From Erodium maritimum (Eukaryota > Streptophyta > Magnoliopsida > Geraniales > Geraniaceae): 64,000 nucleotides of DNA. The position numbers were made by a program, and so were the translations under genes. This document shows positions 1-64,000 of the stretch, one piece after another (the first letter of the stretch is position 1; each line of letters opens with the position of its first letter). The notes below the pieces were generated by a model. It had not been told where the DNA came from, did no database searches, and saw nothing but the letters and a program-made list of their open reading frames with translations. The DNA lies in assembly GCA_963921825.1 (NCBI GenBank), contig OY997595.1, positions 63,643,879-63,707,878 of the forward strand, given 5' to 3'.

Positions 1-260
1 ACGTGAACCCTTGGTTGTGATATGACCGGGTAAGTGATAGACCGGTTGGTGTGTTACGTTAAGATGGTCCAGTTGGTATACCGAGATCAGCTATGGTTAT
101 GTGCTGCGTTGTCATAATCTTGACGTGTGCTCCAAGAGTAGACGTGATTTGTGTGATGCCTACACCGAGGGATAGTTCCGGTGTATGTCATTGAGGCCAA
201 GGATGGCGCGATCGATACCTTGATGTTGTGTGGTCCAGGAAGACGTTGACCGAGGGTGTG

Positions 261-470
261 CCGGTCCGATACGTATGTTGAGTGATGCCTCGAGTCTGTG
301 TGACGGGAAGACATCCGACTGATGGTATTGCCGGTCCGGTACGTATGTTGAGTAGTACCCCGAGTCTGTGTGACGGGAAGACATATGACTGAGGGATTTC
401 CGGTCGAGTATGTTACCCCCAGTCTTAGTGAGGGGAAGATATCGTGACTGATGCTGTGTGGTCCAGTACG
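261..470. repeat. 70-bp minisatellite in LTR copy A
   Basis: About three head-to-tail copies with a period of 69-70 bp. Units start with ccggtcc(g) at 261, 331 and 400 and include cgagtctgtgtgacgggaag. The array sits in the LTR position that carries different arrays in the three related copies. Confidence 0.85.
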
Positions 471-480
471 ATATAAAGTG

Positions 481-549
481 GTTGTGTGCATTCTGTAATA
501 TTGGCTGTGTGCATTCTGCGATATTGGCTGTGTGCATTCGGTAATGTAG
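481..549. repeat. 23-bp tandem repeat, three copies
   Basis: Three adjacent 23-bp units starting at 481, 504 and 527 (core gctgtgtgcattctg), followed by partial units to about 625. This is a second, independent tandem array inside LTR copy A. Confidence 0.8.
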
Positions 550-1515
550 GATTGGTGCCGTTATGCGACATCTGTGTGTCTTGCTGTGTGCTTTATTCTC
601 TCTGGCTGGCTGTGTGCACTTATAAGTATGACTGAGGTTGCGCAAATGGTTTGTCACGCCCCAAATCCGGTTTTGGCCGGACTCGAGACGTAACTTGAGT
701 TGACAATTAAATAATAATGAAATAATAATATAACCGATTAAATACTCAAGAGGTTCCGTTAAAATACTCGAATAACATGTTCCAAATCATAATTAAGAGT
801 TAATGCTCCAAAAAGCGTACGTAAAACAAAGGGTTCACTACAGTGACCAAAAGGACGTCTCTAAGACCCTAATGCTCAGACACTCCAGAAACTCCCGAGC
901 CTCGGGTCCACTAATCAACAAGCATGCCTTTTTACAAACAGTAGATAAAACAGCAGGGGGTGAGCTTACGCTCAGTAGGGAAAATCATAAACAGTTTAAC
1001 CTCCAATTTAGTAATAAACCTGCTTTAGCACGGCGACACACAATGCAATTAATACTTATAAACAATATGATGCTGTAAAAAGGCAAGACAAGAACAATTA
1101 TCACATTCCTAAAGATAACGGTAACTTTCAGGAGAATAAGTGAAAAGCGTTATAAAGATTCGATAACTACTAAAATGGGATCATGTGAATGTCACACCAA
1201 CAACTCAAATCCTCAATACTCCGATCCACGAATAGGTTCTTGTGTCATATCGGATCCCATACTCCGATCCACAAGGGTATTCGTGTCATATCAGATTTTC
1301 CCTCGGTCCAGAGGAGGCACATACATCGGGGCACCGAAAATATCCTTGAAAGGACACATATCGTTGGAATTCTCGGAAATGCCCCCAAAGGACCATAGAT
1401 CATCGGGAACCGAATAATGCTCCCGTAGGACGCACACACTCAGGTGAATCTCAAGTAACCACCCCCACAGGGTAAACCATTCAATTGCCCCGCATGGTCC
1501 AACAACCAATGTCCC

Positions 1516-1640
1516 GCAGGATTAACCAACCAATGCCTCGTAGGGTCCTCCAATCAATATCTCGCAGGATTAACCAACCAATGCCCCTCAGGGTCCTCTA
1601 ATCAATATCCGCAGGATTAACCAACCAATGCCCTGCAGGG
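1516..1640. repeat. 47-48-bp minisatellite in solo LTR copy B
   Basis: Tandem units begin with gcaggattaaccaaccaatg at about 1516, 1564 and 1611. The unit is unrelated to the arrays in the other family copies, although its position within the LTR is equivalent. Confidence 0.8.
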
Positions 1641-1792
1641 TCAATCACTCAAACTTAGAAATCCATAGATTCATCAATACACATCACAAGGGATTCATAC
1701 CCACAATTACACTTACCGTCATACTTACCAACCACGTTCCATCGGTCTATCACTCACCCGATCATACCATTTGGCACAATAAATTACACTCA

Positions 1793-1862
1793 AACATTCA
1801 TTCATGCATTCCTTCAATCATACAATCATTCGAGCATTCATTCAATCATTCAATCATACAAT
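1793..1862. repeat. Degenerate ATTC-rich simple repeat
   Basis: A run of interleaved attcattc/aatcattcaatcat units inside solo LTR copy B. It looks like ordinary slippage-derived low-complexity sequence. Confidence 0.7.
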
Positions 1863-3405
1863 TTATCTAGTTTCCCTATACCCTTAGTTCATTATAAAAC
1901 TAAGCAAGCAATGCATGTGAGGCAACTACAACCAATCCTATGGCTCATCTCGACCTTTCTACCAGTAAAGCAATTTCCCAAGTATTGAAAGTGAGTTAAC
2001 TAGTTGTTCACATCCTATGCATGAATACTAGACACGCCCGGTTATTAGAAATTGAAAGACGATTATTCTAGTTATTCCCATCCTATATGCAATCTAGGAC
2101 CTTTCCGATTTTATTAACCTAATAGGCATACTAGGTATTAAATTGTACGAGGAGTTTAGTACTTTCCGTACCTCAATGACGAACTAACAGCTGCGTCTCC
2201 TAGCTGATGATGACCGGGCCAACTCCATCTTCTCGGGCGGAGTCCAAGTTCTCGGGCAAAGTCCAATCCTGGGTTTTAACAATTAATGCCCGACATCAGT
2301 CCCGATATTAACTAAAGGTCCTCTGATTTGTCAGATCAGTCTTTTAATTATCCAATTCTAAGTCAATTAACTTAATTTAATTAATTAATCAATTATTCTG
2401 GTTTTAAAATAATTTAAACTCTTTAAAAAACGAGTTGCCCCGGATCCGAGCCCGAATCCAGAGTCCAGACCTGGTCCAGGACATGGTTTTGGGCCGAGCT
2501 TTGTCCGAGGCCCAAGGCCCAAACCTGAAGTCAGATCAGGCCCAAAGCCCAACTCGTCAGGAAGCTCGAGTTAGGGTTCGTTCTTTGTCCAGTGCCACTC
2601 CGGCGACGGCGCCGGGAAATTCGAATGTCGAAACTGATGGTGTTGGAGGCATCAGGATCTGGATGTCGACGGGAGAGGCGTTTGGGGAAAAGACCGGACT
2701 CTCCCGTTCAGAACTAGCGGCCAAAAGAGCTCTCCGTCGAGAGAGAGTTCCAGATCTGGAACCCTCAGCTCCGGCGACGCTCTCCGACTGCACCCGACCC
2801 CAAACGAGCTCAGATCTTGCGGTTTTCCGGCGAAGAGGTTGAATGGGAGGGTGAGCCTGGTGGAGAATCGTGCTCACCGTCGTGGGTTTGTTCGATACTG
2901 ACACGGCGAGGCTTCGGACCAGAAAAGGTGCGGCGGCTACGGGTTCGAAGCGACGAGGAAGAAGAAGCAAGGAGGGTTCTGGTGTTGTGGTTCTGGTCAC
3001 GGTGGGAGCAGAAGAAGTAGAAGGAGATGGAGTAGAAGGGAGAGAAGAGAAGCGAAGCTGGCCGGAGACACGGCGGCTCTGGTTCGTGGCTGAGAGGAGC
3101 GAGAGGGGGGGATCTCGAGGAAGGAGACGCTCATTGGGAATCGTGCGAGGAAATGCGGATCTGAAGCGGCTGCGTGATGGTTTTGATCTTAGGGTTGGGC
3201 CGCGCTCGGGAGATGGGCCTGGGCAATAGCTTGGCAATGGGCCAAGGTTCTGACCAGCCTGGTCAACCTGTCCAGCCCAACTTCCCTTCTTTCTCTTTTT
3301 GTTTTTTTTGTTTTTTTTTTCTTTTCAACACTACCTGTTGCAATTTCCTACCCCAATGTTTCTGATTTCACAACATTGCCCTTTAGAAATAAGTGGGGTT
3401 TTACA

Positions 3406-3817
3406 TGGTTGGTAACCGGGAACTGCCCGAGGGCGCCGTTTATAGTTGTGCCTTTCTAGTATGCCCTAATTGAACGGTTATCCGTGGTGGTGAACTAAGA
3501 TTCACAACCTTAACTACTTTTCATGCTGAGCATAAGCTCAGCCCTTACTTTGTTGTGTTTCAGGTATTGAGCGGGACCAGTACTAGCAGGATTCTCGGAG
3601 CTAGGGAGCTAACGAGGGTTTGGGCTAGTATCTAGAGACGTATAGTCTTATTACTGTTTTGACTGGTTAATATTACTTTTATCGAGCTGTTGACTCGCGT
3701 GGATTTTTGGAACTTTAAATTACTATTGAGATCCTCTTTATAGTTTAAATTACTTTAATATTATTTTCTTTAAGTTGGCGTCTCGAATCCGGTCAAAACC
3801 GGATTTGGGGCGTTACA
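3406..3817 (+). mobile_element. Long-LTR family, outer LTR copy A, right end
   Basis: Continuation of the LTR in 1-651 after the solo-LTR insertion. It contains the family's conserved ctgagcataagctcagccct block (3526-3545), also near 41345 and in the reverse complement of about 970. It ends at 3817 with ggatttggggcgttaca. The next base continues a copia reading frame, so this LTR inserted into the copia element below. Confidence 0.8.
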
Positions 3818-4529
3818 AATATGGATGGTACTCCCACAAATACTACACACTAGCGAAGCATGATCGGAGGTCTCGAATATCTGGTGAACACGCGACCTTA
3901 TCTCGCTTTCTCGGTTGGGATCGTTAGCAGATACGGGGAAGCCCCAAACTCGGAGCATATAGCAGTGGTGAAACACATCATGTGTTATATAAAAGGTACT
4001 CTAAACTATGGTTTGATATATAAAAAATGAGAGGGATCGAAAAACTTGGTCGGATATAGTGACACTGACTTGGTCGGAGACATTGATGATCGGAGAAGCA
4101 CCTCTGGTGTGTTGTTCTCTGTTGGCTCTTCTCTTGTTACCTGGCTATCTCAAAAGCAGAAGATTGTCGCATTATCAACATGCGAGGCAGAGTACACAGC
4201 TGCAACCACAACCACATGCCAAAGATTATGGCTAAGGAACTTGATGGCGGACATGCTCAACATGAAGCCGGAGAAGCTGAAATTGCTCGTGGATAACAAA
4301 TCCGCTATAATGCTTGAGTAAAAATCCCATGTATCATGATCAGAGCAAACATATCGACACTCGATATCATTTTATTAGAGAGAGTATCGAGAGAAACGAA
4401 GTGCAAGCTGAGCATATCGCTTCAAGAGAACAAGACGTTGAAATCCTCACTAAATCAGTGGCAAGGATCAAGTTCCAAGAGCTAAGATTGCAGATTGGAA
4501 TCGAAGAGGTATCAAGGGATCAAGATTAG
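3818..4529 (+). pseudogene. Ty1/copia reverse transcriptase end and RNase H, broken
   Basis: C-terminal part of a copia polyprotein. Visible blocks in order are TRPYLAFSVG and VSRYGEAPNSEH (end of RT), VKHIMCYIKGT, the RNase H stretch GYSDTDLVGDIDDRRSTSG, LSTCEAEYTA, and VDNKSAIML followed by HIDTRYHFIRE. The frame is broken by a TGA at 4028-4030 and a frameshift near 4314-4320. The 5' part is missing because the long LTR ending at 3817 interrupts it. In copia elements this module copies the RNA and removes the template. The copy is non-functional. Confidence 0.92.
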
Positions 4530-4970
4530 AGGGGAGATTATTAGCATTTCGAATAATCTTGCTCCTCAAGACACTTCTATGTTTTTTCAAATACCCTAGC
4601 TTTGAATAAGTCGTTTCTTATTTAGATTCGATCCGATTGTAAAGCCTTATTTTTAGGCTATTTTCTTTGTTTAATTTGTTTCGATTCTCTGCTATAAATA
4701 AACGCACCATCCCCTGAAGAAATGATCTCGGGGTTTCGCAAAACATCAACCGTATGTTCTCACTTTCATTGCTTCAGTATACTCTGTTTTTCCATCAAAG
4801 GATACAGATGATCTCTGGCTCTCTCTTGCCAGGCTCTCTCTGCAACTCTCTCACGATTAAACGTACAAGATTAACAATTCGATCCCTAGCTCTGAAGCTT
4901 AAGCTTCCAGACCTTAAGTCTATCCTACGTGGACTGTAACAGACTCTTAGCTTCTACCACCTTCCTAACA
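4529..4970 (+). mobile_element. Copia polypurine tract and probable 3' LTR
   Basis: Directly after the RNase H frame there is a purine run (agaggggaga, 4529-4537), where plus-strand DNA synthesis would start, followed by an LTR-like sequence from about 4539 (tattagc) to about 4970 (cctaaca). It contains a TATA-like ctataaataaa at 4690-4700. The exact right end is inferred from the CTAACA ending. The 5' LTR is outside the window, so the boundary could not be checked against it. Confidence 0.6.
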
Positions 4971-5770
4971 ACAACTCAATTAGCACTGATGAGACAGCTA
5001 ACGGTGCTAGTTGGCCGTTGAGTAGCGTTGGAGCTTTGGAGTCAAGACGATGTCATTGCCAGCTCAACCAAACGATGTCATTTGTCTTTGTTCTGGGTAG
5101 GATCCTAACACGTCGATGTGGCTAAGGGCGAGTGGACGACGGACCGAAACACGCTGGCTTTGCATTTCTCTGATGCCGCTCTGCACCTCTTCGGTGCCGC
5201 TGCGACGGAGGCGAGGGCGCTTACGAGAGCTGAGGATAAGGACTCCGACGGTTGAAGACAACCCTCCCGAGGGCGATTGTAATGGTTCGGAGCGAAGATT
5301 CACAACTGGGGACGGTGCTATTTCGACATTGGGTCCTAGTCGGATTTCTAAGGGCCAATGGCGGCTGAGATGATTTTCCCCTAATGGTAGCCTCGAAAAC
5401 ACAGGTCGAAAAGGAGAGTTTCTCCGGCGAGGCAACTAGTGGCATATATGGCTCCCAGATTTGCCCAATACGGCTATTAATGGAATTCTAGACTAAGACG
5501 ATATCAACTGCTAAGCAGGCTCGGGGCCGCGAGACGTTAGATTTGAGAAACGTACCGCTCCACATAGATCGGCTCTGACCGATCACATTCCTCCACTATA
5601 CTAAGAGATTCTTCTTAAGCAGATACCGTACCCCCTACATAGACACATTTCAGATACCTTAATGAAGCCCAAGTCAAGAAATTGTTGATTGCTGTATGGG
5701 CCTAAAGAATACATGACAAGATTAAACCGAGATTTGAAAAGTCGGGCAGTTTAACAGGATCAGAGTGTTG
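4971..5770. other. Unclassified sequence
   Basis: Mixed-composition sequence between the copia LTR and the next ORF. Short overlapping ORFs exist on both strands (for example 5064-5435 minus) but none shows a recognisable domain, and the opposite frames mirror each other. No TIR, LTR or tail boundary was found. Confidence 0.4.
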
Positions 5771-5929
5771 GGATTACCTAGACAATAATTTGGTCTTTAT
5801 TATCTTATGCCAGCTTGAGTCAGGAAGATTTTTTTTTATCAGAGAGAAATACAAAGAAATTCTATTGTAAATCGGAAAGAAAAGGAAAATTTGTACTGCG
5901 CAGCGCATCCTCTGCTTCTCTGCTAGGGT

Positions 5930-7240
5930 TTGGTGCTTTTGCGATTTGCGTTTGTCTTCATGGTGATCTCGAGCGAGGTGGGAGACGGAGAGCGGGCCGG
6001 TGACGGGGATGTCCACTGGGGACCCTGTCTGCCGGAGAGGAGTGTCCCGGACGTCGAGTACGACTCCGGCACGGAACTTCCGGATGAAGATCCGGAGGAG
6101 GAGCCGATGCATGCGTCTAAGGAGGAGGCGGTGCAGGCGGCTGTGACGGCCGGGGAGGACGGCTGTGTGGTGGTGCGGCTGAGGATGGGTGTGGCGATGG
6201 AGTTGCTGGACGAACCCGGGCAGTCGGAGGAGACGGGCTGGGTCCCGGGTAGTCGGGTTCGATCGGGGCCAGCCTGCCTCCGTCGCACGCCGACGAGGGG
6301 CCTTGGCCAAGGAAGACGGGCAGCGTGGTGGGGCGGACTCCGGGATTAGGTGTGGCTCGGGTCGCCGTTGCTGGTTCTTCGCTGTCGGCGTCATTGGGGG
6401 CGGAGCACACACCGATCCCGATCTCCTCGGGTCCGGCCTTAACGTCGGAGGAGTTGCCGGAGGAGACACCGGAGGAGCTTGCTTGGCGCCGAAGAAAAGG
6501 GAAGGGTGTGGCGGCTGTGGATCCGGGTATGGTTGAGCGGTCGCCGGAGCAGGGTCGTGGCTTCATGGGTGATGCCCGATGGGCGGCTACTTTGGGTCAG
6601 AAGTCGATATGGGCCCAGGGTGGTGGTGGTGATGTAGCCCGGTGGGCTACGAGATTTGGTGCAGGCCGGAATAATGAAGAGAGGGGGAGTGGTTTGGGTG
6701 AGGGGGCCGGCTTTGGGCAGCACCGTCGAGGGGGCATGAGCCCGGCCCAGGCGGGTAAGACCTACCCGACCGCTAGGGTTCAGGCGGATGACCACTATCT
6801 AGGACGGAGTCGACCTCCGGGGTAATCAATTGGGAGGCTGGACTCCCAAATGGGAGCTATGAGGATCAAGGAGGTTGTTGTGCATGTCCAAGAGATCACT
6901 GGACGGGGGAATATGTATCGATTTGCGCTAGTCGCAAAGGTTCTAACTACCAAGAAGTTTTATTGGAAGTCGGTAGTGGCACGAATGGAGGACCTCTAGG
7001 GGATGAAAGTCGAGGCCAAACCCCTGGAGGGCGGTCTTGTTGCTTTTTTTCTTCAGGTCTGCAAAGGAAAGGGAACGGGTCCTATTGGGTGAGCCCTGGT
7101 CTTTTGGGATTCTTTGGTCTTATTCACGGACCTACGGGCTCACATGCATGTCTCGGATCTGCAATTCCACCACTTTTCGGTGTGGACGCGGGTCTTGAAC
7201 CTGCCAAGATGGCTCTGGAAACTCTCGGAACCTCATGATC
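5930..7240 (+). pseudogene. DUF4283-type (LINE ORF1-like) protein, degenerate
   Basis: A GC-rich coding-like stretch spanning several frames. The first block (5930-6349) is acidic and opens MVLLRFAFVFMVISSEVGDG; the second (6325-6825) is Gly/Arg-rich; the third, after about 6840, resembles the DUF4283 fold: ARMEDLWG-like start, EAKPLEGG, then after a frameshift RVLLGEPWSFG followed by QFHHFSVWTRVLNLP. DUF4283 proteins are common in plant LINE ORF1s and related orphan genes and are thought to bind nucleic acid. Frameshifts near 6340, 6830 and 7050 and a stop near 7000 make it a pseudogene. No zinc knuckle remains. Confidence 0.55.
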
Positions 7241-7529
7241 ATAAAACGACAAGGGGCCTATAGAGCTTAATCCAAAACTGAATTTCGACAGTTGCACCCC
7301 AACATAAGCTCCACTGGTCACAAGGGACTTCCATGCACTCCACTAGCGTAACTCCGATGACTTCCCTGGTGGCCTTTGCACGAATAAAAGGCGGGAGACC
7401 CCGTGCATGTACCTATAGTTGGATCCGATCCAACTTGGGAAGGTCCCGAGCCGCCGGGTCCAATATCTTCGCCAGCAGCATGGATTGAGAAAATTAGTAC
7501 TTGTCACGGTCTGCTTGTTGATTTATCCA
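7241..7529. other. No gene seen
   Basis: Non-coding sequence between the DUF4283 remnant and the LINE relic. No repeat boundary or reading frame could be supported. Confidence 0.5.
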
Positions 7530-8663
7530 AGTAAAGTGAATTTAATTGGGAGGGAAATACAAACTTCAACTTTATTTGCTCTGAAATAATAAGAACCAAC
7601 TTACAATTTACTTCTTCACAAACAAAATTCTCAGCAGCCCAGAGAAGATCAAAGAAACCTCAAGTCTAATATGTATGATACAAGGTCTAAAAGAGGTAAA
7701 GAAATTCCTCTCTTTCATGTGTCAGATAAGAAAAAAAAAAGGAAGATCCTCTACTGTGTTGCCTTCTAAAGAAATTAAAAGTCTTTAGGAGTATTGTAAT
7801 GCTATTGAATTGAAAGCATTTTAGCAAATGATTTAGTTATTGATCAATTTGATAATTTTGAGGCGAAAATAAACCCAAGGATGATTTTTGAGACAGATTC
7901 AGGTGATTAGTTTGTTGAATTGGAAGGTGAAGAGGATGATTGTCTTGTTGAGATAGAATATCAAGCTAGAGCTCATACCTCTCTGTAATTCTTTTGATGT
8001 AGATCCTCTCTTGGATTATGAGAGGATCCTCCTCCGTGCAAAATCGAAGAGCTTTTAGAAATGTCTTTTAGAAGCACCATCTTTTATTGTCTTGCAGGAA
8101 TCAAAGCTACAGTCTCTACCCTTTTTTTTTCCTGAGTGGAATGGGATATCATTATTGCTATTGTGAATGTTTATGCTCCTTGTACCTCTAAACAGAGGAG
8201 ATCTCTATGGAAGAAGCTTCTTGAGGAAATTCTTGGGTAGTCATTCTCTCAGACAATATGTTTGGAGTGTGGGTATTTTATCCTCTTAAGTTTTAGGTTT
8301 TAGTTTGTTGGTGTGTTGGTAGCACTGCTTGTTTAGGCTTGGAGTGTTTTTTGGTCATGGATTCTCCTTTTCTTTTGGCTGCACAATTTACACCTGTCTG
8401 TTTGATCTTTCATTTCTCAGGTTGGTGTTGCTAAAAGGGGAATCATCATGGGAGTTTTCTGCATAGGCCTTTGGGAGCACAGGTCTTAGAAGGTGCTACT
8501 GCATATTTAGGCACTTCTGAAGGATCAATTGGGATGTTATTCTATTTTCTTGAGGATCTAGTTGTATTGGTTTGAGGAATTGATCCTTTTTGGATCCCTT
8601 CCTGCTTTGTTCTATATTCCTATAGAACACTAGCTTAATAAATTTCTTAGCTTATCAAAAAAA
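7530..8663 (+). mobile_element. Degenerate, internally deleted LINE relic
   Basis: Fragments of a plant L1. Around 8070-8105 one frame reads APSFIVLQESKL, matching the endonuclease motif region (FILLQETK in the intact LINE at 13140). Around 8163-8240 another frame reads AIVNVYAPCTSKQRRSLW, matching NVYAPCDARGKEALW of the same LINE. The reverse transcriptase is absent and the sequence passes straight into a T-rich 3' UTR ending cttatcaaaaaaa at 8651-8663, a typical LINE tail. The 5' limit is uncertain. Confidence 0.65.
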
Positions 8664-8939
8664 GTTATAGGAAAAGGTTTCTGCTCCATCACACTTCTCC
8701 TGGTAGTGTGTTTCATGAGCTTTTTCATGGGGTTTTGCTGATATTTCAGGGGCTGTTTTATTTGGTAAGTGAGGGTTTCTCAGCCTTTATTAGTCTTGTT
8801 TATGTTTGTTATTAGGTTGTTTGGGTAGCTTGGACTGCAAGTTTGCCTTATTCCATTGTTTTGTACTTATGATAATTTTTTTCTTGGCCTCTTTTATACT
8901 TCAAAGAATTGATCCATTAATAATTACTGGTAAAAAAAA
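8664..8939 (+). mobile_element. Possible second LINE 3' UTR
   Basis: A T/G-rich stretch similar in style to LINE 3' UTRs elsewhere in the window, ending in an A-run (ggtaaaaaaaa) near 8931-8939. No TSD or coding motif was found. Confidence 0.3.
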
Positions 8940-9337
8940 TCTCAAATTTTAAAGATCAATAAACTCATTGCTTATAAAAAAACAAATTTTTTTGATCTGC
9001 GAGTAAAAGGTATCAAAACTATAATTTGATACAACTGATATACATTTTGAGTCACTGAAATTTAATTCTAGAATGGTATGTTATTCTTATATGATCATAC
9101 AAAATTAAGCATAACATATATGGTACACACCAAAATACTGATAAACTACATGAATTTATATTTTTATTTGTTGATTTCAGATTTTTCTTTTTATATCGTT
9201 ATACCAAGAAGATGAAGATTCCAGCCCTCACACAGTGATATAAAGGTGAGAAAGAAAAAAAAACCAAAAACATGGAGCACCAAAAACTGACAGTACAAAT
9301 GAAAAAACAGGGATTCCAGCTGAACGAGATATAATTA
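8940..9337. other. AT-rich non-coding sequence
   Basis: AT-rich flank with no reading frame or repeat structure that can be supported. It ends at the MITE. Confidence 0.5.
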
Positions 9338-9622
9338 GAGCATCCACAACGATGGACTGGGAGTTATTGGTGGCGAGGAATCGGCAGCATGGAGCAGGCG
9401 GAGAGCTGGCGATTCAACATTGACGATGAGCGCCAACGGTGACCTCACCACCTCTTCTCAACGCTGACGGTGAGCAAAATTATGAAGAAAAGGACACTTA
9501 CCTCCAATACTTACCACCTAGCATTAGAGGGTCCTAACTATTAGTATTGACCGTAAACAAAAATAATAATTTTTTATCTTCACCCTCCCGTCAGCTCCCC
9601 CACTTAAGCATTGTGGATGCTC
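9338..9622. mobile_element. Tourist-like (PIF/Harbinger) MITE
   Basis: A 285-bp element with terminal inverted repeats gagcatccacaac at the left and gcattgtggatgctc at the right. The left flank is TTA (9335-9337) and the right flank is TTTA, so the 3-bp TTA duplication is present within one base. It has no coding capacity. The TIR resembles those of the MITE at 25034 and the Harbinger element at 25699. Confidence 0.75.
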
Positions 9623-9965
9623 TTTAGCGAGACATCTTCTTCCCAAAAGAAGAGAACTCTTACTGACATGAGAATATATACAAGAATAAATCTCTACCCC
9701 ATTTCTGAGATATTGTGGATTTTCTTGAGGTTGAACATTACTAATTAAACAGAAGAAGACCATATAAGTAGTCAGCAACCCGAGAGCATAAAGAAGATAG
9801 AGTGACACAATACAACATACGGTATAGATAAAATATCGGTATAACACAAAACACAATACAGGAGACAAAAAAATACAAAACACACTACAAAAGATAATAA
9901 AAAAACAGATGAGAAGATACACTCAACACTCAATTTACTCGATCTCATCTGCCACGCACACACAG
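9623..9965. other. AT-rich flank
   Basis: A-rich plus strand. Minus-strand ORFs here are T-rich readings with no domain, so nothing is called. Confidence 0.4.
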
Positions 9966-10216
9966 TATTAGAGAACCAACTCAACTAAAAGCTTAAGCTG
10001 ATAGTTGAAGGCCCAATTATATTAATATTCTAACACGCGCCCTGAGAAGAGGAGAAGAGCTCATTGAGAAGAGAGATAAGGGCTGGCCCATTTGGGGCAA
10101 ATTTGATAAATTGAGAAGAAATAGAATTTTTGTAGAGAGTGGGGTTTGAACCCGGGTCCATGAGGTGCGAAGGCTCTGATACCATATTAGAGAACCAACT
10201 CAACTAAAAGCTTAAG
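9966..10216 (-). mobile_element. TRIM-like miniature LTR element (truncated)
   Basis: Two direct copies of tattagagaaccaactcaac, at 9966 (about 70 bp, ending taaca at 10035) and at 10185 (about 32 bp remaining), flank about 150 bp. Read on the minus strand the order is LTR end, then tggtatcagagcc (10172-10184), which matches the 3' end of initiator tRNA-Met and so is a primer-binding site, then a short non-coding interior, then a second LTR starting TGTTAGAATATT. This is the layout of terminal-repeat retrotransposons in miniature. The upstream LTR is truncated on its outer side. Confidence 0.7.
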
Positions 10217-10340
10217 GAGTGAGCATAAAGTTTCTCGTTCCTCTTTTCCTTCTTCTATCCTTCCATTCCTTATTTTGGTTCTTCATCTACTTCTCCTCCT
10301 TCTTCTTCTTCTTCTTAGAGGAGCGGAACCCGTGACCTTG

Positions 10341-10428
10341 AGGTGTTATCTGAGGTGGTAACGAAAAGGAAAGAAAAGATAGAACAAGCAAGTTTTCTCC
10401 TTTTCGTCACCACCCTCTAATAACACCT
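10341..10428. repeat. Imperfect 29-bp inverted repeat
   Basis: aggtgttatctgaggtggta... (10341-10369) pairs with the reverse complement of 10399-10428 with few mismatches, leaving a 29-base loop. It could be a small foldback remnant. No flanking duplication was seen. Confidence 0.6.
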
Positions 10429-10855
10429 TACGGCCGGAGCTTCAGCTTCTTCCAAGAAAAACAAGGAGAAGGAAAATTGTATACCTGATAAGTAGTTTTT
10501 GGAGGGTCAGTGGTGGATGGAGGATTGGTGGACGTGGTGTCGGATTCTTGTGGTGAGTGAAACATTAGAAGTGGATGAGGAGAGTTGAAAGTAGATGAAG
10601 AGAGTACGAGGGAAATGTTACTTTAAAAGAAGCATTATGAGATTTGGTGTAGGTATTAATTAGGTTGGGTGAGTGAGATATCAGGTAACTTCGCTACTGT
10701 CACATAAATGTACCAAAAAAATACAGACAGACCTTAAGTTTTGGTATGAAGAGAGAAGGAAAAAGATAAAAGACATTTGGTTGCTGACATGTATCTCCAC
10801 ATTCGTGTTAAGACATAAATAGATGAAGTGTGTCATCAATTCTCAACCAAATGTG

Positions 10856-11125
10856 GGTTACTGATAACGGTTTATCGGTTCTGTCGTTTTCGTTTGTTTC
10901 CGGTTTATTTGTTTCGGGTTTATTTGTTTCGGGTTTTACTGTTTCAGCAGAAAGTTTTGTTATTTGGCTGAAGCTTTGTTTTCTTTTGTTGCAAGCCTCA
11001 GCTTTTTGTGTTTTTTTTATCGTTCTTATTTATTCAGAATAAGTCATATTGACTTAGTATTTTGCTTTTCATTGTACTCCCTTTCATAGTATAATGAAAT
11101 TTTCCCCTCGTCTATCAAAAAAAGA
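10856..11125 (+). mobile_element. 5'-truncated LINE insertion with 18-bp TSD
   Basis: A 270-bp insertion ending in ctatcaaaaaaag, flanked by the perfect 18-bp repeat aattctcaaccaaatgtg at 10838-10855 and 11126-11143. A long TSD, A-rich tail and missing 5' end are the marks of target-primed reverse transcription. The short ORF in it (rich in VSGLF repeats) is just 3' UTR read through and should not be taken as a membrane protein. Confidence 0.9.
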
Positions 11126-11143
11126 AATTCTCAACCAAATGTG

Positions 11144-11240
11144 ATTGACGATGAAATTTTCAAATTACCCGCCATACTTCACAGTATACTGACCATCTTC
11201 TCCGCCTAAAGATATTTATGTTAGAACCAAATAAAAACAC
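11144..11240. other. Flanking host sequence
   Basis: Short AT-rich segment between two LINE insertions, ending in aaataaaaacac (11229-11240), which may be the left target-site duplication of the large LINE. Confidence 0.5.
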
Positions 11241-11319
11241 TATAAAAAACAAGTATTGAACGCGCGGGACACGCGCCCCCTTTTTTCCTTTGGCGAAATC
11301 CCTAACCTAGACGAGATCG

Positions 11320-13052
11320 TTGATCTCCGGGCAGCCGGCCGACAAGATGTCAGCAAATGGGTTAAGCGGAGGCTCTAGTCACGGAGGGAAGAACACCTCG
11401 ACTGATTGTTTGGGGGGGAGAGGCGGACGCGAGAATGGGGAGGAGAGTTCAGAAATGGGGAGCAGCGAACTTCGCTCGAAGATGGCGGAATCGGGGTTGA
11501 GAAGCAACTCTGAGAGAGAGGCTGAAGGGGATGGCTATCCACAGCGGCGACCTCAACCTCGGGCGAGAGGTGCTCTCCAGCCGCACACGATTTTCGTGCT
11601 CAATCTACCTGAAGGAACTTCAAAGGCGGGAGTGAAGGCCATCTTCAGCCTGTTTGGGGAGATCATTCACATACAATTACCTCTAAATCCAAACATCGGA
11701 GGTAAGTATTTCGGATTTGTTCGTTTTAAAGAGGGTGTGGACTTGGGGAAAGTGGTGCTATCTACAAATGGTTCCAGTTTGGGATCGAAAGTTCTGTTCG
11801 TGGCTCAGGCGTGGGCTAAGCAAAAGGTGTGGGAGAAAGCTCCAAGGGAGGACCTAAGATTGCTTCTCAATAGAAAGGCAGCAGAGCAAGACAGACCTGG
11901 ACAAGTCTAAAATCGAGTGACCTCACTCGAACTCGTTGTGGATGAGAAACTGTTAGAGGAGGCTAGCACCAGATGGCTAGGGGTGCTACATGGAAATGCT
12001 TGCTCTAAGGTGATACAAGAGGAACTAGGCAAACAAGGTGTGTTCGATATCCAAGTGAGATCCCTGGGCAACAGAGTGGTGTATGTCTCCTGCGCAGATA
12101 GGGCTTTTGAAGAGAGAATGGTGGAGAGTAGATGGTCTTGGTTGTCCCAGTGGATGACCATGTGGTTGAATAAGGAACACTTGCTGCTTAAAGGAGGCCT
12201 CTTTCGTTGGTTCAGGATCCAAGGGGTACCGATTCAGTGTTGGACAAAAGGAAACCTGGAGAGAGTTGCCGGAGCTCTCGAAGAGGTGGTGATGATACAC
12301 CCACAGTCGCTAACAGGTATGGACTTTGATGAAGCCTACGCGCTGGTACATCTTCAGAATAAGTACTTCAGTGAGCAAGCGATTCGAGCATCTTTTGATG
12401 GTGAAGATTGTTGTGTTAATGTCTCGGAAGTCCAAGCCAGCTAGGTACCTTTTGTGATCCCGATCTCTGAAGCGGTGGAGGATAGTTGCTTGTCTGCCAG
12501 TTCGGGAAAATCGGCAAATTTGAACTCAGCAGAAGTAAGTACTCGAAATTTATCTCCTGTGAGCGCAAACAGGGCTGGAAACTTTGATTTTAATTACTTG
12601 GATTCATCGGCTCCGTCAACCATGCCTTTAGTCCCGATCGCTGAAACTGTTGAGGAATTCAGTAACGTGCCCAAACTCAGTTGGATAGCCTGGACTATGA
12701 GAAGACAATCTCTGGACCTGTGGTTTCCAAAAAGAAGAAGAAGAAGTCGATGCTGAAGGCGAGAGACCAGGCGGACTCGCAGAATACCGTGAGTGACAAT
12801 CTGATCGCACATGAGACGTACGGGCCGGGTCCACGATCACGAGCCCAAGGAAATTTGCAAGCAGCAGAGAAGGCCTGGGCTTACTGTAAAAATATGGGCT
12901 TCAAATCAAAATCAATAGGAGAGCAGTTTAGGAGAGAACTGGAAGCATTAAACGTCAAGTTATGCGCAGCTGATTGTGATCGTGGTTCTGGGTTGGATGC
13001 ACAGGCAGACTCAGACGGTGGAGGCAGTAACGCCTCCCTTTCTTCTTCCTAA
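11320..13052 (+). pseudogene. LINE ORF1 (RRM RNA-binding protein), interrupted
   Basis: The first block (11320-11910) holds an RRM: TIFVLNLPEGTSKAGVKAIF (RNP2 side) and KYFGFVRFKEG (RNP1). It stops at 11908. The second block (11917-12444) resembles the DUF4283-like middle of ORF1s (RWFRIQGVPIQCWTKGNL). The third (12681-13052) has a Lys run, then EKAWAYCKNMGF, a C-terminal motif that recurs in the ORF1-only elements of this window. ORF1 proteins chaperone LINE RNA. The blocks lie in different frames, so at least one stop and two frameshifts break it. It ends at 13052, one base before the ORF2 ATG. Confidence 0.8.
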
Positions 13053-16000
13053 ATGTCTATTTCTCTTCTCTCATGGAACGTGAGAGGGGCCTCTTCTGAT
13101 CAGAAGAGGAGTTCGATAAGAGAGGTTGTCAGGAAGAGAAGGCTGAAATTCATTCTGCTTCAGGAAACAAAAATTGTAAGACCCCCGTCCAATTTTCTGA
13201 GATCTTGTGGCCTGAGAAGCGACTGGTCAAGTGTATGGGTTGAAGCTGAAGGGAAATCTGGAGGCTTGGTGTCGATTTGGAATGAGATTTTTTTCACATT
13301 GACTCGTTCTAAACCGTTGCGGAATGCGCTACTATGGTGGGGTAAGGCTGGAAATGATCCACAGGAGATCTGTGTTGTCAACGTTTATGCCCCTTGTGAT
13401 GCCAGGGGAAAGGAAGCGTTATGGGGAATACTACTGGCATAAATTTTGGCGTTCTCAAGTCCGATTTTTATGGGAGGCGATTTCAATACAGTCTTGGAAG
13501 CTTCGGAAAGGTGTGGTGGTTCAGGCTCTCTGGGTAGGGGATCACTGTTGTTTGAAGGCTTCATTAACTCGGCAGGTCTTATAAATTTACCAATGCAAGG
13601 AGCCCGGTTTACATGGTATGGAACAGATCAAAGAGCTTCGAAATTAGACAGGTTTTTAGTCAACGCTGAAGTACTTTCAAAGTTTGTGAGGCTTTCCCAA
13701 AAGAATTTGCCTCGTCGGGTTTCAGATCACCGACCTGTCCATCTGTACACAGAGGAGTTGGATTGGGGACCTAACCATTTTAGAGTCCTCAATGCTTGGC
13801 TTGAGGATAACAGACTAGTACCAGAGGTAAAGTCTTTTTGGGCCAAGAATTCTTACAATGGGACACCTGGGTATTGCTTGTGGAGAAAGTTCAAGGATCG
13901 GAAAGGGGTTTTGGAAGAATGGAATCTGACAGTCTTCGAAAGAGTGGATAAAGAAGTAGAAAAGTTGGTGGATGAGATTGAGCAGTGGGACCTCTTGGCT
14001 GAAAGTAGGTTGCTGACAGAAGCAGAATTAAGTAGACGTGGGTTAGCTGGTGCTCTGCTCATTCAACAATCGAAGCTTTTGAGCTTGATATGGAAGCAGA
14101 AGTCTAGAGTTCTGTGGTTGAGAGAGGGTGACAAATGCTCAAGATTCTTTCATCTTATGGAAAACTTCCGAGCAATCAAAAACAAAATCTCCTCCTTAGT
14201 GGTGGACGGGATCACTATTTCAGACCCGAGCAGACTGAAGGAAGCAGTAGCAAGACATTTTGGATCTCAGTTTAGTAAGAGGAATAGGGCAGGTTGGGTC
14301 CTACCCTCTCTCCCCTTTAAAAAATTATCCCCTTCTCAGCAAGCTAGTTTGGAGAGCATCTTTACGGAAGAAGAGGTGGTGTTAGCACTAAAGGACTGCA
14401 ATGGTTCTAAAGCGCACGGTCCAGATGGCTTCACTATGCTTTTTATTCAGAAATGTTGGGAATTTATGAAAGATGATTTTATGGAGTTCTTCAAGTCCGT
14501 TTTTAGTGGAGGGAAGATAGGGAAGGGAGTGAACTCCACTCTGCTAGCTCTGATTCCCAAAGTTGAGGATCCGAAGTCTTTCTTAGATTTTCGGCCTATC
14601 AGCTTAGTCTCGGCAATGTACAAACTTTTGGCGGAGGTTCTCTCTAGAAGATTGAAGAAAGTTATTGATGGGTTAGTAAGTGACACTCAATCAAGTTTTA
14701 TTGGGGGGAGGCAGAAACTGGATGGTGTTCTGATAGCAACTGAGTTAATTCAGCATCTGAAAAAATCAAAAGAAGAGGTCCTTTTGTTTAAGCTGGATTT
14801 TGAGAAGGCCTACGATTGTGTCAGCTGGGAGTACTTGGATCATTGCTTCGTAGAGATGGGCTTTGGTGATAGGTGGAGAGGTTGGATGACCCAATGCTTT
14901 TCAACACATGTTTCTGTCCTTGTAAATGGGAGCCCGACCCCGGAATTTCAGATGGAGAGAGGTTTGAGGCAAGGGTGCCCCCTCTCACCCCTCCTCTTCG
15001 TTCTGGAAACGGAGGGGTTACACCTGCTTTTAAAGGAAGGGGAAAGAAGGGGGGAGATAAAAGGGGTATGGTTTGGTGACTCTGGGCCCTCGGTATCTCA
15101 TTTGCAATTCGCAGATGACACGATGATATTTATTCAAGGTAAAAGGAATTTTGTGGCTAACTTGAAGCAGATCCTTATTGGCTTCCAATGTTGTTCTGGG
15201 TTAAAAATCAATTTTGAGAAGTCAAGTTGTTTAATGCTGAATCCGAGTACTCCTATCACTGAAGAAGCTGCAGAGTTACTGGGGTGCGGAATTGGGGTGC
15301 TACCCTTCACCTACTTAGGCCTCAGTTTGGGAGCAAACCCGAAGAGGTTAAAGACATGGGAACCGATTATTGTCAAGTATAAGAAGAAGTTGGGCTTGTG
15401 GAAAGCCAAATTCCTTAGCTTTGGAGGGAGGATTACTTTAATTAACTCCACTCTTTCTGCTTTGCCTCTGTTTTATATGTCCTTGATGCAGGCACCGGTA
15501 GGAGTTATAAAGGAGTTGGAGGGATGACGACGTAGATTTTTGTGGGGAGCCTCTGAAAACAGGCGAGCTCTGCACAAAGTCAGGTGGGAAGTTGTGTGTA
15601 AAACCAAGAAGGAGGGGGGTCTTGGACTCCGAAGTTTGGCCAGAGTAAACCAGAGTCTCCTTTCGAAGTGGTGGTGGAGATTCGCTTTTGAAGTTGATTC
15701 TTTGTGGAATTAGGTGGTGTGTGCCCGGTTTGGATGGGAGCCTTCTGATTGGGACCTAGGTAGATTGGAAGTGGATGACAAGACATCGCGGGTAGCCCAT
15801 ATTCAGGATTTGGGCAAAGACCAATCTTTCAGAGATTTGTTTGGAGGTGTGGGGCTGAGATGGACGGTTGGCAAAGGAGATAGAGTGAGTTTTTGGCTTG
15901 ATGTGTGGTTGGGGGAGACGCCATTGAAGGACCGATTACATCGGATTTTTCATTTGTCCAACAAGCGTTTTGCCTCAATCTCGGAAGTTTGGGTAGGGGA

Positions 16001-16745
16001 CAGGTGGGATCTAGATTTGGTAAGGGAACCACGTGGAAGGGAGGCCCCATTGTATGCGGCTTTGACTGCCTTATTGGGGCCAGTCAGCTTGCCTGAAGGT
16101 GGTGTAGAGGACAGCTGTGTGTGGATTGCAGATGGAAAAGGGTTCTCGGTTAATAGGTGTTATAAGGCTATGGGTGGTAGAGGAGAGGAGAAAGTGTGGG
16201 CCAAATTTCTATGGTCTCCAGGGTTGCCACCAAAAGTGGCGGCCTTCTTGTGGTTGTGTTGTCATGAAGCGGTCCCGACTTCAATGTTTCTGGAGAGTAG
16301 AGGCGTCCCGATTCCCATCCAGCATTGTTGGTGCTACTTTTGTGGGACGAAGTTTGAAGAAGTTCAGCATATGATAATTCAGTGTGATTTTGTTTGGCGG
16401 ATTTGGTCGGCTATCATTAGATGGTGGGATCTTTGTTGGGTTATACCCCCTACTGTTCAGGAAGTTTTGATTTCTTGGCCTTTTTTGGTGCCCGGTAAAG
16501 TCAAGAAGGTGTGGATACCCATATGTGGGCTTGTTATTTGGGAGATTTGGTTGGCGAGAAATGGTCTGAAGTTCAGGGGTGAGGTGCCTTCGGTTGAGCA
16601 GGTGGTCTCCAAGGTTCAAGTTGCTTCGTTTGGTATTATTAAGGCTTCCTTCCCAAATTTCTCCTTCATCTCTTTCGTGGAATGGCGCAGGTATCCCCTA
16701 GTGAACTGCAAGAGCTCCCTTCGTTCCAAAGTCTCTATTGTTTGA
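13053..16745 (+). pseudogene. LINE ORF2: endonuclease, reverse transcriptase, zf-RVT; three nonsense codons
   Basis: One continuous 1,231-codon frame broken only by TAA at 13440-13442, TGA at 15525-15527 and TAG at 15711-15713. Domain order: endonuclease with SWNVRG (residue 7 on), LLQETK (35-40), GGDFN (141-145) and SDHRP (224-228); reverse transcriptase with GPDGFT (about 452), FRPISLVSAMYK, and the catalytic FADD (about 685); then a C-terminal zf-RVT with FLWSPGLPPKVAAFLW and HCWCYFCG near 1045-1110. The protein would nick target DNA and copy LINE RNA at the nick. No frameshift was seen, so decay is recent or mild. Two of the stops fall at sites that look like Arg and Lys codons changed by single substitutions. 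Confidence 0.93.
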
Positions 16746-16936
16746 GTTTGTAGTGTGAGACGATGTGGTTGGTTTTTCGGGTTTGTTTTCTCGTTTGTTG
16801 CTTTTGGTTTGGGTTACCTTTGTTGAGAATTGTGTTCTCTTGGTTGTAGTCTATTTACAGACGAGTTATAGCCGTTTTTCAGGCTACTTGCCTATCCGGC
16901 AAGGATAAATAAAACATCGCTGATAAAATAAAACAC

Positions 16937-17202
16937 GAACAATTTTTGTTCTTGAAATGTTTCAAAAACAGACATAATTTTGAGTCTACATAATTGTTGA
17001 ATTGTAATGCTATGTATGTAAAGTATTCATTTATTATTGTCTTTTACAAGAGAAAAGAGCAATTTACACTTCCTATTATCATTCATATATGCATCTACAA
17101 ATAAAAAAATAGATCTATAAACTTGTTAACTTATCAACACAACCCCATCATAATAGGTGCTTTTATGATCGTAAATTTGACCACAAACTAACCAAACATA
17201 AT
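16937..17202. other. AT-rich host flank
   Basis: AT-rich sequence between two LINE-type insertions. Nothing further was recognised. Confidence 0.5.
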
Positions 17203-17220
17203 TATCTACTAAACTAATAT

Positions 17221-18948
17221 TCTTTTTGGATAAGCTAGAAAAGTTATATTAGAGAAAATAAGATCCAAAGAGGATCAAACCAAAAGATAACCATTACAGA
17301 AGAGCTCTCATGCGGGAACAATTCTCGAAATAAAACCGAAAGGGAAAACAAAATCACCCAGCAGTTACCCACTTTTTGCCTTCCGATGTCAGGCTCGGAT
17401 CATCAAAAGCCTTAGCTTGATGAGTTAGCTGAGCGGTTTGAGTGCGTGTAGCTGCAAGAGCTAACCGAGCATCATGCACCTGCTTGCCAATGTCCACAGG
17501 ATTAACCAATCTCTTTCGACTCCGGGAATGGGTTGGTTTGATTTGAACGGTGTAATAATCCCCAAAAAATTTAGGAGGTCGACTCTGACGATTCGAGGCT
17601 CTAGAGGGTAGCTTCGATTGACGTCCCTTGTTAGAAGGTTTAAGTAGAGCCTCCTTCCATGGACTAATCCGTTGATCTCCGTTTGGGTCGTTAGTGAGCT
17701 GGGCCACATGAGCAGGGCCCAAACCAAGCCCACCCAAATTGCCACCTGTTGGGCTTGTGCATAGGTGCAAGAACACCTTTTGGGTCTGTGCCCACACGCG
17801 GCCCAAGATTCGCCAAAAAAGAGTCAGCTTCGCCAACTTGCGCCACACGTAACGCGTCCAGGTCGTGACTTGATCCCAATATGTTGAATCTATGTGATTC
17901 AAATCAACAATATGGGGCGAGATTAACGCGTCTTGATTGGAAATCACTTCCCCAATGGCTTCAATCCTAGTATTATTGCGATTCAACTCCGAAATCCATC
18001 CAACGTCACTTGAACATTTACTGGAATCGTGGCCAGAGAAACTCCATTCCGAGCGGGCTGGTTGCCATTGGATGACATCGGAACTGACTTACCAAAGGAG
18101 GCATGAGCACCACCATGCTCCAAAGAGTCAATCCATGTGCTCAATTCCACAGTCGTGATCTTAGTGCTGTCTCTCGAACTCCGGTACGCCTCGGATGACT
18201 GCTCAACCACGTCCTTATCACCAGAGGTCACCGGGGTATGATTCTGTAGCGAACCCGAAGCAAGGTTATCCATCGTCGTCATGCTCTGTTTTAGAGCTCC
18301 GACGCGAGGAACAGGTTTCCGACGCCTGGAAATGGCCACGAACAGTAGGTGGCCGTTCATCTTCATCCCGTTCATGCTCTGAACTGCTTAGACAGCCGAA
18401 TCCTTCAAACGGAAACGAACGAATCCAAACAAACGATTTTTGCGGTTTGGTCTGCTCAACGCCGACGAAGACAATATCTCTCCAAAATGTTTGAAGGTAT
18501 TACACATGCACTCTTCCGTTTTTCCATATGGTAAATTGCAGACGAAGATTTCTTCGTCGACGAGATTTACCTTCCTTGATCGACTTCCTGTTATGGGTTT
18601 AAGCTTCCAAAGCACATTTGGAACTTCCTTGACCTGCTGCACCAGGACGGAAGCCTCCTTCTGCTTTGCGACCACCATAACAGGTGCTGACACCAAGACC
18701 TTGGCCGGCAGAACCTCTGCCTCTGGGACTTGAAAGTTTCGCGCAAGTTGTTTATGTTTCTGGCTGGATCGACGAGAAACACTCGGTACCATTTCCTTGG
18801 CACGACCCACATGAAATACAATCTGACAGTAGGAATCGTACGCCTTGATCAGGATCACACAAAAGGAGGAGGAGGGCAGAAACTCCTTCCTCCTTTCACG
18901 GTTTCTCTTCACCATACCAACACCCTAATTTTAACACTTAAAACTTGT
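17221..18948 (-). mobile_element. ORF1-only LINE derivative with 18-bp TSD
   Basis: A 1,728-bp minus-strand insertion flanked by tatctactaaactaatat (17203-17220) and tatctgctaaactaatat (18949-18966), an 18-bp TSD with one mismatch. Read on its own strand it runs from a short 5' leader through an RRM-bearing ORF to a 3' UTR that ends agcttatccaaaaag. No endonuclease or reverse transcriptase is present, and the intact TSDs show that the element inserted in this form rather than losing ORF2 afterwards. It probably moved with enzymes from an autonomous LINE. Confidence 0.85.
17354..18915 (-). pseudogene. RRM protein of the ORF1-only LINE derivative
   Basis: Translation from 18915 opens MVKRNRERRKEFLP and reaches an RRM: EEIFVCNLPYGKTEECMC, then FGFVRFRLKDSAV, a stop (TAA near 18388), and in the same frame AVQSMNGMKMNGHLLFVAIS, the normal end of an RRM. 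A second break near 17985 is a frameshift, after which the frame from 17986 gives a basic C-terminal region ending at 17354 with no known domain. The likely role, by analogy with LINE ORF1, is RNA binding. It lacks the EKAW..CK..GF motif seen in the other elements, so it belongs to a separate subfamily. Confidence 0.7.
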
Positions 18949-18966
18949 TATCTGCTAAACTAATAT

Positions 18967-19139
18967 AACTTAGGTTTAATAACAAGATTAAACCCAACAG
19001 TTTATCTCTTCTCTTCTCCGAGTTGTAACACGAAAGACACTTATGAATTATTTAGTGAGGTTATTAAAGCTTATTTGGTTGGAAAAATTCTTCATGCTCT
19101 CTTGTGTTCTTTAGACTCTTTAGCCTAAATCATGTTATG
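18967..19139. other. Flank, no gene seen
   Basis: Short AT-rich segment before the DUF4283 remnant. Confidence 0.4.
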
Positions 19140-20481
19140 TCAATGTCGACTGCACCATCGCCTGTCTCCTCGACTTCTACGTCACAGCTCGCCCCACCTA
19201 CGACGTTAACTATGTCCCCTCCTCTTTCTACAGCGGATGTTTTCTTACTCCATTAATAATGTCCCCAAGATCTCTATCTGGATTCACCCCCTCAACGAAA
19301 GTCAGGAAGAGGAGAAACCCTAAAGCATCCTCTTCTGTCTCACCGATCACACCACCGCCATCTCTATTCCTCCCACAAGACAAACTGACTGCGGAGGCCT
19401 CGACTATGGTGGTCTTCTCTTCATGGCATGTCTCACCGGGCTTCACTCCGTCTAAACCCAAGTGGGGTCTCCCTGCCAAGCCTTCATGTCATACGTTGTC
19501 GTAAACCTACACACCACCGCCAACTATGGATGGTCCTTATTTTGTTGTTTCAGAGACGTATAGGGTTCAGGGCTTCCTTGTCCCATTACTTCCTAGAGAC
19601 CCTCCGCATCTTGAGAACCCATCACAATCGATGGGGACTCTTCAGGCTGTCTCTCGGTGTGCTTCCTCGCTGAAAAGGATGAGATGAAGGTCATGGTTCC
19701 CTCATTCTGGCGGACCCTGCGATCCTCGCTCGCCAGCAGTATGTCATGGTGGGTCGGCTGGTTTCGCTAGAACCAACTCGAAAGGACTTCATGCTCACGA
19801 ACATCACACGAGCATGGGGCCGATCAACGTCAGTATTGGTGGTTAAGGAGCTAGAACCCGGGACCTATGGCTTTTATTTCACGTCTCAGGATGCGAGGGC
19901 CTGGGTTCGGAACAACGAACCTTAGTGCTTTAATGTCTATTCGATGATGCTGGGGGAAATAGTGGACCCGTTGGCTCGGGACCTCCCCAATTTGGATCAG
20001 ATCCAACTATGGGTGCATGCACGGGGTCTCCCGCCTTCGGTCCGTACAAAAGTTATTGGGGAAGTTATTGGAGCCATGGTACGGGAGTGCGTGGATGTCC
20101 CTATTGACTAGTGGGGCCTGTTTTGGGGCGGGACTTTCAAAGTCCGGTTTTGAATGGAGCTACACCGGCCCCTCACGGACTATGGTCATGAAGTTTCGGG
20201 AGTTTCCGAAGCCAATTAGGGTCACCCTGACCTATGATCGACTACCAACATTCTGTTATAATTGCAGCCGAATTGACCATGTGGTCTATGAGTGTGAACT
20301 GGAGATGCCAGGGATACCGATATTTGATGACTCTTTCTTGGAGTTCAAGGATGATAACCTCGAGAAGTTCTATGCTACGGATTGGGAGACGGTGATCCAA
20401 TCTGCAACCGACTCATGGTGTCCCTTTCTGGTCTGTAGCTTGGCCAGCTTGTACTCCTCTCTTACCTCTGGAGAGGTTTAA
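19140..20481 (+). pseudogene. DUF4283 / zinc-knuckle protein, degenerate
   Basis: The Ser/Pro/Thr-rich N-terminal part (from about 19140) is followed by a DUF4283-like region in one frame (DFMLTNITRAWGRS, TYGFYFTSQDARAWV, LDQIQLWVHARGLPPS, 19790-20050). After a stop near 20110 and a frameshift near 20150 it continues with PIRVTLTYDRLPTFCYNC and SRIDHVVYECE (20217-20300). The last part is a CX2CX4HX4C knuckle, the usual partner of DUF4283 in plant LINE ORF1-type proteins that bind nucleic acid. Several stops make it non-functional. No LINE ORF2 follows, so it is either an orphan ORF1 relic or part of a deleted element. Confidence 0.65.
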
Positions 20482-20489
20482 TTTACATT

Positions 20490-21050
20490 TGTATTCGCTC
20501 ATAAAAAATGTGAGAATAAGAATGGAGATGAGGAAGGAGAAGTATTTGAAGTCTACGTACAAACATAGGGGAGAATTCGTGTTAGACGAATTAAATTTTT
20601 TTTAAATGAGCATGGTGTGCGAAGATTCATTACAACACCAAACACACCTTAACATAATGGCGTAGCCTACAGGAGGAATCGAACCATAGTTGGAATGACC
20701 CGAACCCTACTTTAGAACATGAATCTCCCAATTGTATTTTGGGGAGAGGCAGTCATGACAACGGCTTACTTACTTGTTGAACCAAGCCTCGATAAGAAGT
20801 GTTTTGGCACGGCGTCATATGAAGCCTGTAAGCCGAACATACATTACTTTAGGGTGTTGGGATATTTTGCACACCTGAAAGTGAGACATTCCCATATGAA
20901 AAGGTTTGATGATAAAAGCGTTGTGGTTGTGTTCGTTGGATATGATCAAACTCTAAAGCTTCTCATTTCAATAACCTACAAACGAAAAGGCTTGTTGTAA
21001 GTAGAGATGTAGTGTTTAATGAAGGAAGGAACTGGAACTTGTGAACTTGT
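20490..21050 (+). pseudogene. Copia integrase fragment
   Basis: Pieces of a copia integrase core and its C-terminal part: HRGEFVLDELNFF, HNGVAYRRNRTIVGMTRTLL, then MNLPIVFWGEAVMTTAYLL, FRVLGYFAHLKVRHSHMKRF and DDKSVVVVFVGYDQ, with a further RDVVFNEG after a frameshift near 20960. Stops replace Gln or Lys codons (near 20650 and 20716). No LTR was found nearby, so this is an isolated scrap. Confidence 0.85.
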
Positions 21051-22502
21051 GTAAAAGAAGGGGGTGAAACCGAGTCCTAACAAAAGAAGGTCTTTGGAGA
21101 AAATGTACGCTAACAATAGAGATAAAAGACCGATTATGGTGATAACGATATCTTAACCCTGGAACATGAGCTTTGTAGGTGGCCGCTCCTCACTAACGGC
21201 AACGTTTCTCCCGGCACAGATCTGGTCCCTTGCTCCATCTCAATGGCGACGATCCTGCTTCCCAATGCTCCCGAATGCTCCCGAATGCTGCATCCCCATC
21301 CTCGATCTCATTGGGTCTTCAACCACCATCTTCGATGGCTTGTCCGCCTTCACCATCACTAGTCCCTGATCAATCCCGCCGTCTCTGATGACGACACCAG
21401 TGCATCCATCTCTTTGGCCTCCACCGATGCACCCTTCTCGACCTCTCTCTCGATTCTGAAACAAGCTAATCGATTGGGTCAGATTACTTTATCTGTATTC
21501 TATTTCGCAAGCTTAATGACTAGTGAGTAGATATTCAAGTACTTTTATCGGGAGGGAACCCTGATTCACGTAGTTCCTCCCCTTACTTCTGATGAGTTCA
21601 AGTTCGGTCGCAATTCTCACGGAAAAGAGTGTTTGAAAAGCAGGGATCAAACAATGTTTAGGCACCACTTTGAGTGGTTCTCCTCAGTTTATTAGTTGAA
21701 ACTCTTTAACCTTCTTCAAAAAGAGACTAACTCTCAATTTATTAAAATAAGTGTGAACATAGATTCTTAATTCGTTCTATGTTTATAGATTCTTACTTCG
21801 TTCTATGTTTATTCTTCTGTGATTACTGTTTTCTTAGATACTTAATCGATTATAGTGAATTATGTCCACTATCATCAGAAGAGGCCAAAAATCATGAACA
21901 GACACTGTTGAATGATAAATGGAGAGGGCCGTGGAAGATAAAATTAAGTCTACTCCAGAAAATCAAACTTGGAACAAACCCTAGCCGCCTTAGTCTTCTT
22001 CCTGATGATCCTTTGTCTCCGGTAGCTCCTGTGGTCTCTCTATGGTCGTGGGAGCTGCAGGAACTTTTAGCAACTCACCTCTTGTCTTTCCCCTCTAGTT
22101 CTCGGTGTGGTTGTGCTCTGACGATTCTCGTTTTGCCTCCTTTGTGCTATCGTCGTTCGACGATGTTCCGGTGACCTCGCCTCTGTGATGCTCGTCTCCT
22201 CTTGGATCTGGTGAGTTGTCTTTATCCATCCTCTTTCCCGTATTCCTTGGACCGTGTATTGTCCTGGGGCCTTTGGTATTCCTCCCTTCTATTGGAAGAG
22301 TGCGTGTGGGCGTCGATTCGTCTTCCCTTCGGACTGTCGTGGTTTGGGTGTTGGAAATAGAGTTCGTACGTTTTGGAAATCGCAAGGCACCATCAGAAGC
22401 AAATCATGCTCGCTGGGCATTTGGACCATATGAGGGAAGAGTACCAGAACCATTATTGGGGTTGAAAGAAGGTCGAACGAGGCATCTTACCTAGCTGAGT
22501 GG
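21051..22502. other. Unclassified sequence
   Basis: Low-complexity coding-like pieces without a known domain. A direct repeat aatgctcccg occurs at about 21263-21290. The C/T-rich section 21960-22270 resembles LINE 5' or 3' UTR composition seen elsewhere in the window, but no tail or TSD was found. Confidence 0.35.
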
Positions 22503-22712
22503 ATGACAATGTTCAATCAACTTGAAGCATGGAGGAAGGCTGAATACGAGCTCAGTGAGGAGCTCAAGGTTAAGGATCTACTTCGAGCTAGATGGTTGGT
22601 TGAGCAACAAATTTGGGCACAGCAGGAAGTTACTATTGAGGAACATATTATTGGTCGATTGGCTGCACTTGAGAAGCAAGAGGAACAACACCAGCCAGAG
22701 CACGGTTCCTGA
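22503..22712 (+). other. Short ORF of unknown origin
   Basis: A 69-codon ORF starting MTMFNQLEAWRKAEYEL, rich in Glu, Lys and Leu and probably helical. No family was recognised. It lies at the left side of the gene-fragment region and may be part of a captured gene or a chance frame. Confidence 0.3.
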
Positions 22713-22910
22713 TACACACAAGGTGTTTGATGAATTGCAAATGTCAAACACAATGGATTATGACAAGGTATGGTTACCACAAATTACATTACAGTTGCTA
22801 GTTCCATATATATGTAATCTCGAAATGGTTATTTGTCCGATTAGATTTGGCCTTTTCCTTGATATCAAAACCGAAGCTTTATTTAATGATACAGATGGTG
22901 TTTCCTGTGT

Positions 22911-23013
22911 GGATGTTTGGCATTTCAACTTGAACCGGCCCTACCCTTAAGCAACTTAAGCAGTTGCTTAAGGCCCCACGATGGTGTATGGATGTTTGGC
23001 ATTTCAACTTGAA
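22911..23013. repeat. 24-bp direct repeat flanking a short hairpin
   Basis: The 24 bases starting ggatgtttggcatttcaact occur at 22911-22934 and 22990-23013. The 55 bases between them contain cttaagcaac and gttgcttaag, which pair as a stem around ttaagca. Either a small foldback inserted with a long target duplication, or a local duplication captured it. Confidence 0.75.
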
Positions 23014-24244
23014 ATTTTCAAGATTAGGGTTTGAGTTTTTATCTTAGGGAGGGAAAAGGAGAGAGGAGAAGACTCTCTCCATATTCAGGAGTTAAAATGC
23101 TTCTGAAAATGGTTGCAATTATAATTACACACGACTGTATTGTAGTTTTCTGGTCTTGGAAGACTCAAGGTACTTGGTTGTTGTTTGAGGTGTTGGAGAA
23201 GGCTGTTGGGAAGATTAAGCCTCCTAAAATCAAAAAGGGTATTGGGACAGTACACATTATAGAGTTATTAGGTAGTATGAATTATAACACAATTGATAGG
23301 GAGGTTAATTTTTATGGGAATATTGAAGACGTTACTGTTTTGGTGGTTTTGGGAGTGAATCTTACTCGAAGGTCAATAAATTTTTCATGAGGAGAGCTAT
23401 GCAATTTACTGAGAAAAGTTTTAGACAAAGGTTATATACAGAAGAGGTATGAGTTTCTATATATTGTTGAGGATTATATTGGAGTGTTTATTGAGTTTTG
23501 GATGAGACCTTTCCTGAATCTTCTAATGGGCCGTGTTATTCAAATACTGAGATGCTGCACTACATATATTGATGAGAAGTTAGCTATGTAACAACTAGTA
23601 GTTGGGATGATACAAATGTGAGCCTGTTAAAAGCCTTGAGGTCTCTCTGTTTGAAGATCATTTTGCTTGTTATCAATTACCATGAGGTTCATAATTTTGG
23701 AAGTGAATTCAGGAACCTATTCTCTATCTCTGTGCAACTTTTACAGGATGGTTTCAAGCAAGCATGGGCTAGTGTTGCGACAACACTTACGCTATTATGT
23801 ACTGCATTCTAAAATTCATTCAAATTTTGTTGACAGTTGATAGTGAGTTGGGTGACAAATACAATGGTATTAGAGGGGTTCCTAGTGCCACGTTAAATTC
23901 CATGGAATCGTCGAGAAATCGAACCATGGACTATAAAAATGAGTATGATACTATTTTTATTGAATGAGCTAGAAGTGTTCATTGTTGTCAGTAGGATGCC
24001 GGGGAGAAATGGGTTAGGAAACTTCAAAATGAGATTATTTTCGAAGGGTTTGAATTCTTACTATCTACCCAAACAAGATGAAGGAATCGTTACATGGTTG
24101 ATTAGAATTGGTATACTCCTAAGTATTAAGTCTAAAAAAGGAGGTTATGGAGTACGAATGGTTGATGTCGGGGCTAATCGGTTATATATATATATATATC
24201 ATATGCCCATATCAGTGAGCTAGGGTCAGGAGAAGCTTTATTCC
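23014..24244 (+). other. Coding-like region of unknown origin
   Basis: Runs of open frame on the plus strand (for example 23091-23390 and 23618-23812) are interrupted by stops. They contain no motif that I could assign. Composition and strand match the captured-gene fragments downstream, so these may be further decayed exons. A (TA)n run lies at 24184-24200. Confidence 0.3.
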
Positions 24245-24562
24245 ATGTCCAAGGTTCCGTGGACTATAGTTGACGAGCCAAGACTTTCAGTTAGGGAGCC
24301 TCTTATAGATACATCTCGACTCAATCAGCTATTGCCACTCATAAGGAGTGTTGTTGATTCATGGGTGTATGGTGATTATTCAGAACGTTACAACTATGCT
24401 GCTGAATTTATGAGTTACGCTCAAAGAAAAGGAATTGGGGTATTGGCTAAAATTGAGGTTCCAGGACATTCTTTCTCGTGTGGAATGGGCTGTCATTATT
24501 TCTGGGCATCGCTGAATTTTCAGCGACGTCTTGATGTCACCAATAAGGTGATATATTGGTAA
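24245..24562 (+). pseudogene. GH20 beta-hexosaminidase fragment
   Basis: The frame VPWTIVDEPRLSVREPLIDTSR... matches the start of the catalytic barrel of plant GH20 beta-N-acetylhexosaminidases. It continues LPLIRSVVDS, then jumps to YSERYNYAAEFMSYAQRKGI and AKIEVPGHSFSCGMG. About 30 residues that normally lie between these parts, including the HWHIVD segment, are missing, and the catalytic Asp-Glu pair is not included. The fragment has no intron and ends after LDVTNKV. These enzymes trim N-glycans or chitin oligomers; this copy cannot. It is best read as a captured or retroposed fragment. Confidence 0.8.
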
Positions 24563-24774
24563 CTGTTTCCTTGTGATTATAAATGAAGCAATTGCTATTC
24601 AGGGAACACAATGTTATATGAAAAGTGAAGACATAACTAGAATGCAAGTAGACAAGTCATAGTCGCAAGTCTGGGAGGATTCTTTGGAGGGTCCCTATTC
24701 TTTCTGCAAGAAACAGACAGGGATGGGATCATACATGCTTGCGTGGTAGGGAGGGAATCCACATATGACCTAAT
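24563..24774. other. Unclassified segment
   Basis: Short segment between the GH20 fragment and the LINE insertion, with no supported feature. Confidence 0.4.
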
Positions 24775-24791
24775 AAGATTTGTTTCGAGAA

Positions 24792-25457
24792 GCTTCTCTG
24801 GGCAAGGATCCTCTTCCTAGGCTTCTGGTTCGTGTGGCTTGCGAGAAACGCATCCATCTTTTCCAATTCCGATGAACCGGCCGAGTCCATTCTCCTAAGA
24901 GTGCAATTGTTCAGCTTCTCCTTGCTGTCTCTTTCCCAAGCCTCCATCTCAGAGAAGGACATCAACCTGTGGAAACGTTCTCTGGTCAAGTTCCTGCTCA
25001 GCCTCTTGGCCTCCCGAGCCTCTCAGCTTCTTAGAGCATCCACACTCATCTCGCCGGCTGCCGGCGAGATGGCGCCGGCGAGATGGAATAAAGTAATAAG
25101 ATTAAATCATCTCGCCAGCTCCCCGCCAGCGAGCTCTACAGTGGGCTGGCGAGGAGGCGCCGGCTAGATGCAAGGAATTTTAGGTTTTTAATGTTTTTTG
25201 AGATCTTCATCTCATCTCGTCGGCGTGAACTGCCAGCGAGAAGCACGTCGCCTGCAGTCCTCGCCAGCTCCCCGCCTCCTCCTCGCCGGCGAAGACATCT
25301 CGCCAGCTGCTCCTCGCCAGCTCCTCGCCCACCACTGTGGGTGCTCTTAGCCCTTCTGGTTACTTTATGTCTCAATCCTCTGATCTCTTTGTACGAGCCA
25401 CCAACTCTTTTGTTTCACTCTTATCAATGAAACCGTTTTTTTTTTGCTGATAAAAAG
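24792..25457 (+). mobile_element. 5'-truncated LINE with 17-bp TSD, split by a MITE
   Basis: Flanked by perfect 17-bp repeats aagatttgtttcgagaa at 24775-24791 and 25458-25474. The left part encodes the end of a LINE ORF2 (FWFVWLARNASIFSNSDE); the right part is a 3' UTR ending gctgataaaa just before the second TSD. A MITE (25034-25346) sits inside, so the order of events is LINE first and MITE later. Confidence 0.9.
25034..25346. mobile_element. Harbinger-type MITE with TTA TSD
   Basis: 313 bp with TIRs gagcatccacactcatc and (reverse complement) gagcacccacagtggtg, flanked by TTA at 25031-25033 and 25347-25349. It is GC-rich and contains repeated ctcgccagc/gccggcgag motifs. It has no coding capacity. 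Its TIR resembles that of the Harbinger element 350 bp downstream, which could have mobilised it. Confidence 0.85.
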
Positions 25458-25474
25458 AAGATTTGTTTCGAGAA

Positions 25475-25695
25475 CGATTGATAGAGTGTGGCATGTTGTT
25501 GCTTATGGGGTTATTAAGAGGAAAAATGAAATTTCCATTGGGGTTCTACAGTTAGGAGCCAATATTACTGGATTGTGGGATGAGGTTGTAAAGAATAGTT
25601 TTGTTATTGAGAATTTTGGGAAGGCCAGAGCTGAAATGGATGGTAATAGGATTGTTATACTGGTGGTCTAGTATTGCATCAAATCCGAGTTTGTC
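25475..25695 (+). other. Coding-like segment of unknown origin
   Basis: An open plus-strand frame reads VWHVVAYGVIKRKNEISIG and continues to a stop near 25670. No family was recognised. After removal of the LINE it joins with sequence before 24775, and after removal of the Harbinger element with sequence after 27838. Confidence 0.3.
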
Positions 25696-25698
25696 TTA

Positions 25699-27835
25699 GA
25701 GCATGTACAACGGGTCGCACCCGCGCCCCACTCCGCGCGCGCCCGGACCGCGGCACGCGGGCCGACCCGTTGTGGAGGCACAAAAACGCGCACCCGCGCC
25801 CCAATTTCGTGCCCCCGCCCCCCATACGCATGCCGCATGCCCCGTCTGCTTCCCGCTGGCCGGTCCCGCTCCCTGCGCGCCGTCGCTGGCGTGGCAGCCT
25901 GTGGCTGCGCCACGTGGCCAGACCGTTGGCAACGGTCATGTTGCTAACGGCTATATTTTTTAATTCAAAAATCAACTAAAACTAACCCTATAAATACCTA
26001 TCTTCACTCTCATTTTTTCCACACCACTCTATACTTTCACTCTTTCATAATCAATTCCTACTTGCTATTTTTGAAAATGTCCGACGACGAGGTTATGTCC
26101 GACGCTGAGGAGATGACGTACGAGGAGCTGGCTCCTCGGATGCCGACGCATGCGGAGATGGCAGCCCAACTGCCGACATATGAGGAGATGACAGCCCAAA
26201 TGCGGCCAGTTGCGCGACGATTCCGGCGGATGATGGAGAGCCAGATGCAGAGAGTAATGCCAAGGGTCCAGAGGGCCATGCGTGGGGAACCAATGCGCCG
26301 AGAGATTAACAGAAATCGTGCGGAAGCCCACATGCAGTTGATGGCGAACTATTTTGACGAACAACCCCTATATGGCCCTGAAATGTTCAGGCGTCGGTTC
26401 CGTATGTGCAGACCACTTTTCCAACGGATTATGAATGCGGTGAAGGCTCACGACCCTTACTTCGTTTCATGGAGGCTCGACGCTGCCTCACGGTCGGGCT
26501 TATCAACGGAGCAGAAGTGCACCGCCGCTACGGATGCTTGCGTATGGGTCCTCGGCCGATTCATTGGACGAAACTCTGCGCATTGGGGTAAACACCATAC
26601 TTGAATGTTTACGTAAGTTTTGCAAGGCCGTCATTCAGGTATTCGGAGCCGAGTACGAGCGTACCCCGACACCGGCGGACATGGAACGCTTACTCCGAGA
26701 AGGGTACAGCCGAGGGTTTCCCGGAATGGCGGGGAGTCTTGACTGTATGCATTGGAAGTGGAAGAACTGCCGAACCGAAGAGCAGGGAGCCCATGGACGG
26801 GGAGATCACCACGGGGACAAGACGATTCTGCTTGAAGCTGTAGCGTCTCGTGATTTATGGATTTGGCATGCATTTTTCGGGATGGCTGGATCGAACAACG
26901 ACATCAACGTCCTCAACCACAGCCACCTATTCCTAGACGCTTACTACGGCCATGATCTAGCTGTGGAGTACGAGATCAACGGGCATCGGTACGACCGACC
27001 TTATTACTTGGTGGACGGCATTGACCCATCATACGCACGGTTCGTGAAGACTATTCGGCATCCCTTCGAGCCCAAAAAGTTGTTTGCTAAATGTCAAGAA
27101 GGTGCTCGAAAAGATATTGAAAGGGCTTTTGGAGTACTTCAAGCAAGGTGGCACATCATTTCCCGTCCCGCTCGGTCTTGGAGCGCAAACTTTTTGGCTG
27201 ATATCATGCACACTTGCATAATTCTACACAACATGATTGTAGAGGATGAGCGTGACCGGTACGAGTATGGGGAGGAGGAGTTGTTGTGGGCGCAACCTCC
27301 AGAAATGCCGAATTAGACACCACCGGAACGATGGCACCACGGAGGGCCATTGGAATACCAGGGACTTGTGGATGCTCAACAAAGTGTCATAGATCCTGAG
27401 ATCCACCATCAACTACAACAAGATCTTATGGAGCACTTATGGGATCGATTTGGAGCTGGTTTCCATGACGACGAGTAGTCGTTTGTGCTCTTGGAGCTGG
27501 TTTTTTGGTGTTGTATGAAAAGGGGTTGAATGCATTAGAAGTTCATTTATATTCGTGTTGAATTTATTTATTCATTATTGATTGTCAATACTTATTTTTG
27601 TTCCAAAATTGTTTAAATTATGACTAAATTAAACGGTTTCTGATAACGAATTAAATTAAACAGGAAAATATCAAATAATAATCCAGTCAGCACAGTTCTG
27701 CACTCCCAGGGCCTCAGAGGTCCTTTCTGTTGTAGAACACCCCTTTTCTGCACTCCCACTCCCTGACTTTTGTCCAGTCAGCACAAGGGTCTCAGGGTCA
27801 GAGCCTCACGCAGGGCCGATCCGGTGTACATGCTC
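25699..27835 (+). mobile_element. PIF/Harbinger DNA transposon with TTA TSD
   Basis: 2,137 bp. The left TIR is gagcatgtacaacgggtcg; the right TIR read in reverse complement is gagcatgtacaccggatcg. TTA duplications lie at 25696-25698 and 27836-27838. It encodes a DDE transposase with a single frameshift. The Myb/SANT-like second protein used by many PIF elements is not seen, so movement would need that partner from elsewhere. Confidence 0.93.
26077..27316 (+). pseudogene. Harbinger DDE transposase, one frameshift
   Basis: The start is ATG at 26077 (MSDDEVMSDAEEMTYEEL). The N-terminal half contains the low-complexity PTHAEMAAQLPTYEEMTAQM repeat and reaches SGLSTEQKCTAA. A frameshift near 26536 then moves the frame, which continues LAYGSSADSLDETLRIG to the end at 27316. 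Catalytic positions are visible: GMAGSLDCMHW (first Asp), FGMAGSNNDINVL (second Asp) and KDIERAFGVLQARW (Glu). The protein would cut at the TIRs and insert at TTA. All other landmarks are intact, so decay is recent. Confidence 0.9.
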
Positions 27836-27904
27836 TTAGTTTTGACTACATCAACCTACTTAGAGCTGGGTCAAGGAGGCCCAACTAATAAATTATTGGT
27901 CAGT

Positions 27905-28156
27905 ATTCTATTTTTCATGAGCCAAAAAGCTATTCTTCTCTTAGTTGGCAGTTATATTTTTGAAATAGAAACTTGTGAGTTTCACCATATATTCCAAGTT
28001 CATGAGGTTCCAAAGATTATGGGTGTTCTTACATCTCTTGATAAGTTTAGAGAGGTAAAGAAATTGAAGAAAATAAGGCAGGGTCTCAAGCATCCATTCT
28101 GGACTGAAATTGTGGTTGATGATGCAAAATTTAGGAAGCAATTTGTCTCAAAGTAG
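27905..28156 (+). pseudogene. BMS1-like ribosome-biogenesis GTPase fragment
   Basis: The frame LLLVGSYIFEIETCEF, VHEVPKIMGVLTSLDKFREV and KKLKKIRQGLKHPFWTEI matches the region of BMS1-type GTPases between the GTP-binding domain and the FWTEIYDGAKLF block. In the family this protein recruits Rcl1 for 40S assembly in the nucleolus. The fragment has no intron and diverges after VVDDAKF. It lies immediately right of the Harbinger element and is followed within 20 bp by a piece of an unrelated gene, so it is a captured fragment. Confidence 0.75.
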
Positions 28157-28162
28157 AGCAGC

Positions 28163-28354
28163 TTGAATAACAAATCAGCTACTGGATCATGTGGGTTGAG
28201 TATTTATGGCTTATACATCTATGACACAGTGTGGTCTCTTGCTCATGAAATTGATGAAATTTTCAGTGAGGATGGAAATATTATGTTTGTCGATGGTTCA
28301 AGTGAGTTACTTGGCGATCCTGCTAGAAGTGTGGTGAGTAGAGGTATTTTCTAG
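28163..28354 (+). pseudogene. Glutamate-receptor-like (GLR) fragment
   Basis: The frame LSIYGLYIYDTVWSLAHEID followed by GNIMFVDGS matches the part of the plant GLR ligand-binding (ANF receptor) domain with the YGLYAYDTVW motif. GLRs are plasma-membrane cation channels. Only about 50 residues remain. The join to the BMS1 fragment is abrupt, as in transposon-assembled chimeras. Confidence 0.6.
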
Positions 28355-28406
28355 AAAAACAAGTATTGAGTCTTTCACCAAACTATGGTTATATTGCTTT
28401 TTTTGC

Positions 28407-30174
28407 ATGAAACCTCCTGACCCCTCTTCTCCCGACCTCCCCTCTTCTATCCTTCCCTCCTCTACCATAATATTTGTCCGCAATCTACCTCTAGTGTTCT
28501 CTAATGACCAGCTCCATGCTCTCTTGCTGAGTTTTGCTCAATCAACAAAGCCTTCCTTAGTACCAAACTTTCAGTTTCTGGAAAAAGGTACGGTTTTGTT
28601 TTCTTTCAAGACTCGGCGTCGGCTTCCTTGGTAGTCTCATCTAAACACCACTGCTTGCTCGGTTCGGAACGACTCATTGTCGACTTCTCCCGAGGTCCCC
28701 CCCCCCCCACACACACACACACATCTTGCAGCACGGCAGCTGGTGTTTGCTCCCTCCAAGGTCTCTTCCGGTCACTCTTCTTACAAGGAGGTGGCTTCGG
28801 GTTTTACCTCCTCCGCCCCTGTTCCAGCGTTCTTGAAGTAATCTGCCTCTTGTGCAGGTGCTCCAAACTCTCGTTATGCTGATTTGCTCAAATTCAGCAT
28901 CATTGGCATCTCATCCTTTGGTCGAGATGCAACCACCATCTGGGACGAAATCTTCTCGATTTTGGGGCATCACATTCAAGTTATTGAGCTTGGCATTGGG
29001 GTGTTCTTGGTCTAATGTGCAGACCTTGAATTCTTCAACTCCTTGGATGTCGATGACTGGAAAGGGCTCCGGGACTAGTTTTTTTTATTTCTTACCTTCT
29101 GTTGAAGCAGTCACCAATTGAGGTTGTTTAAGGTGTTTATCAATTGCAGGAATCCCTTTCTCTAGGGTGGTCCTTGGAGACTATTTCCTACATTGCAACT
29201 GTCTCAGGCACTCCCATCTACGTCCACCATGTTTCCACCTCGCTCAAATGCCTCAACTTGGCTTTTGCTCTCATCCATACACGGAAATAGAAGCCTGAAA
29301 TTCATGGGATTGAGCTTGTAATGGAGGGCTTTTCTTACCAAACCCTTGTTATAGGTTTGAATGAGCTTCAGATACTTCGACTTCCTCTTTCAGAGTCGCC
29401 TGCTCCCTTCGACTTGGAAGAACGTGAATTCAGAGCAACCTCGCCGGCTCTTTCTCTTCGGTCTTGGGGATCAGACTCGGTCGAGGCCAACTCAAGGTTC
29501 AGCCATGGCGATTTGGAGGACAAGGATTGTCTGCCTCTATTTACTCTCTAGAATCGAGCAGCCCTAGCGAGTCGGGTGGGACCCTGTTTCTCCATCCTTC
29601 ACCCTCTTCGTCTGATGCTACTTTAGACCTCGCCGGATCCTACCTGGAGCTTGTCTGTTCTTGTCGGTCCTCCACTCAAGCGCTGCCAACTTCGATCTCG
29701 GGAACCTTTCTCGACTTCAATGCCTGTCGGCCGTCCTCAACTCCCAAGACGTTAATTGATACTGCGCTTGTTCCCGAGCCTGCGCATGACTTATTTGATC
29801 GAGGGGTTGTCCTTCCTGGGTCGGCCCGCGCTAGTATGGGCCTGCCTCTGGCCCTGGTCCATTCACCTCCTTCTGGGCCCGGCCCACCGACGGTTTCAGC
29901 CTCTCTCAAGTTTGGGACTGCTCCCTTTGCTTCGTTCATCTTCGATTTGCACTCCCCATCTCACTTGGCCGTCTCGCCTTCCCGGGCCGCTCGTCGCAAG
30001 ATACGTAAAAAGGTAGGCCTCCGTAAATCGGTCGTCTCCCTCAAAGGCGTTAGCCCATCTCGTTCCTTCCGGAAAAAATCCGAGGCCAAGAGGTCGTGGG
30101 CTCTTTGCAAAACTGTAGGGTTTTTTTGCCCGCTCGGGGACGAAGCTGCTATCAATTTGTTCAAGCCTCCTTGA
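28407..30174 (+). pseudogene. ORF1 (RRM) of the ORF1-only LINE derivative
   Basis: It starts MKPPDPSSPDLPSS, closely like MPKPPDPPLLNPSA at 43571. The RRM begins TIIFVRNLPLVFSNDQLHAL; RNP1 (YGFVFFQDSAS) lies in the next frame after a shift near 28585. The middle is disrupted. From 29464 one frame is open to 30174 and ends with SPSRSFRKKSEAKRSWALCK and TVGF, a basic C-terminus shared with 49193-49609 and echoing EKAWAYCKNMGF of the intact LINE. RNA binding is inferred. A C-run next to (CA)n at 28697-28722 may have caused one of the frameshifts. Confidence 0.75.
28697..28722. repeat. Poly-C and (CA)n microsatellite
   Basis: Eleven or so C followed by about eight CA units inside the ORF1 region. 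It is prone to slippage and to sequencing error. Confidence 0.9.
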
Positions 30175-30334
30175 GTTTTTTTTTAGGCTTTTTAGCCCTC
30201 TCGGCTTTTCCTTTCTCTTGCCTTTTCTTCCTCTTTTCATCCCTTTCTGTAATTCTTCCTAATTGTTTTTGGGTTGAATAAAAATCGTATTTTTCATTGA
30301 TAAAAAAAACAAAAAAAAAGTATTGACTCTTTCA

Positions 30335-31445
30335 AGTGTCGGTGCAATGGATGATTTGGGTGTTGGCTTTATGTTACGGTGGGGTAAAAATCCGGAGTTA
30401 TTTATCAACAACCAAGATTGAGGACAAGCTTATTCTATGGAGGGTGCATTTGTCACGTTGGGCTATATGTGCTCCCTTGCAAGCAAGTCCAAAAGTAGGC
30501 TACCACTTCATTCAGACAAATGAGTTGTGCGGTTGGGGTTTGTAATGCGGCACCGTTTCATTTTTCCTGCGTTTATTCCTCAATTTGGTGTGCTCAAGCT
30601 TATAAGGAGAGTTGTGGCAGCAAAAAGGAAAAATGAAGATCAGATGGCTTTCATCCTTTTTTCCGTAACTTAGCAGTCCTTTTTTCCATAGTTATGGGTA
30701 GTTACTTGAAGTGTTGTGATCATGGGAAGCTACATGATCTTTGTATTAGTTAGGAAGTTCAGCCTATTTATAAGCTGGTCATTTAATGAAAAGGGTATGA
30801 AGAATTATAAACAAAAAACCAAAGTCGAAAGGTTTCTATCGAGATCTTGCGTTCTCTCCAACGGATGCTATATGAGGTCTTGCGTCCTCTCCAACGAATG
30901 CTACAACAACAATCCCATGACTCTATCCAAGTTCGGGATTATAGCATTCCCTAAATAAGATTAAAGGTTTCTCTCCTCCATTTCATTACTGAATTGAGCT
31001 TAAAATACAACATGGTTGTACCAGAGTTTAACGGGGAGGTGAGCTCGGTTGAGGGGACCAAGAGAAGCGAACAGGGTCAAGAGGTCATCTTAGTGAAATC
31101 CAAAAGAAGGTTGCAGACGAAAGCTCGAGAGGAGGAAGAGGAGAGAGGAGCTGGAGCAGGGTTGAGAGGTTTGGTAGTCATGTTTTTCAGTTTCGAATAA
31201 TATGTTAGTTACTCATTGTAATATATTCAACATATTGTTTCTATTCCATTTCTTGCTATAATGTTTTAGGACATTTTCAGGGTTTCAAATTGGTAGAAAT
31301 GTAAATGAGAACCTTTATTTAGTTTCAGCATTGATTGAATTAAATATCAAAGAATCTATATATGTACAAAACATTTTGCTTCAAGATTAAGTTAGGATGG
31401 ACATAAAAGGAGTTTGACATAAGATTAAAATTTATAGATTGACAA
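30335..31445. other. Unclassified sequence
   Basis: Short plus-strand frames (for example 30336-30545 and 30994-31200) without a recognised domain. A repeated gatcttgcgttctctccaac / ggtcttgcgtcctctccaac pair occurs at 30842-30894 (period about 36). Confidence 0.35.
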
Positions 31446-31458
31446 TAACATCGGCACA

Positions 31459-31842
31459 CATCATTTTGCTGCATAATACATCTTCTTGTGGAGTATTTGC
31501 TGGTTGGGGCTGTGATTGGGATTTTGATAATTGGGGTGCTTCAACTAGTAGCTCTAAAAGGCAAAAGGTTGAAAACAAGGTTGTTTACTGGGGCTGTATA
31601 CTTGGGTAATCGGTTAAGTGTGGCTCAAGCATAGCCGTTGGGGGGATTTTTCAAATTTTTGAACAGCTTTACTTCATCCGCAAGTTTTCATTTTAATACC
31701 TGTAAGTTTTTAGGTGTTTTGAACATTGGGTTGATGTTGTTAGGTTCGTTTAGAAATCGAACTACGGGCTTGTCCCTTTTCCAAGTTTTTGATTCGAAAA
31801 CTTGGTTTATAAAATTTCAAAAACATTGCTGATAAAAAAAAG
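31459..31842 (+). mobile_element. 5'-truncated LINE with 13-bp TSD
   Basis: 384 bp ending attgctgataaaaaaaag, flanked by taacatcggcaca at 31446-31458 and 31843-31855. The content is 3' UTR only. Confidence 0.88.
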
Positions 31843-31859
31843 TAACATCGGCACAGTAG

Positions 31860-32360
31860 ACTTAGCAACATATTTAACAAACGGGTTGGGAAGATGATGA
31901 GAAAGCTTGAAGAACTTCACAAGAAGAAGAATGGTTACAGCGTAATGCTAGAGTCTTTCGTAGTGTTTCGTTGTCGGAGACAGAGGTTTTATTGAGGATG
32001 ACATGAGATCTTTTACCGGAGGCTTCTTTTGAGCAGTGGACTTTGGCTCCGAGATCTTGTCTTCGCGGTCGTGGCAGGCGAAGGGGTGTTGCTTTGGGAG
32101 GGGTTTAATCACTTTGTTCCTTTTGTTTTCCTGTTTTTGGTTTCGTTGTAGCCTTTTTAAAGGCCTTCTTTGCAGGATTCCAGTTGGGTTTCTGTACTAA
32201 TAAAATAATTGCCTATCAAAAAAAAAAAGAACAACCAGAAAGCTACGGAGTATGCACTCTTGGCAGCTGAGAGAGATTTAGGCTCTTCATTAGCTGCAGC
32301 AAATACGGTAGTAGCTAAATCAAGATTTGCACAGTCTCCTATTATTGGTCTGTTGTGACG
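31860..32360 (+). other. Coding-like fragment split by a LINE 3' end
   Basis: Before the LINE piece the frame reads ATYLTNGLG... and MMRKLEELHKKKN; after it a frame reads NQKATEYALLAAERDLGSSL and AAANTVVAKSRFAQSP. The halves look like one helical protein segment interrupted by the LINE tail that ends at about 32230. I do not recognise the family. Confidence 0.35.
31930..32231 (+). mobile_element. LINE 3' end
   Basis: T/G-rich 3' UTR ending in attgcctatcaaaaaaaaaaag (from about 32210). No TSD could be confirmed, so the left edge is approximate. Confidence 0.6.
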
Positions 32361-32361
32361 A

Positions 32362-32852
32362 AGTGAGGCGGGTGTGGTCATTCAACAAAGTTGTCATAGG
32401 ATTTGCTGGCTCTAGGTGATGGCCTCTGGCTTTCCTATGACGGGTGGTTGTCTGAGAGCTTCTTGTCTTTTTGTCTAGACTATTGGTTCGCTGGTGTGTA
32501 GGGTATTGGCCCCAGCAAAATTTGGTAGCTTCTGGATGCTTTCGTCGGTGTTTGTGGTGTAGGCCATGAGACGCAAGTATCGGTTGTTGGAGCTCCGGTC
32601 AAACGTGGTTTGGGCGGGTGCAAGTTTAGTTGTGTGCCTGTTAGTTGTTTGGTCTGGTCTTGGTTCTGCGGGTTATTTCTTCACATGTTTTATGGTTTTT
32701 GTATGGTCTTTAGGTCTTGTTTTTTTTTTAGGTTGTCATGTCTTTTCTGTTTTGACACATAAGTCTGACAGGTTTTGTTAGTCTGTTTTTTACAGGCGTT
32801 CCCGTGCCTGATTATGAGTTGCGGCACCTATAAAACTTCTCTAATAAAAAAA
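32362..32852 (+). mobile_element. LINE 3' end
   Basis: G/T-rich 3' UTR ending ctctaataaaaaaaatgg near 32842-32852. The ORF 32566-32781 inside is 3' UTR read through. No TSD was found. Confidence 0.5.
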
Positions 32853-32982
32853 ATGGTAGTATCTATTTCTTTGCATTCAAATAATATAAGAATAATAATA
32901 ATATAAAATGATGGAGTTTATTTAGAATTTAGTAAGAAAACACGCACATATGTATTCCTAAATCGCTCACAATTTTGATATC

Positions 32983-33960
32983 TTAACTAATCATGACCCA
33001 ACTACAATCTATTCTATCACCTTCCACAATTGGACACGGTAAATGTGTGGAAATGCTCAAATCCTCTAGATCGTAGATATAAATACATTCATCGTTATCC
33101 CGATCCCTAATAAAATATATACAATTTTTCTTAACGCTTTCTTCAGAGGCCTCACAGTAGAAACCATAATGCCAAGAAAGAAAAATTGTATATTTTCCTA
33201 TACCTTGCACTCTCACCCACTTTTGTTGGCTAAAATCCATTCGAAAAACTTTGCATCCACAAACTTCGCTCAACTCCGGCCCTGTTAGCATCATGTATAC
33301 ATATAAGAGCTCACCATCACATTGTATCAAATATTCGTCAGCTTGCATTATCTCGGGTACAAATGGCTTTGGGAGTTTATTCATAATCCAAGGGTTGATA
33401 TGTAATTGACGTAAAAAACCGGAAACGAATTCAATCGTGACCAATTGATATCCCAAAGTCATGCAGCATATATTTCCTTGGAACACTGTAGCAGCCCTAA
33501 TTGGTTTATTGAGCTCTTGTTTAGTGTATCCATTGTCGCCTATCCGACAAAATAACAAAAATTCATGAAAGAAGAACAATACATGACAATCAGGTTGATT
33601 CGGCGGTGAGCTCAAGATACAGCCACGTATGGAATCATAAATAATCTCATCATCAATGTGGGGTGACATGTAATCATCAATGTGGAGTGGTGGGAGGTGA
33701 ATCTTGTGCAAAGTGACAAGATTCAAGAGATGATAATCTGAAGTTAATTTTGAATCCTGCAACACCAACCAATTAAAACTACAAGCAAGTACAATCTTAT
33801 TACTCATGTCTGCAATAAATTTGGTGTAAAACCGGTCTTGCGACAGGCTGCAAAATATCTGCCTCTTCAATTTCTTCTTGCCGTACTGAATCAGTAACCA
33901 CGGATATGACTGTGCCCCAACAATTTTGTACTTATGCTTGCTGGATTCCATAGTTGCCAT
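32983..33960 (-). CDS. DUF295 (KIB-type beta-propeller) protein
   Basis: Uninterrupted 325-codon frame from ATG at 33960. The DUF295 pattern is clear: SYPWLLIQYGKKK, QIFCSLSQDRFYTKFI, VLACSFNWLVLQDSK, LLNLVTLHKIHLPP, then FRMDFSQQKWVRVQGIGKYT and KNCIYFIRDRDNDECIYIYD. DUF295/KIB1-4 domains are often joined to an F-box in plant SCF ubiquitin-ligase adaptors; here no F-box precedes the propeller, as in many family members. TA-rich sequence at about 34020-34034 lies a TATA-like distance upstream. The partner and function are unknown. It is the only undamaged non-transposon gene in the window. Confidence 0.88.
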   Translation of the reverse strand: MATMESSKHKYKIVGAQSYPWLLIQYGKKKLKRQIFCSLSQDRFYTKFIADMSNKIVLACSFNWLVLQDSKLTSDYHLLNLVTLHKIHLPPLHIDDYMSPHIDDEIIYDSIRGCILSSPPNQPDCHVLFFFHEFLLFCRIGDNGYTKQELNKPIRAATVFQGNICCMTLGYQLVTIEFVSGFLRQLHINPWIMNKLPKPFVPEIMQADEYLIQCDGELLYVYMMLTGPELSEVCGCKVFRMDFSQQKWVRVQGIGKYTIFLSWHYGFYCEASEESVKKNCIYFIRDRDNDECIYIYDLEDLSISTHLPCPIVEGDRIDCSWVMIS

Positions 33961-34036
33961 GAAAACAAAACTAAATCAATGCAACACTAGTTGATGATGA
34001 TATTATATTGTTTATCCATATATGTATATATAACAT

Positions 34037-34137
34037 AGAAGAGTGGGAAAAGGAAACAAATTAGGAGAAGAAAAGGAAACACGGTCAGAACAGAAGAGTG
34101 GGAAAAGGAAACAAATTAGGAGAAGAAAAGGAAACAC
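34037..34137. repeat. 46-bp direct duplication, period 55
   Basis: agaagagtgggaaaaggaaa... at 34037-34082 is repeated without change at 34092-34137, separated by nine bases. It lies just upstream of the DUF295 gene, so it could affect its promoter. Confidence 0.92.
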
Positions 34138-34405
34138 AGAAAAAAGAGGAAGTTATGGTACCGACGGGGAAAACGATTTATTTCTTTAAAAACTTCTGAT
34201 GCTTTATATCATAAGAAGAATCAATTTTTTTTATATAATGTATTATGATACTTTAAATCTTTCTCTTTCGGGATATTCCCATATACCTTATAAAAATAAT
34301 TGATATTCTTTAAGACGGTTACGTGAAGAATATTGTTTAGGATTGTTTCCTTAATCGTATTTAGCTTTCCTATCTTTATGTTGCCTAGTATTAGTATTAA
34401 TTTTA

Positions 34406-34711
34406 AGGGTTAATTACCTTTTGTACCCTTTTTTTATTGATAACATACCTTTAGCACCCTTTCGTTTGGTAACGTTCAAAAACACTCCCTACGTTTTGGT
34501 AACACACATTTAGTACCCCTTATGAATTGATCACACATCATTTAATACCCCTTATGTATTGGTAACGGGACAATTACATGCCTTATGAATTGGTCACATG
34601 TCGTCAAAATGGCCTAAACTTGACCAAAATTTTATCAAGTGTGTTACCAATACATAAGGGGTACTAAATGTGTGTTACCAATACATAAGGGGTACTAAAG
34701 GTAATTAACCC
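34406..34711. mobile_element. hAT-type MITE with 8-bp TSD
   Basis: 306 bp with long TIRs: agggttaattaccttttgta at the left and the reverse complement of ctaaaggtaattaaccc at the right. TAATTTTA occurs at 34398-34405 and 34712-34719. The inner part holds repeated blocks of gtaccccttatgtattgg-type sequence in both orientations, giving a foldback. An 8-bp TSD points to hAT, although the offset of the TIR by one base leaves a 7-bp reading possible. Confidence 0.75.
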
Positions 34712-34739
34712 TAATTTTAACGACAAATTGTAATTTTAT

Positions 34740-36780
34740 AACTATCTAAGAGCGATTACATCGAAATGACTCGAGGAACATGCACCTCGACTATAGAAGG
34801 CCAGTATGAACGAACACTAATTCACTGGACCTTAATATACTAGAACCGTCATAGACAATATTTTGATGCCCCATGGGTAAAATAAGAAGACGGGGGAGGG
34901 GGGATGGTATACCGGAGATCCTGAGGGACCTCTACAGCAATACTGACGGTGGGAGGCAAAACATCGTCCAGGGACCCCTCCCAGAGCCAGTCCCCGATGT
35001 TTAGGTGGCGCATCACTCCTCCCAGCAGGGCAGCTTCCCCGGCTATGAGTTGACTTGTCAACCAGATGCAGGCGTCACCCTAGCCTGATCTCCGTGGCCA
35101 CCACCTCCACTTCCCTCATGCTCTCATGCCAGCAGGGTAGCAATCAAATTAGTAGAGAGCTGATCTCCACAAGCCCCTCGTTGGATGTACCCGTGTACGA
35201 AAGCTGAAGCTTTCGTGACGGACCACCAATGGGGGCTTATCGTGGGCTCCTACCTAGCATCCGAGGTGATGGCTCGGGGATCCGGGTTAGGTAACGGGTC
35301 AATTGTTACCCCAACCCCCCTTACTCGAGATGACCGAGCCTTAAGTATCGAGTCCAATGTCATTAAGGATGGGGCCACAGATTCTCGCTCCCAACTCAAC
35401 GCAGCACCAGCTCCACCAGCATCCCCGTAGGACCACTGCGCCTCCCAGTCGGACGAGAGTGGTGATTCCCCGGCCGTCTGCATGGGGGCGCGACCCTCTC
35501 GCTAGATTGTACCGCAGCATGCCTCTCTGATATGCCGGGAGGTGGGACTAAGGGTATCGGGTTGAGGCTGATACTCGGACCCTCTCCCAGACCGCGGTCT
35601 CCATGTGCGTCGACACCGCCAACATCGGGCACCAAGGCCGCAAACCACCAGGCCCAGCAGCAGGATGAGAGACGACTCTATTCCAGGGTATCCAAACCCG
35701 ACTCCGCCTCCGTACCCAACCCCGTCGAACAAACGTGGATGCGACTTCCACTGTATGTCGCCGCACCCCGTAGCGGTCGCGGACCAGGTTCTGGACGCGG
35801 TTCCTTACTGTCGTGACCGAGGAGTAGGCAGCGCATTCTGTCACGTCCCGAACAACCTTCGTCTACGCCGATTTCAAAGGTGTACCTTCAGACTGCGTGT
35901 TGTCCACCCCAACCACCAGAGCATGGTGTTGGTGGGTCCAAGGTGACAGGTGGGCTTGGCTCTGCATGCTGGGCATGACGAAGATGTCGGGCATATGGGC
36001 TCGGGCGGGCCTCGTGGGCCTGGATCAGGTGCGAGGCGGGGTCGGGCCAGATCGGGTGTTTGGATGGGCTTAGTAGATGGAGCGAGGAGATGGGGCGAGG
36101 ATGTTGGTCAGATTTACCCCAGGATCCAGTGTGGGTTTGGTCCGGATTCGGATCAGGTTCGGGCGCCTCCAGGCTTCTCTTCTGATCCAGCCCAGGACCG
36201 GTTTCATTGGGATGTCTTGAGCCCCAAATCTGGGCCAATGAGGGGGGATCTCGGGAACCAACTGAGGTCACTAAACGGGGCATCATTCGTAGCGGCGGGG
36301 GGCTCAACGCACCCTCGCCTTGCGAAATGAGTCCGAATTGGTCCAAAGGGGGTTGGCCGGTGGTACCGCCCCTCTGGACGTAAGGTGGAATCGATTCCAC
36401 CAAGTACTAGCGTGACATTCTCCAATAAGATTGGGAGTCAGCAACCTAACGTTTTTAAGGGCCCTCATTGTCATCAGAGGGGGGACGACGTCTGCTGGTT
36501 CCTCGGGACGATGCAATGTCCAACTGAGCCACTTCAGTTCCTGGTTACAGGGCTACCCGGGGCGTCAATCTAGGGCTTTAGTAGTTTGTTGGGGCACATT
36601 TATGCCCAATCGAAAACCTTAACAATTGGTCTGCTCGTCCCTTGCCCCTGAGTTTGGAGCCGTTGTATCAGTGATCACCAGACGCTTTCTCAGCATCACA
36701 TGTGACGCTACCGCAGTACCCTCCTCCAAACGACCATTGATCTCTAGAGAGCGAATATACCTTCAATTCTATTGTTATTT
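34740..36780. other. GC-rich region of unknown origin
   Basis: About 2 kb with high GC compared with its AT-rich surroundings. Frames are open on both strands at once (35532-35946 plus; 35888-36403 minus), a side effect of composition. Pieces such as RGPGSGARRGRARSG are low-complexity. No domain, TIR, LTR or tail was recognised. It may be an old retroelement gag or a decayed LINE ORF1. Confidence 0.3.
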
Positions 36781-36982
36781 CCTTTTCAGTTCATTTCAAT
36801 ATTTCATTCTTGCAAGCATCTTTTGATTATAATAATATATCATCATTCCTCAAAAAAAATCCAAGATTCACCAAGATGCCATATCATCACCCCAATTTCA
36901 CCCAACATCTTTTCTCAAACTAGCAAAGGCATAATTGTAATAACATGGTGCCATGTGGACAAATGTCCATTTTTTTTCTTCA

Positions 36983-37945
36983 TCAATTCACTAATTTAAT
37001 CATTCCCGCTTCGTTTCAACTCCGATTAACTTCAAACTTGCACCAATATTTTTCTTTTTCCAAGGGATTTAAATCAAGATCATTCATGAATATATTTTTA
37101 AGCACGAAAATAAAAATTTATATCTGGGTGATAAAAATAATGTTGAGTGTTGATAAATCTTCACTAATAAATGTTTTATACCGGGTATCAAATTAGTGCT
37201 AAATGTTGATAAAAAAAATACATGTATTGATTTGATAAAAAACAATTAATGAGGTGATAAAAAAATGTGTTCAATTTTGATAATAAGTGTGATAAACTAG
37301 AGTTTAGTGTTGATAAAAAAATATGTGATGGGGTGATAAAACACATGTAATTTAGTGATAAACATAGTGTTTAGTATTGATAAAACTAGTGTTTAGTATT
37401 CATAAAAAAACATGTGATGAGGTATAAAAATCATGTTCGTTTTTTTGAAAATGAGGTGATAAAACTAGTGTTCAGTGTTGATAAAACCATAGTTAAGTGT
37501 TGATAAAAAAAAAGTGTAAAGTGTTGATAAAAATTACCTAGACATAATTTATTTTTAAATCATCCCCAAAATAATTTATTTTTTTCTTGCTTCAAAACAT
37601 ATTCATCACTGACCTTGATAGAAAGCCCTTGAAAAAAAAGATATTGTCGCAAGTTTGAAGTCAATCGGAGTTCAAACGAAGCGGGAAAAATTAAATCATG
37701 TTTAGTTTTGAAAAATGAGGTGATAAACCTAGTGTCCAATGTTGATAAAACCAATGCAAAGTTTTGATAAAAATTACCCAACTATAATGTTTTTAAATCA
37801 ACCCCAAAATAATTTTTTTTCGTGGTTCAAAATATATTCATGGATGATCTTTTGATAGAAAACCCTTGAGAAAACAAAAATATTGGCTCAAGTTTGAAGT
37901 CAATCGGAGTTCAAACGAAGAGTGATAATTAAATTAGTGAATTGG
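36983..37945. mobile_element. Foldback element with minisatellite core
   Basis: The left arm (about 36983-37100, caattcactaatttaatcat..., cttcaaacttg) recurs inverted at about 37820-37945 and again inverted, partly, at 37590-37690. Between the arms is an AT-rich array of degenerate gtgttgataaaa units (37130-37545 and 37735-37770). This gives a large stem with a repeat-filled loop. A MULE-type MITE sits right beside the right arm. No TSD for the foldback could be fixed. Confidence 0.7.
37130..37545. repeat. Degenerate gtgttgataaaa tandem array
   Basis: Many imperfect copies of a 12- to 30-bp unit centred on gtgttgataaaa and gaggtgataaaa. It forms the loop of the foldback. Confidence 0.8.
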
Positions 37946-37958
37946 TAAAAAAATAATA

Positions 37959-38353
37959 GGGATAACCCCGAATCCTAACTATATTGGAAAGGTGTATTCC
38001 ACGTCCTAACTGTGGGTCACCTTTTGTTACATGTCCTATACCAAAGGTGGTCCTTTTTTACAAAACATGACAAATGACACCAAAAAGGGGTATAACGTTC
38101 GCATTCGATGGTTTTTCCTCTTATTTTTTGTATAATTTGCGTTTATCAGTGCACTACAAGAGGTAGGTGGTGTAAATTTACCAATAAAAACACTTTTTTT
38201 GGTGTCATTTTTCATGTGTTGTCAAAAAAAACACTTTTTGTATAGGACATGTGACAAAAGGTGACCTTTGGTATAGGACAAGTAACAAAAGGTAACCCAC
38301 AGTTAGGACGTGAAAAACATCTTTCCAACATAGTTAGGATCTGGTGTTATCCC
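37959..38353. mobile_element. MULE-type MITE with 9-bp TSD
   Basis: 395 bp flanked by AAAATAATA at 37950-37958 and 38354-38362. The TIRs are about 100 bp: gggataaccccgaatcctaa at the left against the reverse complement of 38260-38353 (gggataacaccagatcctaa). A 9-bp TSD and long TIRs are the marks of Mutator-like elements. It has no coding capacity. Confidence 0.88.
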
Positions 38354-38593
38354 AAAATAATATGATAGTTTTACTAAAAAGCCCCTACCACTTACTAAAA
38401 AGTGCTGTGTTTTTGCAGTCAACAAGTCAACAACTCAATTACATCTCAACCATCCATTCTTAAAATGGATGGCTTGGATGGGTTATCACGGTTCTTATGT
38501 TAAGGTGTGGTTTCTATATGATTTCTCCTCATGTTGCATGTGAAGACCGCCTCGGTTAAAATATTTGAGATATTAAATATTATTCGTTTGGAA
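38354..38593. other. Flank, no gene seen
   Basis: AT-rich sequence between the MITE and LTR copy C. Confidence 0.4.
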
Positions 38594-41500
38594 TGTCGAT
38601 GCTGAAAAGCGGGTGAAAATTTTGGGGCGAATGCAAAAAAAACAGGGAGGCAGGCTTGGGCCAGCCTGACTCAGGCCCAAGCGCGCGAGCCCAAGTCCAG
38701 CAACAACCCCAGCCTGCCAGCATTGTGTTAACCCTAGCCGAGCACCTCTCCTTCTTCACTCGGTTTTCATGCGTCCCAAGGCGACGCCCTCCTTCCTTGT
38801 TCTTCTCTTCCATCTTAGATCCCCTTCCTCGTTCTTCGTTCCTGCTCGACTTCGCGACGCCGGCGATGCTGTTCCGGTCTCAATCCGAACCACGCCGGCA
38901 CGAAATCGACGCCAGAGCTCCCGGATCCCCTCTCTTCTAACCCCTTCTTCTCTCACCGCTCGAAATCGCCTCGTCGCGTGTATCCAGCCACTCTCTGAGT
39001 CGCGCCGTGTCTGTGACGGCGTTTTCATCGCAGACCATCGACGTGTCGGCCGTTCTTCTTCCCCGGCGACTTACCCCACCTGAAAGACGCGCGCGAGAGG
39101 TTCCTCTTCGACCGGAACTCATCTGGACGACTTCTACTCTCGCACCGTTGAATCCAACCCAGATCTACGGTAGGATTCGAACCCCAACCACCACCGCCTC
39201 CCTCCGAGCTCGCCGCCGCCGCCAGCAAGAACAAGCCCTAGCTCATCCGGGCTTGAACCAGAGGAAGGCCTTGGGCCTCGGGTGTTTGGGCCTTGGCCGA
39301 GACAAAGTTGGGCCTGGAGACAGGCCTTGGGCCCAGGCCAGGTCTCGGGCCAGACCAGGTCTGGGTCGGTCAGGTCCGGACTCGTGTCTGGACTCGGGTT
39401 CAGGCTCGGTCCGGGTCGGTTCCGGGTCTGAGACCTGGACGGGTCGGATTCGGGTCCAGATTTCAGACTCGGGTCGAATCTGGGTTAGACCAGTTTAACT
39501 AAAATAATAATTAATTTAATTGGATTAAAATCGGATAAATACAAGGACTTATCGAACTTTTAAAGGACGGTTGGACAAACAAAATACTGGACTAAATTAT
39601 TAATTTGAGGACCATTACGGACTGGACCGGGACTGATGACCGTCCCTTTTGTGTTAAAACCAGGCCTTTACCCCGAGCACGGAGAAGACCGGAGTTGGCC
39701 AGGACGTCAGCAGCTAGGCGACCCAGATAGAGATTTGAGAGGTAGGGATTACCTCGAAACCTGCTTTATTTCGGATGTATTAGAATGCATATAGGGAAAC
39801 CTAATAACCGTTTAAAGAACTAGTGTGCTTATAGGATGTGAATAACTAGTTAGATATTTAAACTACGAACTTTTACGATTACTACCTTGGGAATTGTCGT
39901 GCTGGTAGAATCGGGCCAAGTCGTGCCTATAGGATTGGTTGTTGATTGTGTTGGATTGTGTACTATGTGTTGTTTGAACGACTAATAAATAACGAACATG
40001 AAAACGAGTAGAGTGGATCCAGTGATGCATATTGGTGACTTGAGTGGTTACTTACCAGTTTCTTTGACATATTTAAATGTGGGGATGTTGGGGACTGGAT
40101 ACCGGTTAAGCCGGTGGGGTTACCACGTTGAGTGTGGTGTCGGTAAGTGATGGTAAGTGCGTGATGGTTACAAGGGTAAATTGAGAAGCATGATATGTTA
40201 TATTCGGTGAAGTATGTGTTGCTATGTTTTGGGCAAATATGCCATGTGTGAGTGTGATTATGATTGTGGTTGTGGTACTGTGGTTACCTGTGAGTGTGAT
40301 TGTGATTCAACTGATGTTACCTGGTTGAGTTGTGCCCGAGAGGGTGTTGTACCTTCCGATGCAAGGCCGGTAAAGTGTGAGAGATGTACTTCCGTCAGGT
40401 GTATCGTACCTTCCGGCGCGCAATCGGTGAAGTGTGATGTTGTGTTGTGCCTTGGTTACAGGAGAAAGGTGGTTTCCCTACCTTCTGACCGAGAGTCGGT
40501 AAAACGCTGTGTCCCGCGAAGAGATGGTTTCCCTACCTTCCGACTAGCACTCGGTAAAACGCAGTGTTGTGCCGCGACGAGGTTGTTCCGCGATGCCGCG
40601 AGAGATGAGGCCGCGAAGAGGCGGTTTCCCTACCTTCCGTCGATCGGTAAAACGTTGTGTCCCGCGATGAGGTTGTACCGCGAAAAGGCTGGGCCTGTGT
40701 TTCGCGATGAGGTCGACCGCCTCTCCCTACTTTGTGTTGGGGAAGTTGCGTACGGCTGCGCCGGGCCGAGCGGGTTGCTCCCGAGACCGTGCATGGGTTA
40801 CGAGTTGTGTGTTTTGAAAATGTTTGGATTGAACGAGTGTTGTTGTGTTTGTGGCTATGGATGTTTCCTTGTTATGATTTGTGTGTGACCGCGAATGACT
40901 TGATTTTGATTGTTTGATGATGAGTTCATGTGTGTGGCTTGCGTGTAAGTTAAAGCGTCATCTTTGTGGTTATCCGTGAGTCGGTTGTGAAGGGGCTTTG
41001 GACAAGGATTTTCGGGATAGTTTGTGGTCGAGTAAAGTGAAGGTTGTTTAATTTGGATTACATGTTCTCGTTGTCGCCTTTTCCTTTTAAGTGTTAAGGG
41101 TTAGTTTGGAAACGTAATTGGGTGTCTTAATTGGATTGTTCCCTTCGGTGTGTGCCGTAGTCGAATGGTTGGTGTTGAGTTAAAGTTGGTATGGTTGGAC
41201 TGGTAAGTGTCAGGTAAAAAGGGGGACTTTTTCTTTAAAGAGCCTGAGTGTCGTATCACTGTATCAAACCTTTTAGTATACTCTAAAATGTGGAAAAGCT
41301 TTTTGGTAAATCTGTAAAGAGATGGTTTTCGTGGTTTTTCCTACTGAGCGTCAAGCTCATCCCTTACCGTGTTTTCTACAGTTCTTAGTCTTAATTTGGA
41401 GTAGAGGGCATCGCGGAGCATGGGGCTAGCGAGAGTCCGGGTTTCGTATTTACTTTATGTTATTAGAGACGTATTGTTATTTGACTCTTGTATTGGACTG

Positions 41501-41636
41501 AGCTTGGGATTCAGGATTTGAACTCCGTCTATTTATATTTCACTCATTTTCAGACTTTATTGCATTTAAATTCATGTCATTTAAATTTCACCAGTCATGT
41601 CTCGGGTCCGGTCAATACCGGATTTGGGGCGTGACT
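38594..41636 (+). mobile_element. Long-LTR family, LTR copy C
   Basis: About 3.0 kb in the same orientation as copies A and D. In order: a GC-rich block with repeated ggcccaag motifs (39240-39360), the shared ggccaggacgtcagcagcta (39691-39710), the minisatellite slot (40330-40700), ctactgagcgtcaagctcat (41341-41360) and the 3' terminus ggatttggggcgtgac (to about 41635). The left end is placed by distance comparison with copy D and is uncertain; no TSD was confirmed. It has no gag-pol. ORF 40214-40888 is the minisatellite read through, not a Cys-rich protein. Confidence 0.75.
40330..40700. repeat. Minisatellite in LTR copy C
   Basis: Repeats of a unit with ggtttccctaccttccgac and cggtaaaacgctgtgtcccg, with clear copies near 40470, 40527 and 40621 and shorter, diverged units before them. 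Copy lengths vary. Confidence 0.75.
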
Positions 41637-41639
41637 TTG

Positions 41640-42510
41640 TAGGAGACAAAAAGTTATCAAACCTAAAGAAATAACAACGGTAAAAACAAAAAAATATATC
41701 GAAAGGGAGCTCCAAAAAGGAAAAAAACCCCAACCAAGGATTACAAGTCCCATAAACGAAAAATAAAACTAAACGTCTTCCTCGTACCACTCTTCATCCT
41801 CAAAAGTCAACAGAAGATCATCAAAGGCCTTTTCAAGTACCTCATTGTCCAAACTTTAATCGGAAACATCGCCATTCTCAGGGATCGAGGACATCGCCAT
41901 TCTCAGGGATCGAGGACATCTCCATTCTCTCTCGACTCGACCGAGTCTTTAATCTACTTTGAATAATACGTTGAGGCACAAAAGCAGGCATTGCTTGAGA
42001 CTTTGGAGGCCATCCCGTACAAGCCTTAGGCTTGAGAACCACTTCTTTCCACCCACCCGAGGAATGCGCCTAAAATTGACCCTTGGTTCCGGCAACACAA
42101 TGCCAGCAATAGACACATGAGTTACATGCAAAAATCGATAAGAAGCCACTACCAGTACACCCGAAGAATCAGCCTCCATCAAATCCAATCCTTCAACCCG
42201 TGAGTCCAAGATCAAAGAACCAACATGAGGTACTAACCCCATTCCTTGTGAAGTCGAGAGATCAATCACAGTAAAGCCGTCACGACCAGCCACTTCATCA
42301 CCCTCGGTGTTAACGGAATCATCTGCTCTTTGTCCCGAGGTGTACACTTCTTCCTTCTTCCTCCTCCCATTTTTCTCCCTCAGACTCCAGCCGTTCTTCC
42401 ATCGACATCGGCGACTCTGCTTCTCTAGATCTACTTGTGGGAGGTGTTTCTCCACCGATCCAGGTGGGGATCGTCGTAGATCTGGGAACCATACCTCATA
42501 TCTGCTCATA
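41640..42510 (-). mobile_element. LINE-like or nonautonomous element fragment, minus strand
   Basis: One frame (41949-42509) is open for 187 codons on the minus strand (MSRYEVWFPDLRRSPPGSVE start; VGGKKWFSSLRLVRDGL near the end). It is followed by an acidic tail region (DEEWYEED near 41790) and T-rich sequence on the minus strand. No domain was recognised. A 24-bp tandem duplication (acatcgccattctcaggg) lies at 41867-41914. LTR copy C ends at its 3' side, so its tail may have been cut by that insertion. Confidence 0.4.
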
Positions 42511-42519
42511 TGCGAAGAT

Positions 42520-43401
42520 TTCTTGTCTTAGTGTGTTTGCCAACCTCATATCCACCGTATTTTCTTCCTCTTCTCTCGGTTGTTGGGGTTTCATGCCTCA
42601 TCGGAGCACGTTGACCTCCTGCGAGGGGTTAGGCCAGGTTGGCTTCGGTTCTGAAGATTCAGTGCAGTGGAGGAGATTACATCGTAGCAAGATTTTTTGG
42701 CTTGGATCCGGTGGCATGGGTGTTTGATGCTGCTCCTACTGTTGTGGCTTTCCTCCGTGTTTTCTCTTCTTCCCTTTAACTCCTTTGTCTATCTATTTCA
42801 GAGAGGTTAGGCTGGCTATTTTTTCGGTGTTAGCCGACGACATTAGTGTCTGGTCTTGGGGGTTTCTGGGATTAGAGGTTTTTTTGGGATAATTTTTTCA
42901 ATCGGTATCTTCTTAGATGTCGGTTCTCCTCATTTGGATCACCTCTTTGTGTGTTGGCTAGAGGTGAATTATCTTTCTAGTAATGGAGGACCGAGTGATT
43001 TTTATCCCTACTAGTTTCTGTTGGTTCGGAACATTGGTTGGGCGGCCTGGGGTTTTCTGGGTTCTTCTTGTTTTTTTTTCTTTTCCTGGTTCGTATTGTT
43101 GTTTTGCCCTTGTTGGCTTAAGTTTTCTTAATGGTTGTTAATTCTCCTATGGTAAGAGTCCTTGTCGTTGCTTGGGTTTGTTGTTGTCTTATTAGGTTGT
43201 TTGTTATTCTGGCTTTGTGTTCTTCAGGTTAGTCAAATTTGGGTATGTAAGACTTGTATTTTTCCCTCTATTGAAGTTGATTTCTCTGTGTTGAGGTGCC
43301 CGTCAGGCATGGTCGGGTCTGTTTGTTGAGGGTATCCCCTGGCTTTTTTTTTCGGTTTCAAAACTTGGTCCACTAATAAAATATTTGCTGATAAAAAAAA
43401 A
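42520..43401 (+). mobile_element. LINE 3' region
   Basis: T/G-rich 3' UTR ending cactaataaaatatttgctg + ataaaaaaaa (43371-43401), the tail shared with the other LINE copies here. The left boundary and TSD were not found. Confidence 0.6.
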
Positions 43402-43570
43402 CTCAACCCAAGCCCCCATGTTAGTAATATGTTCATTACTTATTTCATGCCTTTTGAGTGAAGCAAAAATATTTTTCCGATTATTTGTACCCTCTTTCGC
43501 TAACTTATTTATGCTTGGAAGTACATTAAACAATTTACAGCAAAAGGACAATTGAAAGATGACAAGCTAG
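43402..43570. other. Short host segment
   Basis: The minus-strand frame reads LFNVLPSINKLAKEGTNNRK, possibly a remnant of a host or transposon protein. It was not identified. Confidence 0.25.
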
Positions 43571-43809
43571 ATGCCAAAACCTCCCGACCCTCCACTCCTA
43601 AACCCCTCGGCCTCTGGCCGTTCGTCTCCATCCCCTCCCTCCCGCCTCTTTGTCTACAATCTCCCGTTGGATTGCTCCTCTGAAAACCTTGCTCTTCTCT
43701 TCATGAACTACAGGCCAGTAAGTCGAGCTTTCCTCTCGGCCTCCCTTTCCAGCTCCGGAAAGAAATACCGCTTTGTTTTTGTCCTCAGCACCAACTCTGC
43801 ATCTCCGGA
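43571..43809 (+). pseudogene. 5' part of an RRM-type LINE ORF1, cut by an LTR
   Basis: It opens MPKPPDPPLLNPSASGRSS, like MKPPDPSSPDLPSS at 28407, then RLFVYNLPLDCSSENLALLF (RNP2) and KKYRFVFVLSTNSASPD (RNP1). The frame is open until the LTR starts at 43810, where the reading frame is broken by the insertion rather than by decay. The rest is not found on the far side of the LTR in this window. It belongs to the same subfamily as 28378-30317 and 49055-49610. Confidence 0.8.
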
Positions 43810-44686
43810 TGTAAGAACCGCCCCCAGTCGATCCCGGTCGAACCGGTAAATTTTGGCGAAGTTTGACTTTCGTCCGGAAAAGTCAACCGATGACTCCGGG
43901 AGTCGTTCAGGACCTTTCTGGGGCCCATAAAGCTTAGCCGTCATCACGGTTAGCTTAATTGGGCCATTTCCTTTCGTTTGTCTATAATATTGGAAAAGTC
44001 AACGTTTGGTCAAACCAGGACTTTTTATCGACTAATTCGATGTAATTTGGAAGTGCTGGAAAATCCTAAGAGTTAAGTGGTCCCCACTAGGAAACATGTC
44101 CTTAGTGGCTTGGAGGAGAAGAAATGGGTCTCAAAAGACCCATTTACCCTCACAAAAGCCAATTAAGAAGGATTGGACCTAAGGGCATTTTTGGACTTTC
44201 ATCCAACTAGGTCTTTAAAGAAAATTGGGGCATTTTTCTCCTCATTATTTGTGCTGTCCGAAATTAGAGAGAGAGGAGGAGTGAAGAAAAGGTTTGAAGC
44301 TTGAAGGTGAAGAAAAGTGCAAAAATGGAGTCTTGAGGTTGTTTCTTCCCCAAAACTCTCCAAAACAGCATCTTCTCCATCCTCATTCCACCCCTAAGGT
44401 AAGACCTTCCTCTATTTTTGTTTTCCTTGAGTTTTGATTTGTGGGTTTAGAAGGAAGAACTTGAGAATGGTTGGGTTTTGGGAAGATGACATTGGATGGA
44501 TAAAATGGGAGTGGACGATGGTTTTGATTTGGAATTTTGGAGTTTTGTTGAACACCCATGATGGGTTTTGAGTTAGTGAAGGTTTTAGAGCTGTTTTGGA
44601 GGTCTGGGATTGATAAAAATAGAGTTTTTGGACTGTAATCTCGTGAAAAGGGAGCTAGAGGAAGAAGGAGGTCGGAACCCGTTAGA

Positions 44687-44830
44687 CCCGTCACGGATCC
44701 GTGACGGGTACCGTGACGGGAGACGTCACGATCTGTGAGGGAGACCGTGACGGCGTCAGTCACGGCTCCGTGAGGAGAACCGTGACGGCGCAGGTAACAG
44801 ATCCGTTACCCGATCCGTGATAGACCTGTT
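44687..44830. promoter_or_regulatory. Palindromic cluster of TGACG motifs in LTR copy D
   Basis: A perfect 22-bp palindrome (half-site cccgtcacgga, 44687-44708) is followed by at least four more TGACG/CGTCA cores to about 44790. TGACG is the core of the as-1 element bound by plant TGA-type bZIP factors. Position in the 5' half of the LTR fits a U3 enhancer. Binding and activity are inferred. Confidence 0.45.
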
Positions 44831-45640
44831 TTGAGCCCTTTTTGGTTATTTTCTCCTTTTTTCGACTGGTTGTCTTGAACCGCTTTGTTTAGGTTTTAAT
44901 TTATGGTTTTAATTGTGATCCAAGACCTTGGTTTTGAGCTCGACGAAGGAGGAGGCTTTGGAGACTATGTGAGAAGACGGAGAGGAAGCTAGCCAGGACG
45001 TCAGCAGCTAAGAGTATTAAGCTTTGGAGAATTCGATGTAGGGAATGTATTAAATTCCTCTTTTAATTTTAAAGAATGCTTAGTATGCCTATAGGATAAT
45101 AATAACCGGAAAGGTCCTAGTTTGCATATAGGATGTGATTCACTAGAATAATCGATTTTCAATTACAATAATAAACGGACGAGTCTAGTATGCATGTACG
45201 ATGTGATTCACTAGTTTAATCGCTTTCAATACTTGGGAAATTGCCATGCTGGTAGAATGGCCATAACGAGCCTTAGGATTGTTTGTGATTGTGTTCGATT
45301 GCCTCACATGTCGTGCTTGCCTAAACCTTAGGTTGAGATAAGAGTCAAACTAAACTAGATAAATTGTGATGATCGTGATATGAGTTATTGATCCGTTTTA
45401 TGATTGATTGAATGAATGTTTGAATGTAAATTGATTGTGCCAAATGGTATGATCGGGTGAGTGATAGACCGATGGGACATGGTTGGTAAGTATGTCGGTA
45501 AGTGTGATTGTTAATATGAGTTCTTTGTGGCGTGTTGTGGTAAGATTGTGAGTTGCTAAGCTACGGTTGTACTATGACTGTATTGTGTGTTATTCTCTCG
45601 TTGTGTGTTCTAAGATGATTTGTATTTCGGTAAGGTTCCC

Positions 45641-45905
45641 TACACCGATGGGGTATGCCGGTGTGGGGTAGTACATGGGTCGATGAATTGTGTTCCAGTA
45701 TTGCACCTACACCGATTGGGTATGCCGGTGTGGGGTAGTACCTAGGCCGATGAATTGTGTTCCGGTATGGTACTTACACCGAAGGGGTAAGCCGGTGTGG
45801 GGTAGTACCTAGGCCGACGACTTGTGATCCGGTATGGTACCTACACCGAGGGGGTACAACGGTGTGGGGTAGTACCTAAGCCGAGGGAAGACGTCCAGGC
45901 CGATG
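45641..45905. repeat. 67-bp minisatellite in LTR copy D
   Basis: Four units with an exact 67-bp period: tacaccga at 45641, 45708, 45775 and 45842. Each contains gccggtgtggggtagtac. Confidence 0.92.
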
Positions 45906-46100
45906 TGCGTTTCTGGTACGATGCGAGATTGTTTACCCTGCGGGGATGGTTACTTGTTGCTTCACCCCGAGTGTATGCGTCTTGCGGGAGCATTACCGGG
46001 AGGTTATCCTGTTTCACCCCGATGATTTATGGTTCTTTGGAGACTCGTTCTATACATTCTTTTCAATGGTCAGGGACTCGTCTCCGGATACATTTCAATA

Positions 46101-46990
46101 TATTCTTCTTTGTGATAATGAATAAAAGGATAACACACTTTCACAAAAGAAAACTTCAATTAATTTACGGCGTATGATAATATCCAGAAGAGTTGCTCTG
46201 GTAGGGTTGATATCTCTCAACCCTAGCCGTCGTAGCCACAACCATGGAATCGCTTCCTTATACGCCTCCAACCACCACGATATCGATCGTGAGTCTTCTC
46301 TTCTCTCTACTCCTAGTAGTGCTCTAATATGCACATCCAAAATTCAACGGTGCTGTATCAGAAGGATGGCGTATCGAAGACAGATCACGACTCTCAGTTG
46401 CGGTGGTGTTCCCCTCTGCACATCCGCAATTCGGCGTTGCTGTAGTGGAAGGATGGTGCATCGGCGACAATCCATGACTCCCTGTTGCGGTGATGCTCGT
46501 ACTCTCCGTGTTAGCCTCCCACGTCTCGAGCAGGGACACGACCGTCGATATAGTCGGGATAAATCAGACGAATCAGGCGAGGATTGCTATACAGCATCGC
46601 CAAGCCCAATGAGTAAGCAAGGATTTAGGGATTTACTGGGGGGATCCCTGAATCATACCGTCACTCCCAGCCAGAGTATTATGTTCAAGTTCGGTGGCTC
46701 AGTTCACAAAACGAGGCCTTGGAATGTAGAGACCAAGCAACGTTTAGGTCCCACCTTGAATTGTTCCTGGCAGTTGGCACTTTTTGGTTTTACTTTCTAT
46801 TCTAGTTTTGGCTTTAATTTCCGTTTCAGTTACTTTTATTGTATCAGTTATATTGCTATAACCGTTTCCTATTGGATCGGTTCGCCTTTGAGGGCTATCG
46901 GATCACTACTCTTCCAAGAGTATTGGCCGTTGTAATGACTCTCTCGTCTTTTCAATGAAAGTTATCTTTTATTCTAAACAAAATATAGTA
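46101..46990 (+). other. Unclassified ORF with an 87-bp duplication, LINE-like 3' end
   Basis: An ATG at 46174 opens 253 codons (MIISRRVALVGLISLNPSRR). Residues about 50-110 are an imperfect 29-residue duplication (CTSKIQRCCIRRMAYRR / CTSAIRRCCSGRMVHRR). The end of the frame is aromatic-rich and reads like translated LINE 3' UTR, and the sequence continues caatgaaagttatctttta without a clear poly-A. No known domain was found. I read it as a short LINE-derived element rather than a gene. Confidence 0.35.
46325..46503. repeat. 87-bp tandem duplication
   Basis: Two imperfect units with gcacatcc at 46331 and 46418, about 75 percent alike by eye, inside the ORF above. Confidence 0.75.
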
Positions 46991-47351
46991 TGTATTATGT
47001 TTTATTTATCAACCGAAACTTCAATTAGTTTCTCTATAGGCCCGAACTTACCAGCCAGCTCACTAGCAAATCAGGAAATAAAACTTATATACATACACGT
47101 GGCCAGTCATGATATAGAAGATTTGTACAAAGAAAAAGGAATCAGGAAATAGAGTGATTTAGAAGAGATTGAAGAGGAAAGCAAACCTCCTCCGTATCAA
47201 CAAAAAAAAGGAATTCAATATGAGTAGGAATTCAATATGAGTAGATATATATATATATATAGATGGACAGACCGTCGGAGAAACCACGATTCTTTTGAGA
47301 AACGAGAAGTAAGAGAATGAAATAGAGCCAGTCATACTAGCGATCCAACAG

Positions 47352-47454
47352 GTACGTTTTTGTTACCCTCGTTGTCTATGTTTTGTGTTATTTGTGAACT
47401 GTCATGTATTTCTATCAAATTCAACTCATCTTAACACATCAATTTTTTCTCCAG
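47352..47454 (+). other. Predicted 5'-UTR intron of the F-box/DUF295 gene
   Basis: aacag|gtacgtttttg at the left and ttttttctccag|aatcat at the right give a 103-bp intron with consensus ends and a pyrimidine tract, 10 bp upstream of the start codon. A TA-run at 47244-47262 upstream could serve as a TATA box. Inferred from sequence only. Confidence 0.5.
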
Positions 47455-47464
47455 AATCATAAAT

Positions 47465-48608
47465 ATGGTCGACGCAAATAAAATAACGAAAGAAGGATGT
47501 CAAGTTAAGAAAGAGAAAGGAGAAGAAGTGGAAGTAAAAAGTGGTTTGTGCGAGCTTCCATCGGAACTTCAAGTGCTAATAGCTTCCTTTTTGTTTGCCG
47601 GTGATTCTACTGTGTTTCGTCGTCTTGTTTCGAAATCACTGACGTCGAATTTAGGTACCCTCGCAATTCCTATCAGACCGCAACATCATCCTGAAATACC
47701 ATACTTGATCACTTTACATGGAGATAACTTTCTAAATTTTTATCACCCTACACTTGTCTGTTCCTACCGCGTACAATTGCAAGAATTGTCGGAGGCACGC
47801 ATTCGTTCTTCCAACCACGGTTGGTTGTTAATGTCCACGAATGTTTACGAACGTTTTCTTTTTCGAACCGTTCTCTAAAGAAAAGATCCAACTCCCAAAG
47901 TGTCGTATTGTTATGTCCATGTGTTTTAGTTCGCCTCCTACTTCAACGGACTGCTTTGTATTAGGAATCAATACATGTGGTGACGAATTTGCTATCATAA
48001 GACGTGGAGAAACAAGATGGACATACCGATCTCTTAGTAGGGATGAGAGACAACGTTTTTTTGTGTGTGCAGGCATTCCCCCCACTATACACAATGGCAA
48101 TGGGTTGTGCTACTGTTTGGGTGACGATGGAAACTTGGGAATATTTGATCCGAACGACCAACAACCATATTTGAGAGTTATTGGCAATGGCTACGAAGAA
48201 GATCCATGTCATTCCCTTCGACAACCTTACCTAGTGGTAAGAACCAATGGAGAGATACTGAGAATTTTGGTTTTTGGCAACAAAAAAGTTGAGTGTTCCA
48301 AGCTTAAGACTAGACAGAAGGGTAAGGCTCGTTGGTGCAGAAAAACTAGTTCGGGAAACAGTATGTTATTTCTTAGTTCTACCGGTTGTTTTATGGGATC
48401 GACTAACTTGAGAGGAATGTATAACAAAATCTACTTTCCAATGTTTCATAAAGATGCCCTTTTGTTCTACTGTATGCAGCAAAAGCGATATCTCTCGTTC
48501 CATAGTGATTATTCAAGTGAAAATTGTATTCCCGGCGTAAAAGATTTTTCCAGTAACTCTGCATGGATAACACCGGTCCCTTTCAATAGCGTTGGTGGCG
48601 AGTGGTGA
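47465..48608 (+). pseudogene. F-box/DUF295 (KIB-like) protein, one frameshift
   Basis: ATG at 47465 (MVDANKITKEGCQV). Residues about 27-65 form an F-box (LCELPSELQVLIASFLFAGD, VFRRLVSKSLT). The DUF295 propeller starts with PYLITLHGDN and SSNHGWLLMS, then a one-base shift near 47845-47860 moves the frame, which continues NVFFFEPFSKEKIQLPKCRI and is open to 48608. The family's usual C-terminal features (LFYCMQQKRYLSFHSDYS) are present. F-box proteins of this type link substrates to SCF ubiquitin ligases. Because the rest is clean, this is either a very young pseudogene or a sequence error. Confidence 0.82.
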
Positions 48609-48889
48609 ATTTCTTTCTTTTCCAGTAAGAATATTAATTGTTCTTCTTGAGACTCTTACATGTAGGGAGAATATTTATCGTTTTAAGAATATTAATAGTC
48701 GAAGTATTCTTCGGTCCTATACGGTGCATGTATTATTCTTTCTATACTTGTATGTTGAGACTTTCACCAAATTACTATGAATTTTAACAGAATGTTCACT
48801 TTCATAGTCCTAACAACTTTCAGTCTGTTAGTCCTAACAACTTTTGGTTCGAATTCTTTCTCCAGTATCATAATAGATTTAATCTCTTT
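48609..48889. other. 3' flank of the F-box gene
   Basis: AT-rich sequence with a short repeat tcctaacaactttcag / tcctaacaacttttgg near 48809-48845. It probably holds the transcript 3' UTR. Confidence 0.4.
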
Positions 48890-48937
48890 TTTTCGAAGAT
48901 AGAATTTTATTATATTACATCGCTGATAAAAAAAAAA
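48890..48937 (+). mobile_element. LINE tail remnant
   Basis: ttacatcgctgataaaaaaaaaa at 48915-48937 equals the 3' end of the large LINE (catcgctgataaa, 16914 on). Only the extreme 3' end remains, and the left edge is not defined. Confidence 0.5.
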
Positions 48938-49054
48938 CCTCAATCAAAATGAAGCGTTTCAACCTCTTTACTAATCATTACAATCTTGCCCTTGTGCAAC
49001 CTCAACCAATACAGAACATCCTTCTTTAGACCTGTTTGTCCTCTAGCTTGGTTG

Positions 49055-49610
49055 TTTTTTTTATCAGCAAAAATTACGGTTTTATTCTATCCAAAACAAT
49101 ACACTCCAGAGAAGAAATACAAACGGGGAAGAAGAAAGAAGAACGCCAAAAAAGCCAAGAAAAATAGCCGAGGCTAAAAGATCGAGACTAGACTAGACAA
49201 GATTCTGAAAAAGCTTGATGGTGTCTTTATCGCTGCCTGAAGAGGTGAAGCCCATAGATTTGCACAAATCCCAAACCCGCTTTGCTTCCGATTTCTTACG
49301 TAGAGAGCGAGAAGGACTAACGTCTTTAAACCTTTTAAAATGCTTAAGACGATCTTTCCTAACACGCTTATTTTTCTTCTTAGACCTAGGCAAGCAAGAA
49401 ACGGGATGGGCTGCTGGGGAGTGAAGGCCTGCGATGAAAGACGAGAAGGACGGTTGCGCGTCTGCTGTGGAGGGAGGCCTGAAGCCCAAAGGATTGACCA
49501 AGGCCATTGGATTGGGCCTGGGTCCAAGACTCAGATCTACAGGCTTCGGAAGCAAGTCAAAAGCAGAATTCCAGACTGAAAGATAGGTGGTTATTGAATT
49601 GATTTCCAAA
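49055..49610 (-). mobile_element. ORF1-type LINE derivative, 3' part
   Basis: Read on the minus strand, an ORF1 C-terminus (49193-49609) is followed by a 130-bp 3' UTR ending tttttgctgataaaaaaaa (49055-49074). There is no ORF2 between the ORF and the tail. The start of the ORF is truncated compared with 28378-30317. No TSD was confirmed. Confidence 0.75.
49193..49609 (-). pseudogene. C-terminal part of ORF1, open frame
   Basis: 138 codons without a stop. The RPNPMALVNPLGF-type middle leads to RSKKKNKRVRKDRLKHFKRF and SPSRSLRKKSEAKRVWDLCK followed by SMGF, nearly the same C-terminus as at 30050-30120. The RRM is missing, so it is a 5'-truncated copy. The conserved basic stretch may bind RNA; that is inference. 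Confidence 0.75.
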
Positions 49611-49619
49611 ACTCAGATC

Positions 49620-49739
49620 CTCCAACTCCTCAATACTAAGAATTTTAGGTTTTTCCCTTTGTCATAGGCCGTTGTTGCTGCCAACACCCTCAATCAATCC
49701 ATTGCTTACATCATTCTCCCACCCTTTACAATCTCCCCC
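49620..49739. other. Flank or intron of the MATE pseudogene
   Basis: No supported feature. Confidence 0.3.
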
Positions 49740-50060
49740 ATGCACCCATACAGTGTGAAAAGCTACCCTTGGCATCATATATCAGAAAAACTTGGACAAC
49801 AATCTGAAATATTGACATAACATCACTCGATGATGGAATCGAGATGGCGAGTGCGGTGTATCCTTTCTTATGAAATGCTTCAATCATAATGTGAGTTGCA
49901 ACTACTTGTGATACCAACTTAGCCCGTAACATCAACAATTCCATAGCCTAAACAGTTGCATGAGACTACATCACCAATGCCAGTTAGAACACTTGCAGCT
50001 GCCAGAACCCATAAATCTTTCGTGCCAAGACTTGAAACTCAAGCAACCCATCCAACAAGA
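49740..50060 (-). pseudogene. MATE (DETOXIFICATION) transporter, second block
   Basis: Minus-strand frames give SSLGTKDLWVLAAASVLTGI, GDVVSCNCLGYGIVDVTG, then after a shift AKLVSQVVATHIMIEAFHKK and GYTALAISIPSSSDVMSIFQ. These match consecutive parts of the plastid-type DTX46/EDS5-like MATE proteins: the segment after the first six helices and the loop with an NKKGY-like motif. Two shifts and a stop break it. It follows the block at 53108-53419 in gene order, with about 3 kb of LINE-like DNA between. Confidence 0.7.
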
Positions 50061-50082
50061 ATTGCAGGTAGTGATGTGCCAT

Positions 50083-51131
50083 GACATGACATTCTTGGTA
50101 AAACTCAGCAGATTGCGAAAAGCTCTCTAGAAACTCCCTCCGCTTGGCTTCTTTTTTCCTTACTGTTGCCGGCGGAGACCGCCATACCTCCTCTTGCTCC
50201 CCCCTTTATCTCTATGGCCTGCCCCTTTCCGTACCTGTATTTTCCTGTTCGAGCTTCTTTGGGGCCGTCCTCTTTTCCTTAGCTCGCCCCTCTCCGACCT
50301 CGACTCTCCGATGACCTCCCCTTCTGGTTGCTCTCGCCAGCTCAACGGCCCTTTCTCGGAGTTGTTCCATCCGTTTCTACCCTTGGGCCCTCTAGGTGCT
50401 TATTGGCGTGGAGCTTCCATGGACTGAAGGTTGTTGTGTGGGAGTCGTCGTCCCTTCGTCTTCTCCGTTTCTCGGATCTCTGGGTTGCTCTCGTTTGGAC
50501 TCCCTGTCCTTGGATCTAAGCTTGCCCCCTCTTCTCAGCTCTCTTCTTCCGGCCCTGGCTCTCCTTTGTTGATGCTCATCTTCTCCTCTGGTCGTCCCTC
50601 TTCTGCTCACCCGCCGCCTTCACGACCCGTAACCGTTCGCCTGGGAGATTGTCTTTACTTGGCGGTTTGGTTTTCCGGTTATTTGGGTGCTGGCCCCCGG
50701 CTAGCCCTCTTCCCAGGGTCGTCACCTCCTTCGTCGTCGTATTCTGCTCTTGTTGGTTCGGGTCGCCGGTTTCTCAGGGTGTTGGCCCCCGGGATCCCTT
50801 CTCCATCACAGTCAGAATTTTGCAGCAGCTTATTGGTCTCGTCCTCGCATTTCCGGTGTGGTTATCGATCTTTGGTCCTTGTTGGGTTCTCAATGTCTTG
50901 GTTCCTGTTTCGTCGTGTGGTTTCGTTGTTTCTGAAGTCGGCGTGTGCGTGCGCCCTTTCTTCGTTTCCTGACCTTGTCTTTGGGCCTGCTCCATCCTTT
51001 GGGACTGCCTTTGTTTTGTTCTCTCATTCAATCTTTGTGTTGTTCGTTTCTCTTTCTTCCTCTTACTTTTTAATCCTGTATGTGTTTCATGCTTGATTGG
51101 AATAAAACTGTTATTTTTGTTGATAAAAAAA
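50083..51131 (+). mobile_element. LINE-like nonautonomous insertion in the MATE pseudogene
   Basis: C/T-rich element ending gttgataaaaaaaa (51118-51131), flanked by agtgatgtgccat (50070-50082) and agtgatgtggcat (51132-51144), a 13-bp TSD with one mismatch. The long ORF 50431-51096 is Ser/Leu/Phe-rich, has no domain and is best read as transcribed non-coding or ORF1-like sequence. No endonuclease or reverse transcriptase. Confidence 0.6.
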
Positions 51132-51159
51132 AGTGATGTGGCATCACTCTGGGCTAATG

Positions 51160-53095
51160 TATTTATTTATTTATTTATTTTGATCAGCAATGCATATAAT
51201 AAAACACCGATTCTTTGAAATAAAGAATACGGTGGATGGAAGTGAAACATGATGGAGCATTCCTTTCGGAACCTCATGAAGCCCCACACCGGGGGAATGA
51301 CTGGGTATGTAGACCCTGAAGCATGAAGAAACCCAACAACGGGGAAATGAAAGGGTACGCAGACCCAGAAACCTGAAAAGAATGGGTACGCAGACCCAGT
51401 AAGAAGAAATGATTGGGTACGCAGACCCTGAAACATAAAATAAACCCACACCAGGGAAATGAAGGAGCATTACAACAAGGCGCCCCACACCCAGAACTTG
51501 CAACCATTAAGCACGGGCGATGGCACACAAAAGGGGAGAAGCATCACAGGCCCAACCAGACCTCCCAACCCTAACCTTGAGAGGAAAGAACAACTCCTAT
51601 CTCCATAGAGCTGCCCACCTTCGAAGGAGAAGATGACAGCAACTAATAAGCCGGCGGCCAACCCCGCTAACGGCAGAGACGAACACGGATAACCATACAT
51701 ATCTTAGTAAATGGCTTCTGAAGGAGGCAGACAACGCCTATGAAACTCGTCGGCGGTCAACACCTTAAACCGACGAGCTCGATCCATACCGGATCGAGAT
51801 GGAAGGAAGCCAAAACACGCAGATACGTATGAACGGGTCGGAGAAGACTAACCGAACAAGGGAGGAAAAGAGAGTACCCTCAGAAAAGTCGACCAACAAT
51901 CCAGAGACCGGATGACGAAGCACCAGAAGCACATAGAGTAGCTCAACAACGATCCAGACCCAAAAGGATGTAGAAGCGTGTCCCACGACTTGAGCTAGAG
52001 CCAGACACCTCCAATGACCGGCGAGAAGCTCCTCCAACCAAACCGCAAGACACAGAGCAGACAAAAAACCTCGCACTCAGCCCTCCCATACTGAAATCCG
52101 ATAAACACCGAAAATAGGCTCTAGTGAGGGGGAGGACTGGTATTTCTACCTAGAACGAGGTCCCAACTCCAAGCCAATAGCAGCAAGTCTACCAAGCCAA
52201 GAAACCGAAACTGAAAAGCGTGCTGAGCGATCCTGGAGACCGCCTGTAATGATACCGAGCACGATCTAGTTCGGACTCTGACAAGAGAAGACACCAAAGC
52301 CAGCAAGAAGAGCAACAGCCTACTCCGACCGAACGAAACTCGATCCACAACCAATAAATAACGAAAAGTTTCCCATTGTGGATCAAGAACGAACCAAACA
52401 AGCGGTAGCATCACCACGAAGCGAATCCCGGAGCTGAGGAGGAAGTCGGGATCCAAGGTATAACAAACGGGAACCAAGGTATAACAAACGGGAACCAAAA
52501 TCCGACCCAGGTCAAGCGGGTTGGACCTTGCCCGGATCCAAAATTACCCGGCCCAGAGAAGCGGCCCAATTAGTCCGGCCCAAACCCAATAGATATCCCG
52601 GCCCAACCCTAGAACAGAAGAGGTCTGAGTACCTTCGATGCCGCCGCCACTCACCAGATCTGCACGTCCCGACCAAGACGCCATGCCACGAAGAAGCGTC
52701 GGAGCTCCGGCGAGAGAAACAGAGCTGCGGCGGCACAGAGAACCACCTCTTGCCGAGTCATGTCTGCCGGAAAAGGACGCACGAAGGAGAAGGCGCTCAT
52801 CTGCAGAAGTACGTCGCCCCTGCCAACTGACCCCCGCCGACCAGACGCCACCACCACCTGAGCACACCTCGAAACTTGCCGAGCCGATCCTTCGCCGGAA
52901 GAGAGCCTCGGATCTGATGGAGCAGATGAAGCAAGGTAGAAGAAGAAGGAGAAAAGAAGGTTAAAGGGAAGGACAGAAGAAGAAGAAAGGTTAAGAAGCT
53001 AAAGCCTCCGGCGATAGCCATGGCCAATGGCCACTGCCATCGCCGGCGGCGACTGGAAGTGAAGAAAAGGGTACAGTGACGGAAGGGTTTTTTTA
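51160..53095 (-). mobile_element. LINE-like nonautonomous element, minus strand
   Basis: Read on the minus strand it begins near 53095 with a C/T-rich leader and several short frames and ends in a 3' UTR with gcattgctgatcaaaataaa and an (aaat)n tail at 51160-51181. No reverse transcriptase motif was found in about 1.9 kb. Its TSD could not be fixed. It separates the two MATE blocks. Confidence 0.55.
51270..51480. repeat. Imperfect tandem repeat in the LINE-like element
   Basis: Recurrent blocks with gggtacgcagaccc (near 51353, 51385 and 51416) and cccacaccggggaaatga. Unit lengths vary from about 30 to 60 bp. Confidence 0.7.
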
Positions 53096-53107
53096 GAGAG
53101 AGTTTCA

Positions 53108-53419
53108 CTAACGGTCTATTAGCGTAATGTTTTTCGTATTTATTTTCGGTACAAGATGTGCATTGTTCGGTCCTGCAAAAACAATTAGTACCCACAAATC
53201 GAAGAAGCTTGTAAAGAGAAGCATGAAGAAGCCAGAAGCTAGCCCAACAAAAAGAAAGATTGGTATCTGAAGCTGTACTTCCTTCTTATCCCTTCCCGCA
53301 AGCAAAGTGGCGACCATATTTGAAGTAACAACATTGAGGTACATGAACACATAATTCATGCAATCACACAAAACTATCCCAGGACCAAAGTAACAACGTA
53401 GACCAAAACTATCGATCAT
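53108..53419 (-). pseudogene. MATE (DETOXIFICATION) transporter, first block
   Basis: The minus-strand frame reads GPGIVLCDCMNYVFMYLNVV, TSNMVATLLAGRDKKEVQLQ, FLFVGLASGFFMLLFTSFF and NAHLVPKINTK. This matches a region near the N-terminal third of plastid-type MATE proteins (DTX45/46 and EDS5 relatives), which export organic compounds by cation antiport. Three hydrophobic helices are visible. The frame ends where the LINE-like element begins. With 49740-50060 it forms one disrupted gene copy. Confidence 0.78.
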
Positions 53420-53439
53420 GAAGAGGTGGTTTCAGTTAC

Positions 53440-53864
53440 TCTTGCTTTAGTGTCATCCATTATAGTCCACGTTTACTGCTAGAAATACTGATGTTTTTAT
53501 TAGCTTTTAAATAATATGTTTTTTTTTTCCTTTTACTTGGTTGTATAAATAGGCGGTAATGTTTCCAATATAAATTATCAAGTTTTACCCAATATAATTT
53601 TTATGTAATCTCCGTGTATTCTTCAAGAACAAATAGTTCATTGTCTTTTATTTTTCAACAATTGGTATCAGTGCTGTTTTTATCTAGAACGGAAGAATGT
53701 TCGGAGATGAGATCGATGTGTTGGTAGCAGTCTGTACAGGGGTTGTCCTGGATCTTTCTGGTGTTACGTTGTCAGGCATGGAACCTGAGAACAGAGTAGC
53801 GCAGGGCCTCCTCCGACGATGATGTGGGCGCCAAGCTTGTAGAAGCCACGCTAGCAGGGGAGTT
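53440..53864 (+). mobile_element. Copia LTR end, PBS and leader remnant
   Basis: Contains ttgtataaatagg (TATA-like, about 53539), an LTR end tttttcaaca at 53660, and two bases later tggtatcagtgc (53663-53674), a primer-binding site one base off the initiator tRNA-Met match. The leader after it is interrupted at 53865 by the next LTR. The start of this LTR was not found. Confidence 0.6.
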
Positions 53865-54290
53865 TGTTAGGCCGTTACCCGTCACCTCCAGTTGGTTACA
53901 ACATGTGGCTACCGGATAAGCTCAACCAAAAACGTAGGCGAGTCTATAAATAGCAAGTAGGTCATTTCTTGTAAACAGAGTGTCGAGAGGGCAATTCTAG
54001 AGAGACTGTGTCACTAGAAGTGAGTTGTAATTGTCGGTTCCTATCAAAAATAGAAGCCACTCCTCGATTGAGAGAGCTTGATCCTACCATAGGTCGAGGA
54101 TCATGTACAATTACCGGGCCGGGCTGGAGATGGCTGCGAGATGAAAGTGTTAGTGATAAGGCACATTGGAGTTTGAATACAATCAAACTCTAAGATAGAT
54201 AGTTTGTATAGTTTTGAATCTATTGACATTATCTGTAATTGTATATTTATAGACGATTCAATCAATATACTGAACATGGTTTAAATCCCA
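53865..54290 (+). mobile_element. Copia element A, 5' LTR
   Basis: Probable LTR from tgttaggccgttaccc at 53865 to about 54276-54290. A TATA-like gtctataaatagc lies at 53941-53953. The primer-binding site follows. The right end is ambiguous because tggttt and tggtatc both occur after it. Confidence 0.6.
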
Positions 54291-54293
54291 AAA

Positions 54294-54306
54294 TGGTATC
54301 AGAGCA
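54294..54306 (+). promoter_or_regulatory. Primer-binding site, copia element A
   Basis: tggtatcagagca matches the 3' end of plant initiator tRNA-Met and marks the start of minus-strand synthesis. Confidence 0.85.
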
Positions 54307-55011
54307 AATCTAATCTGATTTTCTTCTTTGTTTCGCTTCCGCTTCTGCGTTTCTTCCTCACCAGTTTGCGAGTCTGCGATCGTCCCTGCGTCTAAACCTG
54401 CGATCTCCTTCGTTTCTCCTCTCTGATCGCGTTTTTCAGTACTGAGTCTGAAGCCTGTGAAGCCCATCCTTCCAGGCCCGTGGATCCTGTTTTTAATTCA
54501 CACAGATTCAATCTCGCGCAGACGTCTCCAATCGCGTCTCCCTGCTGCTACTCGCGCGACTTCTTAACTCTGCTGCGTCTCCCTACTGACTGCTCGCGCG
54601 ACTTCTACCTGCTGCTGCATATTGCAGCTTCCATTTGCTGCTATTGCACGCTCGTTTACTGCTGCACATCCCAGTCCAAGCTCACTGCTGATCACTCTGC
54701 GTTTATCATCCCAACGGTGGAGGTTTCATTCGAAATTTTCTAATCTGTGCTCATATATTGCTACAGTGGGTTTCAATTTGTCTCAATTAATTTGGTGAGT
54801 TGCTGCGTGAATATGGTGTGTTGCTGAGTGAATATTCATGTCATTTATTGCTGCCATTTAATGTTGGTAGTGTAGTACCATTTAATTATTGTCAGAAGAT
54901 TGGATCTTTTTGCAACTACCGTGAATTGTTGCTAGTTTCATTTGAATCGCACGACTCTGTTGCTGTTGGCTACGTCCAAATCTATTAAAATCGCACAGCT
55001 CTTCTGCTACT
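54307..55011 (+). other. Leader of copia element A
   Basis: C/T- and GC-mixed non-coding leader with no gag frame; frames are short and interrupted. The gag region that should lie here is missing. Confidence 0.5.
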
Positions 55012-56550
55012 ATGGCTGATCCTCTCCATGGGCCGTCGAACTGGGCCCAGCATCCCGCCTCTCCATGGGCCGTCTCACAACAACCCGGGTGGACTACAAC
55101 TGCTCCCACACCTTGTTCGTACTTGACAACGCCTGCTCCAGGATTTTGGCCTCGTGGGCCGACGACCCAGCAATGGGCCAATCTTACCATGCAGCTAGCT
55201 CCTGATCGAAAATGGTACATGGACTCGGGTGCCTCTTCTCATATGACGGCAAACTCAGGTACCTTACGTTCTTATATTAATTCAAATATTAATCGTTCTG
55301 TTATTGTTGGTGACGGGAATAACATCCCTATTTCTGGTTATGGACAAGCAACATTATTTCCCACACATCCCCAATACACCTTAAATAACGTTATCCATGC
55401 CTCGAAACTTGTTAAAAATTTAGTTTCTGTACGCCGTTTTACCTGTGATAATAATGTCTCGATTGAATTTGACCCACTTTGGTTTTCTGTGAAGGATTTT
55501 CTGACAGGACAGCTAGTTTTGAGATGCAATAGCACAGGCGACTTGTATCCCGTCACACCTAATATTTCGTGTCAGTCGTCATTTCCTTTTTCAGCTTCTG
55601 CAACTGTATCTTCAGGATTATGGCATTCTCGCTTAGGTCATCCGGGGTCTCCGGTGTTTAATTCACTTCGTCGTAATAATCTTATTGGGTGTAAGCACAA
55701 CTTTAATTCTGTCTGTCAGTCATGTGTACTTGGTAAACATGTTAGGCTTCCTTTTCAAACATCTACTACTGTTACTTATGCACCTTTTGATATTGTGCAT
55801 GCTGATCTATGGACATCTCCTGTTTTGAGCACATCTGGTCACAAATACTACTTGATATTACTTGATGATTTCACTAATTTTGTCTGGACATTTCCTTTGG
55901 GCAAGAAATCTGATGTTTTCAAGTTATTTCTTTCATTTAGTGCTCATGTTTCTACACAATTTGGGGTCTCTATAAAAAGTTATCAGTGTGATAATGGAAA
56001 GGAGTTCGACAACTCTCCGTTTCGTGCATTTGGTGATTCGTCCGGCTTGTTGTTCCGCTTCTCGTGTCCACATACCTCCTCTCAGAATGGACGTGCAGAA
56101 CGCAAGATCAGAATTATCAACAACATGGTTCGTACCCTACTTCTTCATGCGTCCATTCCCCCGTCTTATTGGCAGTATGCATTGTCCATGTCTACTTACC
56201 TGTCCAATATTCTCCCGTCTAAATTGCTTAATTTCTCGTCTCCTACTTTTGCTCTCTATCGTCGGGTTCCTTCTTATTCTCACCTGCGTGTTTTCGGTTG
56301 TTTGTGTTTTCCTCTTTTTCCATCTACCACAATTAACAAACTGCAGGCTCGGTCTACACCATGTGTTTTTGTCGGATTTCCTCCTAATCATCGAGGGTAT
56401 GTTTGTTTTAATTTACAAACAAACAAATTCATTATATCGAGACATGTATTATTTGATGAAACGGTGTTTCCATTTGCTTCCTCTTGCTCACCCTCGCCAC
56501 ATAGCTATGATTTTTTATCTGACCCAATATCTCCAACTACACGGACTTAG
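55012..56550 (+). CDS. Copia polyprotein part: protease and integrase
   Basis: 512 open codons. After a Pro/Gln-rich start (MADPLHGPSNWAQ) come WYMDSGASSHMTANSG (protease active-site DSG), LWHSRLGHPGSPVFN with CQSCVLGKHVRLPF (integrase zinc-binding region), HADLWTSPVLSTSGHKY, YQCDNGKEFDN and SQNGRAERK (Asp, Asp and Glu of the integrase core), and RVFGCLCFPLFP. In the family this part cleaves the polyprotein and inserts the cDNA. Gag and CCHC are missing in front and the reverse transcriptase behind: the frame stops at 56550, 17 bases before element B begins. The remainder may lie beyond the window. Confidence 0.92.
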   Translation: MADPLHGPSNWAQHPASPWAVSQQPGWTTTAPTPCSYLTTPAPGFWPRGPTTQQWANLTMQLAPDRKWYMDSGASSHMTANSGTLRSYINSNINRSVIVGDGNNIPISGYGQATLFPTHPQYTLNNVIHASKLVKNLVSVRRFTCDNNVSIEFDPLWFSVKDFLTGQLVLRCNSTGDLYPVTPNISCQSSFPFSASATVSSGLWHSRLGHPGSPVFNSLRRNNLIGCKHNFNSVCQSCVLGKHVRLPFQTSTTVTYAPFDIVHADLWTSPVLSTSGHKYYLILLDDFTNFVWTFPLGKKSDVFKLFLSFSAHVSTQFGVSIKSYQCDNGKEFDNSPFRAFGDSSGLLFRFSCPHTSSQNGRAERKIRIINNMVRTLLLHASIPPSYWQYALSMSTYLSNILPSKLLNFSSPTFALYRRVPSYSHLRVFGCLCFPLFPSTTINKLQARSTPCVFVGFPPNHRGYVCFNLQTNKFIISRHVLFDETVFPFASSCSPSPHSYDFLSDPISPTTRT

Positions 56551-56567
56551 CTATTTTTTGGCCCGGA

Positions 56568-58255
56568 TGTTAGTCTTAGTGCCCGTAGTTCAATCCTAAA
56601 TGTCCAAATGTATATATCATCGTTAGCAATAAAATTAAAGCGGCTTTATATTACTTATGTGTTGGAGTAATATATCGATGTGTGCTCTGATCTATGCCCA
56701 CCATGCGAATAGAACCATAGATTGAGATAGATCACACTCGATGGGTCCCTAGTCAACAAAGCTTCACTAGAAGCGACTAGTATGAAAGATGGCTCTTTAT
56801 GGCTTACGTTCTGTTAGTCATTGGAATGGGATTCCGGAGTCTGATCATAGATATCATGTGGGACATGATATTGGACGACCCGCCCTGAATATGTGCCATA
56901 GATTAAGTCATGAACATATTCAGTGTTATAGCTTGTCATGTATCCTTAGACCAAGGAGTCTTTGTGATCGCTATGTAGTCAACAACTGAGTTTGACCTGA
57001 GCCTAACGTTGTCCGTAACAGGGCTTCCATAATGGCCAGGATTGGCTTGGGGACGGGCTACATGAGTGACACGAAAGACGGCTAAGGGATTTATCCCTCA
57101 TACTAAGGTATGAGAAAGATATCGGTTCTCGGCCACTTGATCGAGAGTGACTGGAAGAATAGCATGGCCATGCACATGATACTGGGTATCATATCTTCAG
57201 TCATCTCACATATCAAGGAACGGTGATTGAGAATAATAAGGATGACGGCTCTATGCCTTATCTCAATCAGGATATCGGAGATAAAAGGATAATGACAGGG
57301 ACGACGGAAAGGTTAGAATCGACAGGGTCAATTCGTTATGCAGTGTCAGGCAATACTAAAGTCTCGTTAGTTGCCACTTAAACAGGATCAAGTAAAATGG
57401 GATTTTACGTTGATCTATTGACATGCATAAACCTAAGGGTCACACCGGAGGATGAAACTCATTTACACATTTATGGAGAATGGCCAAAAGGGAGTTGTCT
57501 CGGGACATGACCAAAACTGGGTTTTGGGTCATGTGCCCGTAAGTGAATAGGACTTTACGGATCGAGACAAGGCTTGGAGTCTTGGGATTGATTGCGTCGG
57601 ATAATGTTGGACATTTCCGGTATGGAAGGCTTGGAGGCGATGAGCGAATCACGGGACCTCGTTGGAAATGGCCACGGGCCATGTTCCAAGAGGCCCATGA
57701 AAGGCCCATGCAACCAAGGCCCATGGAACTAATTAATCAAGTCTTGATTAATTAGTACTAAGTAAGCAAGACAAGGATTAAGGTGTTGGTGATTCACCAC
57801 CTAACCCAATCTTGTCTTGCCATACTTTGTCCTATTTACACCTTACTTGACACCATACTTGTCTCATGCCTTTAGTTGGGCAAGTATGGGTTTTGTTATG
57901 TTTAAGTCATCTGTTTTCAACATAAAAAACACAAGACAAGAATAGGAAACACAACTTCTCTCTCCCTTCCCTTGCAATTTCGGGTTTGGCAAGCTCCCAC
58001 CTCCATTTTTGTGTTCTTGAGTCCTCAAAGAGAAGAACTACGTGGCTTTGATTCCCATGTGGATACGTAGGCGTCTTGGAGACTCAAGCCAATCATTCGT
58101 TACCTGGTGTTCTTGTTTTGGTAAGAACTAGTGCTGAATTTTTCTCTTGTGAATCCATTCTTTGTTAGTTGTTTCATGGTTTTAATCGTCTCTTGATTTT
58201 CCTTGATTTTCCGCTGCGAGGGTGTTCATCTCCAACCCTACCTCGAGACCCAACA
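56568..58255 (+). mobile_element. Copia element B, 5' LTR
   Basis: 1,688 bp, from tgttagtcttagtgcccg to cgagacccaaca. Its first 660 bp align with 63341-64000 without gaps and differ at two sites (56808 G against 63581 A; 56855 C against 63628 T). It inserted into copia element A after base 56567 (flank CCGGA). The ORF-like stretch at 56789 is LTR sequence, also present in the other LTR. Confidence 0.95.
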
Positions 58256-58256
58256 G

Positions 58257-58269
58257 TGGTATCAGAGCC
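58257..58269 (+). promoter_or_regulatory. Primer-binding site, copia element B
   Basis: tggtatcagagcc directly after the LTR end (one base gap); initiator tRNA-Met type. Confidence 0.92.
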
Positions 58270-59811
58270 GTGCTACCTTCGGGATTCACAAGACGGTGTT
58301 CAAAGTTTCGGTTTTGCTTGAAAGTTTCGTTTTTGGCATGTTGTTTTGCTAAATTGTTTGATAACATGTTTTAAATTATTGTTTATGGATTTAATACATG
58401 TAAAATGAATTTTTGAAAATTATTTCAAATCTGGAAATTTTGAAAAACATTTGATTTTTCGGGTCTCGGGAGCGGGACTCTCGGGGAGCCGAAACCGGGA
58501 CCGAACGGGGCTCCATTGGACTGAGCTAGGCCAAGCATGACCATTGGATGGTTGATATGCCAAGGCTAAACCGTTTTGTTAGTTATGACGAGTTTGGAAC
58601 CGTCATGACGAACTCGAAGATCAAATGTTCAAAAGTTTCATTTTTGAACGGTTTCGATAAACCGAGCATCAAAAAATTTCGAAACTTGGCTATTAATTAA
58701 AACCGGAAAATCACATGATGTTTGATAACATGCTTGTTTGATAACACGATGTGTGATGTGATGTTGGCATGGTGTACATAATAGCCCCGAGCTCAATTTA
58801 ATTATTTATCGCTTTTCACAGCCTACGAGCCGTTAGTGTTAGCGTGTAATTATTCTTTCAAGGTGTGGTCGTCGAACCACTTGTTTGTAATATTTATTTA
58901 TTCCCGACCTGCGAGTCGTGTATTAAATTGTAATTTTTTACTCAAGATGAAGAAAGGGCGAAAAGGTCATTTGGTGGCTTTTCGGGTGTTGGCATCGGCT
59001 TGGAGTCGGTGGAGCTCAAGAAGCTAGTGGGAGTTAGTTTAGGGGGCTATTATGTGCATATTTATCGCTTTATGCTTGGTTTAGTTTATGCATGATTAAT
59101 TCTATGTGTTTTAGAATTGCATGCTTAACTTTATTTACCGAGCATATCACCTCACATGCAAAGATAAAATTGGAATTTTAATCCTTGTGTGTGAACACTT
59201 AGAACCGTCATTGCATTGGATGTAGTTGAAGGGTTCAAAGGAAGAATTACATTGGATGTAATTTGAGGCATCATTGCATTTGGAATGTAGTTGATGTGCT
59301 CATCGCATCTAGGATGTGCAAAAGTTTTGAACACAACTGGACAAGTAAAAGCGGGTCATGTCCGATACCTCTCAATCATCAACACCTTACTACCTCCCCG
59401 TCCTATGGGTGTCGTGCGCATTAGCGGAGCATCCATGGGGAAGCGGGGTAGTAGGTTTGGACGACATATGTGGGTGTCGTGCGCATTACCGGAGCACCTA
59501 CATAGTGACGAGCCATAGTTGAAAATTGGTGGACCCGACTACGATTCTCGGCCTGAGGTTGAGCTAGGGTAACAGATAGGGTAAGTCGTGTACATAAGTA
59601 CATACCCTAGCCAAGAGTCACATTGGATGTGATTGGATGGAGTCCTACCTACATAGCTCGATTAAGTGGTGAGCATTAGTTCAGCTTAATCGAGTGAATC
59701 AAGGATCTTGGTTTTAGATTCTAAAGGTTTAGAATCGATTGTTGGTGTTTAAGCTTGATCTTCATAAAATTTATTCAGTTTACTGATTGAATTTTATCTG
59801 TTGTAGATCAA
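58270..59811 (+). other. Leader of copia element B
   Basis: About 1.5 kb of non-coding leader before gag. Direct repeats with gggtgtcgtgcgcatta and ggagcat/ggagcacc lie at 59405-59505, and cattggatgta-type repeats lie at 59211-59290. No reading frame was supported. Confidence 0.55.
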
Positions 59812-60380
59812 ATGGCAAATTCAGCGAACATTAATAGTTTGTCATTAAAAACCATTCTTGACAGGGTTAAGCTAAATGGGACAAACTATTTGGACTGGTA
59901 CAGAATTTTGAGGATAGTTCTCAAGTCTGAACGCAAAGAATATGTCTTTGACAAGGCTGTCTCTAAGACCATATCAGAGTTACATGAAGTGTCATTAATT
60001 GCTGAGAAGAATATATCAGGGATCTGGGATCCAAGGATATTCTGATGGTCAACAAGGGAATTGGAAGTGGCAAGGGCGGGGCCCATGCGCACTTGGCAGG
60101 AAAGATGAGACACATGAGAATGTCTGCTTCTACTACCAATAGCCTGGTCATTGGAACCGGGATTACAGGAAGTTCACGGCTGATCTGAAGAAGGGCAGTG
60201 GGACTGCGCCTTCATCAAATAGCGTGGATGATCTGAAGAAGGGCAGTAGGACTGCGCCTTCATCAGGAAACCTGGATGATCTAAGGAAGGGCGGTGGGAC
60301 CGTGCCTTCATCCGGTATTAACTCTATAGAGCTACATCTCTCTACTTCCAAAGATTCATGGGTATTAGATACCAGGACTG
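59812..60380 (+). pseudogene. Gag remnant and zinc knuckle of copia element B
   Basis: ATG at 59812 opens MANSANINSLSLKTILDRVK and LNGTNYLDWYRILRIVLKSE, the start of a copia gag, which breaks off near 60045; most of gag is deleted. A degenerate CCHC knuckle follows (CFYYQ, then GHWNRDYRK), and then the 16-residue repeat. The knuckle has lost two of its cysteines, so RNA packaging by this protein is not expected. Confidence 0.8.
60182..60325. repeat. 48-bp in-frame tandem repeat, three copies
   Basis: gatctgaagaagggcagt units start at 60182, 60230 and 60278. The encoded unit is DDLKKGSGTAPSSGN-like, 16 residues, between knuckle and protease. Confidence 0.9.
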
Positions 60381-61680
60381 AATCTCACACATGCACTTAT
60401 ATATGGTGGCTGAAAGTAGGAGAGGTCTGGAAAGCACGAAGTGGACCTCAGAGTTGTGGCAACTGCTGTAGGATCCATGAGTCTTGCTTTGCCAAGAGGC
60501 CTTGTCTTAGTATTGTATAATGTATATTGCATACCTACTTTTAGTAGGAATATTATATCTGTATCCGTGTTTGACAAGGAAGGATATAATGTTAATATTG
60601 GAAATGGAGTTTTCAATGTTCTATGCAATGATATGTTTTATATCAGTACTGACTTGGTTGGAGGATTGTACATATTAGATATGGGTAACAATGCTTCAAG
60701 TTCTATATATTCCGTTAATACCAAGAGGTCTAAATCCAACAATTTAAACCTAACTCTGTTATGGCACTGTCATTTAGGTCGCATAAACAAGAAGCACCTA
60801 TCAGCACTTCAGAAGTGCGAACTTTCAAGTTCATTCGAGTTCCATTCGATCGATAGGTGCAAGGTTTGTTTGATGGGCAAAATGACTAAAGTTCCCTTTT
60901 ATCGATCGCGATGAAAGGGTGGGTGAATTATTGGGGCTGATACACTCGAATGTGTGTAGACCAATAAGTTCACTTGCCAGGAGGGGTTTTAGCTACTTTA
61001 CCACATTTACTGATGATTACAGTAAATATGGTTATGTCTATTCGGTGAGACATAAGTCTGAAGCTTTTGATAAATTCAAAGAGTTTAAGACTAAAGTAGA
61101 AAACCAGCTCGACAAAGGTATTAAGGCACTTTGATTGGATCGAGGTGGAAAATACTTGACCACAGAGTTATTAGATCATCTAAAAGAGAATGGGATCCTT
61201 TTGGAATGGACTCCTCCTGGGACACTGTAGTTGAAAGGTGTAGCCAAACGGAGAAATCGGACATTGTTAGACAATGGTCCGTTCCATGATTAGTTGGACT
61301 GATCTCCCAATCTCTTTCAGGGGTTATGCTCTAGAGACGACCGCATTCATAGTGAATCGAGCTTCGACAAGGGTGTGGAAGGGACACCATTTTAAAAATG
61401 GAATGGGATGATGCCCGCTTTGTTCTTCCTAAAGATTTGTGGTTGCGAGGCTTATGTGAAACATTTGGTTTCGACTAAGCTCGAACCAAGATCTGAGATA
61501 TGCACCTTCGTGTGGTATCCCAAAGAAACAAAGGGATACTACTTCTACAATCCCAGTGAGAACATGGTGTTCGTCGCATGGGGTGGGGTCTTTATGGAAA
61601 AGGAGTTTTGTTTCCAAAGACGTCATTGGGAGGACTGTGCATCTCGAAGAAATTCAGGATGGTACAGATCTGTCTAAACC
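60350..61680 (+). pseudogene. Protease and integrase of copia element B, broken
   Basis: Order: DSWVLDTRTESH (protease, where DTG is now DTR), YNVYCIPTFSRNIISVS, LLWHCHLGRINKKHLSAL and CKVCLMGKMTKVPF (zinc-binding part), then GLIHSNVCRPISSLARRGFS, TFTDDYSKYGYVY, LDRGGKYLTTE and NGILLEWTPPGT (core). Stops at 60912, 61132 and 61228 and shifts near 60430 and 61260 disrupt the frame. No functional enzyme could be made. Confidence 0.88.
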
Positions 61681-61765
61681 AATTGGCAACCCAGTAGAAA
61701 GGAGCCAGAGATTGTCGTAGAGTAAGAACCAATTCCTGTTACAATTCCGGAAGGTCCAAGGCGAT

Positions 61766-62860
61766 TTGAAAGGATCAATCTTCCACCTCCAAGATATGGT
61801 ATCCGGAGGTGATAATGAAGTCATGGTGGATCACGATGATCCAACCACCTTTCAGGAAGTCGTGGATGGGCCCAACTCCGAGTTATGGCTGGGAGCCATG
61901 AGGGAGGAAATGCAATCCATGTCGGACAACCGAGTATGGGAACCGGTTGATCCCATCAATGGTGTGAGGACCATAGGATGCAAATGGATCTTCAAGGTGA
62001 AGATGGACATGGACGGCAATCCTCTGACCTACAAAGCTCAACTGGTGGCGAAAGGTTATAGGCAGATCCAATGGATTGACTATGAGGAAACCTTCTCCTT
62101 AGTGGCTATGGTCAAAATCGATCCAAATTCTTCTTGACATAATTGCGTATCATAATTACGAGATATGGCAAGTGGATGTCAAAACCGCTTTCCTAAATGG
62201 AAATTTGACTGAGTACGTTTGTATGTCTCGGCCCAAAGGTTTTGACGATCCGAAGAATAAAGGAAAGATTTATAAGTTGTTGAAATCCATCTATGGATTG
62301 AAACGAACTTCTCGGAGTTGGATCCTTCGTTTTGATGAAGCTGTAATTGGAATTGGCTTAATCAAGAACGAGGATGAATCTTGCGTTTATAAGAAGGCTA
62401 GTGGGAGCAATATTACCTTTCTGGTTCTCATTGAAAAGACATCCCAACCTTGCACGAGACTAAAGCTTGGTTGAGGAAGTGTTTTTCAATAAAGGACTTA
62501 GGTGATGCTTCTCATATCTTAAGGATTAAGATATGTAGAGATCGCACCAAGAGGGTCTTGGATTTAAGTCAGGGAACCTATGTGAACAAGGCATTGAGTA
62601 GGTTCTTAATGCTCGATTCAAAGAAAGGACTCTTACCCACTAGTCATGGCATTCATCTCAGCAAGACTCAGTGTCCTAAGACACCTGATGAGCTGAAAAG
62701 GATGATGAGAATCCTATGCGCCTGGGGGCAGGATCGATCATATATGCCATGGCATGTATGAGACCAGACGTCTCGTAAGCCTTATGTTGTATCAGTAGAC
62801 ATCATTCTAACCCGGGGGAAAGACGATGCTGAACTAGTCGTCGAAGGATGAGTAGACGCT
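61766..62860 (+). pseudogene. Reverse transcriptase of copia element B, broken
   Basis: DDPTTFQEVVDGPNSELWLG and VWEPVDPINGVRTIGCKWIF start the RT; then VDVKTAFLNGNLTEYV (with the D of the active region), KLLKSIYGLKRTSRSW, and after a shift HETKAWLRKCFSIKDLGDAS and VNKALSRFLMLDSKKG. The YVDD active-site segment falls in a deletion near 62430. Shifts near 62130, 62430 and 62700 were seen. Confidence 0.88.
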
Positions 62861-63329
62861 AGTTTTTCCAAGACTAATCCAGATGACTTTAGAAGTCAAT
62901 CAGGATATGTGTTTATGCTGAATGGCAGAGCTTTAGCTGGGAGAGCGTAAAGCAAGATATCATTGCCGAATCTACGACAGAGGCCAAGTACATGGATGCT
63001 GCAGAGGCAGCTAAGGAGGCTATGTGGATTTGGAAATTCATGGCAGGGCTGGGTGTAATTAAAAACCCATCCAACCCGGTGAATCCATCTTGCGACAACA
63101 CAAGGGCCATTGCGCAAGCTAAAAGCCTAGATCGTATAACAAATCCAAACATATACTGCGGCGTATCCACCTCATCAGATAAATACTGAACTGAGGTGAA
63201 GTGAAGATAACCGATATTGCAACAGATGATAACATAGCCAACCCTTTGACTAAGGCAGTGTCACTGCCTGAACATGTTAGACATGTAAAGTCGATGGGGA
63301 CATATTGGAGTTTACATTGGAACTAGGGC
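62861..63329 (+). pseudogene. RNase H of copia element B, broken
   Basis: The frame from about 62960 reads AESTTEAKYMDAAEAAKEAM and WIWKFMAGLGVI, then DNTRAIAQAKSL (RNase H), and further on ATDDNIANPLTKAVSLPEHV before the polypurine tract. Shifts near 62945 and 63185 interrupt it. Confidence 0.88.
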
Positions 63330-63340
63330 AAGTGGGAGAT
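63330..63340 (+). promoter_or_regulatory. Polypurine tract, copia element B
   Basis: aagtgggaga just before the 3' LTR start at 63341, the priming site for plus-strand synthesis. Confidence 0.85.
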
Positions 63341-64000
63341 TGTTAGTCTTAGTGCCCGTAGTTCAATCCTAAATGTCCAAATGTATATATCATCGTTAGC
63401 AATAAAATTAAAGCGGCTTTATATTACTTATGTGTTGGAGTAATATATCGATGTGTGCTCTGATCTATGCCCACCATGCGAATAGAACCATAGATTGAGA
63501 TAGATCACACTCGATGGGTCCCTAGTCAACAAAGCTTCACTAGAAGCGACTAGTATGAAAGATGGCTCTTTATGGCTTACATTCTGTTAGTCATTGGAAT
63601 GGGATTCCGGAGTCTGATCATAGATATTATGTGGGACATGATATTGGACGACCCGCCCTGAATATGTGCCATAGATTAAGTCATGAACATATTCAGTGTT
63701 ATAGCTTGTCATGTATCCTTAGACCAAGGAGTCTTTGTGATCGCTATGTAGTCAACAACTGAGTTTGACCTGAGCCTAACGTTGTCCGTAACAGGGCTTC
63801 CATAATGGCCAGGATTGGCTTGGGGACGGGCTACATGAGTGACACGAAAGACGGCTAAGGGATTTATCCCTCATACTAAGGTATGAGAAAGATATCGGTT
63901 CTCGGCCACTTGATCGAGAGTGACTGGAAGAATAGCATGGCCATGCACATGATACTGGGTATCATATCTTCAGTCATCTCACATATCAAGGAACGGTGAT
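63341..64000 (+). mobile_element. Copia element B, 3' LTR (cut by window end)
   Basis: The first 660 bp of the LTR, 99.7 percent identical by direct comparison with 56568-57227. The rest, and the right target-site duplication, lie outside the window. Confidence 0.95.

Follow-up and report, generated by a model that had tools for sequence, protein, structure and literature searches.

In this work we have analysed a window of 64,000 nucleotides (the whole stretch of DNA examined) from a plant genome of 763 Mb, and two of its elements, E1 and E2, most probably represent two separately evolved families of non-autonomous, HAL1-like half-LINEs, which would supply ORF1p themselves and hijack EN/RT through the tail of a resident complete LINE. 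At the level of the sequence, both are multicopy families with a constant ORF1-to-tail junction, TSDs, kept reading frames and tails shared with LINEs. What characterizes a half-LINE was thus found in them together: ORF1p as the only product, an ORF1 derived from a LINE, a 3' end common to an ORF2-bearing LINE, and many copies with TSDs and one junction. The sharing of the 3' end is direct for E2 and its partner family P2, and for E1 and P1 it goes by way of the loci L069, L072 and L026. The origin of E1 from a LINE ORF1 is less certain, because only the RRM is shared and DUF4283 was not found in E1 using Pfam. The preliminary description of this DNA had proposed a single set or lineage of such elements. 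The repeat families are real, but they form two lineages that are unrelated to each other and have each its own LINE partner, as the ORF1s, UTRs and tails of E1 and E2 are all different.

The window copy of E2 occupies positions 28378–30317 of the forward strand and is complete by its TSD, the 5' copy (28361–28377) and 3' copy (30318–30334) of which have 16 of 17 bases the same; the duplicated sequence is AAGTATTGA[G/C]TCTTTCA, and as high a score was reached in none of 100 shuffles. On the same strand, a leader between TSD and ATG (28378–28406) is followed by the ORF1 span (28407–30174) and by the 3' UTR with an A-rich tail (30175–30317), whose terminal 33 nt (30277–30309) are common to P2 (L029, L031 and the EN/RT-bearing L052–L054). 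The ORF1 span is broken in this copy, and its RRM, DUF4283-like domain and basic C-terminus were assigned by comparison with relatives: the domains were recognized through Pfam in L018 and L009, with the DUF4283-like domain below the Pfam cut-off and the RRM giving a hit only in L018, which the window copy resembles at 38% over 193 aa. No intact ORF was present among the fetched E2 copies. The window copy of E1 lies on the reverse strand at 17221–18947 (the preliminary description had put its end at 18948 and its TSD at 18 bp) and is also complete by its TSD, with 18 of 19 bases the same between the 3' side (17202–17220) and the 5' side (18948–18966) of the element; the sequence is TTATCT[G/A]CTAAACTAATAT, and 0 of 60 shuffles scored as high. 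Its ORF span (17354–18924, reverse strand) is broken into pieces of 178 and 244 aa and contains an RRM_1 domain at 18394–18549 (reverse strand; Pfam hit in this copy, E 1.5e-7), and its 3' UTR (17221–17353, reverse strand) is mostly common to LINE family P1 (L069 and L072, more weakly L026). The longest E1 ORF, in L064, is open for 455 codons and ends short of the family C-terminus. The earlier observation of two TSD-complete elements without EN/RT therefore stands: in both window copies an RRM-type ORF, although broken, leads directly into the 3' UTR and its short A-rich tail, and no ORF for ORF2 intervenes.

E2 has 46 matches in the genome. Near-full-length copies were present in 10 of the 20 loci fetched (11 copies; the locus L011 holds two, starting at query positions 146 and 369), and the other ten loci were 5'-truncated or not alignable upstream. 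E1 is the larger family, with at least 48 matches (40 scored of 1228 candidates), and 11 of the 48 matches listed, the window copy among them, begin at position 362 or lower and reach 1619 or higher, crossing the ORF1-to-tail junction. A majority of copies with ORF2, or junctions differing from copy to copy, had been regarded in the preliminary description as the mark of independent deletions. ORF2 was absent between ORF1 and tail from all 20 E2 loci fetched and from the interior of all 11 E1 copies fetched beyond the window, and in both families the junction is constant, at a copy identity of about 65–90%. The count of copies with TSDs, proposed there as a check, gave significant duplications (p ≤ 0.02) in six of ten near-full-length E2 copies, window included (6/12 if L011a/b are counted; L022 and L027, whose 5' start was placed by hand, are left out), and in 8 of 11 E1 copies having a tail (L065, at p 0.05, is not counted). 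For E1, the TSD and indel counts do not include the tailless L057, and L075 was assigned to E1 by its readable ORF end, its BLAST match covering the last 75 nt only. The copies form nested subfamilies, with support of at least 0.93 on most internal branches.

Judged from their indels, the reading frames of both families were maintained while they propagated. Of the indels shared between copies, 9 of 10 in E2 had a length divisible by three, compared with 2 of 28 unique ones (Fisher p 3e-6); in E1 the figure was 24 of 26 (p 5e-10), compared with 34 of 54 unique ones. The E2 pairwise and indel counts exclude L022, L027, L015, L012 and L011a/b, which are not full-length or are tandem duplicates; L011a/b are included in two E2 quartets. 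Substitutions at codon positions 1/2/3 in E2 quartets numbered 117/97/198 on internal branches (p 9e-10) and 74/70/77 on terminal branches, and the internal skew toward position 3 appeared in 10 of 10 overlapping quartets, which have copies in common and are not independent. The excess is present in the RRM, DUF4283-like and linker regions, while a UTR control of few sites was flat. One of the ten quartets had uneven terminal counts (85/63/101, p 0.012), a difference between the internal and the terminal pattern reached p<0.05 in no more than six of them, and fixed differences between groups, with the phase untrimmed, were significant in one of three comparisons (56/50/74, p 0.07; 27/24/29, p 0.79; 9/11/25, p 0.006). 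In the frame assignment L018 and L009 agree in no more than 8 of the 18 columns where they overlap, for which reason the end of L018 was trimmed for the quartet counts; the overlap with L020 agrees in 765 of 765. Codon positions over the whole E1 ORF are flat (54/58/62, p 0.76; not significant in 7 of 7 quartets), and the RRM alone hints, in small numbers, at a third-position excess. Purifying selection on the whole E1 ORF is thus unsupported by codon positions and gives way to conservation of the frame, with an amino-acid constraint outside the RRM that appears to be almost nil. The selection on ORF1 for which a test had been proposed is seen as frame conservation in both families and as codon-position bias in E2, but not in E1. 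Could the protein be a useless leftover of half-LINEs that spread passively, through tail recognition alone? The near-neutral evolution of E1 outside the RRM would agree with this, but the frame kept through the shared indels of both families and the third-position excess across all three regions of E2 argue against it, and we consider it improbable.

The 3' end of each family is common to a different LINE, over 33 nt for E2 and P2 and over roughly 90–140 nt for E1 and P1, which lends support from sequence to the earlier suggestion that EN/RT are borrowed. The exact 30-nt E2 tail occurs 11 times in the genome (reversed control 0), nine times in E2-type elements and twice in P2, in L029, which has an ORF2 C-terminus, and in L031, a 147-nt 3' fragment. 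The P2 copies L052–L054 contain EN and RT, and their DNA match to E2 is confined to the terminal ~33 nt; among 18 probed P2 copies, only three had EN/RT at the expected place. Since the ORF1s of E2 and P2 are only ~25–28% identical (28% over 124 aa, E 6e-15), E2 did not arise from present-day P2 by a simple loss of ORF2, and a recent deletion of this kind was ruled out, as outside the tail no DNA similarity was found. The exact 28-nt E1 tail occurs 26 times (control 0), and of 12 occurrences probed ten were E1 and two were L069 and L072. The latter are near-identical to each other, gave no ORF2 hit in the 336 nt examined of each, and match the 3' UTR of an ORF2-bearing LINE in L026 at 80–81%; their status as P1 LINEs rests on L026. 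All probed exact tails lie in E1, in E2-type elements or in LINEs. The P1 and P2 tails have a like AATAAA-to-A-rich pattern, so their similarity could partly reflect shared descent or polyadenylation constraint. A hairpin in the RNA of the UTR common to E1 and P1 was also considered and found weak (double change in 3 of 13 pairs, covariation term 0).

It might be argued that two domesticated or ordinary host RRM genes had their mRNAs copied repeatedly by the LINE machinery, as the short, mRNA-like, polyadenylated structure with AATAAA near the end, the TSDs and the variable 5' leaders are those of processed pseudogenes. However, both families terminate in LINE 3' ends, each with long identity to a different LINE, the E2 ORF1 has a LINE-type RRM with a DUF4283-like domain and resembles the ORF1 of P2, and the nested subfamilies, together with a selection in E2 that is stronger on internal than on terminal branches, are what many source copies would give. 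This origin therefore seems to us as unlikely as passive spread. Independent ORF2 deletions of ordinary, mutually unrelated LINEs are hardly credible even though deleted and truncated LINEs are frequent in plants, for many copies of ~65–90% identity have one junction in both families, E2 has no DNA similarity to its tail partner beyond the tail, and there are signs of selection on a shared history.

The preliminary description had placed a third element (to 49610) and the start of a fourth (to 43809) in the same subfamily as E2, and for both this was too close a grouping. E3 (49055–49612, reverse strand) is a 5'-truncated relative of E2, with the ORF1 C-terminus, UTR and a tail variant, AATAAAACCGTAATTTTTGCTGATAAAAAAAA; its DNA identity to E2 is 63–67% across its last ~280 nt, and the tails differ. 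The interrupted E2-like ORF1 start at 43571–43811 (forward strand; MPKPPDP..., partial RRM) matches a protein of the E2 family over 82 aa, at only 38%. Past 49612, E1 and E2 queries found no further member of the set in the window, although the original finding reached 51131. The last 16 nt of P3, a 3' fragment of a LINE ORF2 (24769–25465, forward strand), match the E3 tail, but E3 scores 17.8 against P3 and 18.6 against the P2 copy L054, and a third tail pair is suggestive only. A complete-type plant LINE (11311–16745, forward strand), with an RRM ORF1 and an ORF2 with EN/RT, served as protein query; the E1 RRM resembles it at 35.6% over 90 aa, the sole shared domain. It was dropped as a partner, as its tail differs from those of E1 and E2.

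No convincing homology was detected between the leaders of different copies, that of the window E2 included (two of the 15 E2 and 28 E1 pairs at p<0.05, about chance; the leader of L060, which has no clear ATG and contains ORF sequence, affects 7 of the 28 E1 pairs), and in some copies the leaders are unrelated even where the ORFs are ~90% identical. L016 and L018 have the 5 nt directly before the ATG in common. Because the TSD-to-ATG leader is unrelated between copies, transcription of E1 and E2 probably starts at promoters captured in flanking DNA. The combination of ORF1 alone with a foreign LINE tail suggests that these elements come with a coat protein of their own and take the copying enzyme from elsewhere. 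We hypothesize that the mRNA of E1 or E2 codes for an ORF1-type RNA-binding protein alone and ends in the tail of a complete LINE, that its translation would yield ORF1p which coats its own RNA in cis, and that the ORF2 protein of the partner, presumably P1 or P2 itself, would recognize the shared tail in trans. The EN/RT of the partner would then nick the target and carry out target-primed reverse transcription of the E1 or E2 RNA, giving rise to the TSDs. Perhaps, although we hold this only tentatively and think it rather doubtful, they are promoter-less LINE parasites, made of ORF1 and a stolen LINE tail, with a leader renewed nearly every round from captured flanking promoters, as two lineages that track two LINE hosts in one genome.

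Among known systems, the telomere-specific non-LTR element HeT-A of Drosophila codes for a Gag-type protein only and needs RT in trans. E1 and E2 are also one-protein non-LTR elements with a proposed dependence on RT in trans, but their copies lie inside many chromosomes. With autonomous plant L1-clade LINEs that have an RRM ORF1 (BNR type) they share an A-rich tail and an ORF1 with an RRM and, in E2, a DUF4283-like domain, and they differ in being wholly without ORF2. A 2013 review counts only three SINE/LINE pairs in flowering plants, those of ZmSINE2, ZmSINE3 and TS SINE, in which the SINE ends in a LINE 3' end, and describes a monocot group of L1s, belonging to the lineage ME1, with a conserved 3' end, the last 45 nt (PMC3747384). 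E1 and E2 are likewise non-autonomous and end in a LINE 3' end. SINEs are not known to encode a protein, whereas in E1 and E2 selection maintains the frame of an ORF span of ~520–590 codons, and we therefore rejected their classification as SINEs with a LINE tail. The E2/P2 and E1/P1 pairs could serve as natural tests for the reading of specific 3' ends by plant L1 reverse transcriptases.

The closest counterpart is HAL1 of mammals, a non-autonomous L1 derivative which codes for ORF1p only and had several origins (PMC5753468). The half-LINE kind itself is therefore already described, contrary to the earlier view of these elements as a candidate for something undescribed; for the plant case, we found no previous report in the literature searched. 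E1 and E2 resemble HAL1 as ORF1-only non-autonomous LINE derivatives. Mammalian L1 ORF1 is of the coiled-coil type, whereas E1 and E2 belong to a plant and have an ORF1 of the RRM type (RRM/DUF4283-like in E2), and are not derivatives of mammalian L1. They are further set apart from HAL1 by the identity of their tails to specific LINE 3' ends, the distance of the E2 ORF1 from that of its partner, and leaders unrelated from copy to copy. Selection on ORF1 without ORF2 bears on how ORF1p serves the RNA that encodes it if another element provides the enzyme. The presence of two such lineages in a single plant genome suggests that a strategy of retaining ORF1 while relying on a borrowed ORF2 can be repeated, and half-LINEs would then cease to be a curiosity of mammals only.

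We examined two elements in the window in which an RRM-type ORF leads directly into a 3' UTR and tail, E2 (28378-30317, plus strand) and E1 (17221-18947, minus strand). Both are complete and bounded by TSDs, as the preliminary description had stated, and the ORFs of both window copies are broken. That description had also treated them as one set which supplies its own RNA-binding protein and borrows EN/RT, but they belong to two separate families: their DNA in the window gives no mutual match at E 1e-3, and they differ in C-termini, UTRs and tails. As judged from sequence, E1 and E2 are two families of plant half-LINEs (LINE derivatives with ORF1 only), each with a matched LINE tail. The window also holds two overlapping ORFs (25948-27316, plus strand) which by their appearance we take to encode a PIF/Harbinger-type transposase, and pieces (54946-56550 and 60143-62474, plus strand) which are presumably Copia-type gag-pol remnants of LTR retrotransposons.

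The genome searched, which to judge by its LINE content is a plant's, comprises 763,042,520 bases in 40 contigs, nine of which sum to about 761.5 Mb; the window is C8:63643879-63707878. It contains at least 46 E2 matches (40 of 227 candidates scored). Around the best matches 20 loci were fetched, and ten of these hold 11 near-full-length copies (L009, L010, two in L011, L016, L017, L018, L020, L023, L024 and L025); the other ten have the 3' part only, or an upstream part that is not alignable. Homology between copies extends from at or near the ATG (M.PKPPDP) through to the tail. An ORF2 between ORF1 and tail in most copies had been named as what would speak against a family, and searches with the ORF2 of the complete-type window LINE (11311-16745, plus strand) found none there in the 20 loci; L017, L021 and L026 do contain LINE pieces, but beyond the limits of the E2 element. 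In L021 (C2:77961600-77970600) the E2 3' fragment is preceded upstream by a further LINE whose EN/RT pieces are on the other strand. TSDs at p<=0.02 flank six of ten near-full-length copies (the window copy, L009, L016, L018, L020 and L025), or six of 12 if the two tandem copies in L011 are counted, for both of which the TSD search found none. The L011 copies (C3:79003300-79013200) start at query positions 146 and 369, and their flanking DNA is repeated too, so one of them is probably the product of a segmental duplication and not of retrotransposition. Among eight truncated copies, L014 and L019 have TSDs at p<=0.02 and L026 at p 0.03. At L003/L010 (C4:19680065-19681992, minus strand) the E2 copy lies between two copies of a 10-nt sequence, TTCTCTAATA, only if about 245 bp past the tail are counted with it; 3' transduction or nested insertion may be the cause.

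E1 has at least 48 genome matches (40 of 1228 candidates scored). Among the matches listed, 11, the window included, extend without a break over at least positions 362-1619 of 1728, with 74-81% identity in the ten outside the window; at three further places the 5' and 3' parts are 1.6-6.7 kb apart. No ORF2 was detected inside the 11 fetched copies, and the sole ORF2 similarity near them is 50 aa of EN downstream of the L060 tail. In L064, 455 codons are open with an RRM at E 5.8e-16, ending at a TGA ahead of the family C-terminus. TSDs reach p<=0.02 in eight of 11 copies (the window copy, L055 and L059-L064) and fall short of it in L056 (0.07), L058 (0.47) and L065 (0.05); L057 is without a tail and stands outside this count.

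The leaders from TSD to ATG, of 21-80 nt, are unrelated from copy to copy, and two pairs with ORFs only about 10% different, L016/L018 and L063/L064, are no exception. The best p values were 0.045 among 15 E2 pairs and 0.015 among 28 E1 pairs; for L060, which lacks a clear ATG, the leader was taken as 116 nt, ORF sequence among them. Our reading of these differences is that transcription would start from captured flanking promoters, with the leader turning over, but filler synthesis at the 5' junction could also explain them.

Selection has kept the frame of ORF1 in the lineages that multiplied, since shared indels are multiples of three in nine of ten cases in E2 and 24 of 26 in E1 (unique indels: two of 28 and 34 of 54, the latter itself above one third). 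In E2 the sequence was kept too, as the excess at codon positions indicates, with phase taken from the real ORFs of single copies. In the quartet L009,L010|L016,L018, internal changes number 117/97/198 at positions 1/2/3 and terminal ones 74/70/77. The internal skew recurred in all ten quartets tried (p 5e-4 or lower, though with copies in common the quartets are not independent), terminal changes were flat in nine and uneven in one (p 0.012), and the two classes differed at p<0.05 in six; a cruder, earlier test of fixed group differences was significant in one of three. The position-3 excess spans the N-terminal/RRM, DUF4283-like and linker regions, with few changes in the C-terminus, and a UTR control in arbitrary phase was flat, on few sites. 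Selection on ORF1, for which a test had been proposed, is seen in the frame of both families and at the codon positions of E2; E1 was flat in seven of seven quartets, leaning to position 3 only in the RRM (e.g. 0/0/6 and 8/5/11).

Each family shares its 3' end with an ORF2-bearing LINE family. The genome has 11 exact copies of the 30-nt E2 tail and none of its reversed control: eight are listed E2 matches, one is a diverged relative (L030, 64%) and two belong to the LINE family P2, namely L029, whose ORF2 C-terminus ends just before the tail, and L031, a 147-nt 3' fragment. Searching with the 3' end of L029 yielded 41 matches, and 36 of these reach into or through the tail; L032 and L033 are 5'-truncated P2 copies. 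Of 18 further P2 copies probed 2.9-3.6 kb upstream, three (L052-L054) have both EN and RT at the expected place and on the expected strand; L053 and L054 have a distant ORF1, and L054, the copy tested, a zf-RVT domain. Against E2, only the terminal 33 nt or so of L052-L054 are similar (91-94%; 97% in L032, 100% in L029 and L031). The 28-nt E1 tail has 26 exact occurrences (control 0), and of the 12 probed ten are E1 and two are L069 and L072, nearly identical to one another and matching at 80-81% the 3' UTR of a P1 LINE in L026 with RT (E 5.8e-35) and zf-RVT (E 4e-17). E1 and P1 resemble each other over about 90-140 nt at 70-79% (90 nt when E1 is compared with L069/L072; 129-138 nt when three E1 loci are compared with L026), and a conserved hairpin in this tail is a possible candidate with weak covariation. 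A LINE 3' fragment (24769-25465) and an E2-like fragment (49055-49612) in the window have their last 16 nt, TTTTTGCTGATAAAAA, in common, and may be a third parasite/LINE pair.

The sequences themselves show the families, the ORF1-to-tail junction, TSDs, selection on frame and the sharing of tails. Beyond this, the partner LINE would mobilise E1 and E2 in trans, with ORF1p perhaps acting in cis and transcription presumably supplied by captured promoters. The preliminary description's view of the elements as undescribed stands in part: a limited search (open-licence literature, titles and abstract openings) found no plant half-LINE or ORF1-only plant LINE, and with so limited a search we claim no priority for plant half-LINEs. 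Among plant L1s, one monocot group is described with a conserved 3' end common to SINEs, and three SINE/LINE pairs are on record in flowering plants (PMC3747384). The ORF1-only kind itself is known from HAL1, which encodes ORF1p alone and has several origins (PMC5753468); E1 and E2 share this state with HAL1, but HAL1 is mammalian whereas they are plant elements.
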